This document shows, piece by piece, positions 1-64,000 of a stretch of 64,000 nucleotides of DNA. The first letter of the stretch is position 1; the number at the start of each line of letters is the position of its first letter. The stretch spans positions 15,352,001 through 15,416,000 of the forward strand of contig NC_080557.1 in NCBI RefSeq assembly GCF_030253575.1, written 5' to 3'. A model generated the notes under the pieces. The model worked only from the letters and a program-made list of their open reading frames with translations, was not told where the DNA came from and did no database searches. The stretch comes from Rhododendron vialii (lineage: Eukaryota; Streptophyta; Magnoliopsida; Ericales; Ericaceae). The position numbers and the translations under genes were made by a program.

Positions 1-395
1 AAACATAGAGTGAACGCAAATTTTACGTGGTTTCCTAAAGAATGGATACATCCATGAACAATGGATTTTACTATGAAATCAGGGAGGAAAATACTCAAGT
101 CACCCTACTCAACCTCACACTCTCACAGCTCTCTTTTCTCTCTATTTCCCACTGCTCACTTTTTTCCCCACATATCAATACAATACATGCACATACATAT
201 TTATACCTAAAACAAGTGCATCCATCTACCCCACACCTTACTACTAATGGGCAACCTTTGGAGATTTTGCATAGCTGCCAACTTTGACATTTTGCTTTCC
301 TTCTTTTCGGCCAGCCTCATTTTTCCCTTCAAGCCAACCCACACATGGGCGGCTAAATCACATCCCCACAATAATTAAATTTAATATTTCAACAC
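1..395. other. Unassigned AT-rich sequence
   Basis: I see no credible gene here. The short open frames have no recognisable domain. The motif acgtggtttcc near position 28 resembles the transcribed part of copia LTRs, so this may be degraded LTR sequence, but no boundary can be placed. Confidence 0.3.
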
Positions 396-810
396 TGTTG
401 AAATATGGTAAGTTTGATTTACATGTGAAAAACATGTTCAAGGATTTGTCAAGAATTTGGATCAGACTAAGAGATTTTGTCAAAGATTGGTTGGATAAGA
501 TTGGTCTTGAAAGTCTAATCTGGTAGCCATGCAGGTGATCCCATGAGATTTGTCTTTTGTTTGATTTAGAACTTGTACATATCCTATATATATGTGTACA
601 AGTCGTAGTGTAAATTTGTGGGAAGTTAAGGAGAACAAGAGTAAAAGAGAGCAGAGAGGAAGAGAGAATCACGGAGCCCCTGCACAGGACTCCCCCACCA
701 CCAGTGAATGTGAGAAATAGAGTTGTGAGGTGTGAGTGAGTAATGTATAATTTCGTGAATGTATTTGTGTTAGAAATTAATAAAAGTTGAGGTGTGAGTG
801 AGTAATATGT

Positions 811-1026
811 ATTGGCAGGGCTAGTAATTCTTTTGCTGTTCTTCAAGATGCCTCTGGGCTTATAGAGGAGGTATCGACTATCCTCCCTTCTGTTGAGGAG
901 TTTGATGCTGGCTTGGTACTAGACACTGTTGCAGATGACCTTGTCCCTAAGAGAGGTAAGAGCAAAGCCAAAGGAAACTCAGGAAAGGTTACTGGTAAGG
1001 CAAAAGGGGGTAAGAACAAACGTTAA
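811..1026 (+). pseudogene. LINE-A ORF1, C-terminal fragment
   Basis: An open frame enters at the truncated 5' end of the LINE and stops at taa 1024-1026. It begins with a segment containing NSFAVL, a motif common just after the zinc knuckle of plant LINE ORF1 proteins, and ends in a Lys/Gly-rich basic tail (KAKGNSGK, KGGKNKR). The DUF4283 and zinc-knuckle parts are missing through 5' truncation. The ORF2 start codon at 1028 follows the stop by one base, which is the compact ORF1/ORF2 arrangement expected for this class. Confidence 0.65.
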
Positions 1027-1027
1027 A

Positions 1028-4000
1028 ATGGTTAAGATTGGTGCGTGGAACATAAGGGGTTTGAATGATCCCCTCAAGCAAAAAGAGGTCAGGAGTATTA
1101 TTTTTTCAAATAAATTTAGTCTGATGGGTGTAGTTGAGACTAAAGTTAGATCACCTAACATTCAAGCTACTGTTACTAACTGTTTTCCTAAAGATTGGTT
1201 GTGGATGGATAATTTCACTAATGGCCCGGTGGCTAGGATTTTGTTGGGTTGGGATAAGGAAGTATTTTCTGTTCAAGAGGAGTTTAAATCTGAACAACTT
1301 CTGATTGTAAAAGTGGAGCTTTGTCAGGGCAACAAAAGTTTTCTACTCTCTGTAGTCTATGGTCACAATAGTTTCATTGATCGAAGAGTGTTATGGAGAG
1401 ATCTTAGGGCTGTTCATCAGAGTCACCCTAATAGTGCTTGGCTTTAAATGGGTGACTTTAATACTGTTCGACTCAGTTCTGAAAGGTTAGTTGGTTTTGA
1501 TCCCTTAGCTGCGTCAGAGTTCAATCAATGTCTTAGAGATATATCTCAGGATGACCTTCCCATCAAAGGTTTCTGGTACACTTGGACTAATAAAAGGGGA
1601 GGGGCAGGTGACAATAAGAGCAAGCTGGATCGAGTCCTTTCTAATATGGATTGGCTTGATTCTTTTCCACATGCTGAAGCTGTGTTTTTACCTCCAGGCA
1701 TCTCTGACCATTGTCTCATATCTGTTACTATGGTTCCTCCACTTAGAGGAAGAAAGCCTTTTAAATTTTTTAACTTCTGGTTGCAACATCCCCAGTTCCA
1801 ACAAATTCTGGTTTCTTCTTGGAATGAGGGAGTGGAGGGTACCCCAATGTATGTTTTGACTTCTAAATTGAAGAGGCTTAAGGGTGTGTTGAAAAGTATG
1901 AACTTGAAATGTTATTCCAACATTAGTAGTAGGGTTGCAGAGGCTAGAGAGAAACTTCTGTTCACTCAATCTCTATTGTTTGCTACCCCTTTTGATGAAG
2001 TTCTGTGTCAGCAAGAAAAAGATCTAGTGGGCAAATATGTGGAGCTAAGGACGGCTGAGGAGTCATTTATGCAACAAAGATCAAGGATTAAATGGTTGGC
2101 TTTGGGGGATCAGAACACTAGGTTTTTTCACCAAAAGGTTTGTGCTAGAAGAGCTACAAATACTATTCTCAGTTTAAATGATGTAAATGGCAACAGAGTT
2201 GAAGATCCTGAAGCAATTAAAACCCTTATCATTGATTATTATACAAGACTTTTGGGTACAGCTCATGAGGGTAGAGTGGATGCTACAAAGCAATTGCAGC
2301 ATGCTATTTCTACTAGGATTTCTGAGCCTGATCAGCTCATGTTGATTAAGCCTGTCACTGATGAGGAAATTAAGAAAGCTCTATGGTCTATTAATGGGGA
2401 TAAAGCACCAGGTCCAGATGGCTACAACTCTATGTTCTATCAAAAAAATTGGGAGGTGGTAAGTCCTAGTTTGATTGCTGCCGTCTCATCTTTTTTCAAG
2501 TTTGGCTTCTTGCTCAAAGAATGGAACACAATTGCAATTTCTCTGATTCCCAAGGTGAGTGCCCCTCTGAGTGCTAAAGACTTTAGGCCTATTTCTTGTT
2601 GTAATGTTACCCTCAAATGTGTTACTAAAGTCTTAGCAAATAGATTACAAACTCTTCTGCCTCACATCATCAACAAGGCTCAATCCGCTTTTGTTAAAGG
2701 CAGATCTATCATTGATAACGTGTTATTAATGCAAGAGTTAGTGCGAGGGTATCATAGAGACAATGATGTTCCTAGATGTGCTCTTAAGCTTGATCTCATG
2801 AAGGCTTATGACTCAGTGGACTGGTCTTTCCTTTTTGATACCATGAGGGGTATGGGTTTCCCTGATTTATATATCCATTGGGTTCATCAATGTGTGACCA
2901 CAGTCAGATATTCAATTGTGATTAATGGGTCTTTAGAAGGTTTCTTTCAAGGCCAAAGAGGATTGAGACAGGGAGATCCTACCTCCCCCTGCATATTTCT
3001 CATTGTGATGGAAGCCTTCTCTACTTTGTTGCAACACAGAATTTTTTTGGGACAGTTCACCTACCGTCCCAAATGCAGGGCGATTAATCTCCACCATCTA
3101 GTGTTTGCTGATGATTTGTTTGTCCTTTGTGGTGCTACTGGCCCCTCTTTCTCTCTTCTTAATTAATTGCTTAAAGACTTCCATGCTTATTCTGGGCGTC
3201 AACCTAATATGGCCAAGAGCTCAATTTTTTTTGCTGGGGTTTCTGAGGTGACGAAGGGATCCTTAAAGGACATTCTTCCTATTCCTGAAGCTAGTCTTCC
3301 TGTAAAATACTTAGAGGTTCCCCTTATCTCTACAAGGTTAAAAGCTGCTGATTGTTTAGTTCTTAAAGAAAAGATTCTAAGAAGACTTCATGGGTGGTCC
3401 CACATGCAGTTGACTTATGGAGGGGGAGCCCAACTTATTCAGTCTGTGTTGTTTAGTATTCAGGTCTATTGGAGTTCTATCTTCATTATCCCTAGTAAAA
3501 TAGTGAAGGAGATTGAGAGTACTTTGATGGCCTTTCTCTGGTCAGGATTTGATCTAAATCACAAAGCTGCAAAGGTGAAATGGGAGCATGTTTGTTGTCC
3601 AAAAGAAGAAGGGGGCCTGGGTTTTAGAAAAATCAAAGAATGGAATCGAGCAGCAATGATGCGACACCTATGGGCTCTGAGCATGAAAGCTGACACTCTA
3701 TGGGTTAAATGGATCCACACTTACATTAAGGACCAGAATATCTGGGGTATGGAGGTCCCTAATGATGCCTCCTGGACCATCAAAAAAGTGTTAGAAATAA
3801 GGGAGTTTGGGCAATCTCTGATCCAATACAAGGTTGGCAATGGACAAGGGACTTTCTTATGGCATGACAATTGGCATCCCTTGGGTCCTTTATACAAGCG
3901 ATTTGGTGAAGAAGTGGTCTTTAATATGGGAAGATCCCTTCAAGCTAAGGTCTCTTCCATTATTTACCAAGGAACATGGAGATGGCCTAGAATCCGCAAT

Positions 4001-4677
4001 AGGGTCACTCAAGAAATAATCAGGCACACATCTGTTGAGCTAAAGCCTGACAGTTTGAGGGAAGATTATGTTGTTTGGTTGCCACATCCAAGTGGCAAAT
4101 ACTTGGTTGCTTCTGCGTGGGAAGTTTTGAGAAGTAGAAGACCAAGTATGCCATGGGCACCAATTGTTTGGTCCAAGCAAATGGTCCCAAGGTTGGCTTT
4201 TATACTTTGGTTGGCAGTCCAGAATAAGATGAACATTAAGGATAGATTAGTGAGTTGGGGAATGCAGATGGATGATACATGTGTACTGTGTAAGAATGCT
4301 AAGGAAACCCATCACCATCTTTTTTTCCAATGCTCCTTTTCTTCTATAGTTTGGCACCATGTCTTGGGGACAAATTCCATACCTGGTATACCTGACACTC
4401 TAACAGATATTGTGGAATGTTTGTCCGGAATGTGAAAACCAAGGACTTCAGATGTTTGATCCTCTCCAGTATGCTCGCAGCTACTGTGTATGGCATCTGG
4501 AGGGAAAGAAACGTTCGAGTATTCCAAAATCTACATACACAAGTTGATGTCGTCTCCCTCAATATTGTTAACTCCATTAGAGATTTCCTGTGTTCTAGAA
4601 GAAGAGTTAAGAAATCATCTTTGAACAGATCATTGAGAGTAAGCTGGAGGCTTCCTGAAAGTGTTTTCTCGATGTAA
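1028..4677 (+). pseudogene. LINE-A ORF2: endonuclease-reverse transcriptase, broken
   Basis: The order is an APE-type endonuclease (WNIRGLND start, VVETK, MGDFN, SDHCLIS), then reverse transcriptase (FRPISCCN, FVKGRSIIDN, KLDLMKAYDSVDW, GLRQGDPTSP and the catalytic FADD near 3110), then a zf-RVT domain (CVLCKNAKETHHHLFFQC) and a closing VYGIWRERN block. The frame is broken by taa at 1445-1447 just before MGDFN, by taa at 3164-3166 just after the FADD region, and by a frameshift near 4420-4435, after which the frame continues to 4677. The element is inactive. The intact core motifs suggest moderate age. Confidence 0.9.
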
Positions 4678-4856
4678 AGGGTTAATATACCTTAGATAGG
4701 CTCTTGTTTGCTTTGTTTCTTTCTTGGCCCCAGATTGTTTTTTTAGAGGGTTTTGATTTTACTGGGTATGCCCCTTTTAGTTTTGTATTTGGTTTGTGCC
4801 TTTTCAATAAAATGTTATTATCAAAAAAAAATATGTGCCGCTTCTGCTATCCAACA

Positions 4857-4870
4857 ATTGATATCAGAGC
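4857..4870 (+). other. Primer-binding site of the LTR element
   Basis: The sequence attgatatcagagc directly abuts the LTR end ccaaca. Plant LTR elements commonly prime on initiator tRNA-Met (tggtatcagagc), and this site differs at one or two positions. It defines the 5' side of the internal region, which shows no gag or pol. Confidence 0.6.
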
Positions 4871-5166
4871 GAGCCAAACGATCTTGGACAAAGAAACTCA
4901 AGACGAGAAGGACGGGCCATATGGGCCAAAGAAATTAGAGCCAGAATTGACGATCTGGAGAAAAGAATCGGAGTTGGAGTAGAAAGCGAAGATGATCGTG
5001 ATGTTGAGAGGCTTCGACGGTGGTAGAGATGTTGTCATGTGTGGCGGTGTTCCTCTGTTTTTCACAGAGGAGGAGAAGAAAGAGCTGAAAAATTAAGACG
5101 AAGAAGAAGAAAAGTTGCAGAAAAGAAAAAGAAAGAAAGAAGACTATGAAGAGAAGGAGGGTAGAC

Positions 5167-6821
5167 CTATGGTACACAACCCTTACTAATTGTGTACCGT
5201 ACGCACCATCTATATATTCTCTTGGATTTGAGATAATTAATCTTAACCGTTCAATTTTTTAATTAAAAAAAAAGGACAACCTTTCTAACTGGTCATCACT
5301 TACTCTATTGTTGAGTTTCTCTCTCTTCTATCTTTAATGGGCTTTCGAATGCGGTCCAATATCAATTTGGGTGGACTAGAAATTGGGGTTTTTAGGAGTA
5401 TATTTTTTTACTTTCTAAACTATTAAATTTAAAATTATGAAAATAATAAAATAATTTAAAACTAATTTAATAACTCGATAAAGTTAGACTGTTCGTTATG
5501 ATCAATTTTTTAGTCCAATTTGATCAACATGATATTATTAAATTTTAATGTCCTCTGATACGTACTTGTCAATATCCGATAATTTTTGATTTTAGTAACA
5601 ATGTTGAATATCGTAAGACTTGATATCCTAACGGTTTAGATCGATCATCCTAACAAAAAATTAAAAAAAAAAAACTTAAGTTAAAATTGGTCATACTTTT
5701 AACAGTCATACTCAACCCATTTCACCTGAAAGGTCGAACCCAAATCCTTGTCTTGAGACAGTTGAATAATTAATTTTTTAGTGAACTCTTATTTATCCAA
5801 GAAAAAATTGAGGGATTTTGATTTTGTGGATTAAATTTTTTAGAGAGAGAATTTGATTTGGAGAAATATTTTGAGAGGAAATTGCAATTGTATTAAAAAA
5901 TTTGGGTATAGTACTTACTTTTTGGTGAATTTCTTTGTGGAATTTTGAGCGAGAATTTCATTTTTAGTTTAAATTTTTGAGGTATTGTATAGGAAAAAAT
6001 TAAAATTTCAAAAAAATAATATGGATGGAATTGAAAATTAAGATAATATAGCAAAAATTTTAAATTTAAAAAAATAATGTGGCAGAAATTAAAAATAATT
6101 TTAGTTTAAATTTCGTACAACACATTGTGCTAAGGTAACGGCAATGTATGGTATTGTTACTGAATTTGTGGTTTTTTAGACATTTATAATTTTGCTTGGG
6201 TATAATTATTATTAATTGTGGTACGACATATTTTGATCTTATTACTGAATATTTTAATCGACTTCCTTTAGTACAACACATTGTGGTAAGAAAATGTCAA
6301 TTTATGGTATTGTTATAATTTGTGATATTTGCATATGTTTTCTTTTGATACGACACGTTGTGGTAAGTAAATGACAATTTTAGGTGTTGTCAAAACAATT
6401 GTGGTTATTTTATAAAATTTGTGGCATTTTACAAATATTTTTGGCTTGGGTATAACGATTATTGATTCTGGTACGACATATTTTGATTTTGTTACGGAAT
6501 ATCATACGAGTTAAAGAATTTTTGGTATGACTCATTGTAATAAGATAATGCCAATTTATAGTGTTGTCATAACATTTGTGAGTAGCCTCATTTAATTTTT
6601 GATATTGTACGTATATATTTAGTTGGGGTACAAGTATTATGGATTCTGTTACGAATAATTATGGTTACATAATAACAATATTTTTTAATTATGGGTAATC
6701 TGCTAATAACCTGTTCAACAAGTAAATTTTTAAGTACAAGTCGTAACTAACATCATAAATATGCATTAAAAAATCATAAATTGTCATAATTTAGACGTAT
6801 GGTATACTCTGTGTACCATAG
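5167..6821. mobile_element. Non-autonomous TIR DNA element, 1.65 kb
   Basis: The ends are inverted: ctatggtacaca at 5167-5178 and tgtgtaccatag at 6810-6821. Just inside the left end ggtacacaa pairs with ttgtgtacc (5171-5198). The interior is AT-rich and non-coding. From about 6110 to 6660 it holds degenerate repeats: acacattgtggtaag-type units near 6115, 6272, 6338 and 6522, and cttgggtataa-type units near 6196 and 6446. Subterminal repeats of this kind suit a MULE-like or similar element. No clear TSD was found, and a similar purine-rich stretch (gttgcagaaaagaaaaa) lies on both sides. The superfamily is uncertain. Confidence 0.55.
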
Positions 6822-7670
6822 TTTTTTCCGAAGAGGAAGAATTGTTGCAGAAAAGAAAAAAAGAAAAAGTATAGTGCTGTATGCAAGTGTGCTGGCTGTC
6901 GGCAGAGGAAGAAAAAATGAAGCAATAATATGATGGGTCATTTATTATTGAATGGCTCGTGGGTTGTTTCACCAGTGGGAGGGTTTGGTAAAAACCAAAA
7001 TTATCCAGTGTGGGTGGTACCATGTGTGGTATGGTGCAACCATATGAGCGAACAGTACCCCACGATGAGTTGATGAGAAAAGGACTCACCAAGGGATTTG
7101 AAGACGAAGTTTTGACGAGAATCTGATGGAGTAAACAAGACGATGTGATCACGGCCGACGAGACGGAGACGATGTTTTGGCTACCCATAGCCAAGTGATG
7201 GACGAGACGCGACGGAGGAAAATCGGATGTGATTTTGCCAATATTTGACGAGAGGTTTTTTGCACTCCATGCCTAAAATCAAAGATGACGGACGAGACGA
7301 GGCGTGATGTGAGATTTTTGGCCAAAAAATGACGATGGATAGAGAACGAGCCTTGTAGGCCTAAGAAGACGAGACTTAACGTGAGACGAGACGTAAAGAG
7401 ATGACAAAAAAATTGGCCAGCCACTAGCGGTTCAAGTTATGTTCGGACCTAAGTTCGAAATATGGAATAAGGAGCAACGTACTTCTTGTGTGACGAGATC
7501 AACCAACAGAGTGGATGAAGAGGCTCGAGGAGAAGGAGCCAAGATGAACAATAGGCGGTAGTTCTAGTGATGAGAGACAGACAGAAAAGCCCGTTAGGCT
7601 TAGAAACGACGAGACGGTAGAAATGAGATGAGACTGATGCATCAAACAAGAGAATCAAGCTTAAGAGGGA
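6822..7670. other. Non-coding internal region of the LTR element
   Basis: No retroviral domain is visible on either strand. From 7155 to 7630 the motif gacgaga and close variants (gacgagacg, gacgagagg) recur about ten times at irregular spacing. The segment ends in a purine-rich aagcttaagaggga directly before tgttgaaatatgag at 7671, as expected for a polypurine tract before a 3' LTR. This suggests a LARD/TRIM-like element without its own enzymes. Confidence 0.4.
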
Positions 7671-8096
7671 TGTTGAAATATGAGAGCAAGAAGTGAAGGT
7701 GTGAGTTGAAACTTGAGGTGAGCTTGCTATTTATAGGCAATAGTCTTGGCTCCCTCCCCCTCCATATGGCCGGCCTCCCTCTCCTCTCTTTTCCCCATGG
7801 ATTTTGCTCCATAGTCTTGTCATTTCAAGACTTTAATCAAAGTCCTAGCATTTCTTCACTTGTCAATCCAATAATAGGCCAAATCCTAGGTTATAATAAA
7901 GGTTTTATGGCTTGTCAAATCCTAGAATGGGTTGGCTTGTAAGAAAGAATAACGTCATTGGCTAGGATTATACTTAAAGTGGTCTAGTCATGGGTTGTCA
8001 AGTAGAATCTAGGTTGAGTGTACAATAAGTAGCTTGTGTAAGTGTCCAAAATTTGCGCACACACACACACACTCTCCCTCTCTCTCCCCATTCGGC

Positions 8097-8173
<77 letters not shown>

Positions 8174-8960
8174 ACATGTATATATATGTGTGTCTAGGAA
8201 AGTAAGTTTAGGATTATTAGGTTTAAGGCTAAAATCCTAGGGTTGCATGCATGCATGGCTAGGTTAACTAGTTTTGGAAGCAAAATGATGAGATTCTTGG
8301 CCCATGATTATGTATGGTCAAATCAAAGCCTTATTGGCAACTTGATAATCAATGACCAAATGGTCAAAAATTTTCCTAGCGTTTATGGACCAAAGGGCAA
8401 AGGAATATGGGTTATAATTAGGGTTTGAAATGACTTGTCATGGGAGTAAAATGATTACTCCTATGGTCTAATGGTCCGATAGGGTTTGGAGGAGTTCATA
8501 AGGTTCAAAGATGATCTAAAAGGTCCAATTAGGGTTAGGGTAATGTAACTAGGTGAATCAGTGGTCCGGTTCCTCCAACTAATCGGTTGGAAACTAACTC
8601 TACTTGCCAAGTAGGATTTCTAGCCCAGAAATATAATTTAAAGATTTTATCTAACTCGTTAGGAAGATATACAAGTGCTTTTATAAGCATACTTTTTTTT
8701 AGAAAATGACTAGATTGCTCGGTGTGAAAGATATAGTTTTATAAGTCTCAAATCTAATTATGACGGATTATAAAAATTAAAAAAAATATTTTAGTAGTAA
8801 ATCTAAGTAATTAAAATAAAATTTAAATATTTAACGAAATTTTTATTTACCAAAAATCAGGGTCGTTACATGTGTAATTTCGTAAATGTATTTATGTTAG
8901 AAATCAATAAAAGTTGAGTTTGTTCAGTGCATGAATTTGTGCCACTTCTGCTTTCCAACA
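7671..8960 (+). mobile_element. Right LTR region, probably with nested LTR material
   Basis: It begins tgttgaaatatg, like the left LTR at 396, and closes with 8872-8960, which resembles the left LTR end (taatttcgtaaatgtattt ... ctttccaaca). The middle does not match the left LTR. It ends in gggtcgttaca at 8871, a common terminus of other plant LTRs, so a second LTR may be nested or recombined here. A TATA-like ctatttatagg lies near 7726. Boundaries inside this block are uncertain. Confidence 0.4.
8055..8195. repeat. Compound microsatellite (CA)n-(CT)n-(TA)n-(TG)n
   Basis: CA repeats at about 8057-8072, CT repeats at 8101-8129 and TA repeats at 8135-8165, followed by TG-rich sequence. The apparent 68-aa frame across it is a microsatellite artefact. 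Confidence 0.9.
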
Positions 8961-9339
8961 ATCCAAACATTTGAGATCTGGGGATGCTGGAAAGCAGCTA
9001 TACCTGTAGAGTGCTGTGTGCACCACCACAGTCGTCCAAAAGTATTTTCAATAGTTTGGATTAAAAACGAACTCTTTCGGGAAAAAAGTTAACTCTTCAC
9101 TAGAAGAGTTTGTTTTCAATTTGAACCATTGATTGCTGCAATGGATGATTCGAAGGCGCCCTACAAAGCGCTCTACATGAAGCTACTTTGCAGCATCCCT
9201 GGATCCGCATCTGAGATCTATCCACCAAAGGCATGGCAAAAGCTTAATACAAGACTACTTAGACAATCGAACTTCGACGAATAAAAATCCAAATTTTGAT
9301 TTTTGGTATTTTTTTTTATATAGTCTATCTAATAAGTTT
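8961..9339. other. Unassigned sequence between LTR and duplicated flank
   Basis: No gene or clear repeat end is visible. If the duplication model is right, a COMT copy once lay on this side of 9340, but no COMT motif can be read here. Confidence 0.3.
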
Positions 9340-10621
9340 TTCCTTTGTATTTAATGTTTCTTGAGCCCAGATCAATCCTCTTATCATTCGAACTATAAAT
9401 TTCAAAATTCCATCATGTTATAAGTTTATTTGAATAAGTAAGTAAAACTAGACTACACCATCATTTTAGTGATAACAATGATTGGAGCAATTCATCTTGT
9501 AGATCTCCTCAAGAATATTGATCATGGCAAAAAAAACATGTCTAACAGGATATCGATAGATATGTTTTTCATGTCCATTCATCAGGAGGAAAAAAGAAAA
9601 ATCTGACACACTAGATTTTCTACTCGTTATCTCAAGGTAAATAGATCGATTCAAAATCATATGTATTGATATCCAATCAACTTGAATTATATTGTGGTTA
9701 TGATCAGTATTGTGCTCCCATAATAGGGCCCTTGAGGGCATCCTAAAGCTGTTAGTCCCTTGAGAAGATAACAAAAAAACGCGAAATACTTAACCATGTT
9801 AAATTTATTGTTCAAACATGCACTCCTGGAAATCAACTACAGTATAATGCCTCATATAGACTACTGGTCCAATAATTTGTTGGAGCCTATAATCATGGCT
9901 CAAAATGGATTATTTAAAATTAGTGGTACTACCTTGCATAGTTTGCCATAACCAAAATATTACTTTTGTAGACATTAAACGTGCAACGAAATATTATGAG
10001 ACACCATACTGTTTCATGAAGATGACTCCTAATTCAGTTGGTAAAATAAGTACTAATAACTGCCCTTTTTTAAAGGAATTGAATTTGATTTTTACACTTC
10101 CTATGAATTCATGCATATTATTTTTTTAGTTTTTTAGTAAATGAATTTACAAAATAGTCCCGGCATGCATACACTTTTTATAAATTTTAGGAATTATTTC
10201 GTAAATTTACCTGCTAAAAGATGAAGAAAAAAGAGTGTTTGCATCAATTTGAAGAATGTAGATATCAATTTCCTTTCCTAAAATAATATAGAATATTTCA
10301 CGCATCTTTTTTCTTTTTTTTTTTGAACGGCGAAATCTTTCACGCGTCTTTTTCCTAGTGACTACAAAGACGCAAGGTTCCAGGTCCACCACTGGATTGT
10401 GTATGCACATCACATCGCTTTGATACTAATTATGGCAATGCCAAGGACAAAGAAAGGAGTAAATTATTCAATAGTTCTGGACTATATATCATGTAGCATG
10501 TTCATGTGATACTCTCAACCAATCACGTATAGGGAAATTTCATGGGTGGCACATAATCAACCTCTTTTGTTGAGCGGTTTGGAGACAAGGGTTGACTCAC
10601 TTAGCATGGGTAGTGATAATT
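9340..10621 (+). repeat. Segmental duplicate of the COMT 3' flank (copy 1)
   Basis: This stretch is collinear with 29975-31250. Both carry ccagatcaatcctct, then a shared series including aagtttatttgaataagtaa and aatcaactacagtataatgc, and both end near ttgactcacttag. Copy 2 sits just downstream of the COMT pseudogene. Copy 1 has no COMT beside it and runs directly towards ORS-A. A foldback-like stretch (about 10120-10215 and 30830-30925) is present in both. Short frames in it are not conserved between copies because small indels shift them, so I call it non-coding. Confidence 0.8.
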
Positions 10622-11025
10622 TAGGAAAAATTTCTTTTATATCCCTTCGACTTTGACCAAAAATTCATTTTGGTCATTCACCTTTCAATTTCGGCATAAA
10701 AATACTTCGACTTTTCAATATTTTTCAATGATGATTCTATCAACGGAATAAGAAAAAATGATGATTCTATCCCTTAAAGATCGCCCACACTGACCCCTTC
10801 ATCTATACAAAAATGTCTATGATAACCCCTTCATCTTGACACTCTTTATAAAAGAACGGTGCTGATTGTTTAACGGTTATAATTGAGGGGGTCTGTATGG
10901 TTGATTTTTAACTATTATGGTGTCTCCGTAGGAAAAAAAGTGGTAGTTGAGGGGGGTCTCCATGAACTTTAATCTATAAGTATCTCGTTGATGCCACCCG
11001 TGAAAATAAGTGCTTTTAAAATATA

Positions 11026-11250
11026 CTCCCTCCGTCCTAAATTCTTAGTCCTCTCAAGAAATTGGTTATATCTTTTAATTTATAAAGTTTTTTTTATATC
11101 ACATATGAATCTTGTTTGATAAATCTCACTTAATTTTATTAAACAAAGCTTTCGAAATCACAAAAAAAAAAAAAAACATTACTGATTGTGACATAAATAA
11201 CTGAGTCACACAAAAAGTGAAATATGACCAAGAATTCAGGATAGAGGAAG
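11026..11250. mobile_element. Stowaway-like MITE, shared by both ORS copies
   Basis: A TA target flanks ctccctccgtcc at the left, and a degenerate complementary end (gatagaggaag followed by ta) closes it at 11250. The orthologous element is at 42784-43002. It lies about 0.4 kb upstream of the ORS-A start codon and predates the duplication. Confidence 0.75.
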
Positions 11251-11378
11251 TAAGTATTTTTAGAAATATCCTGGGTCCGCCGTTGTTTACGCATGTATGT
11301 GAAATACGTTGTATATGAGTCATGAGACTTGTGTGTCAAACAACCCCGTGAAATCACACGTTAAATCTAAAATAACTA

Positions 11379-11501
11379 GAAAAATGATATTCGCATTCCA
11401 AAAATTGATGCAGGCACTCTAAAATCAATGTAATTCCAAAGCCATTTTCTTTTGTTTTTAAAGTGCCTGCATCAATTTTTGGAGTGTCAATATCATTTCC
11501 C
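11379..11501. mobile_element. Foldback MITE in the ORS-A promoter
   Basis: The element is almost a palindrome. The left arm (about 11381-11425, containing ccaaaaattgatgcaggcac) pairs with the right arm (about 11457-11500, containing gtgcctgcatcaatttttgg). The flanks carry an 8-bp TSD, aataacta (11371-11378 and 11502-11509). ORS-B has the empty site with one aataacta near 43128, so the insertion followed duplication. It sits about 50 bp upstream of the TATA box and could have altered ORS-A expression. Confidence 0.9.
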
Positions 11502-11549
11502 AATAACTAATGCCATTACGAAGGTGAACAATCTGCACTTGGGTTTATG

Positions 11550-11557
11550 TATATAAA
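11550..11557 (+). promoter_or_regulatory. TATA box of ORS-A
   Basis: The tatataaa in gtatataaagagagc lies about 90 bp upstream of the ATG. It is conserved with the ORS-B TATA box at 43175, which supports this as the ancestral core promoter. Confidence 0.7.
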
Positions 11558-12586
11558 GAGAGCTAGGCTTTGAGAAAATGTAACTCCATCGCCACCATCT
11601 CCACTTCTTTGTTGTGATCAGTTAATAAGTGGAGAGTAGGGTAAAAATGGCTTTGGTGAACCACAGAGAGAATGTGAAGGGACGAGCTCAGATTCTGGCG
11701 ATTGGCACAGCAAATCCGAAGAATTGCTTCCGTCAAGCTGACTATCCGGATTATTACTTCCGCATTACCAAAAGCGACCACTTGATCGACTTAAAAGCTA
11801 AGTTCAAGCGCATGTGTAAGTATATACTTTCGCTGTCCCGATTTAACAGTCCCTCGTTATTTTTTTTGTGTTGTTGATTATTTGAAATTTCTCGTTAAAC
11901 TTTCCAGAAAGGCATGCGTCAATTGCATGTCCTGAATTCGGAGTGGAAAACTGAAAAATTGGATCGAGTGCTTGAATTTGTCTGATTGAACTGTTTTGTT
12001 TCCCGAACCTCTCATAAAACTATTTTGAAATTACTCAACACCTTGAAATTATTTGCGTGGGATTCCGGAGTGGGCCCCACACACTGCACTATCTGTGCAC
12101 GACACAAATTTAAAAGTCGCTTTAAGCCTTCAAATTCTCAGGGCCGGACCTGCTACGAGCTCATCAATCTCCTTGGCCTCAAGCCTTCCGTGAAGAGGTT
12201 CATGTTGTACCACTTGGGTTGCTACGGCGGCGGCACCGTCCTCCGCCTCGCCAAGGATCTGGCCGAGAACAACCCCGGGTCACGCGTCCTCGTCGTCTGC
12301 TGCGAAATCATGTCCAGCGCTTTCCACGGGCCGCCTTCTTTGCAGCACGCCCATTTGGATATTCTCACGGGGCACGCGATATTTGGTGACCGCGCTGGAG
12401 CTGTCATCGTCGGCTGCGTGGATCCTTCTGGTGGTACTAATGGGATCGTTGAATGCGGCGTCAGACGTTACGAGCAACCTCTGTTCGAGATCCATTCTGC
12501 TTATCAAACAGTACTACCTGATTCCGAGGACGCAGTCGGAGGACTTCTGCGTGAGGCTGGACTTATTTATTACTTGTCCAAGAGGC

Positions 12587-13514
12587 CAAGAATGGGATCG
12601 GGTGGTTTAATGGCGGCGGCCGTCACGACAAGAATTTTCGAAAACGTAATTATTATATGTGGAAAAAAAAATTTATCCCCAACTTACATAGTTTCGCCAT
12701 TGCTAGATTTTTTTTCTTATTTTTTCTTATATATTAGTCACAAATCTTCTTCTTCTTTTTTTCAAGAAAGAAGACCCAAAAAAGTATTCTAAAACTAAAT
12801 TTAATGGGCCAAAATGAAATAATATAAATGATGATGTGTAATTAAGAAAAAAAAACTCCCTACTAATTCTAACCCTAAAATAACTTAACCTAAAAAATTA
12901 AGGAAACTTAATTATAATGTCATTTCTCAAATTTGTAATGCCTCTCCCAAAAAGAAGTGCGGTTATCAATTTGAAAAATCCATATAGAAATCTGTGGAGT
13001 GATATTATAAATTTTAGGAGTGGCATTATCTTTGTGCTTATTGATGCTCTGGATAATCAATGAAGAAAGCATGATAATGTGCATATAAATTGAATTGGGT
13101 CTCTAGACCTGTCCTCTCTAATGCCATTTGGCTTTATTTTGGGGCATGGTTTCGCACCAAAATACATATGGGGGGGAGGGGGGGTTTACTTTTTAAGTGG
13201 TATTCTGATATTAACCACTTTGTATATATTACCAAAAGTCAGGTCTGTCTCCAATCCTCCCCCACTTATACCCCAATGATTGGGGACGACATGGGTTCTA
13301 TTGTTGTTATTGAAGTGGCATTATCGATACTCAAAATTAAAATTAGTGTTTTTTCATACTCCATGTGCAAATGAAAAACATCATTTACTATAGTTTTTAT
13401 TACGTTATTTTAATTTTTTTCTGGAGCCGATAACTATTAATATTGTAGTGCATCTTTTTATTTTTTTAGTATACATTTCGCCACTGCTAGGGTAAAATCC
13501 TGGTTCCGTCCTTG
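12587..13514. mobile_element. hAT-like non-autonomous insertion in ORS-A exon 2
   Basis: ORS-B reads caagaggc then tgtct without interruption. In ORS-A, caagaggc (12579-12586) is followed by 928 bp and then taagaagc (13515-13522), an 8-bp TSD with two transitions. The ends, caagaatgg and ccgtccttg, are weakly inverted. Inside, 13196-13320 is a SINE-like module ending in TTG repeats that recurs at 56280-56395. There is no transposase. The decayed TSD suggests this is one of the older hits on the pseudogene. Confidence 0.8.
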
Positions 13515-13594
13515 TAAGAAGCTGTCTAATGTTGTTTCGAGCAACATCGATGAGTGCTGCTTGGTTGAAGCACTTGGTGCTGCTATCAATAATA

Positions 13595-13809
13595 CTCCCT
13601 CCGTCCCTAAATAAGTGTCCGGCGCGCAAAACTAGGCTTTATAAAATATGCATATTTTTTATTAAAAAATTTAATTTTTTTTCACAATCTAATAGAACTC
13701 ATTGCTATTTATTGATTTGTGAAAAAAAATTAATTTTTTTACCGAAACAAATGCATTTTTTTGAAGGCCTAGTTTTGCGCGCTGGACACTTATTTAGGGA
13801 CGGAGGGAG
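13595..13809. mobile_element. Stowaway MITE in ORS-A coding sequence
   Basis: TA TSDs (13593-13594 and 13810-13811) flank a 215-bp element. Its inverted repeats of about 43 bp begin ctccctccgtccctaaataa, with one mismatch between arms. The nearly perfect arms indicate a recent insertion. It falls in the Asn-rich loop coding region and is absent from ORS-B. Confidence 0.95.
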
Positions 13810-14990
13810 TAACAAAAACGGCGATAAGTACGAAGATTAATTGGAACTCGTTGTTTTGGATAGTTCATCCTGCCGGGAGGCCGATTCTGGACAAAATCGA
13901 CGCGAAACTGGGACTGAACAAGGAAAAGCTGAGGGCGAGCAGGCATGTGCTGAGGGATTACGGAAACATGTGGAGTTTAAGCGTGCTGTTTGTTTTGGAT
14001 GAGATGAGGAAAGGGTCGATTGCGCAACGAAAGACTACTACCGGTGAGGGATTCGAGTGGGGCATTCTCCTCGGGTTTGGACCCGGTGTCACTGTCGAGA
14101 CCGTTGTGTTGCGTAGCGTCCCTATGACCAAACTTAAATAGATATGCGCTCGCTCTCGTTAAATGATGTCTCTTTCTCGAAGATAAGAAGTCGATTCCTA
14201 TGCTGGCCGGTACCGGTATCAAAGTTTGGCACTTTTAAGCTCATCTTCAGATCGACGTGAATATGTCTAAATAAACCTGCGTTCATCAAATAGCATGCCC
14301 CAATACTGGTGGGGACTTGTCGTTGTGTTTTCCAAATTTGATTTGTAAACAATCGTGCATGAATATGGTGTAGCACTTTATTATTATTATTATTTATGAT
14401 TCAGAGCTTTATTTATTATTCAGAGCTTAACAAAATTCTGTTCATGACTAAAAACTGTTGGAGAAAAGCTTATTCAAAAATGAGAGACTTAGCCAAAAAT
14501 CCTTCATATTTATGTTTTTTGAGTTCAAGAACAAGCACGTTTTTGCAATCAAATATAAGGACAAATGTGCTCTATGAAAGTGCCTAAAATCCTATGGACT
14601 ATGGTACCCTATGTATGAAAGTGCCTAAAATCTTTGGGTACTCTATGAAAGTGTCTAAATCACTAAAACCTTGTAATAAGAAAATGCGCTCTAAAACTTT
14701 ATGAAAGTGCCTAAATATGTTTTGGCTTTATGATTAAAAAACTCAAAAAAATTGAAGGACCTCCACTAAAAATTACTTTATTAGCGTCCTTCTAAATGAA
14801 AACTATTTTACTGTGCTAATTATGACTAATTTTTCCTTCAAAAGTTCAATTTGGGGGTTGGGTTAGGTTAAAATTTTCTGTGGCTGTGATTGAGTGTGAC
14901 TTTGTATATTTGTGGGCTTTTGATGTGTGAGAGAGAGAGAGAGAGAGAAACGGGTAACCTGCCACCTCCAGTGTCAATTAGATTAATGAA

Positions 14991-15214
14991 TTGTTTGGAT
15001 GGTGTTTTCAATTTTTAAGTTTGATTTTTGGGTAATAAGTGGAGAAAGAAATTAAGTTAATAATTAGAGATAGTAGTAATGTGTGGAGAGAGATAAAATG
15101 AAAAATGAAAATAATGATTGGAGAGAGGAGAGAGAAATGAGAGTAATAATTGAAAATAGGAATAATGATTGTTTTTTGAGTTGAATTTTTTTTTTCAAAA
15201 TCCAATCCAAACAA
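14991..15214. mobile_element. MITE candidate in ORS-A 3' flank
   Basis: Inverted ends ttgtttggat (14991) and atccaaacaa (15214) bound purine-rich, non-coding DNA. ORS-B lacks it at the matching place near 46385, so it inserted after duplication or was lost from B. No TSD could be fixed. Confidence 0.5.
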
Positions 15215-15491
15215 GACATAAGAGTGTATAAAATTTGACTCAAATTTGAGAGAAAAATGGGTAAAAGCTGGAGAAGCTCTAAGAGAGAAATATTGAGATG
15301 TGCGTGTTCGTATTTTTATTTTCCAGAAAATCAATACAATAGAGATGTGAGTTTGGCTGTGCGAATTTCTCTATTTTTCCTATCATAAACAAAGTAATTG
15401 AGAGCTTTGTTTGCACCATTTTTCATCTTTCTTCTCCTTCATGTTCACTCGGCTCGTACTGTTGCGAAAGCATGGTTTCTTAAGCACATGT

Positions 15492-15668
15492 CTTAATAAA
15501 TAGATATGCGTGCTAATCTCGTTAAATGATGTCTTTTTCTCGAAGATAAGAAGTCGATTCCTATGCCGGCCAGTACCGGTATCAAAGTTTTGCACTTTAA
15601 GCTCTTCTTCAGATCAAACTTGAATATGTCTAAATAAACTTGCTTTCGCAAATAGCATGCCCCAATAA
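15492..15668 (+). repeat. Third ORS copy: 3'-end remnant
   Basis: Directly after the end of the ORS-A segment, a stretch repeats the ORS stop-codon region and 3' UTR: taaatagatatgcg, then cgaagataagaagtcgattc, then gtctaaataaac and tagcatgcccc. It matches 14135-14300 and 45610-45775. No coding sequence accompanies it. This is what unequal crossing-over within a tandem ORS array would leave, so at least three copies probably existed. Confidence 0.8.
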
Positions 15669-16099
15669 ACTAACAAATACGGAAAAAAATTTAAATAAGG
15701 ACAAAAAATTAGACCAAATGACTTATTTAGCTGAATGAGATAAGTCTCACCAAGCCCATGCACTATCACATCTCCTTTTTTTGATGGGCCCAAAGAGATT
15801 TTAAAAGTCCTTGAAAATGATTACAAAGATTTAACAGATCACGGGCATATTGGCATAACGTCACCGGAAAACCAAACTCAATGAAAGGCAAGAAGCCAAC
15901 CAAAAACACCACAACACCCTCTAAAACAACCCCAAAAAAAAACCCAAAAGAACAACCGGAACTCTAAAGAACAATCAGAAGGAACAGAACCTAAAATCAA
16001 GAGAAAAAACCCCAAAACGCCAAACCACGGATTTAAAAATCCAAAGAAAGAGAGGCACGTTCCGCGAAATTGTCTTCTTTCTCCGAAAATGCTGGGTAT

Positions 16100-16630
16100 C
16101 AACTACCAAGTTTTTTGTGAGCTGGATGGTGTCTTGGATCTTTTCCAATTCAATGCTCTTGGGATCAACATACTCTCTGCTTTGGTACTCTATTATTTCG
16201 ATCTCCTGGGATCAATCATTTTCTACCTCTTGGGATCAATCAGGCCTTGGAGTTCTTGAAATTATGGGATCACGTAACCAATGCTTTGGAGCAAACGTAC
16301 CTCTTCAACAAAAGGCAGTTTGAGGATTATACTTTCCTGAGGCTTGCTGGATCATTTTTATTTTTGGGAGTTCGATCTGTTAGGCTAGCTTTTGGATTGT
16401 AAACTCTGTTGCGGTTTCTTTACTTTGTTCTGTATTGGGTTGGCTCGTGGCCAACTGTCTTTTCTATTTCTTTCGAGTCTTGGATGGCATATGATTGTCT
16501 TGAGGTTTATGTGCCAACTTAGTTGGGATGTCTGTTTCGAGTTGTGACGCCGGTTCTCCTTGTTCCCTTTAGTCTTTGTATTCTTTTTTCAAAAATTTAA
16601 TAAAATTTCTTTGCCGTTCAAAAAAAAAAA
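16100..16630 (+). mobile_element. 5'-truncated LINE 3' tail
   Basis: A plus-strand LINE 3' end (ggcatatgattgtcttgagg ... ctttgtattc ... taataaaatttctttgcc) is followed by A10 at 16621-16630. The same tail family occurs at 43789-44000, 17776-17896 and 49190-49318. The left boundary is approximate and no TSD pair was found. Confidence 0.65.
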
Positions 16631-16639
16631 GAACGTTGA

Positions 16640-16665
16640 ATTTTATTTTATTTTTTTGGCTCAGC
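16640..16665 (-). mobile_element. Ultra-short retrotransposon insertion (poly-T plus ggctcagc)
   Basis: A 26-bp T-rich string ending in ggctcagc is flanked by aagaacgttga on both sides (16629-16639 and 16666-16676). The homologous copy near 33963 has only one aagaacgttga. Read on the minus strand it is gctgagcc plus a poly-A tail, the expected result of near-total 5' truncation. A second case is at 47345-47367. Confidence 0.6.
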
Positions 16666-16765
16666 AAGAACGTTGATTCTTTTTGCTAATTCGGCATCCT
16701 CCATTTCAACAAAATTCGTTAAAATATAGTTTCTCCCTCCTTATGTTTAACGCCCAACATGACAC

Positions 16766-18327
16766 CTAGATGATTAAAATTGTTCATTGAATCATTGAAT
16801 GCATCCATCACGAATTAAAAAAATAATAATAAAATTTGTTGATTTGAACACTCACCAATCCAAACGCGCGCGTTTATCATTAGAAAAAAATGAATCGTGG
16901 ACAATGCATTGAACATATTTTATGTTGATATCAGATCACGACCATAATTCTATATATGCGTGAATGATTAAAGTGTCTACACATGATTAAAGTAATACAG
17001 ATGTGCTCTTTTCTTTTTCTTTTTTGTCAAAAATGATAAAATTGTATTGATAACCGTCTAGCGACACTTACAAAACGGAGATCATTACAAAGAATTTGGA
17101 CAAAGTCAAACTAATCATCTAACAAATACAACATAAGTAAATCACAAGGTAATCGATGTCTTTCATCATAACCCAGACATGGCCTGACGTAATAGTGACA
17201 TTTTTAAACTGCCTAACATCTAATTAGGAGTCTCAAACAAAAAAAAAGTACAAAGTTAAGGACAAACAATACCAAATGCCCAGACGATCAGATGCACTCC
17301 ACCCAAGTATAAACGTACCAATGAACTCTCAAGAATTATAGATCTGCCAAGCTACCACGGGTTGTCTCGCCAAAGACATCGTGTAGGGATAGTATGTTGA
17401 AGCACATATATCGTTGTGAATCAACCTCGATTGAGAGAATCCGATCTGCAGACAAAATTCGTTCAAATATGAAACTAATAACTCTCATTGAAAGAGAGAC
17501 AAAACTCTCACAAATCAGACGACAAGTCATAGATTTGGAGAGACGGAAGGAAAAATAAAAATAAAGAAAGAAAGGGAAAGAAAGGGAGTCAGTAGTGCCA
17601 TGGTCTCCCCCTTCCGCCGCCGCACACGGATATAGAACCCACGGGGGGAGGGGGAGGGAAAGGGAGAAGATCGAGGAGTTGTGGTGGCTAGGGTTGAGAG
17701 AGAGATACGGTTTGGAATAATCTCAATGCAACGAACAGTTGGAATAGAGATGCTCTACAAAATGAACGGTTCATATCATAGCAAAAAAAGACATTTAGTT
17801 GGGATGCTTTCAACACGTTGTGATGCCATTGTGCACTCATCCTTTTTAATCTCTCGGTTGATTAATAAAACCTTTTTCCGGTAAAAAAAAAAAAAACAGA
17901 GAGGCAAAAACTAACAGACACGACCATTTTTCTTTTTCTTTTTTTTAAAACTTGCGAAATCCGGTCTAAAAAATAGGAACAGTACCCATTAAACAAAACA
18001 AAGATGGATCGGACCTTTCCCTTAAATTAAAAGGAGGAGGGTGGCTACTGGCTAGCTAGGAAGGAATGGACGTATAAATTTGGCAATGCAGATCGATCTT
18101 TCCCTGTAAAGAAAAAGAGCAAATTGCACAGAAAACATGTTGTATATTTATTGTACAATAATATTTCAAAACACTTTTTGGGCCATATATTCTTGTTTGG
18201 GCTTTGGATAAATATATGTGTTCTTAAAATTAGTCCCAAGTGTAATTGAATTTTGTTTTTACTAAAACCCAGCAGAAATTGTTTTAGCCCAAAACTAGCC
18301 ATTGGGCATTTGCCCGTTAATGCAACC
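16766..18327. other. Intergenic sequence with LINE debris
   Basis: No gene is recognised. A plus-strand LINE tail lies at about 17776-17896 (tagttgggatgctttc ... gattaataaaacc followed by A14). The remainder is AT-rich, with a GC-richer patch near 17590-17690 of unknown origin. Confidence 0.45.
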
Positions 18328-18571
18328 AGGCCCTGTTCCAGAAACACATTTTCAAAAAATAAATATTTATTTTACATTTTCAAGCTCAAAAATAATATAA
18401 ATAAAAAATAATTTTTTGATTTTTTTTTGCACCGAATAAAAGATCTCGTCGACGTCTTTCAAACAAGATCCATATTGCATATTTTTAAATTTTATTAAGC
18501 CCATTATTTTAGAGCTTAAAATTACATTTTTAAAAAATAAGTATTTAAAACCCGTTTTGAAACGGGGCCTT
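18328..18571. mobile_element. MITE candidate upstream of COMT
   Basis: The ends aggccctgttcc (18328) and gaaacggggcct (18570) are inverted, similar to hAT-type MITEs with GGCCCCGTTT ends. The interior is AT-rich and no TSD is clear. It lies about 0.5 kb before the COMT start. Confidence 0.45.
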
Positions 18572-19129
18572 GTGCTAGCTGTTGAAAGCTAGCACTTGGA
18601 GACTTGGTCAAAGTAATAACTCTATATATACATATATGTCTTCATTCTCCACTACAGTTTTTTACTACTCCACATTCTCTCTCCGAAAAAGAAAAAAAAA
18701 AACAGATCACTCCCAATCAAAATTCTTTTCTTTCCTTTCAAAGATCTTGTGTTGTTTGTTCTAAAAAGAGGAACCATCAAAGAGGGGTGGGTTGTTCAAT
18801 CCTCTTCCAACTAGTGCGAGTAAGAAAGAGAAGGCTATATAATTAAATCCTGGGAGGTTGCGTGCCGCGAGCCACACACACTGAGTCATTGGCTCCGAGG
18901 GAGTGCGAATTAACCTTTAAGGACAACGTCATCGGCGTGCTCTATAGCTCAGTGAAATTGTTCTTTGATTTACTTTATTGGAAATTTTAATTTGTTAGAA
19001 ATTGTGCATTATACTATTAATTTTTCCAACAAAACAAACTGATCTATGGATAGCTATTACAGTTGGGATCATAATAATGCAAGTAGTGATGCTAATTATA
19101 AAGACGAAGAGGAGGAGAAGCAGTGTAGC

Positions 19130-19713
19130 CAGTGGCGGATTCAGGAATTTTATACAGATGGGTCACCTTTTGGATACAAGACCGGCCCTAAGATTTCACA
19201 GTGAAAGATGAACCTTAAATATGGGGCCGTCAAATATATTTTTTACAATAATTGTTAAGTTTTTTAATTAAGATCATGTAATGGGCCCAAAAAAAAAAGA
19301 GAAGAACAAACTTGCCAGAAATATCTAAAATAAAAAAACAAAAAGTCCACACTAGTACTTCTAAAATTGAATAAAATCTTTTTAATGATGTTTGAAGTTT
19401 AGTACTTAATGAATTGGTAAAATTGTAAATGAAAGTTGTAAGTTACAGTGAGAAAAAAAAATTGAAACATTAAATTTTAGTGAGAGAAATTATGCACAGG
19501 ACTTGGGAAAAAGAGAATACTTTTGGAGCATTAAAAACAAAGCAAAAGACCCCCCCAGCAAAAGTCGAACGTGGGATCTGCTTGAGAAGACACGGTGAAC
19601 TTACCACTACACCACAAAAATAACTTTTGGGAGAAATGAAAACATTTTTACTATTTATTAACATTTCAGCTAGGTCACGTGACCCAGCTGAGCCTACATT
19701 AAATCCGCCCCTG
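19130..19713. mobile_element. hAT non-autonomous element in COMT exon 1
   Basis: It is a 584-bp insert with ends cagtggcggatt and aatccgcccctg (inverted, one mismatch), flanked by a perfect 8-bp TSD, agtgtagc (19122-19129 and 19714-19721). Removing the insert and one TSD joins the reading frame from KQCS to HAMELAF. A minus-strand tRNA-like stretch (boxes around 19565-19612) lies inside. No transposase is present. Confidence 0.95.
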
Positions 19714-20361
19714 AGTGTAGCCATGCCATGGAACTGGCTTTCTCGTCGCTGTCGCCAATGGTGATGAAGGCAGCGGTGGAGCTACGGGTGCTGGATATAA
19801 TAGCGAAGGCAGGCCCCGGAACCCAGCTCTCCCCATCTCGGATTGCGTCTCAGCTTCCAGCTAATACCCTCGTTCGCAACCCCGATGCATCAGAAATGCT
19901 CGATCGGATGCTACGATTCCTGGCTAGCCACTCCATTCTCACTTGCACCGTTGTCGACCTCCCTTCTGACTCCCGTGCAGTACTAGTAGGGGATAGGAGG
20001 TCGTATGGGCTGGCTCCGGTGGCCAAGTACTTTGTTTCTAACCAGGACGGAGTCTCGTTAGCACCCCTGTTGTGCCTGGTCCAGGACAAGGTCTTCAACG
20101 ATAGCTGGTAATTAATTCATGTTCGTATTCTAATTATCATCCAATTTTTCTCGAGCAATACAATGGTGACCATATGTCTAAGTACAACATTTTGAATATC
20201 ATGTGAGGTGTCACCATTGCATTGATAGAATATGCTCCACCATATGACAAACAGGGCACATTCTACCAATCAAGCCTAACCTTGAGCAAAGGCCCACCAG
20301 GCGACCGCCTAGAACCTTGGCCAAATAATTTGACCCCCCAAATAATGGAATATATTAAATA

Positions 20362-20632
20362 CTCCTTCCGTCCCTTTTTAAGTGTCCTACTTCGTAACTC
20401 CAACTTATTAATAAAACATCATCATTATACCTTTCACATCAACTTTTTCCTCTATTTTTCTAACTTACCCATCATCATTACACTTTTACTCACTAACTTT
20501 TCAAAATGGAATCTACTTTTAGGGGCAAAATAGAAAATTCACCAACTTTTACCTACTAACTTTACAAAATGGACACTTATTAAGGGACAACCCAAAATGA
20601 AATACTAGACTATAAAATAGGAACGGAGGGAG
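20362..20632. mobile_element. Stowaway MITE in COMT intron 1
   Basis: TA TSDs (20360-20361 and 20633-20634) flank ends ctccttccgtccc and ggaacggagggag. The element is 271 bp and lies in the intron between exons 1 and 2. Confidence 0.9.
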
Positions 20633-20659
20633 TATTATATATGTGAACTATGTTACAAA

Positions 20660-20735
20660 TAGGTTAATGTAGCACTGTGGTAAGGCGTGTGTGTATGGAG
20701 CATAGGATTGTGAGTTCAATCCGTGGACCCTTGCA
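20660..20735 (+). repeat. tRNA-like (SINE head) sequence
   Basis: The stretch gtagcactgtggtaaggcg followed by gtgagttcaatccgtgg has the spacing of Pol III A and B boxes found at SINE 5' ends. It is not a foldable tRNA gene as read. It abuts the inverted repeat that follows. Confidence 0.5.
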
Positions 20736-20739
20736 TTTT

Positions 20740-21140
20740 TAAGGCAAAATTTTGGGGGAATCGGGGGGCTGCTGTGCTCGATTCTGGACCCACTCCGGTC
20801 TCGTTCCGATGATCGGAATCGTTCACTTTGTAGAGCTCGTCGAGTAGAACAATCATGCAAAAAATCAGCTTAATTGGATATTGTTAAGTGCCTGATCAGA
20901 GCCCATATAACTCTCGGTCCATGGGTTATAGTGGATTTGATTCAGTGTTTCGGATCCATTCTTTTCAAGATAAAAAGGTTCCGATCAGGCACTTAAAGAT
21001 ATCTAATTAAGCTGATTTTTTGCATGGTTGTTTTACTCGACGAGTTCTACAAAATGAACGATTCCGATCATCGGAACGACACCGGAGTGGACCCAAAAAA
21101 TTGGGCCCAGCAGCCGCCCCCCCCCCCAAATTTTGGAACC
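20740..21140. repeat. Long inverted repeat in COMT intron 1
   Basis: The left arm (about 20740-20897) and right arm (about 20983-21140) are near-complementary over about 158 bp, with a loop of about 85 bp. Matching blocks include gcaaaaaatcagcttaatt with aattaagctgattttttgc, and ccgatgatcggaa with its complement. An intronic transcript could fold into a long hairpin. Confidence 0.85.
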
Positions 21141-21813
21141 TAAAAAAGGTTTTGAAACCAAGTTTTGGAGTCACTCACGACTTGAGGTACTAAAGATGTG
21201 GTACAACTACTTTGCCACAAAACTATAAGGCTCGCTTGTTAATTTCTTCCGTCAAACAACTAATTAATATACTAGAACATGAAAGGCCCTATTTTCAAAT
21301 CCCGCCTATAGTCTTGAAAATTTTAAGGCCAGACTGCTATCAATACAGTGGTATGCCACATCACATAATACTTTAAATGTGATACTCAGACATGGTGACC
21401 AAATCATTAGTGTTTTCTTTTACTACTATTTGGTACTGCTCAATAACATCCAATTTTTGAATTAATTGATATAATTTTACTACCAAATTACTCAACTAGG
21501 TACGAGTTAAAAGGGGCAGTTTTGGAAGGAGGGATCCCATTTGAGAGAGTTCACGGGACACATGCATTTGAGTACCTAGGGAACGATCTCAGGTTCAATG
21601 AGGTATTCAACAAGGCCACGATCAACCAAACCACGATGGTCCTCAACAAAATCTTGCAGTCTTCCTACAAGGGTTTCGAGCGACTCCAAACGCTTGTTGA
21701 TGTCGGCGGTGGTCTTAGTGTCACCCTCGACTTGATCACCTCCAAATACCCTCATATCAAGGGTATTAATTTTGACCATCTCCATGTTATCTGACACGCC
21801 CCGCCCTATCCTG

Positions 21814-21815
<2 letters not shown>

Positions 21816-21863
<48 letters not shown>
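21816..21863. repeat. (TA)n microsatellite at the lost exon 2 donor
   Basis: About 24 TA units follow cctgga directly, where COMT genes place the exon 2 splice donor. The expected gt is not seen, so repeat expansion or mutation appears to have removed the donor. Confidence 0.9.
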
Positions 21864-21865
<2 letters not shown>

Positions 21866-22070
21866 ATTTTCATTTAATTATGTTTATCGAGAAATATTAT
21901 TAGCTCCTTACAAACAATGGTAGTAGAACTTCGGTGCAGGTGTGGAACATGTTGGAGGAGATATGTTTGAAATTGCATACAAATTACGTATGTATGGCCT
22001 AATGGCCCTAATATGTGCATATGAAAAATGATTGTCAATGTTGATTTCCTTTTTCTTTCGAAGTCACGTA

Positions 22071-22300
22071 CTCCCTCAGTCCCTATTTAAATGACCATTA
22101 TTTCATTATTTTATTTTGGGTTGTTCCAAAATAAGTGTCCACTTAATTTGAAAATTTAATCGGTAAAGTGAGGTAAAAGTTGATGTGGAAAGTATAAACT
22201 AGAGAAAAAAGTTGATGAAAAAAGTGTAAAATAGAGGTGAAAATTGACTATTGAATTGCATGTTTTTCAAATTGGGACATTTAAAAAGGGACGGAGGGAA
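22071..22300. mobile_element. Stowaway-like MITE in COMT intron 3
   Basis: TA TSDs (22069-22070 and 22301-22302) flank ctccctcagtcccta and a complementary tttaaaaagggacggaggga end. The element is 230 bp. Its divergent arms suggest it is older than the Stowaway in ORS-A. Confidence 0.85.
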
Positions 22301-23376
22301 TACTAATAAAATATATAAGCATGTTAGTTATTAGGATGCATCGATCGGAACTTTTCCTTTTTCTTCCATAACTTTTGTTTAGCTTTTGGTCGTAAATTGT
22401 TCGTCTCGACAAGACGAATCGTAAAAGCATAAAAATATGGACCGATGTTGAAAAAATTCAAATAAGATGACACCTTAGACAAATAAGACAGTCGTTTGAT
22501 ACTTTTTCATCTTTAGTGAACTTTTTTTTAATTTCTGCCATAATTTTGGATTTTTTAGACTCCTCTCGTCGAGTCGGATGATTAATCCAAAATTATATGA
22601 CGGGAATCTAACAAAAATTCAGAAAAAACAAACAAAACACGCTAAAGGAAGAAGAAAAATAAGTTCACAAGAATTGAACTTAAGGTGATTAATTAGGTGC
22701 TTTTATTACTACTACATGATGAATTAATAATGATGGCAATACGTGCCCGGCGGGGCGTCGGGATTCCGATCGGAATTTCCCGATCGGTAACTGTAGACTT
22801 ACTCTAATGAAAATTAAGCTATCATATATGTACAGTGGATACTTCATGATTGGAGTAATGATCACTGCGTGAAGTTACTGAAGAGCTGTCATAAAGCTCT
22901 ACCAGACAACGGAAAGATAATTGTGGTGGAGGGAATTGTTCCGGCGATGCCAGATAGCAACTCTACGAGTCTATGGACTTTCTCTCTCTAACTTTTCGGT
23001 TTGCAAGGAGTTCTTCCTAGAACCACTAAAAACCCTAGCTTTTGGCTGCTCTCTTTTTCACTTCCACGCAGCTTTTCTTCCCTGATTACTCATGTTTCCT
23101 CCATCGATTCGCCGCTGAATTCGGTGGAATCGGCTAATCATCAGCTCCTACTCCTGGAATATCAAATCTTCAACAATTTCGGCTTGGTTTCTCTGATTCC
23201 CACATCCGCAAACGTGTGCAGATATCCTTACACCCACTCTCGACCACCCTCACTGCATGTCCGATCTACCTTTGCTCCTCCTCTTAAGCTATCTTTTATT
23301 CCTACTCTCCACTCTCCTCCTCTACCTTCTCTGGCTTAATCCCCCTCAACCCCCAAATCTCCGCCGCCGGTTCACC

Positions 23377-25410
23377 ATGGATGACTCTGAAACCCAATAT
23401 TCCCCAAACCCTAACCCTACCCCACCCCTTCCATTGCACGCACGAGTTGGTCCTGAAGTCTTTGAGCCCCATCTGCCCTCCATCCATCATGAACGAGAGC
23501 TCTGGTTTGGCTGTCTGGTTGGAAGGTTCGTGGTCTACCGCACTATCTCTGTCCACGACATGCAAACTGCAATCAAAGCCAACTGGCACCTGGATGGTCC
23601 AGTTACTGTCCGTCACCAAGTAGGTAGATTTTACATCATTGAAGTTGAATCCCTGGCTGATCATGATGACCTCCTCCGATCGGGTCCATGGAACATCAAC
23701 GGGGCTTTGCTCCAACTTCGCCCATGGATGGCTGATCGCCCCCTCCACAATATTGATTTTTCCACTGCTACTATGTCGGTCCAGATCTCGGGGGCACCAC
23801 TGGAGTATATGACTCCTACCATGGTCGTTCGTTTAGGTTCCCTCTTGGGTACTGTCATCTCAGTCGATCGTCACACCGTTGATCGTGACAACCTGGAGTT
23901 CATGAGAGTTTGAGTTGAAATACCCATTCTCCGCCCCTTAATCCCTGGTGCTTTTCTCCGCCTCAAGAATGGCGACCCCGTTTGGCTCCATTTTGGTTAC
24001 GAACGTGTTTTCAAGGTTTGCCTCAAATGCGGCTGTGTTGGGCACATGCATCGCCGTTGCACCTACTCCGATGCCCATGCTGCTGATCTTATCCATGAAC
24101 GCATCCAAGAAGCCAAACAGTTCCCTCATAGTGCCTTTTGGGTTCAGGAGGATCGTCTCCTCTACCAACGGGCTCTGAAAGCCATCAAAAATTCTAACCT
24201 CAACCGTACCTCCAGTTTAGAGATTCTATGGTCTGACATTGAGACCGGCACTATCGAAATGGAAAATATCTTGGGCGTTAGAACCATCTTTTTCCTCAGG
24301 ACAGCCATCTTCTCTTCCTCCGATGAAGACGACCCTTCTGAGCTTGAAGGCATGGATGATATGGATGAGGTTCACTCTGACCCCACCACTACTGAACCCC
24401 TCTCCAATGATTCCCCCCAACACTCCACCCCCACTCCCACCACTGATCCCTCAGCGGCCCCGTATGCTACGGGCTCCCACGATCCTGACACTGCTTCAGA
24501 TGCTGAGGCCCTTCACAACCTGGCAAACCCCACTCGTGTAGAGCATCATTTCGGTCTCAACGTCGCTTTTGAAGAGGAGCTCAACAATTTGGGTCTTACA
24601 TGCCTCACTGATCACCTAGTTCGTGTTCGTAAACACCCTGACAGCGACGTTGGGGAAGGCCCACCTAAACGAACTAACTATGGGGATCCCTCTTCTGGAT
24701 CTTCTCCCTTGAGTGCTCTCCATATTCCTTCTCTTAGTGGGCCTAACCTAGCTGTTTCTGTTAGACCACCAATCAGACCTCTTTTGGCTGGTATGGTTGA
24801 TATTGGGCCTAGGCTTGCTCCAGTTTCACCATCTGCTTCCGGGCCCGATGAAGATTCTAAAATTACTGGGTTGAACACTGAGACCCCGACCGTGCCTACT
24901 CTGGTTGCTTTTTCCTCTGATGTTGGGCCATCCAAACGGCAACGCCAGGAGCCCCTAGCTGCCTCCAACAAACGTCGCTGCCAGGACCTCAATGCCATTG
25001 ACGGTGCTTTCCTCATTCCTGATCCGGACCCGTTCATAGAGCTTGCTAGGTTACCCGATTTGGGTAATCCCCCAGGTATACCTCCCTCTTGTCACTCTCC
25101 AGCCTCCATTACTTCTTCTGCTGCTTATGATCATTCGGATCTTCACTCGCACCATGCACCCACTTTTGATGGCCCCATATCTGCTAGTACTGCTACATAT
25201 TGCCATCGTACGACTTTTCGCCACTCGTATGGGCCAACATCGATTGAGGTCCCAACCCCCATATCTGTAACACCTTTTAACTCTGGTCATTGCTGGCCAT
25301 CCAATCCGGTTGCTCTAAGTTCTCTCACCCACTCCTCTACCACTTTTGTTGGAGATTTAAACTCCATCGCTACTGTGGCTGCGTCAGTTCAGCCACAGCA
25401 ACAACAATGA
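23377..25410 (+). pseudogene. LINE-B ORF1: RNA-binding protein with DUF4283 and zinc knuckle
   Basis: I chose the ATG at 23377, in a strong caccATGGa context; an upstream in-frame ATG exists at 23257. The DUF4283 region contains LVGRFVVYRTIS and RSGPWNINGALLQLRPW. It is followed by the zinc knuckle CLKCGCVGHMHRRC and a long Ser/Thr/Pro-rich tail ending in a Gln run. ORF1 proteins bind LINE RNA in the particle that carries it to its target. A tga at 23911-23913, probably a former CGA or TGG, cuts the frame just before the VEIPIL motif. The stop at 25408-25410 overlaps the ORF2 start as atga. Confidence 0.88.
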
Positions 25411-28400
25411 TTCTCCTAAGCTGAAACTGTAGGGGACTTGGCCACCCCATATCTGTTCATACCCTTGGACGCCTAATCCAAGATAAGCGGCCTGGCTTTC
25501 TCTTTCTCATGGAAACCAAAACGACTGTCTCTAACGTCAATCAAATTCTTCGTAATAAAGGATTCTCTTCCTCCACGGGCTGTGACCCCGAAGGCCTCCG
25601 TGGAGGATTGTGGGTCGGTTGGCGATCCAATTTTATGGTGTCTGTCCTCCACTTGTGCAAAAACCTTATCCTCCTCTCAGTCACGGATGATTTCAACTTG
25701 ACCTGGCATCTTGCCCTTGTCTACAGTTCCCCCTACCGTCACCAACGCCCGGCAGTTTGGAGCTTAATTGTATCCCTTGTGAGCCCTGATTCTGGGCCTT
25801 TACTTTGTGTCGAGGACTTTAATCAAGTGCTTCATCCCACTGATAGACTGAGCCCCTCACCGTCCAATCTCCCAGGCTCTACCAACTTTTCTCAGTTCCT
25901 TTTCAACCTTAGCTTGACAGAGCTCCCTTCAGCAGGACCTCACTTTACCTGGACCAGCAACCGGCAGGCTCCCCAATGCACCTTTGAACGATTAGATCGC
26001 GGCTTTATTAATGGTGACTGGCCCTCTCTTGGCTTGGTTACCTCTGTTACCAACCTTCCCATCCACGGCTCTGATCACTCCCCAATCCTTCTGTATACCA
26101 GTCTGCCAAGGTCTATTCGCCGCCGACAGTTTAAGTTTGAAAAGTTTTGGACGTCCTATGAGAACTACTTCAGCATAGTCCGACAATCATGGTCATCTGA
26201 TTTCCCAGGGTCCCCTCTATATCAAACCGTCCAAAAACTTTGCCTCACTCGGAAAAATCTAATTTCTTGGGCTTCTAGTGGTATTGGTAACTTGGCATCT
26301 CGCATCTCTGAAACCCGAGGTCAGCTCTTGGCATGCCAAGTTGCTCTCACAATCCACCTTAATTTTGACCAAGAAGCTGTCGTTAGAGCAAATCTTGAAG
26401 ATCTCCTATCCTAAGAAGAAATCTTTTGGTCCCAACATTCCAAAACCCGTTTTCTAGCTCTTGGAGATAAAAACACCACATTTTTCCATCGGGCAAGCCG
26501 TATCCGTTCTCAGGGGACACGTATTAAAGGGATCAACAACTCTCAAGGAACGTGGGTAGAAAATTCGGACACCATCAATCAGGTTTTTACAAGTTACTTT
26601 CAAGACCTCTTCTCTGACCTGCAACCGGATCTGGTCATGGACAACTGGGAGGGCTGGCCCCACTTTGACAATCATCTCTCTACCACCCATTTGACCTGGC
26701 TCAACAAACCGTTTACGGCCGCAGAGGTTAAAACCGCTGCCTTCCAAATCGGCGGGACTAAAGCTCCAGGCCCAGATGGCTTATCGGGTTGCTTTTATCA
26801 TCATCACTGGGAACTTATTGGTCCGTCCATCTCCACCGCGGCCCTCTCCTTCTTAAACTCTGGGTATCTCTTAAAGGAAATAAACTACTCGCACATTGCC
26901 CTAATCCCAAAAGTCCCATCCCCGGCTTCACCGGGGGACTTCCGGCCCATTAGCCTTTGTAATGTGCTATACAAAATCATCTCCAAAATCGTTGCTAACA
27001 GATTGAAGCACATCCTCCCCTCGTACGTTTCCCCAACACAGAATGCTTTTGTCCATGGCCGGCAGATCTCCGACAGTTCCATTCTTGCCAGTGAATTCTC
27101 CAACCTAGTTGCCAAGCGGACAAAGGGACACAAATATATGGCGGCACTCAAACTTGATATGAGTAAGGCTTTTGACAGAGTCAGCTGGAAATTCTTACAT
27201 GCTATTCTTACTAAAATGGGTTTCCCTGACAATTGGCTTCGCCTCCTCCATCAATGTTACTCCACTGTATCATTCTCTGTTTTGATCAATGGTACCCCGT
27301 CTCAGCGTTTCCATCCCCAACGAGGTCTAAGACAAGGTGACCCCCTGTCACCCTATCTTTTTATCATTTACATGGAAGCTCTCTCTTCTGCTCTCAACCA
27401 CCTGGACCAAACCAAGCAATGTAAGGGTCTCAAGCTCTCTGTTACTGGCCCTTCGTTGTCCCATCTTTTCTTTGCAGATGACTGTCTCATCTTTTTCCAG
27501 CCCACGCTCTTGAGTTGTGCCAAACTTCGGGACACCCTTCTCCACTTTAGCCTTTTCTCCGGTCAAAGCATCAATCACCAAAAATCCTCTATCACCCTCA
27601 GCAAAAACATTCCTCATGCGTTTCGCCGTCGCTTTCAAAGTTTTTTCCATATCCCCGTCCGTGCCGATTTGGCCTCTTACTTAGGCCTTCCTTTAGGGGT
27701 CTCCAAAAACAAAAGAGCTTGTTTCCAATTCATCATTGATAAGACCCGGCAGTCATTGGCAGGTTGGAAATACACACTATCCCAAGCAGGCAAATTAACC
27801 CTCATTCAATCGATTCTATCCTCTCTCCCGATCTACCTTTGCTCATCCTACAAACTTCCTTTCGCCATTTGTGACAAAATCAATGCCATTTCCGCAGCTT
27901 TTTGGTGGAAGACGGGGGATCGGAAACCACTTTATTGGCTTTCTTGGGACAAAATTTCGGCCTACAAGTGCGACGGAGGCTTGGGAATTCGTGACTTCCG
28001 TCTCCTCAATCGGGCCCTCTTGGCCAACCAGTTTTGGCGCATTCTCACTAACCCATCTCTTCTAGTCTCACAAATCCTCTTACCGAAATATTGTTCCCGG
28101 ACCCACATACTTCGTGTCAAACCTCTCCCCTCCTCTTCTTGGGCATGGAAAAGTCTCCTCTATGGACGAGAACTCATTACCAGTCATTTAGCATGGACTG
28201 TGGGATATGGAGAATCCATCAATCTATACTCGGATCAGTGGATCCCACAACTCCCTAAACCCCTTAGTCATGTTATCCTTTTTACTGGTCCAACCACCTT
28301 AACCGTATCTAGCCTACTTACTTCAACTCCAGAAGGTCTCACTTGGAATATTGCTAAAATCCGTGACATCATTCCTGAAACCATTATTCCAAAGATTTTG

Positions 28401-29570
28401 GCCATTCCACTGCCTTCAGCCCCAAGCGCAGATCGACGGGTGTGGCCCTATACTCCCTCAGGCCAATACTCTTCTAAATCGGGCTATCGGACTCTTTATG
28501 ATCAGCAAAAAGCCTCCCCCTCCAGATTGGATTCGCAACACCTTCACAATGGGGTTAATATCTGGACAATTGTGTGGCGCCTAGCTCTTCCCGAACGTCT
28601 CAAAATTTTCCTTTGGAAGTGTGTGAGAGGTATTTTACCGGTCAAGCTCAATCTCTGCTCTCGGCTCCACCATCTCTCTCCCACCTGCCCCTTATGCCTC
28701 TGCGAGGATGAAAGCCCGGAGCATCTTTTTCTTTCATGTCCGGTCACTCAACCACTTTGGACTACTTCTACGTTTCGAATTCCTACCCAGCCGTCATGCT
28801 TTAAAACATGGTTACTGGATGGGATTATCTGTTTGACTGCTTCCCCACATGACCAAGACCGATTCTTCAACTACATTGGCATGCTCTGGGCTATTTGGAA
28901 ATCTCGGAATGCAACTGTCTTTTCTGGCGAGTCCTTCACACCTGGAACAGCTCAGGCTCTCGCTACTGATAATGCTCTCTGGTTCAAACGCTCGTCCCTA
29001 TGGAATTCTAGTGCACTACGTCGTTCGGCCCAACCTTCGCCAAGGCTGCCACCCCCTCCATCCTTTGTTATTCAGCCCTACCCGCCATTCATCCTTTTGG
29101 ATCAACGGGTGGCTCATATCACCGTTGATGGTGCGTGGAAAGAGGGATCCTCAAAAAGTGGGTTGGGTTTTTAGGCATATGATCCGAATGGCAATATTAT
29201 TCAGCAATGTTTCGTGTCTTGCTGCAGCTCAACCCCCCTCCAAACGGAACTTATGGCCTTACTTCTGGCTGTTACATGGGCTTTACATCACCACTTTAAT
29301 GTTTTCCTCTACTCTGATTGCTTAAATGCCATTTTGCAGCTAGCGGGCCGATCTGAGCCCCATTATGCGGATGTATTTTTGTTGCACAACCTTCGGCAGG
29401 AACTCTCGAAGCTCGATTTTTGCAGGTTATCCAAAGTTGATCGCAAGGACGCACACCCAGCCCACTGCCTAGCCAAACGGGCGTTGCAGTCCTCCTCTAC
29501 ATTTCCAGCAGCACGGGGAATTCCGTTTTGGACAGGAGCTACCACGGGCCATTTCTTTTTGTTTATTTAA
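25407..29570 (+). pseudogene. LINE-B ORF2: endonuclease, reverse transcriptase, RNase H
   Basis: In one continuous frame: an APE endonuclease (NCRGLGHP, LMETK, SDHSPIL; the usual GDFN reads EDFN), RT (FRPISLCNVLYK, FVHGRQISDS, KLDMSKAFDRVSW, GLRQGDPLSPYLF, FADD), zf-RVT (CPLCLCEDESPEHLFLSC) and a plant-type RNase H (VDGAW, TELMALLLA, YSDC, AHCLAKRA). Stops occur at 25422 (tga for Trp in the opening WNCRG), 26412 (taa for Gln) and 29172 (tag for Trp in the RNase H). The absence of frameshifts points to a fairly young insertion. The EDFN change would also impair the endonuclease. Confidence 0.92.
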
Positions 29571-29974
29571 CCCCTTTACTTATTTTGTTGTCCTTGTTGT
29601 TCCCCTTTATGTTTTATTGTATCTGTAACTCTATAACTCCATCCTTTTATCAATGCATTTCTATCATGTTTCAAAAAAAAAAAAAAAACACTCTAGAGGG
29701 AAGGAGCGGACGCAACAAGAGTTTCTTGCACTGGCAGCTGGAGCTGGGTTTTCTGGCATCAGATTGGAATGCTTTGTCTGCAACATGTGGGTCATGGAAT
29801 TTTACAAGTAGCGTCCGAGCACGTCTGGCGTAGAACTGATCAAGCAAAAAAAAAAAGAAAGAAGAAGAGATTGTTGTGTCTCCTAACGTGTCGTGTCCTC
29901 CATTTTTTTAAAATTCGCATGTCGGAGTGTCGGTCAAGTCATGTCACGTGTCCGTGTCAGTGCTACGTAGAATT

Positions 29975-31250
29975 TCTTTGTTTCAAATGTTTCATGAGTA
30001 CGTTACCAGATCAATCCTCTATCATTCGAAGATAAATTTCAGAATTCCATCATCTTATAAGTTTATTTGAATAAGTAAGTAAAACTAGACTACACCATCA
30101 TTTTAGTTATAACAATGATTAATTGGAGCAATTCACCTTGTAGATCGATCTCCTCAAGAACATTGATCCTGGCAAAAAATTATGTCTGGCAGGATATAGA
30201 TAGATATGTTTTCCATGTCCATTCATCAGGAGAAAAAAAAATTCTGACACTAGATCACGCGAAACTCATTATCTCAAGGTAAATAGGTTCAAAATCATAT
30301 CTATTGATATACTCAATCGACTTGAATTTTATTGTGGTTCCAATCGGTGTCGTGCGCCTGTAATAGGCCCCCAACGGGTAACCTAAAGCTCATTAGTCCC
30401 TTGAGAAGATAACAACCAAAAACGCGAAATACTTTAACCATGCATGTTAAATTTATTGTTCGAACATGCACTCCTGGAAATCAACTACAGTATAATGCCT
30501 CATATAGACTACTGGCCCAATAATTTGTTGGAGCCCATAATCATGGCTCAAAATGGATTATTTAAAATTAGTGGTACTACTATACCTTGCATAGTTTTCC
30601 ATAACCAAAGTATTACTTTTGTAGACATTAAACGTGCAACGAAATATTATGATCTCCCAACTTTTATACACGTCACTCGCCACCTTGCAAGGTCTTGAGA
30701 CACCATACTGTTTCATGAAGATGACTACTAACTCAGTTGGTAGAATAAGTAATTACTGCCCTTTTTCTAAAGGAAATTGATTTTTATACTCTTTATAAAA
30801 TAATGCAGACACTCTTTTTTTTCTTTTTTTTTTTTTTTAGCGGATGAATTTACAAAACAGTCCCAACATATATGCATACACTTTTTTATAAATTTTAGAG
30901 ACTGTTTCATAAATTCACCCGCTAAAAGACGAAAAAAAGTCTTTGCATCAATTTGGAGTATAGATATCAATTACCTTTCCTAAAATAGTGTCGAATATTT
31001 TACGCTGTCTAATTTCAAGTGACTACAAAGTCGCAAGATTCCAGGTCCACCACTGGATTGTGTATGCACATCACATCTCTTTAATGCTAATCATGGCAAT
31101 GCCAAGGACAAAGAAATGAGTAAATTATTCAATAGTTCTAGACTACCATGTTACATGTTCACATAATTTCATGAGTGACACATAATCATCCTCTCTTGTT
31201 GAGCGGTTGGGGGATAAGAGTTGACTCACTTAGTATCTGTAGTGATAATT
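29975..31250 (+). repeat. Segmental duplicate: COMT 3' flank (copy 2)
   Basis: It is collinear with 9340-10621 at high identity. It lies about 160 bp after the COMT stop codon, so it identifies copy 1 as the flank of a lost or displaced COMT. The shared block ends near gtagtgataattt; beyond it the two copies diverge. Confidence 0.8.
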
Positions 31251-31799
31251 TGTTGGCCAAGAACACGACGTAGAACATGCCACTTGGTACTCCGGGACAT
31301 TTGTGTTTTCGGTAACTTGTAGTAGTATCATTACAATTTAAAGAACAAATATCGATAACCCCTAAAAATTGCATTTAGATACGAAAGCAAATAACCAATA
31401 CATGTCCAAAAGAAACCTGCCTAAGAAGGAAAAAAATATACAATTTGGAATCAACCGATTTTAGTAATTTACGTGGTAAAGAAGACAGATCTGAGAGCTT
31501 CATAAATACATATAACCCCTTAGATTTACTAAATTACTAAATCACCCTATGATATACAAAATTACAATTCAACCCCTTAAGTTGAATAAATGATTATGTG
31601 AACCGCAGTGTTGATTAAATTATAATTAAACCCAAAAGTCACATACTCGAATCCGTAACGTTTACATATTCAAAAAAAAAATCCGTAATGTTTACGTGCT
31701 TACTGTTCGCATTACTTGTGTGAGCTGTACTACTAATTGTTTATCAATTGCAGGTTGACCTCTGGTGTTATCTTGAACTTAGAAAGTACTTAGGTGCAC
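31251..31799. other. Unassigned sequence
   Basis: It has no gene or clear repeat boundary. It ends in taggtgcac, the left TSD of the next element. Confidence 0.3.
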
Positions 31800-32854
31800 A
31801 AGAGGTGTCAAATAGACGGGTTTTAACCAAATTGAGTAAGTTGTAAGTGGGTTGGGTCTCTAATGGGTTATTGACCCATTTAAAACCCATTAGTTATGAG
31901 GTCAATGACACATACCCGACCCGACTAGACCAGACCAGACCCATTTATTTAAAATTGAACTTGATCTGTCCATTAGCCCAGTTACATATATATTAAATTT
32001 TAAAATAACTAAGGTATTTCCAGACTAAACAGTAACTTTTTTTGTCTTTATTCAAATATTTTTCGTATTTGATAGTTTTGCATCAAACTTTTGTGACTTT
32101 AGTGATTCATCTCGTCGAGAAAAAATCGGAAAAGTAAAAAATTATATATGATCGAAACTCATAAATTTTTTTCAAAAAGACAAGAATAAGTAAATTTTTT
32201 TGTCTTTGTACAAAAAATTATAAGTTTTGATCAAATTTTTTTACTTTTCCGATTCCTTTTGTCGAAACGAATTAATAAGTCACAAAAGCTTGACGCAAAA
32301 CAAAAAAATTGAATAAGGACAAAAAAAGTCACTTAACTTTTTAATCTAAACCCTATGCAAGACTACCACGAGAGAAATTTATTTACGGTGTAGCGCAATT
32401 TCACCAGTCCATTCGCGCAATCAATAGAAGAGAAATAATTGTTACCGATCACAATTGATTTTTAATCCGGACTGTCCAAAATATTTTTGGTCACATGTGA
32501 TTTAGCATAGAAAAATTGAGAGAGAGAGAGAGACCATGCCATACTCCCCGTCGGCGCAATTTTAAAAGACTATTGTACGTCGGGGCTTCCACCCGTTCTT
32601 CTGCAGTTTACCGAGCCTTTGTGCAACCTTCATTCCCAGTGAAACCTGGTAATGAGACGGGAATTTTGGTGGGTTACTTTGACCCATTGGGTTATTTAAG
32701 TTGACCAAATTGATGCCCAATTAAGACCCAACTAATAATGGGTTAGCTAGGTTTGGACCCATTTTTACCCAACTAATAAATGGGTTGGGTTTGGTCTATT
32801 TTTTAATTGATGGGTATGAGTTTGTTAATGGATCTGGGTTCAATTTGCCACCCC
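31800..32854. mobile_element. hAT-like non-autonomous element
   Basis: A perfect 9-bp direct repeat, taggtgcac (31791-31799 and 32855-32863), flanks 1055 bp. The ends aagaggtgtcaaat and atttgccacccc are inverted with a few mismatches. Subterminal regions are rich in gggttgggt and acccaac strings on both sides, typical transposase-binding clusters. There is no coding capacity. Confidence 0.85.
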
Positions 32855-33555
32855 TAGGTGCACTGTGTGCTTTACGGACTTGGGGAAAACAAGTAGATGT
32901 TGATAAGATAACTGGAACAAAGATGGAAATGTGGTGACAAGTTAGGAGCGACCTACCGGGACCCTTGGGAGAAGGACAACCTAGGGGGACCAGTGTTTTT
33001 TTGGGCAACCTAATGGACTTTAGCTAAGGGCGGCCGACGGGAACCGGATAAATGAGATGAACGAAACCCTAAGTATTATACGGCAAGGTTAGCTTCGGTG
33101 AGCCTTCACTTGTTTTTATTGTCTAGGTGAATCCATCTAAGTAGCTAACTTAGGAGAATTTACTTGGGATCCGGTGCATGACAAATATTTGATTTTTGTC
33201 ATAGCCGTTAAATACATTAGCCCCACTGTCAACAGTGGCGGAGCCAGGATTTTAATTCCGGAGGACCGGCTTATTCGACATATATTTTTATCGAAACATA
33301 TACTTATTATATCATAAGATTTTTGCTTTTTAATTCATTACAATTGTACATTGAAATGACACTCTATTGAAATTTCACCACTCTAACTCCATCGAACTCA
33401 AAACTCCTTCCTCCTCTTCCCAAATGATTTCCCCCCGAAATTAATCTCTCCCAAAACCACAAGAGAATACTTTTATTCCCCTCACAATACACTCTTTTGA
33501 TGAGTGTGTCCTATATTTCTTATTCTAGCTCGTCTATCTTGCTTCCTTGACAATT
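32855..33555. other. Unassigned sequence with a possible hAT terminus
   Basis: At 33234 cagtggcggagccaggattt looks like a hAT left end, but no partner end or TSD was found. No gene was recognised. Confidence 0.35.
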
Positions 33556-34390
33556 TTGTCTCACTTTGGGTTCACCAAACCATGCACTATCACATGTCAT
33601 TTTATTTTTTATTGGGAAAAAAAGATTTATAAATATTTTAAAATGATTACGTACAAAGATTCAATGGATCACAGGTACACCAGAATAACGCCACCTGAAA
33701 ACCAAACCCAACTAAAGGCAAGAAGTCAACCAAAACCACAACACCCTCTAAAACAACCCAAACGAAACTATAAGCAAAGCAACCAAGAAATCGAGAGAAT
33801 AACAACCATTAACCTACAACAACCACCAAAACTCAAAACAACAACCGGAAGGAACATAACCGAAAATCAAGAGAAAAAACCCCAAAGCACCAAACCTCGG
33901 TTTAAAAATCCAAAGAAAGAGAGACACGTTCCTTGAAATCGTCATCTTCCTCTAAATCATCAAGAACGTTGATTCTTTCTGCTAATTCGGCCTTCTCTAT
34001 TTCAACAAAATTCATTAAAATAAAGTTTCTCTCCCCTTTAAGTTTAACGCCCAACCGAACACCTAAATCCATCGTCTTATGAGCTTCCTTAAAAAGAAAT
34101 GAGTTCATATTCTGGATGTCATCGGAAGATAATGAAGGAGAAAGGACCTTCTTATTTCTAAGAATTGATTTGTCGGTTTTAACCCCAAGCTCCGGAAGAG
34201 GTTTCTTCTTTTTAATCTTCCTCTTCAACCTTCAAATCTCCTCTCCATTTTATATGAATAGCATCAAGGGATGATCTCTCGCCAAGAATGCTTTCTCTGC
34301 AGACCAATTTCACGGCTCCCAATGTTGGAGGAAGGGAAAAAATCCTCAACATTCCCCACATTGGTCAGATTGTCCTCCTTCTGATGGTCT
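33556..34390 (-). mobile_element. ORF1-only LINE copy (minus), 5'-truncated
   Basis: Read on the minus strand, a Lys-rich ORF1 C-terminal part (34228-33902; SDDIQNMNSFLFKEAHK, CMDLG-like block, ending ERVSLSLDF) runs straight into a 3' UTR of about 340 bp with an A-rich end near 33600. It is clearly homologous to 48500-48863, where the same junction occurs (ending EGVSISIEF). No reverse transcriptase lies between. Confidence 0.75.
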
Positions 34391-34416
34391 TTAATTAAAG
34401 GGCTACCGGGAGAAGG

Positions 34417-34443
34417 TGTTGTGTACTAGTCACACAACACCGT
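34417..34443. repeat. Short perfect hairpin
   Basis: The arm ggtgttgtgt and its complement acacaacacc are separated by a short spacer. It is probably a TE terminus or hairpin. Confidence 0.6.
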
Positions 34444-34504
34444 GGTTTGCGGCATCCAAATCGTCCGTTTGACTATCAACGGTCCAAATCTCATGCCGCA
34501 CAGA

Positions 34505-34670
34505 CAGTTTGATGGATTGCCGAACGGACGGCTCGAACATGCCACACAGCACCATGCTCAACTTGAGATTGGACCTCCATCTCTCCTCAGTTTGATGAAT
34601 TGCCGAACGGACGGCTCGAACATGCCACACAGCACCATGCTCAACTTGAGATTGGACCTCCATCTCTCCT
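34505..34670. repeat. 83-bp tandem duplication
   Basis: Two nearly identical 83-bp units, each starting cagtttgatg and containing gccgaacggacggctcgaac, stand head to tail. Confidence 0.9.
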
Positions 34671-35262
34671 TCCTTGCATGCTTCAAACTCTTCACGTGCA
34701 ACTCACCTAATTAATTAGCCTACAAAATCCGACACTTTGCATCCTCCATGCAAGCATAGTTAATTTTATGCATCATTAATTATATTAATCTCTCATCCTT
34801 TTCAAGTCCTTTTATAAATTTTGATTTGATAATTTTTTTTTGGGTAATTATTTGATTTGATTTGATTTGATTTGATTTGATAATTACGTTAACCAATAAA
34901 TATGAACCCGACAACTAATAAAAATACTACATACACTCCTCCAGTACTCTTTTATATTAAAAAACAAAGTTTGATAAATATCTAATTATTTTATGTATTC
35001 AATGCGTCCCTCGCGGCTTTAAAATTTATTCGTCCGTTGATGTTTCTAAATCAATGCATCTATATATGCTTCTTCGGATGACCCCATCGAGAGAGACACG
35101 TCCGTCCATTGATCACTGTTTCATCAATGACCTCTGTGTTTTCTTTTTTTTTTTAATCAACGAAAGTCAGTAAGGTAGGTTAGCACCTTGGAAGAGTAGT
35201 TTAGTTATTGGCCATCATTTCTCCCGATAGTGTTTAAGTGTGGTCTGATGTTGTTAGACCGA
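34671..35262. other. Unassigned sequence with (TTGAT)n run
   Basis: It is AT-rich and non-coding. A pentanucleotide run (ttgat, about six units) lies at 34852-34882. It ends with atgcc (35263-35267), the left TSD of the copia element. Confidence 0.4.
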
Positions 35263-35267
35263 ATGCC

Positions 35268-35978
35268 TGTTGGGAAAAACTATCCAAAACACTATGAATA
35301 TTTTTCCCTCTTTGTGCAAATAGAGAATAGGCTAAATTATCGCAACCACAATAACCAACAACAACAAGCAATTTAGGAGCCGAAAGTAAAATAAGCAACA
35401 ACAAGCAAACCACGAGACACCGGAATTTTTACGTGGTTCCCCCTAAATTAGAGGTACGTCCACGGGAGCGTAATCGCTACCAAACCTTCCACTAATGATA
35501 ATGGGGTAACAAGAGTTCTTCCTTAGCAAGCTATTAGAGGCATACAAACATCACCCTAAGGTGGATTTCAACAAAAACAACAAAGAGTACAAGTTTAGGT
35601 CTCACAAAGTGGATTTCCCAAACTCCTAGAACCCGAGAGAACCTTGCCAATCTGCTCCGATCAGTGCGTAGAGCTCGTCAAACTATGGAACATACTGAAA
35701 ACCCATCAAAATCGGAGCAGCAACAGTGGTCCGATCTTGGCTTGAACTAAGAAGCAAAACCCTCACTTTTCTCGGCCGCTCTCTGGAACTCTCTGTTACT
35801 CTCGAAACCAGCAGCAGTCAAATGAGACAAGTCTCCTGACTTACTTTTGTAATCCCATGGTGGAAATTACAAGTTCTCCCTTTATCATTCAAAGAATAAC
35901 AAGATAACCCCATAACATTTTGAACTTAATTAATAAGCCCCCTTGTGGACCCACCAACTAGGAAGGACCCACCCAACA
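35268..35978 (-). repeat. 3' LTR of the copia element
   Basis: It is a 711-bp LTR, nearly identical to 40057-40777. On the minus strand it follows the polypurine stretch gggaggggcagatt. Confidence 0.93.
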
Positions 35979-37640
35979 AATCTGCCCCTCCCGACTTAGG
36001 TGGGGGGGTTCAACCAACCCCGCTTGGTAACAACAAAAGACATGCTTCTCCTTGGGCAAAGATTTAGTCAACATATCGGAACCATTCTTGTCCGTATGGA
36101 TTTTCTCAACCTGCAACAATTTTTCATCCAACGCCTCACAAATCCAATGATAACGCACATCAATGTGTTTTAACCGTGAATGAAAAGTTGGGTTCTTGCT
36201 CAAATGAATAGCACTTTGATTGTCACAATTGAGAACATACCTTTCTTGTTCAAAGCCCAATTCTTGAAAAAGCTTTTTCACCCATAGCAAATCTTTGGAG
36301 CCCTCTGCTACTGCAATGTACTCGGCCTCAGTGGTAGATAATACAACACATTTCTGCAACTTGGACTGCCAAGATACGGCTCCCCCTGAATAAGTCAGCA
36401 AGTAGCCCGAAGTGGATTTTCTAGAGTCAATATCTCCCGCCATATCGGCATCCGTATAGCCTTTAAGCAAAGGCTTACCATTTCCAAAACATAAACACAT
36501 TTTGGAAGTACCGCGGAGATAACGCAAAATCCATTTCACTGCAGCCCAATGATCATTTCCCGGATTAGATAGAAATCGACTTACCACACCAACCGCATAG
36601 GCAATGTCGGGCCTAGTACATACCATTGCATACATCAACGAGCCAACCGCCGATGCATATGGAACATTCTTCATTTCAATTTTTTTCTTCTCACTTGCCG
36701 GACTTTGCTTGGAGCTAAGTTTGAAATGATTAGCAAGCGGAGTGTCAACCGGTTTAGCCTTACTCATGTTAAACCTTTCAAGCACCTTTTCAATGTACCT
36801 TTCTTGTGATAGCCAAAGCTTGTCATTCTTCCTATCACGGGTGATCTTCATGCCAAGAATTTGCTTTGCAGGACCCAAATCCTTCATAGCAAAGGATTTG
36901 CCAAGTTCATTTTTCAACCCCTCAATTTTTCCCGCATCGTGGCCAATGATCAACATATCGTCCACATAGAGCAATAAAATGATGAAGTCATCATCGGAGA
37001 ATTTCTTCATAAACACACAATGATCCGAAGAAGTCCTGTTATACCCATGTTCAACCATGAACGAATCAAACTTCTTGTACCATTGTCGTGGCGCTTGCTT
37101 TAGCCCATACAAGCTCTTCTTTAGTTTACAAACTAAATTCTCCTTGCCTTTGACTTTGAACCCCTCCGGTTGTTCCATGTAAATTTCTTCCTCCAAATCA
37201 CCATGAAGGCAAGCAGTCTTTACATCAAGCTGCTCAATCTCAAGATTCAAGCTAGCGGCCAACCCAAGAACAACTCGTATAGACGGCATCTTCACCACCG
37301 GTGAGAAAATTTCTTCAAAGTCAATGCCTTTTTTCTGGCCAAAACCCTTCACAACCAACCTTGCCTTGTACCGTGGCTGTGAGCTTTTCTCTTCAGTCTT
37401 CAAGCGATACACCCACTTGTTTTTAAGAGCTCTCTTACCGTTAGGTAATTTCACCAAGTCATAAGTGTGGTTCTCATGTAAGGATTTCAACTCTTCTTGC
37501 ATGGGTTTCATCCACTCCCCCATATGCTTGTGAATTAGAGCTTTTTCGTAGCACTCAGGTTCTCCACAATCTGTAAGCATCACATACTCATCAACAGGAT
37601 ACCTTTTTGAAGGTTGTCTTTCTCTAGTTGACCTTCTCAA
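35958..37640 (-). pseudogene. Copia pol: reverse transcriptase and RNase H
   Basis: This 560-residue frame has RVT_2 motifs (KARLVVKGFGQKKGIDF, LDVKTACLHGDLEEEIYM, YGLKQAPRQWY, catalytic YVDDM) followed by copia RNase H (TDADMAGD, STTEAEYIA, HIDVRYHWI, DMLTKSLP). The frame differs from that of the integrase (37793-38737), so a frameshift or stop lies between about 37640 and 37790, including taa near 37680. The RT part itself is intact and could in principle be made only by readthrough. Confidence 0.9.
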
Positions 37641-37792
37641 CTGTTCTTCTTCAGGTGGTTCGCAAAGAACTTGTTCTTATTGCACTTCTTGTTTTGTTTC
37701 CTCAGCTGCAGGAGTATCTTCAACATCATCATCATTTTGTACATCTCCCCCGTAATCATCATGCACCATGGGTGGAGGAATCGGATCAAGAT

Positions 37793-38737
37793 TCATTGGG
37801 TACTCATGTGATGGTGTTGGTTCTCATTTTTGTCCAAATCTTCAATGGTTTGATCCTCAAAGAAGACGACATTATTGCTTCTCACAAGTTTTCTGTCAAC
37901 TGGATCCCACAGTCTGTAATCGAACTCTTCATCACCATATCCCAGAAAAATACATTGCTTTGTCTTGCCATCAAGCTTTGACCTTTCATCTTTCGAAACA
38001 TGCACAAATGCCCTGCACCCAAACACCCTCAAATGCCCATAGGAAACTTCCTTTCGTGACCAAAACCTTTCCGGCACATCACCATTCAGTGGAGCTGAAG
38101 GAGAAAGATTGATTAGAGCAACTGCTGTCTTCATTGCCTCACCCCAAAAGGATTTAGGCAGCTTTGCATGTGAGAGCATACATCTCACTCTTTCCACAAT
38201 TGTTCTATTCATTCTTTCTGCCACGCCATTTTGTCGAGGTGTCTTGGGAACGGTTCTTTCATGCTTGATGCCATTTTCCATGCAATATCGGTGAAACGGG
38301 CCTTTGTATTCACCCCCATTATCATTTCGGATACATTTCAAAGTCCTTCCGGTTTCCCTTTCAGCATTCACCTGAAAAAGTTTAAATGCTTCCAACACAG
38401 CATCTTTAGTTTTCAAAGCATAAGCCCAAACTTTTCTAGAATGATCATCAATGAAAGTAACAAAGTAACGTGCACCACTATGTGTTCTAACTTTCATTGG
38501 ACTGCAAACATCAGAGTGTACCAAATCTAGAACATTAGGCTTTCTAGATGCAAGAGTTCTATTGAATGCAACTCTATGTTGTTTACCGGCTAAGCAATGA
38601 ACACAATGCTTTAAACATGTATCTTTCACCTCCGGAAGGAGTGCTTTCCGGGCTAGAATTTGCATTCCTTTCTCGCTCATGTGACCGAGCCGCTTGTGCC
38701 ATAGCTCGGTGGAGGCTTCATCTTCAATTGCATTCAC
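37793..38737 (-). pseudogene. Copia pol: integrase
   Basis: The pre-integrase zinc finger (WHKRLGHMS ... CVHCLAGK) is followed by the DDE core (VHSDVC, FIDDHSRKVW, NDNGGEY, TPRQNGVAERMNRT), then a copia C-terminal region (GYGDEEFDYRLWDP). It lies one frame away from both gag-protease and RT, so it is separated by frameshifts. Confidence 0.9.
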
Positions 38738-38748
38738 CTCCCCTTTGC

Positions 38749-40012
38749 TTAGCTTAGATTAGATTGCATCAAATAAATAGTAGAACTCTTCTTTCCTCTA
38801 GCAACAACCAAAGAACCCTTGGAAAGCTTCCATTTTCCATCACCAAATTGATTCTTGTACCCCTCATCATCAAGCTTGCCGGCGGAGATCAAATTGAGCC
38901 GAATATCGGGAACATGTCGAACATCCTTGAGCACAAGTTTACAACCCGTGTTGGCCTCTAAGCAAACATCTCCCATCCCCACAATCTTGGACACACCTTA
39001 ATTACCCATCCGGACATGGCCAAAGTCTCCATGTGTATAAGATGCGAAAAAGTCCATTTGCGAAGTAACATGGAAGGAAGCACCGGAGTCAATCACCCAA
39101 CTCAAGTCTTGCCCCGTGAGCCTAACAAAACCATCATTGCAAACAATGATAACTTCTCCATCAGAGGCAACTGCGGCTGTATCTTTTGTACCACTACTTT
39201 CACCACCTTTCCCTTTCTTTAGCTCCTTTTGAAGTATTCGACACTCCTTTCTCATATGCCCCATTTTATGACAATGGAAGCATTCGATTTCACTCCTTGG
39301 CTTAGATGTTCCTTTTGACTTGCTTCTTGATTTGTCTTTGGACTTGTTACGGTCACCATGAGAGTTTCTAGTTCTGCTCCTGCCCCTATTCTGAACAATA
39401 AGAGCCTCAGTGTCAACCGAAGTACCTTGCTCTTTTCTTCTTGCCTCTTCATTGAACATGCCATCTTTCACCATGTCCATGGTTACCATTCCACTTGGAG
39501 CCGAATTGCTGATTGTCACAACCAGCGTTTCCCAACTATCAGGCAAAGAGCTCAACAACAACAGTGCTTGCAACTCCTCATCTAGCACTAGTTTCATCGT
39601 AGTCAACTGGTTTATCAACCATTGGAAGTCACTCATGTGCTCCGCAACACTACGGCCATCTTAATTTGTACTTCAAATTAACAAGCCTTCGAATCAAAGA
39701 AGCTTTGTTTTGTGTTGTTTTCCTCTCATACATAGCCTCAAGTTTCGTCCACAACTCATACGCATTGGTTTGAGCCACATGATGAAACACGCTTTGATCA
39801 ACCCAAGTACGAATTAAGGCAATGGCTTTTCTATTCATTATCTTCCAATCCTCATCACTTGTACCCTGCGGTTTCTTTGTATCACCATTGATCGGCAAAT
39901 ACAAGTCCTTAGTGTAAAGGACATCCTCCATTCGTGGTTTCCATATCGAGTAATTAGCGGAAGTCAATTTAATCATAGCCCCCGAATTTTCCTCCATTCT
40001 AAATTTACACAA
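38749..40012 (-). pseudogene. Copia gag and protease
   Basis: The gag N-terminus (39650-40012) carries SANYSIWKPRMEDVLY. After a frame change it continues at 38998-39636 with LLSSLPDSWETLV, a basic region, the zinc knuckle CFHCHKMGHMRKEC and the protease active site WVIDSGASFHVT. A stop near 38996 separates the protease C-terminal part (38749-38994; VGMGDVCLE, LKDVRHVPDIRLNLIS). Gag packages the element RNA and the protease would process the polyprotein. At least one frameshift and one stop make this inactive. Confidence 0.9.
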
Positions 40013-40040
40013 GATTCAGACGAGCACACTCCCAAACCAG

Positions 40041-40054
40041 AAGCTTTGATACCA
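40041..40054 (-). other. Copia primer-binding site
   Basis: The minus strand reads tggtatcaaagctt, two bases after the 5' LTR. This is complementary to initiator tRNA-Met, as in TNT1-like elements. Confidence 0.85.
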
Positions 40055-40056
40055 CT

Positions 40057-40777
40057 TGTTGAGAAAAACTACCCAAAACACTATGAATATTTTTCCCTCC
40101 TTGTGCAAATAGAGAATAGGCTAAATTATCGCAACTAGAATAACCAACAACAACAAGCAATCTAGGAGCCGAAAGTAAAATAAGCAAGAATAATCAAACC
40201 ACGAGACACTGGAATTTTTACGTGGTTCCCCCTAAATTAGAGGTACGTCCACGGGAGTATAATCGCTACCAAATCTTCCACTAATGATAATGGGGTAACA
40301 AGAGTTCTTCCTTAGCAAGCTACTAGAGGCATACAAACATCACCCTAAGGTGGATTTCAACAAAAACAACAAAGAGTACAAGTTTAGGTCTCACCAAGTG
40401 GATTTCCCAAACTCCTAGAACCCGAGAGAACCTTGCCAATCTGCTGCGATCAGTGCGTAGAGCTCGTCAAACTATGGAACATACTGAAAACCCATCAAAA
40501 TCGGAGCAGCAACAGTGGTCCGATCTTGGCTTGAACTAAGAAGCAAAACCCTCACTTTTCTTGGCAGCTCTCTGGAACTCTCTGGAACTCTCTGTTACTC
40601 TCGAAACCAGCATCAGTCAAATGAGACAAGTCTCCTAACTTACTTTTGTAATCCCACGGTGGAAATTACAAGTTCTCCCTTTGTCATTCAAAGAATAACA
40701 AGATAACCCCATAACATTTTGGACTTAATTAATAAGCCCCCTTGTGGACCCGCCAACTAGGAGGGACCCACCCAACA
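40057..40777 (-). repeat. 5' LTR of the copia element
   Basis: It is a 721-bp LTR. It differs from the 3' LTR by scattered substitutions and a small duplicated ctctggaact unit near 40571. It would hold the promoter on the minus strand. Confidence 0.93.
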
Positions 40778-41179
40778 ATGCCTTTCTACCATCAATGACA
40801 TGTGTTACGTACACCACCCATGAATTACAAGTTTGAATTCTAAAATATTTAATGCGGCCAGGAGCAGACTTCCCATGGGTTATGGGGATCACGTGCCCCC
40901 ACTCTATCACCCTTTTTTTTTTAACTCAACTCTAGTTCAATTTAAGACTGAATGCAGTTCGTACATATTTAGATCACTTCTCGATGATCCAAGCCGTTCA
41001 TATTTCAGCGATTGTCAAATAATTCATCCACTGTGACACTCCGCTTTCCGGTGGCCGGCGGTACTGCAGGAAGCAGGCTCCATCCGGACGGGAGGGGGCA
41101 AGTTATGGTTTATAAGGAAAGATCTCTTCTACTTGTACAAGGCCTTTTAAAACCGTGAGGACGGGCCAAAGCGCATAGA

Positions 41180-41255
41180 AACTTCACAGTTAATCGTGCT
41201 CATCCTGGGGTAATCCAGGGATGGGTGACCTACTGGGAAGTCTATAGGCTTTGGG
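41180..41255 (+). ncRNA. 5S-rRNA-like sequence in left Cassandra LTR
   Basis: Runs from acttcacagttaatcgtgct to the gatgggtgacctactgggaag block, matching the 5S A-box, intermediate element and C-box region with a few changes. In Cassandra these boxes can recruit Pol III. It is not a 5S gene. Confidence 0.8.
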
Positions 41256-41569
41256 CGTCTAAAGCGGACAATATTGTACAAAGATGGAGCAGGTCGTTAC
41301 AAATGGTATCAGAGCCCCGCCCTGGGCAAAGTGGTGAGTAGGATGCGCTCTGCTACCACGGACCCCAGGGGAGGTTGCTGGACTTGTGCAACGAGGACGT
41401 TACATCCCTAAGGGGGGTAGATTGTGACACCCCGCTTTCGGTGGCCGACGGTACTGCAGGAAGCAGGCTCCGTCCGGACAGGAGGGGGCAAGTCATGGTT
41501 TATAAAGAAAGATCTCTCCTACTTGTACTAGGCCTTTTAAAGCCGTGAGGACGAGCCAAAGCGCATAGG

Positions 41570-41645
41570 AACTTCACAGTTAAGCGTGCTCATCCTGGGG
41601 TAGTCCAGGGATGGGTGACCTCCTGGGAAGTCTATGGGCTTTGAG
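41570..41645 (+). ncRNA. 5S-rRNA-like sequence in right Cassandra LTR
   Basis: Here the boxes are closer to true 5S rRNA (cagttaagcgtgctc and gatgggtgacctcctgggaa) than in the left LTR, where two positions have changed. Confidence 0.8.
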
Positions 41646-42125
41646 CGTCTAAAGCGGACAATATTGTACAAAGATGGAGCGGGTCGTTACATCCACACAA
41701 AAATTTCAGTTGATCAGATACCTGTAACTACTTTATAAGAATTTTTTTTCAAAAAGTGGTCAGACTATTTTTTTAGAATAGTAGAATATAAGTATGGTAA
41801 AAGTACAAGGAGACCTCCTCAACTATCAATATTTTTTCATGGAGACCCCATAATATTTAAAATTTCCATATAGACCCCCTCAACTGTATGAAATAAAAAA
41901 TTGGCTAACTATATTAACGGAATAAGAAAAAATAATGATTCTATCCCTTAAAAATCGCCCACACTGACCCCCTCATATATACAAAAATGTCTATGCTAAC
42001 CCCTTCATCTTGACACTCTTTTTAACAGAACAGTGCTAATTGGTTAACAATTATAATTGAGGGGGTCTGTATGGTCGATTTTAACTATTATGGTGTTTCC
42101 GTGAGAAAAAAGTGGTAGTTGAGGG

Positions 42126-42704
42126 TAGGGGTGTTCAAGAAAATCACCCAAACAATAAAATCGGTTCAATCCAGACCGAATTATCCTATTTGGTCAGGTT
42201 CTGCGGTTCCACGGTTAGGTTATGGTTCCAAAAAATAAGAACCTTTAATTTTGGTTCGGTTACTGGTTTTCAATTAATGAACCGTGATTAGAACCTAACT
42301 GGACTATTTAAAACTAAGATAAATATAGATATACATATGTGTGTGTAATTAAATATGTATTTGAATTTGATAGGTTAATCTTTTCCTTGCTAAACTTAAT
42401 TTATTTAGAGATAAAATTTCATTTATTAGGAAAGCTTTTATTTTCTTCCTTCTTTTCCTATTCCAGCGGATTATCTTCTTATTTCTTTAATTTTATGAGT
42501 TCATATTTTGTGAATAAGTGTTTGGATGCTTATTGGATAGAACCAGAACCGAACCAAAACTAGACCGGTCTTGTAGTTTGGTTCTGGTTAGATTCCATGC
42601 ATATATTGGTTAGGTTCTGGTCCCCAATTTTCTAGTACAATTTGAAATGGTCCGGTTACTGATTTTCTAGATAACCGGACCAATTCGGACCACGTACACC
42701 CCTA
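42126..42704. mobile_element. hAT element upstream of ORS-B only
   Basis: It is 579 bp with ends taggggtgt and acacccccta-like sequence, flanked by a perfect 8-bp TSD, gttgaggg (42118-42125 and 42705-42712). The ORS-A segment has the empty site with one gttgaggg near 10946, which proves insertion after duplication. Subterminal ggttc/gaacc strings are frequent. It lies about 0.6 kb upstream of the ORS-B ATG. Confidence 0.93.
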
Positions 42705-42783
42705 GTTGAGGGGGTCTCCGTGAACTTTAATCTATAAGTATCTCGGTGATGCCACCCGTGAAAATAAGTGCTTTTACAATATA

Positions 42784-43002
42784 CTCCTTCCGTCCTAAAT
42801 TCTTGGTCCTCTCAAGAAATTGGTTATATCTTTTAATTTATAAAAAAAAATTTATATCAAATATAAATCATGTTTGATAGATCTCACTTAATTCTATTAA
42901 ACAAAGCTTTCGAAATCACAAAAAAACATTATTGATTGTGACATATAAATAACTGAGTGACACAAAAAGTGAAAAATGACCAAGAATTCGGGACAGAGGA
43001 AG
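42784..43002. mobile_element. Stowaway-like MITE (copy of 11026-11250)
   Basis: TA (42782-42783 and 43003-43004) flanks ctccttccgtcc and a degenerate ggacagaggaag end. It is in the same position as in ORS-A. Confidence 0.75.
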
Positions 43003-43174
43003 TAAGTATTTTTAGAAATATCCTGGGTCCGCCACTGTTTATGCCATGTACGTGAAAAACGTTGTATATGAGTCATGAGACCTCTGTGTCAGACAACCCC
43101 GTGAAATCACACGTTGAATCTAAAATAACTAATGCCATTACGAAGGTGAACAACAATCTGCCCTTGGGTTTATG

Positions 43175-43182
43175 TATATAAA
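43175..43182 (+). promoter_or_regulatory. TATA box of ORS-B
   Basis: The tatataaa lies about 90 bp before the ATG, in a block conserved with ORS-A. Confidence 0.75.
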
Positions 43183-43271
43183 GAGAGCTAGGCTTAGAGA
43201 ATATGTAACTCCATCGCCACCATCTCCACTTCTTTGTTGTGATCAGTTAATAAGTGGAGAGTAGGGTAAAA

Positions 43272-45618
43272 ATGGCTTTGGAGAACCACAAAGAGAATGT
43301 GAAGGGACGAGCTCAGATTCTGGCGATTGGCACAGCAAATCCGAAGAATTGCTTCCGTCAAGCTGACTATCCGGATTATTACTTCCGCATTACCAAAAGC
43401 GACCACTTGATCGACTTAAAAGCTAAGTTCAAGCGCATGTGTAAGTATATACTTCCTCTGTTCCGATTTAATAGTCCCTCGTTATTTTTTTTTTGTTGTT
43501 GATTATTTGAAATTTCTCGTTAAACTTTCGAGAAAGGCATGCGTCAATTGCATGTCCTGAATTCTGAGTGAAAAACTGAAAAATTGGATCGAGTACTTGA
43601 ATTTGTCTGATTGAACTGTTTTGTTTCAAGAACCTCTCATAAAACTATTTTGAAATTACTCAACGCCTTGAAATTATTTGCGTGGGATTCCAGAGTGGAC
43701 CCCACACACTGCACTATCTGTGCACGAACCATCGGTACCTGTAGAATTTTCAAAAAGTTATTTGGCAACAACTTTATTGCTACAACCCATGTTTGGCATA
43801 TTTCCGTTTTTCCTTCAGAACTTTGTTAACCGACCTTTTCTCTCTCGGGCTATGTTTGGCATATGATTGTCAAGGGTTTGGGTGTCAATATAATTGGGAT
43901 GCATTCTCCTTGTTGTGATGCCTTTTTGTCACAATTCTTTTAATCTTTGTAACAATTTCAAAGATTAATAAAATTATTTTTTGCCTTTCAAAAAAGAAAA
44001 ATTGCTACAACCAATGTAGGTACTTGGTAAATCTTTGTTAAGATAAATGATACTCATAAATAAATGTTTTTCTTTCAGTTCAGTTTTTCCTACATGCGTA
44101 ATTAGGATAGCACAAGAGAACTATACTTCGTCTCTGAAATTTTTTTAGTGATGTTTTCCTATATTTGACGTAAAAATTATAAGGTCCAATTTCATAGGTA
44201 TGCCTGGGACTTGCAATTAACACACTGGCCCTCTTACCCACCCAACCTAGCCCTTTTTTTTTAGGATTTGAGATGTGTATTTTGGCTCATCGGGTTGAAT
44301 TAGATTGAGTTTTTAAGCATTAGCTAACCGGATGGACTTGAAAATATCTCTTAAAAAATGCATGGAATCAAGCTTGGATAATCCAAACATCGAAACCGAC
44401 ACTGTCCAGGGCTCTGAGAGGGTACCAAGTGAAATTTTGAACTTTTAAGAAAAATAACCCATACTATAATTGCAAGTGCGGCGATTTACTTACTATACCT
44501 TATTGGTGCATGGTTCACGTACGCATGCAGGTGAAAAGTCAATGATTGAAAAAAGGTACATGCACGTGAACGAGGAGATACTGGAGCAAAATCCAAGCAT
44601 GAATCATGGTGGGGAGAAGATGGTCTCATCTCTTGATGTTCGTCTGGACATGGAAATAATGGAAATACCAAAACTTGGTGCCGAAGCAGCAACAAAGGCC
44701 ATGGATGAGTGGGGCCAGCCAAAATCAAGAATCACCCACCTCGTTTTTCATTCAACCTTGGGCACAGTAATGCCAGGGGTGGACTACGAGCTCATCAAAC
44801 TCCTTGGCCTCAATCCTTCTGTGAAGAGGTTCATGTTGTACCACTTGGGTTGCTACGGCGGCGGCACCGTCCTCCGCCTCGCCAAGGATCTGGCCGAGAA
44901 CAACCCCGGGTCGCGCGTCCTCGTTGTCTGCTGCGAAATCATGCCCAGCGCTTTCCACGGGCCGCCTTCTTTGCAGCACGCCCATTTGGATATTCTCACG
45001 GGGCACGCGATATTTGGTGACGGCGCTGGAGCTGTCATCGTCGGCTGCGTGGATCCTTCTGGTGGTACTAATGGGGTCGTTGAACGCGGCGTTAGACGTT
45101 ACGAGCAACCTCTGTTCGAGATCCATTCTGCTTATCAAACAGTACTACCTGATTCCGAGGACGCAGTCGGAGGACGTCTGCGTGAGGCTGGACTTATTTA
45201 TTACTTGTCCAAGAGGCTGTCTAATGTTGTTTCGAGCAACATCGATGAGTGCTGCTTGGTTGAAGCACTTGGTTCTGCTATTAATAACAACAACAACAAC
45301 AACGATATCTACGAGGATTGGAACTCGTTGTTTTGGATAGTTCATCCCGCCGGGAGGCCAATTCTGGACAAAATCGACGCGAAACTGGGACTGAACAAGG
45401 AAAAGCTGAGGGCGAGCAGGAATGTGCTGAGGGATTACGGAAACATGTGGAGTTCAAGCGTGCTGTTTGTTTTGGATGAGATGAGGAAAGGGTCGATCGC
45501 GCAACGAAAGACTACTACCGGCGAGGGATTCGAGTGGGGCGTTCTCCTCGGGTTTGGACCCGGTGTCACTGTCGAGACTGTTGTGTTGCGTAGCGTCCCT
45601 ACGACCAAACTTAAATAG
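43272..45618 (+). CDS. ORS: Type III polyketide synthase, orcinol-synthase-like (ORS-B)
   Basis: Exon 1 is 43272-43440 and exon 2 is 44531-45618, giving 418 residues. The intron (gtaagt ... gcag) splits the Cys codon of KRMCEKS, the conserved CHS-family position. The triad is present: Cys in HLGCYGGG, His in [10 protein letters not shown], Asn in YGNMW; the FGPGVT loop is intact. By alignment to chalcone synthase, Thr194 and Thr197 read Met and Ala (EIMPSAFHG), Ser133 reads Leu and Ser338 reads Trp, so this is not a chalcone synthase. I recall this sequence type from Rhododendron orcinol synthase, which condenses acetyl-CoA with malonyl-CoA to orcinol or orsellinic acid; the symbol is unverified. 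It is longer than the usual 390 residues, partly from a seven-Asn run encoded by AAC repeats. It is the only intact ORS copy in the window. Confidence 0.92.
43789..44000 (+). mobile_element. LINE tail inserted in the ORS-B intron
   Basis: A 212-bp 5'-truncated LINE end (ggcatatgattgtcaaggg ... gattaataaaattat ... A-rich) is flanked by a perfect 12-bp TSD, attgctacaacc (43777-43788 and 44001-44012). Splice sites are untouched. It is related to the tails at 16100-16630 and 49190-49318. Confidence 0.92.
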
Positions 45619-46751
45619 ATATGCGTGCGCTCTCGTTAAATGATGTCTTTTTCTCGAAGAAAAGAAGTCGATTCCTATGCCGGCCGGTACCGGTATCAAA
45701 GTTTGGCACTTTAAGCTCATCTTCAGACGTGAATATGTCTAAATAAACCTGCGTTCGTCAAATAGCATGCCCCAGTACTGGTGGGGACTTGTCGTTGTAT
45801 TTTCCAAATTTGATTTGTAAACAATCGTGCATGAATATGGTGTAGCACTTTCTTATTATTATTTATGATTCAGAGCTTTATTTACAAAATTCTGTACATG
45901 ACAAAAACTGTTGGAGAAAAGCTAAATGTGCTCTATGAAAGTACGTAAAATCCTAGGGTATCTTATGTATGAAAGTGCCTAAAATCCTAAAGTACTCTGT
46001 GAAAGTGTCTAAATCACTAAAAGACTATAATAAGAAAGTGCGTCCTAAAACCTTACGAAAATGCATAAATATATTTTGGCCTTATGACTAAATAACTCAA
46101 AAATTGAAGGACCTCCACTAAAAATTACTTTATTGGCGTCCTAAATAAAAACTATTTTACTATCCTTATGACTAATTTTCCCTTCAAAAGTTCAATTTGG
46201 GGGTTGGGTTAGGTTAGGTTAGGTTAAAATTTTCTGTGGCTGTGATTGAGTGTGACTATGTATGTTTGTGGGCTTTTGAGTTTTGATGTGTAGGAAAGAG
46301 AGAGAGATCTAGAGAGAGAGAGAGTGAGTGAGCAAAGAGAGGAGGAGAGAAACCGGAAACCCGCCACCTCCAATGTCAATGAGATGAGTGTAAAGAGATA
46401 AATATTGAGACGTGCGTGTCTGTATTTTTTTTTCAGAAAATCAATGCAATGGAGATGTGAGTTTGGCTGTGCGAATCTCTCTATTTTTCCTATCAGAAAC
46501 AAAGTAATTGACAGCTTTGTTTGCACAATTTTTCATCTTTCTTCTCCTTCATGTTCACTCGGCTCACACTGTTGCGAAAGCATGGTTTCTTATGGGCCCA
46601 AATCGCATCGTTGGAGGCCAGGATTGAGGTGTCTATATCATCGTCGTCGTTTCCCTGAGATCCGCCCTTAGATTTTACAAATCAGTTTTGGGCACATCTT
46701 CAAGATGGTCTGCTCGTCTCGCTAGACGCCCCAAACGGTGTAATTTAAGCA

Positions 46752-47040
46752 TTTTCAAATTCAAGTTTTTTCGCCTAAGGGCGATAATTCAAATTCAAGC
46801 TTTCTCACCTAAGGGTGATTATCCTAAGGGACAAATTTCAAATTCAAGCTTTTTCGCCTTAAGGGCAATAATTCAAATTCAAGCTTTTTCACCTAAGGGC
46901 GGTAATTCAAACCAAGGGTTCGCTCCATTTTCAAATTCAAACTCAAGAGTTTGTCCCATTTTTTAAATTCAAACACAAAGGTTCGCCCCGTTTCAAAATT
47001 CGAACTCAAGGTTTCGCCCCGTTTCAAAATTCAAACTCTA
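46752..47040. repeat. Degenerate tandem array (ttcaagctttttcgcctaag)
   Basis: Units built on aaattcaagctttttcgcc and taagggcgataattc recur with varying length. They then grade into a related series with aattcaaactcaag and ggttcgccccgttt. It resembles a small decayed satellite. Origin unknown. Confidence 0.75.
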
Positions 47041-47129
47041 TCCGCTCATTTTGTTCCAAATCCACAATATTTCAGCCAAGAAAATTGTTGAGAATTCAAT
47101 TGTCGAGGATTTAACGGTTGGGAATTTAG

Positions 47130-47263
47130 TTGACGAGGGCTAAAATTTTGATCCAATTCAGAATGAGAAAAGGGACGTATTAACCTTAAAAGATTGTTGA
47201 CGAGGGCTAAAATTTTGATCCAATTCAGAATGACAAAAGGGACGTATTAACCTTAAAAGATTG
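47130..47263. repeat. 67-bp tandem duplication
   Basis: Two units of ttgacgagggctaaaatttt ... aaaagattg differ at one base. The second unit abuts the left TSD of the LINE that follows. Confidence 0.92.
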
Positions 47264-47344
47264 TAGAGGCAATCTTTAAGGTTAGATTTAAATCGAGAGA
47301 CGAGGCAGAGAGGGAGGGCTGTTCAGAATCTCAATGGGATTCTT

Positions 47345-47367
47345 TTTTTCTTTTTTTTTGGCTCAGC
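47345..47367 (-). mobile_element. Ultra-short retrotransposon insertion (second case)
   Basis: The 23-bp tttttctttttttttggctc plus agc is flanked by a perfect 18-bp repeat, aatctcaatgggattctt (47327-47344 and 47368-47385). On the minus strand it is gctgagcc followed by an A-rich tail, identical in its 3' end to the case at 16640-16665. Confidence 0.7.
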
Positions 47368-47385
47368 AATCTCAATGGGATTCTT

Positions 47386-48863
47386 ATTAGAGACTATTAT
47401 AGCATTCATGTGAACCTTGCTAGGTTCTCTCAGGACAGTCGCAATAGGATTCCCCTTCAGAAAGCTTGTGATAGGGTGCATGAAGCTACTGATTTTCCGG
47501 CCAATAACATCAAGAGTAAAGAATTCGGTGGTGATTGTAGAAGTCCCTCCTTTGCTGGTAAGAGTCTCCCCGGTACTTCTGTTACTAGGTTTTCTATTAA
47601 AGTCTAGGATGAGGGGAACCAATGGCTGTCGAGGAGCTAGCGTTGTTGCTAAGCTTCCATCTCTGCGGCCGGTGGAATCTCTTTCGGAAGCTTTCATAGC
47701 TGATGGGGTTTGGGATATTCAGATTCGTTCAATGGGAGGTAATTTTGTTTTGCTTACTTTTCCTTCCATTGAAGACATGAATGCTATGCTTGAAGAAAGT
47801 GGTTTGTGCTGGCTTGGAAACCTAAACCATTGAAGGAAATTTCTCATGTTGTTTGGCTTAATTGCTACGGGTACCGTTGAATGTTTGGAATGCTGAAACC
47901 TTTCACGGTATTAATGGAAGAATTTGGGGCGAGGTAATTAGTTTGGATGGAGCCACGTCAAATTGCTCTTCTTTTGATGTCGGTATTTCTACAAACGTTT
48001 TTGAGTCTATCAATCAAACTGTAGATTTGGATTTCAATGGTAAAGTTTTTCCTGTTAGAGTTGTTGAAGAACATGTGGGTGTTACTAATTTCATCAATGC
48101 GAGATGCAGATGTAATAAGGGTTGCGATGCTAAAACTATGTGGCCTTCAAAGTCTAAGGAGAAGTCCGAAGGAGAGATGGGGGTCAACGTGAAGGACGTG
48201 GTGGAGAATTCATCCGATAATGGGGCTGAAGATGTGAATGGTGAAAATAAGGAGATCAATTGCTCTAATAATTTTCATTTTGGAGATAACATTTTGGCGA
48301 TTGAGAAAGATAATGCTGTCGAGAACTGTGATGTTCATAGAGGGAAGGTTGATGGATTGGTCTCTTTGAAAAACTCTTCCCTCTCAGAGTGTCAATCTAT
48401 TACCAGTCCTACTCCTCTTTTGAGGCCCATTATGAAGGAGATGAGCGATGTGAAGGATAGGAGCGATGAGCTTAGTATCCCAGGAGAGAGATCCATTCAC
48501 CAAACTATTGAAAAATTGGAGAGGAGGTTCAATAGATCGAGAAGAAAGATTAGAAAGAAGAAAGCTGTTTCCGAATTTGGGTTTAAGGAGGCCAAGATGT
48601 TAAAGAAATATAAGAAGGTTCCCGCTTCTTCTTTTTCTTCTCATGACATTTGCAATAGAAACTCCCTCTTAATTAAGCAAGCTCGTAAGTGTATGGATTT
48701 AGGCTCTATTCTTGGCATTAAGTATTATGGCGGGGAGAGAGAGAACATTAAAAAATATATTGAGTTGGAGGAAGGTGAAATGTCGGATAAGGAGCTTGAT
48801 GGCATTGTTGATGGCGCCTTTGATGATTTGGAGGAAGGTGTCTCCATCTCAATAGAGTTTTGA
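47386..48863 (+). pseudogene. LINE ORF1-type RNA-binding protein, decayed
   Basis: It begins with what looks like the end of an RRM (SIHVNLARF). A central region follows with ADGVWDIQIRSMGGNFVLLTF and, after frameshifts near 47607 and 47835, PLNVWNAETFHGINGRIWG and SLDGATSNCSSFDVG. This resembles the DUF4283-type core of plant LINE ORF1. The last part (47862-48863) is open for 333 residues, acidic and then Lys/Arg-rich, ending EGVSISIEF. No zinc knuckle is evident. It would bind RNA if intact. Confidence 0.65.
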
Positions 48864-49333
48864 TTTTGTTTTTCTATTCTTTTTGGGGTATTTGTCTATT
48901 GTCTTTTTCTGCTTTCTGTTGTTAGCTTGCTGGTTGTGTTCTGTTGCGGTTGTTGGGGTTTTATTTTCGGTTGCTTCTTCGCTTATTTTGCTAAGGTTGT
49001 TTTGTTGTTGTTTTTCTGGTGCTCCATCTTCCTTTTTGCTGTAAAGGCTGGGTGGCTGTTTTCAGGTAGTCTTTTTTCGGTTTCTTCTAAGTGGTGACTG
49101 TTAGCATCCCCTTTGTTTGGTGGCTGTTTTTAGGTTTAGGCGGCTGTTTAGTGTGTTTTTTAGGGTTTGAGCTTAACCTTTTTTGTTGGTCTCTTGCCAA
49201 CATTTTGAATCTCGGATAACCTTAAGTTAGTAATTTGTCCTTCGGATGCCCTTATCCTTTTAATCTTTGTATCTTTTCAGAGATTAATAAATTTCTTTTG
49301 CTAAGGGGAAAGAAAAAAAGATTGTAGAGGCAA

Positions 49334-49726
49334 GAAATCATTCCCTTTTCGTTACCCAGCCGGAAACTTTTTATTCATAAAAGACATTTTTCCAATCAGG
49401 GACCATGTTCGTTTTAGGATTTTTGGTTTAGGATTTTGAGTAATGAGTGGAGAGATTAAGAGAGAAAAATGGGAGTAACAATTAAGAGAAAATTTATTAA
49501 AGACCGTGCGCAGAGAGAAAAGTCCAAAACCAAAATCTTCAACCGAAGACCAAACACCTCCCATCCCTTTCCTCACAAGGCATGCGTATTTCTCTGAATA
49601 ATCAAGATTTTGGTTGTTTCATTCCCTGTTTCCACCCCCTCGATAACTCAAGTGTCCAGGCCGTTGCACCTCGACTAATACGGGGAAATCAATCTCACCA
49701 TCCACTTGCAAGAGTCCCAATTAAAG
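49334..49726. other. Unassigned sequence
   Basis: The region is AT- and purine-rich; 49400-49560 resembles the MITE-like sequence at 14991-15214 in composition only. No gene seen. Confidence 0.3.
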
Positions 49727-50402
49727 GCAGAGCAAATCTTTGTATGACCAAGCCCAAGCAAATTGAAGAGGCTCATCGTTACTTCACAGGCTTCCCATAC
49801 AAGATTCTCACAAATATGGAACCTTGCAGACGAAATAATATGTTCAAGGATCATTAATCTGCCATAGGCCTTCAGAGTTTCATGAAACAGAAACCGAATA
49901 CCACTTTTTCTATATAGACTATATACTTGCACAGAAAATAAAAAATATGCTGGTATTGGTATTCTACCAAGGTTTCCAACGTTGCGTGAGAAAAGTATAA
50001 AGTCGACTAAAACACACGTATACATATTGATCTGAAAATAGAACGACGCAGCAATATATGATGCAGAGCAAATCTTTGTATGAACAAGCCCAAGCAAATT
50101 GAAGAGGCTCATCATTACTTCACAGGTTTCCCATATAAGATTCTCACAAATACGGTACAGGCAGACGAAATAATATGTTCAAGGATCATTAATCTGCCAT
50201 AGGCCTTCAGAGTTTAATGAAACAGAAACCAAATATCACTTTTTTTCTATATAGACTATATACTTGCACAGAAAATCAAAAATATGCTGGTATTGGTATT
50301 CTACCAAGGTTTCCAACGTTGCGTGAGAAAAGTATGAAGTCGACTAAAACACACCTATACATATTGATCTGAAAATAGAACGACGCAGCAATATGATGCA
50401 GG
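49727..50402. repeat. 336-bp tandem duplication
   Basis: Two head-to-tail units start gcagagcaaatctttgtatg at 49727 and 50063. They share, among others, ggccttcagagttt and gaacgacgcagcaatat. Few differences are seen by eye. No coding function is recognised. It sits 8 bp from the solo LTR. Confidence 0.92.
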
Positions 50403-50409
50403 TTAGTTG

Positions 50410-50870
50410 TGTTGAGTTTTGACTTCATTCTCATTTGTCAAAGATTAGCAGTCTTTCTTGACAATGGAAAGATCTGCACATTTGCAGAAGATTTGGCGTG
50501 GGTTGCATTGAATGCAATTGGTTTGGAAATCCTAGGCGTGGGAAGATCTCAAGCTGGGAAGATCTCACGCATGGTTTGCAATTAATGCCATAAGCATGGC
50601 TTTTGAACAGGGCTCTATCATTTGCCTATAAATTGAGCCGTCTGCACTTGTATGTGGTGTGGGAAATCAGAAATGTATCTGAGTTTGTATCTGTTTGTAT
50701 CTGTTTGTATCAGTTTGAGAGAGTGAGTAGAGTGTTCTGTAACTCCTCCTCCTAAATATAATCCGGCTGCCCCCCGTGGACGTACCCGATTTTGGGGAAC
50801 CACATAAATCCTTTGTCTCTGTGTTTGTGTGTGTGTTTGTGTTCTCGTTTGATCCTTAGTTTCCACAACA
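50410..50870. mobile_element. Copia-type solo LTR
   Basis: The 461-bp tgttgagttttg ... ttccacaaca is flanked by a perfect 5-bp TSD, agttg (50405-50409 and 50871-50875). A TATA-like gcctataaatt lies near 50623. No internal region remains, so it formed by LTR-LTR recombination. It lies about 265 bp downstream of the HISN3 stop codon. Confidence 0.92.
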
Positions 50871-51135
50871 AGTTGTATTGATTAGATCAAGTCTACTATA
50901 TTGAAAAACTTCAAGGAAAATGACCTAGTACTAGATTTTAAGGGCCGAAGCAGCTGCCTACTGCAACTGCAGTACATATCAACTGACACTTCAACATTTT
51001 ACTACTTTGGTTAGTAGTTGAGTGTTTAACATGTAATAAAATTCAATTCCAATCCTTCAATGCATAGACAAATCCATGCATAAACAATCACAAAGCCGAT
51101 TTCAGGAAAACATACAAGAGGCAAGGTGGGTGACA

Positions 51136-54100
51136 CTAAACTGCCAAAGCCTGCTGTTGGACATGCCAACCGATGACATCTTTGTATGCCAAGTTGCCCC
51201 CAAAAATATCCAAAGCACTACCCACAGTGACATCGACACGCTCCATCCCTGCAGCTTTTATCCTCTCTAAATCAGCCGTCACTGTGACACCACCAGCATA
51301 AGTCACCGGAATCTGACAAGCCAACCTCAATGAATCAACAAAATGAAAAATAACCAGCAAGCGTGGATGGCTACATAAACAAGCCTGGTTACTTTCAAGG
51401 AGAGGTTCTTTACAAAAATTATAGGTTACTGTGTGCTTCTGCAAACTATAAATTTAAAAAGTATCCAGCTTCATGTCGACCGGGGCCTTTCAACCTATAG
51501 CTTGCAGTCAAATATAAGATCCACAAGCTTCTACCCGCAACAGCATACCAAAAGAGGAAAAGGGAACAAACTGTGAAGGAAAAGCAAAAGAAAAAGAACC
51601 AAGAAAACCTTCAGCAGTAGTGGTACGGTGGGTAAAAGACTAGATGTAAACAACATACACCTCTTTTGTAGGTAGTAGCTCATGCAAAAATTACATTTGA
51701 ACCACCATAAGCAGTTTCTTGTGAATAGATATGTGCAGAGAAGATGCAAATTCAATGGACCATGTCATCATCCATGAAAGTTGGGTAATAAAAACGAGAT
51801 CTCTAGTTTTGTCTTCAATTATTTCCAGTGGGTGTCCCCAAGAAGGTGATAGAGCTTATTATTTCCAGTGGGTGTCCCCAAGAAGGTCATAGAGCTTATT
51901 GTCACGGACTTGCTCGATTCTAAGATAACCTTACGGCACCTAGAAACTCGCACTTGCTCTTGTGGTGCTAAGTAAGCCTTTAAGCACAAAAAGTCAGGAA
52001 GACGAGAACACTTAGTTTGAGAGAATGGAGAGTGCATTGCTTCAGAGAGAAGTATACAATGGCTTTTGGAATAGTGTGTATGGTACATTGGCCAAGTGAG
52101 GCCACCTCCCTTTCATAGGCACCTAAGAGTTCTAGAACATCCTCTTGGTAGACCAAAATTGACTTTAGAGGCACTAGTTCGAAATAATCTAGGCTTTGTG
52201 GATATCACGAAACACGATACCCTCGACAAAGCTAATGGAGAAAACGGATTCATGCAGCCGAGCTCAATTGATTAGAACTTAAGAATTGGTTTGGTTTGGA
52301 GCAATATAAAGGTGAAACGTACCAAGGGAGCAGTAGGGCTACTTGGCGTTCCCAATAAAAACCACCCAGCAGCTTCTTTTGAAAAATAACATGAATATAT
52401 AGCTCTTGCTGCTGGTTCTTCTCTCCTCTCTCTCTCTCTCTCCCCTTGCGGGATTTTCTGCTTCTCTACTGGTGCTTCACTGTTGCATCTCAACGCTATG
52501 TCCTCTAAATATCTTCAGGTATTTCTCAGCCACCTTTCTGCTCTTCTTTGTTTCAGTCTCTCTGCAGATTACATCACTTGGGTTCTTTCTTATTCTCTGC
52601 CATCTCATTTCTGAATTAAGTTCACTCATCTGGTTTGTTGTCTAGTACAAATTGTGCAAAATCTGAGGATGTTAATGACTTATTTGTGTCCATTTGATTT
52701 GAGATTTAGTATAGTTCTCCATTACAGTCATCATAATTCATGACTGGAAACCTACCGCTGCATTAATCATGTTCTTGGATAGCTTTCCATAAAGTTTTCT
52801 CACTCATCGTAACAATAATACTAGTACTAGTAATCAAGAGTGATGCATGAAGTTTATGTTCAGCCTGCCCTACTTGATGCGATAAACTAGGTAAAACACC
52901 GCTGGGAACCCCTTTTCACATGCCACATACTAATTGACAAGGTGGAGGAGTGTAAGAAGTAAAATATGAAGGGCGAATGTCAATTCTCAAAAAAAAAAAA
53001 ATCCAGAAAGTAGATAACAAAATTAAGAAGTAAAGGTATCTTGATAGCCTCCGAGGAAAATGACATGTAGAAACATAAAGATACGGACAAGATAATGTGT
53101 TACATACAGGTGAATGCCTGCCAAGCAGTGTCACAAGCTCTTCATCAATTCCCAGCCTGTACAAATAAATTAGATCACTAAATCAAAATTAAAAAAGGCA
53201 TAACAGCAGATTACCAAGTTTTCAAAAGGGTCCAATTGCCCAAAGTGATAACTTAAACTATCTCAATAGCATGGTAGTGAAATTGAACTTTCAGTTTTTC
53301 GAATAATGATAATTAATTATATGTTTGATAAGTTACTAAACCAAATTATGATGTATTTGGATGACGTAGCTGAACTTGTCTAACACAATTGGAGATTCTA
53401 AATAAGTACTCATTTCAATTCTTTTAGAATTAATAGATAGATGTCCTACTTGATCATTTCCATATATCTGTCACGAGAAAAGAGCAGATCACACTTGCCT
53501 CATTATTGATCACGTAACAAATCACAATATCCTGACGTGGATTATATGCTCATAGTGTTCCTATCAAAAAATAAACCAAAGGAAAACACTTCCGTTTTCA
53601 TGACAATGCACCCAAATGTCTTCCTGATGGTATTAGTTACTATTTCATTTACAAGCAACAACACAATAAAAGAGTGGGAGATCTAAATGAAGGCCAAACA
53701 ATATTAACTTTAATCCGCCTCAACAAAGAGCGGAACTCATGACAGTTTGGACAATAATGAGTTAAAGCGTCGATACAACACAATAAAAGAGTGGGAGAAC
53801 TGAATGAAGGCCAAACAATATTAACTTTAATCCGCCTCAACAAAGAGCGGAACTCATGACGGTTTGGACAATAATGAGTTAAAGCATCGATGTCCCATCC
53901 TACCAGACTAACAATTTTTTCTCTCAAAATGAAGCACCTTGAACAGAAAACATTTTGTGGACAAAAAGACATAACACACATTGCAACAAGAAAGAACAAA
54001 AGACAGTTGTACAACTTACTTTTTCCCTTCAACGTCAACACCATGGACAAGAAACTCATCAGCATATGTTGCAAGAAAATCCATTATCTTCTCATCAAGA

Positions 54101-56508
54101 AATACGTCAGTAAATTTCTGCCACCTGTCGGTGACAATTGCATATTTTCCTTCCTGCATGTCACAATAGTTAGAATAATTAGGAGAGAAGGAAATAGGTA
54201 GAGAGAACTTTCACACATTTTTCAGACTGGTCTCCATTCTTTATACTAATATATATGTCTAGTATCTTATTGTCCGCTCCTTTAAAAGCCCCTTTCTTTC
54301 ACCTGAATTCCTAGCGACAGTTACTGCACCACCATGAATGACCAAGCACAAGACTTCAAAGCAAGGGAAGTCCAACACAAGCTATCCGTGCCACAAATCC
54401 ATTCCAGTCAATAACGAATTGAGAAAGGGTGGGTTACAAGGTCATGTTCCTAATGGGAACGGAAAAAACATCACTAGAGTCTTAGAAAAATAGAGATTCA
54501 ACCAAAACATCTGGAGAACAACAGTATACGTTTAGTACTTGCTTGCACTTGAACTTAGGCCATCTCCAATCCGTACTCTTCCTCTTCATCTGATTTGGAA
54601 GAAAACTAGGTTAAAAGCTCTATCTGATATGAAGCAATCCAACCATTTCTTTTTTTCCCATCGAATCTTCTTAAAAAGTTTCCGACATTATTCCCACAAC
54701 CAAATTCCATGAAAGAAAATCATCTCCAAACATTAGTCTTTTATAACTTCGTCAGATATGATCTCATGTTAAAGCATTTACGGATTTGATACGAATTCGA
54801 TGAAAGGATTGCAGCTGATTTTAACCCCCTTTTCATCAACCTTGAATTTGATGAAGGATTGGAGATGCCTGTAAATTATCGAAAATACTGTAAAGAAACC
54901 AAATACAGTCGCCGCCTCTTCCCAAATGAGGGCCAAATCCCAACAGTGCATATTATCTAACACCATAGACTCTCGTACCTTCTTTCTGCAACTAAGATCC
55001 AACACGAGCCTCTGCTTTCCAACAACACGGGCAAGTTCTTTAAGCCTCTGAAGTTCCATTTGCCCATTATCGAATACATACTGCAACCAGAAAGAAAAAA
55101 GCTCTCAACAAATATATTTGAGTTAGATGGTTTATTCCTTCACACAAATCAAGAAGATGCAGTGTCAGTATAACTGGTTAGCACAAAGTAACATAAATAA
55201 CAGTTGGTTTGGTCAGGACTGGCCCTGATTTTAGGAATTCTGGTGCTAAAGAGGAGGGGTGCTTGGGTTTTAGGTTGCTTAAGATCTGGAATAATCCATT
55301 TACCGAAAGTGTCCATGAAGTCTGATACTCTCTGGATTAAATGGGTTCATATACATACATACATACATATAAATGTATGATATACAGTCCCCTTCTAGTA
55401 AGAACCTTAAATGATATACATAAAGCTTGACAGGAACTGTTTATGAAAAATTGTTTGGATCAAGAACTTACCAATATTCGTTTGAGCTTATTTTTTGCAG
55501 GCACTCTTAAAACAAGTTTTAAGCAAGTTGAACGGCTCCGATTATTAGCATGGGGCTCCGAACTATGAGGTCCACACCGTAGGAAAGTAAGGATCCCTAA
55601 CTAGAAGGGGACTGTATGTATGTTATAAGACATCAAAGTCATTGGAGGGTCAGAGTTCCCATTGGACATCTTGGACCATTAGGGAAATTGTTAATCTTAG
55701 AGAAGTCGTGCAGCCATGGGTCAAAAAAAGTCATGTGTGATGGGTTGGCTACCTTTCTCGGGATAGATAATTGGCATACTTCAGGTCCTTCGTACACTAA
55801 ATTGGCTTCAGTTATCCATCAAGGGTCATGGAAATCATGAAGGCCAAAGAATGCTATAACTAAAGGAGTGTTGGCCCCCAATACCTCCCATCCAAACTCT
55901 GTTAGATAGGGGTGAGCAAAAATCCGACAGACCCGCCTAACCTAACCAAGCTGGTCTGAGCCAACGCCTCTTGGATGGTTTGAACAGCAGCAGTGGTTGG
56001 CTTTGATTAGTGGGCATGTCCCGCAGCAAAACAGGTATTGGGGGGCAGTGTTCTAAAACAAGAAATTAATCGGCGATTAGTTGGCGATTAATTGTTGGCG
56101 GGGTCTATCTGATTAGGTCTGACTAACCATTAATCACCGATTACTAATTAATATGGACCGATTAATTGCCCGATTAATCCGATTAATTGCCAGATTAATC
56201 CAATTAATAGCTCGAAGGTGGCCGACCGCCCGACTAGCGCCTAGCAACTTTTAGAACATTGTTTGGGGGCCACTGTTCAGTGGTATTCTGCAAGCAGCCA
56301 CTTTGTGCATATTGCCAAAGGTTGGGTCTGTCTCCAATCCTCCCCCGCCCATACCCCTAATGATTGGGACAACATGGGTTATGTTGTTGTGTGTGTGTGA
56401 TTAACCCGCATCCGACCAACATATAAGTTATTAGTATGTGCGAATATGGTATGAATATGGTATACGCTACACGTGTCCCACGTATACATTTAAATTTTTT
56501 AACCTTAA

Positions 56509-56582
<74 letters not shown>

Positions 56583-56640
56583 ATGAATACGGTATATGCT
56601 ACACGTGTCCCACGTATACATTTACATTTTTTAACCCTAA

Positions 56641-56698
<58 letters not shown>

Positions 56699-59600
56699 CA
56701 TGCTCTTTGTTCTCTCTCAAACCACAAAGACTCCTGGACCCTCTCTATCTTCTTTGTAAACATCCTTCCCTACAACAAAGGAAAGAGGGAGCAATCTCTC
56801 AGGCTTTTCGGTGGTAGAGTGAGGAATCTGTGGAGATTTCTCTTCCTATTTGAATGGTTTAAGTTTGACAGGGATTTGGGTTGTTCAAACTAGAAGACAA
56901 TGAAGATGAAGCAGCGATCATAATGCCGTGTCTAACCCGAAGACCCGACCGTAACCCGTCTGCAATAAGTACTGAAGTAGTGTTCTCAAACGGTTTTTAT
57001 CCATGCTTATGGTCAAAATCGGTTCTCAAAGGAGATCACCCAACCAGATGGGGTTGAGTTGCCAGTTAGGGTCCAACCCAACCCAACCCGACCCGGCCCG
57101 ACCCGTGCTCACCACTACAGGTAGATGGACCTTGTCTGTTGTTCCTTGGGCCCTGTCATGTGTTGGGGGATGTGTGTGGATGCAAGGTATGTGCTCTGCC
57201 ATAGCAAGGTTTAGACACATGAGCATATGTTTTTTTGAGTGCGAGTATTCCCAGTTTGTATGGAGCCGTTGTTGAGCAGAAACAAGATTGTTAGACCTTG
57301 TTTTGGGTTGTCAAGAGAAATGGAATGGGTGTGCAATCATATGAAAGGGACCTCTTGCTCTATGAAGGTTGACAAGCTCTCCATGGCACCAGCTATCTAC
57401 AGGGTTTGGAGGGAGAGGAACAACAGATAGTTCCAGGGTAAATCAGTGCCTGCTTCTGTTTTGTGTTCGTTGATTGCAGAAGAAGTAACCTGCAAATGGT
57501 CATGGAGGAATTTGAAGCCAACGGATAGAAATAGACTATTGGCCAGAGATTGGGGACCGAGTCCTAGGATTTTTGGCTCCCTGTAGCTTTTTCTGTGGAT
57601 AAACAGCTTTGCTTCTTGTTGCAATTGCTTTCTAGCTAAGCCAGGAACAAACTTGGCCTGGTTGCTTGCAAGGGCTTGGGCCTGTGTTTTTGGTTTGTTT
57701 GCTTAATGGATAGTTAATTTACCCAAAAAAATGTAAATGGCATCCAACGTCAAAGACTTCTCGGATTAGCACACCGTGCAGGAACAAGCAGCAACGTAAT
57801 CAAGAATGTAGAAGTGGTCTGAGTTGCAACTAGTCAATTGTTGGATTTATACCGAATTCACCAAAACCAAAAATTTGGGGTGAGCATGAATGTGGATTGA
57901 GGGTACAGAGGGGTACAAGCATGACAATTAACAGTATGATTTTTCTGATAATACATCACATAACAGAGCCACAGACTGAAGCACATGGTAAATAGTGCTG
58001 AGCCTTTTTTGCAACGATTCCTAAGAAAAGAAAAAAGAACACTGAAACCATACTGATGTGATAATGACATGGCTGGCTCCTTCTTCAATGTAACTCAAAG
58101 CATTGTCTGGATTGATCCCACCTCCAACATGAAAACCACCTGGATGTTATCAGTCCTCGCAGTAAGTTCAGCAGAGAATATCTATAAGTTTAAACATAAA
58201 ACTTTAGGCGGTCGGAAAGACAACATGGGACAGCTATAAAACCTGCCTTTTAGACCACAAGGTTAACCGTCGCTTACCTACGGATCAACTAATACTAGAT
58301 GTTCAAGGTATATGCCTCAACATACATGTACAAGCACACATACTTCTATACGAGCCTGTATAAATTGCAAATAAGGTGCATTATGGAACTACAAATACAC
58401 GGTCTGATGATTAAGAAGAGCAGGAGGAAGGGGAAGATGACAGTAAAAAAAACTAAAAGAATTAACTTGAAGGGTGACGATTTTTACTACACCAAAATAC
58501 AAGCTCATAATTGGGGAACCCCAACAATTAGGAATCTCGGTTACTACCTACCTATGTGCAAAGAATTATCGCTTATAGGACCAGCAGAGGTAATAATTTC
58601 TACGAACATTACAATGTTGCACCCTGTACTTATAACAAACTTTTTGATAGATGTTCTATTAATGGAAATTACGAGAATAACCCCGATGCATAGGGTTCTA
58701 ACTCTCCAGTGTTCAGGTGTGAATGCACAACAAATTATTTCCTAGTACTGAATAAGACAACTTCTTCTGTGCAGCTTTTTTTTGTTCCAACTGCCATGCA
58801 TAAGTTGGAGAGAATATAAAACAAGATCACAAATTGTGAAGAACAATACATTATGGAAAAAAAGAAAGAGTAACAGTTGTCTACCAGGAAACGCATGCAG
58901 TGCATCCATGGCTGCCGATTTGCTTAAAGGATCAGCTCCAATCATGATGACATGACCACCTGTAAGGCCATCTTCTTTGTATATGATTGCATACTCTGCC
59001 GCTGACTTATCTGATTCAAAATTGGTTACTGGAGATGTACTACCCTCCTTCAAATCCTGAATGGTAGACCCCACAATTTGCTTAACTTTCCCCTGAAAAC
59101 AAACTCTGTGTTAATCAGGAAAAGTAAAAACAAACCCTCTTATAAGTACCTTGAGAGTCAAAAATACCATGAAAAATCAAACCTATCAATCAAATAGGTT
59201 CGACATGTTTCCATGATCTGGCCAAAACTGTAGGTCCCTGGCACAGATTGTAACATGGAAGCCAACTATAGATCAATACCATTGGATAATCCAAATCCCA
59301 TTTTGACAGGTGACAAAGATAGAAAAGGTTTTTGTTCTCTCCTTAGCAGTACCCTCAATGCAATGTGTCCAACAAAACATTACAGAAAACATGGGAAACC
59401 CACCCAAGCAACAAAGGTTTATCATGCAGAAGTTGTTCTTAAAGTTTAAACCACTACCAGCTAAACAAAGTGTCACAAGTGACACAAGAAATAACCAAAT
59501 CAGGAGGAGAGATAAAGTAAGTCAGAAAGATCAGTGAAACCCTTGCTTATCAACAAACACAAAGGCTCACTCCATGTAGTGATACATAAATTGCATTGTC

Positions 59601-60809
59601 TAAGCTGAACTGAAGTATCCAGAGTTGAGGAGAATGTAGTGTAGTATAACTGATTTTGATGAGTGTCAAGCTAAGGTTAAATGCATTGTGCGCTTCGTCA
59701 AATACCATGCCACCTCTAAGTGGGATTCGAATGGAAACCCTCAAAATCCATTTTGAAAGCATAAGATTTTGTACAGGTTTCATGCTTCTAAAAATAGTTG
59801 AAGCCATTACATGACAATTTAGGTTCACTCAATGAAGCGAATCTAGCAATACATAAGTTTCATATTCTAAGCTCAACTGAAGTATCTAGAGGTGAGGGAA
59901 TGTCTCATCATAGAACCCGTTTATTTAGAGTGCCAAGCTTTGCTTGAACACATTGTGCTCCATCGAATGCCATGCCACCTCCAAGAGGGAGTCGAGTGGT
60001 AACCATCAAAAATCCATTTTAAAACCATGAGATCTGTTGCAAGATTCATGCTTCCAAAAATCAGTTGCAGCCATTACATGACAATTTCACAATGTATTGA
60101 TTCCTTCCTCAACAAAGGCACAACATCGTGAAAAGCGAATGGACATTGACATGTGTTGCACAGCCTTGGTGACCTGCAACCTTATGTAAAACAAAGCAAT
60201 CAGCCGGTAATTGCGCATGGCCAACATTCAGCTTGTGAAACTAAAAAGTTATCAAGAGCACTTTCAAACTTTGTTATTTAATATCCTACGTCCGAGGAAA
60301 ATATTCACCCTGTTTGGTTTGCATTTTTGAAAGTAATTTTTGATGTAATGAGTGGAGAGAGATAGAGAGAAAAAGGTATTGAGAAACGTGTAGAAAGGAA
60401 AATTGGATGAGTTGAGTTGTGAACCAAACAAGGTGAATATACCTAGCTTAAATCTACTAAGCTTATTATTAAACAAATAGATAAAATATCTTCAAGAAAT
60501 GTTCCAAGAAACCTAGAACTTAGTAAATCTTGCTATGATAATTACCCTTGGCTGATTCTTCTCACCCTACTTAAATGGGTTTGCATTTCAATTCTCAATT
60601 GAACCCACACTCTTCATGGTCAGAATTCAATGTGATGCAAACAGATATTTATATGTCATGATACATATGGTAAACAAACAAGGGAAAGGCTCATACACAA
60701 AGAGATATGAAAACCCAAATCGGTAATGGCAAAAGAAGTCCAACCTTGTGAATGTCAATGCAAGGGCGGAACCGAACTCCAGATCGGATGCACAGTCCAC
60801 GAGGAGGCC
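51136..60809 (-). CDS. HISN3: BBMII (ProFAR) isomerase, plastid histidine biosynthesis
   Basis: HISN3 (bacterial HisA) opens the ring of ProFAR to PRFAR, the fourth step of histidine synthesis, in plastids. Minus-strand exons are 60745-60809 (FRPCIDIHK), 58885-59092 ([10 protein letters not shown] to DALHAFPG), 58054-58139 ([13 protein letters not shown]), 54979-55080 ([21 protein letters not shown]), 54020-54153 ([24 protein letters not shown]), 53108-53156 ([12 protein letters not shown]) and 51136-51312 ([24 protein letters not shown]). All junctions are GT-AG and in phase, giving about 272 residues of a complete TIM barrel with GGG and AGG phosphate sites and the catalytic Asp in IDIHK. 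The transit-peptide start was not found. A GT donor at 62402 suggests a 5' exon (about 62403-62480) whose phase fits, but no in-frame ATG is visible there. Confidence 0.93.
51821..51900. repeat. 40-bp tandem duplication in HISN3 last intron
   Basis: Two units of atttccagtgggtgtcccca plus 20 further bases, with one mismatch. Confidence 0.95.
53658..53891. repeat. 117-bp tandem duplication in HISN3 intron
   Basis: Two units begin acaacacaataaaagagtgg at 53658 and 53775 and end near tcgat, differing at a handful of bases. They create a repeated peptide in a spurious minus-strand frame. Confidence 0.95.
55384..55615. mobile_element. MITE nested in the intronic LINE
   Basis: Perfect 16-bp inverted ends, acagtccccttctagt (55384) and actagaaggggactgt (55615), bound 232 bp of non-coding DNA. 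The TSD is unclear among flanking ATGT repeats. Confidence 0.85.
55907..57117. mobile_element. hAT-like element nested in the intronic LINE
   Basis: The ends taggggtgagca and tgctcaccacta are inverted. The flanks ctgttaga (55899-55906) and caggtaga (57118-57125) are a decayed 8-bp TSD. It contains acccgacccg strings, a SINE-like module (56280-56395, also in the 12587 element) and two large TC microsatellites. Confidence 0.75.
56447..56693. repeat. Duplicated unit with (TC)n microsatellites
   Basis: Two copies of a unit (ggtatgaatatggtatacgc ... aattatc) each end in a long TC run (56512-56579 and 56643-56693). Apparent Ser/Leu-rich and Arg/Glu-rich frames are artefacts of the repeats. Confidence 0.9.
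60301..60440. mobile_element. Small MITE in HISN3 intron
   Basis: The 19-bp inverted ends atattcaccctgtttggtt and aaccaaacaaggtgaatat (one mismatch) bound 140 bp of purine-rich DNA. Confidence 0.8.
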
Positions 60810-61314
60810 CTATACGAAGCGTACAATAAAATGCATCAACGAGATAGAAACATACATATTCAGGTGTACCAATGAAGGAAACAAAATGGAAGCAGGCATA
60901 CTCGAGACAGATGAAGGCACAGTCCACATATACTTTTGCCAATTGTTGTTTTTATTGCCATCGTAGATTGTAGAAAATGAACTGAGGCCCAATGAGGAGC
61001 TGGTGGCTCGGAGGCTGTGAATCCTCATTCTAACTGAGGCCCAATGATAAAGAATACATCGAGAGAAAGGGCCTGGAAAGTAAAAGCATCATTGCTAAAG
61101 GAGTATATCCTAACTAGGTTAGCAGATACACCTTAGCCAATCATGTGATCAACCAAACCCACAAAAACACCAACGAGAGTATTACAAAAAAAAAAAAAAA
61201 AAAACCCTTCTCTCAGACTAAATATGAAAAGGGACACCTATATGAAAAGCTTTTCACCTAACATTGGTTAGTGTCATCACATTACTATACTTCAAGTCTC
61301 CGAATACCATCCAA

Positions 61315-62110
61315 ACTCCTTTTGAAGTCCTCAATGGAATATTCTTTCAGATTATGTTGCGATTTTACCCAATTTTGCAATTCTTGTTTTCACCAAATCC
61401 TCCACTTCTTATATCACTAGAGTAACATCCTGAAAATTTATTTCACTTCTCGCCTTCCAAATTGACTATACAGCTGCATAGAAATTTGTTTTTGAATCTG
61501 CTGCTAACCATAAACTCATCAAAAACAAGACCGGCAGACCCAAGTTATGTGACCAAACTTTCCAAGAGAACAAGCAATGAAGGAGAACATGAGTTGTAGT
61601 TTCTTCCACCTGGACCACCTCCATGCACATAGGGCATGTACCATTATCATTTCTACCATGAATTGGAATATTTATTCATAAAATGTCACTTCCTGTAGCA
61701 ATCTTTTAGAAATTTCCACATAAAAAGGACAAGACTTTTTCCAAATCCTGAACAAACTGAGATCCCCTGTATACAATTAGGATTCCCATTTTTCGTACAA
61801 TGACTTAACTGGGAAAACATTACCCAAGTTCCAATGCCATCTTAGTAAAATCATACCAGAATGCCAAACGGGTATCTAATTTGGTCATTGTGACCATAAA
61901 ACAATATATTCACTGCAATGCAAACTAATAGCTTTACCCTTTGCACTTCCAATCGTTCTTCTTCTGAATTTAAGCTCTTGATTTGCTCATTGTGACCACA
62001 AACTTCACCACCGGAAGTTTTCCGGGTGAGGTCCGAAGGAAATCAAATTTGAGTGGATCGTCACCCAGCAAGTTATCTTCCTTATGTTTCCACTAAACTA
62101 GAAGGAGAAG
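61315..62110 (-). mobile_element. LINE ORF2 fragment in HISN3 5' intron
   Basis: The minus strand encodes a decayed zf-RVT block (GTCPMCMEVVQVEETTTHVLL, HCLFSWKVW) followed by LWLAADSKTNFYAAV and SIWKARSEINF with stops. It lies between the first recognisable HISN3 exon and the putative 5' exon, and may explain why the transit-peptide exon is hard to find. Confidence 0.7.
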
Positions 62111-62366
62111 ACAAGTTCTTTCACTTAACATGTAGAAAATTTGGAGGGGAAAAAAAAATCCTTAGGGTGTTTTTGTTTAGCAGAAACAAGTTGGCTAAGG
62201 CATTAAGTAGAAATCCAAAAACATGAGGGAAACTTCGCAGTTAGAATAATGATCTTGTTCAATTCATAAGCATATATCATCAACAATAATGTGAATTGCG
62301 CGCTCAAAGAACCAATGGAAAAAACCAACAGAATGGGAGATAGACGACCACTGAGTGAGGGAAACG

Positions 62367-62368
<2 letters not shown>

Positions 62369-62399
<31 letters not shown>
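62369..62399. repeat. (GA)n microsatellite at the putative HISN3 exon 1 donor
   Basis: About 15 GA units lie a few bases from the minus-strand donor cag|gtacct at 62402. CT-rich tracts are common near plant 5' UTR introns. Confidence 0.85.
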
Positions 62400-62402
<3 letters not shown>

Positions 62403-62480
62403 CCTGTTCTAATCGTTGCCGGAGCTTTGTTTAAGATCACGTCGGGGTTCTGATTCTGATCGATTTGACCACACTCTTCT

Positions 62481-63914
62481 AATTACTCCATTGTTTTTTA
62501 TTTAGGCTAAATAATTGAGCCAAATTATTAGTTATTGTTTTTTCATAAACAAAAAAAATCGTATTCCGTCAATTTTTTCTAAATTGTTGATTCGGTGGGA
62601 GGTTTCTAAAAAGTAAAAATTTACGAGCCAAATCAATATTTTTTGAATATAGAAAAAAACAATCCAAAACATACAGACTTTTTGAATTATTTTTGCCTAT
62701 TTAAAAAAAATAGTCTGGTTCATAATTTTTACTTTTTCAATTCTTTTTGTCAAGACGAGACAATAATTCCAAATCCGACTCAAAACTAAGAAATGTGTAA
62801 AAAATTGAATAAGGACAAAAAAATAATAATTTGGCTTAATTATTTAGCCAAAGTAATTATTGATGTAAATTTATACTGTCTTATACTTTCTTTCTTTCTT
62901 TCTTTTTTTAAACTACCTCTAATACTTTCTGACTCATTTTCTGCACACATGGAGGAGTAATTTATGAAACTCACTGAATAATAACGAAAAATAGAGTACT
63001 TAATATGAAAAGAGAAGTACAAAAAATCAATTTCTTTTATTTTTTCACCAACGTTATCCTACAATATTTTTAATAAGAGATACATTATGTAACCTCAAAA
63101 CTTTAAAATTATGTTATTGACGGTGCAGTTCTTGTTCTTTGAGTATTAAACAAATGATGGACACTTTTTTCAATTCGGTGCATTTAACCGATCGATTTTT
63201 TTTGGTTACATATACTTTTATTTTTGTTTCCGCGAGATAAATTCAAAAACAAACAAAACTTAAAAAGTGTTGCGGTCACTACGAATAATGATAAGTCAAA
63301 AGGTAAATTTTTTTCTCAAATTTTATGACAAGGCAGGTAAAAAAATTGAAATATTCTGACCTAGTTTTTTTAGTAGAAATGAAAACAAGTCGTATTCAAA
63401 TCACACAAAATTTCCACTTTCTCCCATTTTAAGTGTCGTAAAGTTGCTGGCAAAGTTGTGAATTTGTTTAAATAAATTTAAAAAATCAGACCCGTTGCGA
63501 TATATGTGCAACAGATGTGCTTCACAAGCTAATCTATTGTCGTTATATCTGGGCTCGTGAAAGTCCAAATATAGCGACAATAGAAAGTGAACGAGCATTT
63601 ACCAATAATTAATCAAATCGAGCTTGCGACAACAATAGTTACACTGACCAGGATTTTGCCAAATTGCTGATTGCATAAGAAGGTATGGGCGTTGGAGGAG
63701 CACTGCATCAGTTCAACACCCATATGTTACATTATTCCTCCCCAAAAAAACGCGGTGAATTACGATAAACCAACGTTATCGAAACTCAAAATTTAACAAA
63801 TAAATCAAATTTAAACATTTCGAGCAGTGAAATTGGTAGGGTACCAGATTTGATACAGACAAACATGATAATAGATTCTTTTATACATAATCATAAAAAC
63901 AGTTTTTATATTTC
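62481..63914. other. Intergenic sequence between HISN3 and the next gene
   Basis: This is AT-rich DNA without a recognised gene. A hairpin with 19-bp arms lies at 63534-63583 (ctattgtcgttatatctgg with its near-complement). Confidence 0.4.
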
Positions 63915-64000
63915 TCACTGAACAACAGTCACAACATTTCCTTCATCTCTCCCTAACACCCCAGCAGCTCCACCGGAGCCCGCCCCCCACTTTAGCAGAC
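63915..64000 (-). CDS. C-terminal end of an unidentified protein (partial)
   Basis: A minus-strand frame is open from the window edge to a stop at 63915-63917. It encodes a Gly/Ala-rich end, WGAGSGGAAGVLGRDEGN, closing in VVTVVQ. The region is more GC-rich than its surroundings and is followed by AT-rich sequence as a 3' UTR would be. The family is not recognised. The fragment is short and may be chance. Confidence 0.4.
   Translation of the reverse strand, partial: LLKWGAGSGGAAGVLGRDEGNVVTVVQ

Follow-up and report, generated by a model that had tools for sequence, protein, structure and literature searches.

Orcinol synthase (ORS), a type III polyketide synthase (PKS), is already known from Rhododendron, and in several species of the genus orcinol dimethyl ether is a main component of the floral scent. 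In the part of the description available, the R. dauricum enzyme (RdORS, 412 aa) is reported to differ from CHS at the active-site residues Leu133, Met194, Ser196, Gly197, Val269, Tyr280, and Trp357 (PMC5037138). Orcinol has been reported for RdauORS and CorcORS1, and also for one (RdelORS1) of five assayed ORS candidates from other species (PMC10243626); from the S4 legend of that paper, we take these five to be three genes from Rhododendron and two from V. darrowii. In rose, OOMT1/2 are the orcinol O-methyltransferases that convert orcinol to 3,5-dimethoxytoluene; the available part of the review describing them states no linkage of their genes to an ORS gene (PMC11469922). According to the accessible text of PMC6767277, 3,5-dimethoxytoluene is among the main volatiles of four Rhododendron species. 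In the literature pairing Rhododendron with 'orcinol O-methyltransferase' or 'dimethoxytoluene', as far as its accessible text goes, no Rhododendron orcinol methyltransferase was found. A methyltransferase of another type, RdCMT (PDB 9kus), is described in the accessible text as an R. dauricum di-C-methyltransferase acting on chalcone (PMC13109631, PMC13256973).

The locus described here lies in a 64,000-nucleotide stretch of R. vialii DNA (the window) and in the sequence upstream of it (negative coordinates). It resembles plant biosynthetic gene clusters in that two different specialised-metabolism genes are linked and were duplicated together, and differs from them in that only two enzyme types were recognised. 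Two colinear units, at about -23031..15482 and 16792..46592, each carry a COMT-like methyltransferase gene, a shared flank, and an ORS-type PKS gene, in that order. As the initial annotation had claimed, self-BLAST recovered both the flank pair and the ORS pair in the same order, the latter as a segment of about 4.7 kb (10738-15482 and 41912-46592) in eight colinear blocks. The spacing between flank and ORS segment is also as described there (unit 1, 115 bp; unit 2, 10.66 kb). Moreover, homology between the units is colinear, with matching strand and order throughout, from the COMT promoter to the ORS 3' side. A tandem duplication of the whole unit, followed by reciprocal loss and combined with a proposed orcinol-methylating role, is in our judgement probably the joint explanation of the locus. 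The ancestral unit would have consisted of a COMT-like methyltransferase gene, a 1.3-kb flank, and an ORS-type type III PKS gene, and would have been duplicated in tandem within the Rhododendron lineage; transposons would later have stretched both copies. Unit 1 would have kept its methyltransferase gene (COMT-A) and lost its ORS gene (ORS-A), and unit 2 would have kept ORS-B and lost COMT-B. The pair had been described as now decaying, which holds for the broken ORS-A and COMT-B; however, the losses are reciprocal, and COMT-A and ORS-B remain intact, 43.8 kb apart and in the same orientation. Judged by its reading frames, the pair is not simply decaying, since each kind of gene is left with an intact copy, and the locus would offer a clean case, in nature, of two genes copied together as a unit that reciprocal loss later resolved.

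In unit 1, COMT-A lies upstream of the window at -22565..-559 and is intact, with four exons, GT/AG borders, and 378 codons free of internal stops. Retroelement-like ORFs (judged by eye) occur in two of its introns, which measure about 9.6 kb and 11.2 kb. About 9.9 kb separate its stop from the flank; the in-window part of this stretch (1..9339) holds LINE-type reverse transcriptase ORFs (1448-4435; Pfam RVT_1 and zf-RVT) and, at E 1e-5, matches nothing else in the 264-kb region. Flank copy 1 (9340..10622) is followed by the ORS-A upstream region (10738..11646) and exon 1 (11647..11815, located by tblastn with P0121 and on the sequence); these and all other gene and flank features are on the plus strand. 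In place of a 1056-bp stretch of unit 2, of which 253 bp form the start of exon 2, ORS-A has a 50-bp filler (12103..12152). The exon 2 remnants (12153..14138) of this broken gene are interrupted, by comparison of the units, by an insertion of 924 bp (12587..13510) and by a palindromic 219-bp MITE (13593..13811), presumably Stowaway-like, and the ORS-A 3' side (14139..15482) closes the unit. The R. vialii gene model of ORS-A, a 343-aa '2-pyrone synthase-like' protein (P0123), can be read for 342 of its 343 residues from exon 1 and the exon 2 remnants in four exact pieces.

Unit 2 begins with the COMT-B upstream region (16792..19045), whose homology to -23031..-22566 is patchy and falls into three blocks (JC 0.08, 0.02 over 50 sites, and 0.08). 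COMT-B itself, as read from the sequence, is broken by two insertions, a stop, and sequence losses. Its exon 1 (19046..20107; tblastn and sequence) is split by a 584-bp MITE with hand-counted borders (19130..19713) and an 8-bp target duplication, AGTGTAGC, from the length of which we take the element to be hAT-like. Within exons 2 and 3 (21500..21971), exon 2 has an in-frame stop and exon 3 lacks its 3' part. Exon 4, found by tblastn and on the sequence, is divided into a first part (22836..22968) and a last part with the stop (29689..29811) by a plus-strand LINE with a poly-A end (22969..29688), delimited by border comparison, which has RVT_1 and zf-RVT in ORF 26637-29174 (Pfam); 41 bp that COMT-A has are absent at its site. 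Flank copy 2 (29973..31251) begins 165 bp past the last COMT-B coding base (29808), in agreement with its designation as a COMT 3' flank. Between it and the ORS-B segment, two of the four insertions initially annotated were recovered: a minus-strand copia element (35268..40778; Pfam gag, integrase, and RVT_2; target duplication ATGCC; LTR JC 0.036) and a Cassandra-like TRIM (41032..41691; target duplication TCCAC). The hAT and ORF1-only LINE placed at 31252-35267 were not confirmed, and the one ORF scanned there (33547-33936) had no Pfam match. The 5S_rRNA match of the TRIM (E 2e-4, 31.6 bits) falls under the Rfam gathering score of 38, and its LTRs (0.066 +/- 0.016) are younger than the flank by no more than some two standard errors. 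The ORS-B upstream region (41912..43271) carries a 577-bp insertion (42126-42702) and precedes exon 1 (43272..43440, with a GT donor) and exon 2 (44531..45618, with an AG acceptor, an open frame, and a Pfam match); both are intact and together comprise 418 codons with no internal stop. The ORS-B 3' side (45619..46592) closes unit 2.

ORS-B is the sole intact ORS-type gene found in the genome scan, in which other PKS matches outside the window reached at most 63% identity, barring one of 75% over 28 residues. A PKS gene labelled C11, with a similarly split family match, was rejected as a second ORS, yielding only 39-40% identity to R. molle ORS; we take it to be of the anther LAP type. ORS-B is 96% identical to its R. 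molle ortholog over 418 columns and has the same motifs as the catalytic triad of that protein (Cys164, His326, and Asn359). Counted on this ortholog, ORS-B and RdORS have the same residue at 13 of 14 active-site positions given in Table 1 of PMC5037138, in the part available. Six of the seven residues that set ORS apart from CHS are common to both, including those at 133, 194, 196, 269, and 280 as well as the Trp that follows the catalytic Asn; position 197 is Gly in RdORS and Ala in ORS-B and R. molle. The proteins are similar in triad and length, and ORS-B also differs from RdORS in belonging to a unit with a co-duplicated methyltransferase gene. ORS-B would condense acetyl-CoA and malonyl-CoA into orcinol-type tetraketides, although orcinol activity is not to be assumed, because just one of the five assayed candidates gave orcinol.

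The methyltransferase belongs to the PF00891/PF08100 family, as indicated by Pfam matches on COMT-B exons 1 and 2, and the catalytic His269, Glu297, and Glu329 are kept in COMT-A. The pocket of COMT proper was not found in COMT-A, which has Ile, Pro, Gln, Gln, and His at the columns of what we take to be the phenylpropanoid-pocket residues of alfalfa COMT (Asn131, His166, His183, Ile319, and Asn324). The label 'O-methyltransferase' is uncertain, and COMT-A may be C-methylating, because its closest solved relative, at 73.0% identity, is RdCMT. One reading that retains considerable weight, though we would put it at somewhat under an even chance, is that the linked enzyme acts on flavonoids or other phenols, for example by chalcone C-methylation, with no metabolic link to ORS, its neighbourhood being chance or a leftover of COMT tandem growth. 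In addition to the relationship with RdCMT, the window is preceded, at a distance of 95-106 kb, by a C-type COMT and a COMT fragment, which makes the area a COMT array, and COMT-A shares the RdCMT residue at 11 of the 17 columns taken as the pocket, versus 9 of 17 for alfalfa COMT. RdCMT and COMT-A also fall into the same Ericaceae COMT-like group, a 13-row clade (97/93). Within it, however, RdCMT belongs to a sister C-type clade (93/83), apart from the clade that unites COMT-A and COMT-B with R. simsii 01G0111200, P0080, and Vadar_033962 (99/97); several pocket residues differ, and the R. simsii relative of RdCMT has a gene number from chromosome 4 instead of chromosome 1.

Proximity by chance is moreover unlikely, because 0.02 PKS clusters would be expected within 50 kb of a methyltransferase cluster, a figure computed after the pair was seen, from uniform placement and lower-bound counts. 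Some degree of linkage also recurs in relatives; the lack of an adjacent pair in any of them had been proposed as evidence against the duplicated pair. R. molle has a close pair, COMT 01G0106900 and ORS 01G0107300, with gene numbers four apart, its COMT being the neighbouring C type and not the A/B ortholog. In V. darrowii, one contig of 40,412,137 bases encodes the two ORS-type proteins listed together with two of the four COMT-family proteins listed, a linkage at the chromosome level. A larger metabolic cluster was not detected: no metabolic enzyme was found by Pfam in 10 of the 214 outside-window ORFs of at least 90 aa, which matched FLZ, CW, reverse-transcriptase zinc fingers, PMEI, AFT, and FAR1, with three having no match and one kinase match falling under the cut-off. 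A wider cluster may still exist, since this result applies to those 10 of the 214 ORFs.

Since 3,5-dimethoxytoluene ranks among the main scent compounds of Rhododendron, a methylated-orcinol pathway at the COMT-A/ORS-B locus is plausible. COMT-A would methylate an orcinol-type phenol, most simply at oxygen, toward, e.g., 3,5-dimethoxytoluene, and would thereby do the same job as rose OOMT1/2, downstream of an ORS; the comparison is by role, not by sequence. Linked to and co-duplicated with the sole intact ORS found, it is a direct and cheap candidate for an orcinol methyltransferase. More tentatively, and with less than even confidence by a wide margin, it may be proposed that the linked pair of ORS and methyltransferase genes is old in Ericaceae, that its methyltransferase is the orcinol methyltransferase of Rhododendron for which no name exists yet, making 3,5-dimethoxytoluene or C-methylated orcinol by a route that arose separately from that of rose scent, and that the pair was copied in full before reciprocal loss resolved it. 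That the whole locus is instead a dead relic, its intact frames being without function, appears improbable: both genes lie amid transposons, which also seem to occupy the long COMT-A introns, yet both retain unbroken frames and splice borders, whereas several changes have disabled each of their partner copies, and COMT-A is 93.9% identical to its R. simsii counterpart, with ORS-B similarly close to that of R. molle.

The sequence comparison gives strong support to a duplication of COMT, flank, and ORS as one unit, because non-coding divergence outside the ORS core is uniform, as such a duplication predicts. This divergence is about 9% and homogeneous over eight segments (294 of 3306 sites; chi-square p 0.56), a test from which mixed exon/intron blocks (of 644 and of 711 sites), the blocks covering COMT exon 4 and the start of exon 1, and a 50-site block with one substitution were set aside. 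For the coding regions, COMT-A and COMT-B differ by a dS of 0.117 +/- 0.024 (347 codons). The flank copies differ at 117 of 1184 aligned sites in self-BLAST (JC 0.106, or 0.124 depending on the method). Among the genome-wide matches listed, the full 1.28-kb flank occurs at two places; of the remaining 72 of 74, 71 fall within flank positions 781-1015 and one at 1145-1248, counts that are lower bounds, as 40 of 105 first-look candidates were scored. A dispersed-repeat origin, named beforehand as evidence against the duplication, is therefore rejected for the flank as a whole and holds for one inner piece, positions 781-1015 being a palindromic dispersed repeat. This common old repeat, carried by both copies, together with colinearity and the even divergence, strongly supports the duplication as one unit that the initial annotation had suggested.

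The ORS core is closer, with 27 of 732 sites differing (3.7%) versus the 294 of 3306 outside (Fisher p 5e-7), in segments that were picked after the data were seen and include UTR and intron, possibly constrained. This points to constraint or to gene conversion at a later stage; after the duplication, and before ORS-A broke, the two ORS gene bodies probably swapped sequence by conversion. Two separate events, an older tandem duplication of COMT and flank and a younger, independent ORS duplication beside the flank, are very unlikely: the ORS core (0.012-0.051) is far closer than the flank or the COMT introns (about 0.11), but the outer ORS upstream (0.074 and 0.084) and downstream (0.102 and 0.068) parts are similar in age to the flank (flank versus outer ORS non-coding, Fisher p 0.085), and strand and order are concordant throughout both units. 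In the ORS tree, ORS-A groups with ORS-B weakly (88/78). Self-comparison also revealed an extra ORS 3'-end relic of 171 bp (15497..15667) at the border between the two units.

The initial annotation had aligned two parts of the window, a COMT flank and a segment carrying an orcinol-synthase-type type III polyketide synthase (ORS) gene, and self-BLAST recovered both homologies where it had placed them. The flank copies (9340-10622 and 29973-31251) differ by 117 substitutions at 1184 aligned sites, giving a divergence of 0.106 with gaps omitted (the BLAST identity of 77% treats gaps as differences). When 200 kb around the window, which spans C1:15352001-15416000, was examined, with COMT genes located by family scan and tblastn, the true units proved larger than those first seen: comparison of -26000..16772 with 16773..56000 (negative positions lie upstream of the window) yields colinear homology from the COMT promoter (-23031/16792) to the 3' side of ORS (15482/46592). 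The copies are arranged head to tail and separated by 1.3 kb. Within this spacer, a further 171 bases (15497-15667; substitution divergence about 0.06 from ORS-B) are a relic of the ORS 3' end, which may be a sign of an earlier array or of the duplication border. Beyond unit 2, the interval 47323-48863 contains long open frames (138 and 333 aa on the plus strand, 124 aa on the minus strand), and the two plus-strand frames gave no Pfam match.

In a search of the genome (13 contigs, 532,647,506 bases in all), with scores computed for 40 of the 105 first-look candidates, the full-length flank was found in two places only, and flank positions 781-1015 were identified as a dispersed palindromic repeat present in both copies. 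Two full flanks found in the genome, both with the same inner repeat, are a signature of common descent rather than of two unrelated insertions. The repeat itself (30753-30987 and its counterpart within 9340-10622) is MITE-like and scattered over many contigs.

With gaps omitted, divergence between the units is about 0.08 upstream of COMT, about 0.11 in the COMT introns (two short blocks give 0.03 and 0.065), 0.074-0.084 in the outer upstream part of ORS, and 0.102 and 0.068 in its outer downstream part; dS between COMT-A and COMT-B is 0.117 +/- 0.024. Eight non-coding segments outside the ORS core are homogeneous (294 of 3306 sites differ; chi-square p 0.56), the test omitting blocks of mixed exon and intron, those of COMT exon 4 and the start of exon 1, and one 50-site block. 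Such uniformity fits a single duplication of the whole unit and, together with colinearity, strengthens the original proposal of one duplicated COMT-flank-ORS unit. Within the ORS core, made up of the 5' leader, the intron and the near 3' side, just 27 of 732 sites differ (p 5e-7 versus the remaining segments, the core segments having been selected after the values were seen), and dS between ORS-A and ORS-B is 0.044. This low divergence is best explained by gene conversion between ORS-A and ORS-B after the duplication, with constraint on the UTR and intron as the alternative. In the gap of unit 2, the copia and Cassandra-like elements show LTR divergences of 0.036 and 0.066, both below that of the flank, as expected if they are later insertions, as the initial annotation described them.

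COMT-A (-22565..-559; C1:15329435-15351441) is intact, with four exons, GT/AG borders and 378 codons. COMT-B retains exons at 19046-20107, at 21500-21971 (two exons) and, for the last exon, which is interrupted by a LINE, at 22836-22968 plus 29689-29811. It is damaged by a 584-base MITE with an 8-base target duplication, from the length of which we take the element to be hAT-like, by an in-frame stop, by truncation of exon 3, and by the LINE insertion, at whose site 41 bases are absent. In ORS-A, 50 bases of filler stand in place of 1056 bases of ORS-B, 253 of which form the start of exon 2, and two further insertions add 924 and 219 bases. An annotated R. vialii '2-pyrone synthase-like' protein (P0123, 343 aa) is a model stitched across this broken gene: 342 of its 343 residues are read from 11647-14138 in four exact pieces. 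ORS-B is intact, and the earlier picture of a decaying pair thus gives way to reciprocal loss, in which one intact gene of each kind survives, COMT-A and ORS-B, 43.8 kb apart. Reciprocity alone is unsurprising because, with two copies per gene, survivors would fall on different units half the time. The history of duplication and gene loss reconstructed here is, in our judgement, highly probable.

Besides ORS-B, no intact ORS-type gene was found in the genome; the remaining polyketide synthase matches have 40-63% identity, apart from one at 75% over 28 residues. In a 17-row tree, ORS-B joins R. molle 01G0107300 and two V. darrowii proteins in a starred clade of Ericaceae (98/97). The name ORS is supported in that ORS-B shares 13 of the 14 positions of R. 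dauricum orcinol synthase tabulated in PMC5037138, the exception being Ala at 197. The V. darrowii ORS-type proteins P0122 and P0125, encoded on one chromosome, have Gly and Ala, respectively, at this residue; as they lie outside the Rhododendron A/B group, they probably arose by a separate duplication within Vaccinium. Camellia sinensis P0173 is sister to the Ericaceae ORS clade (100/99), on a long branch of unsure placement, which suggests that ORS-type synthases are older than Ericaceae. According to PMC10243626, five ORS candidates from other species, presumably the five Ericaceae genes named in its S4 legend, were assayed, and one, RdelORS1, gives orcinol, besides RdauORS and CorcORS1. 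With orcinol from one of five candidates, sequence alone is insufficient to assign this activity.

The COMT label is looser than the ORS name, the solved structure nearest to COMT-A being R. dauricum chalcone di-C-methyltransferase (RdCMT). In a 37-row tree, COMT-A and COMT-B form a clade with R. simsii 01G0111200, the fragment P0080 and Vadar_033962 (99/97), separate from RdCMT and from the neighbouring C-type COMT. COMT-B pairs with P0080 (99/97), which covers only 41% of columns; on this grouping, the A/B split seems to predate the separation of P0080's plant from R. vialii. COMT-A differs from alfalfa COMT at five residues of the pocket and is therefore unlikely to be a lignin COMT.

As a possible pathway, ORS-B would produce orcinol or orsellinic-type tetraketides, which COMT-A would then methylate. 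The dimethyl ether of orcinol is 3,5-dimethoxytoluene. R. delavayi, R. agastum, R. annae and R. irroratum are listed with this compound among their main volatiles (PMC6767277), and R. fortunei contains it as well (PMC9814181). A review states that Rhododendron ORS makes the orcinol precursor of 3,5-dimethoxytoluene and names rose orcinol O-methyltransferases as the methylating enzymes (PMC11469922); among the papers listed on Rhododendron and orcinol O-methyltransferase or dimethoxytoluene, none showed a Rhododendron enzyme for orcinol methylation. Alternatively, the linked methyltransferase may be a C- or flavonoid-methyltransferase without a tie to ORS. A methylated-orcinol function of the pair is a good but tentative hypothesis, which we rate as less likely than not.

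Under uniform placement with lower-bound counts, chance alone would place 0.02 polyketide synthase clusters no more than 50 kb from a methyltransferase cluster. In R. molle, COMT 01G0106900 and ORS 01G0107300 are four gene numbers apart, and the former groups with COMT-C (L010), itself located 103-106 kb upstream of the window. The A/B-type COMT of R. simsii carries chromosome 1 numbering. In V. darrowii, a contig of 40,412,137 bases holds both listed ORS-type proteins and two (P0003 and P0114) of the four listed COMT-family proteins (the others being P0005 and P0013), a linkage at the level of the contig; P0003 falls outside the A/B split in the 37-row tree. This C-type COMT-like gene (L010; -105853..-103009, minus strand), 90-95% identical to R. 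molle 01G0106900 in four exon matches, and a COMT exon 4 fragment (L011; -95042..-94923) mark the area as a COMT array.
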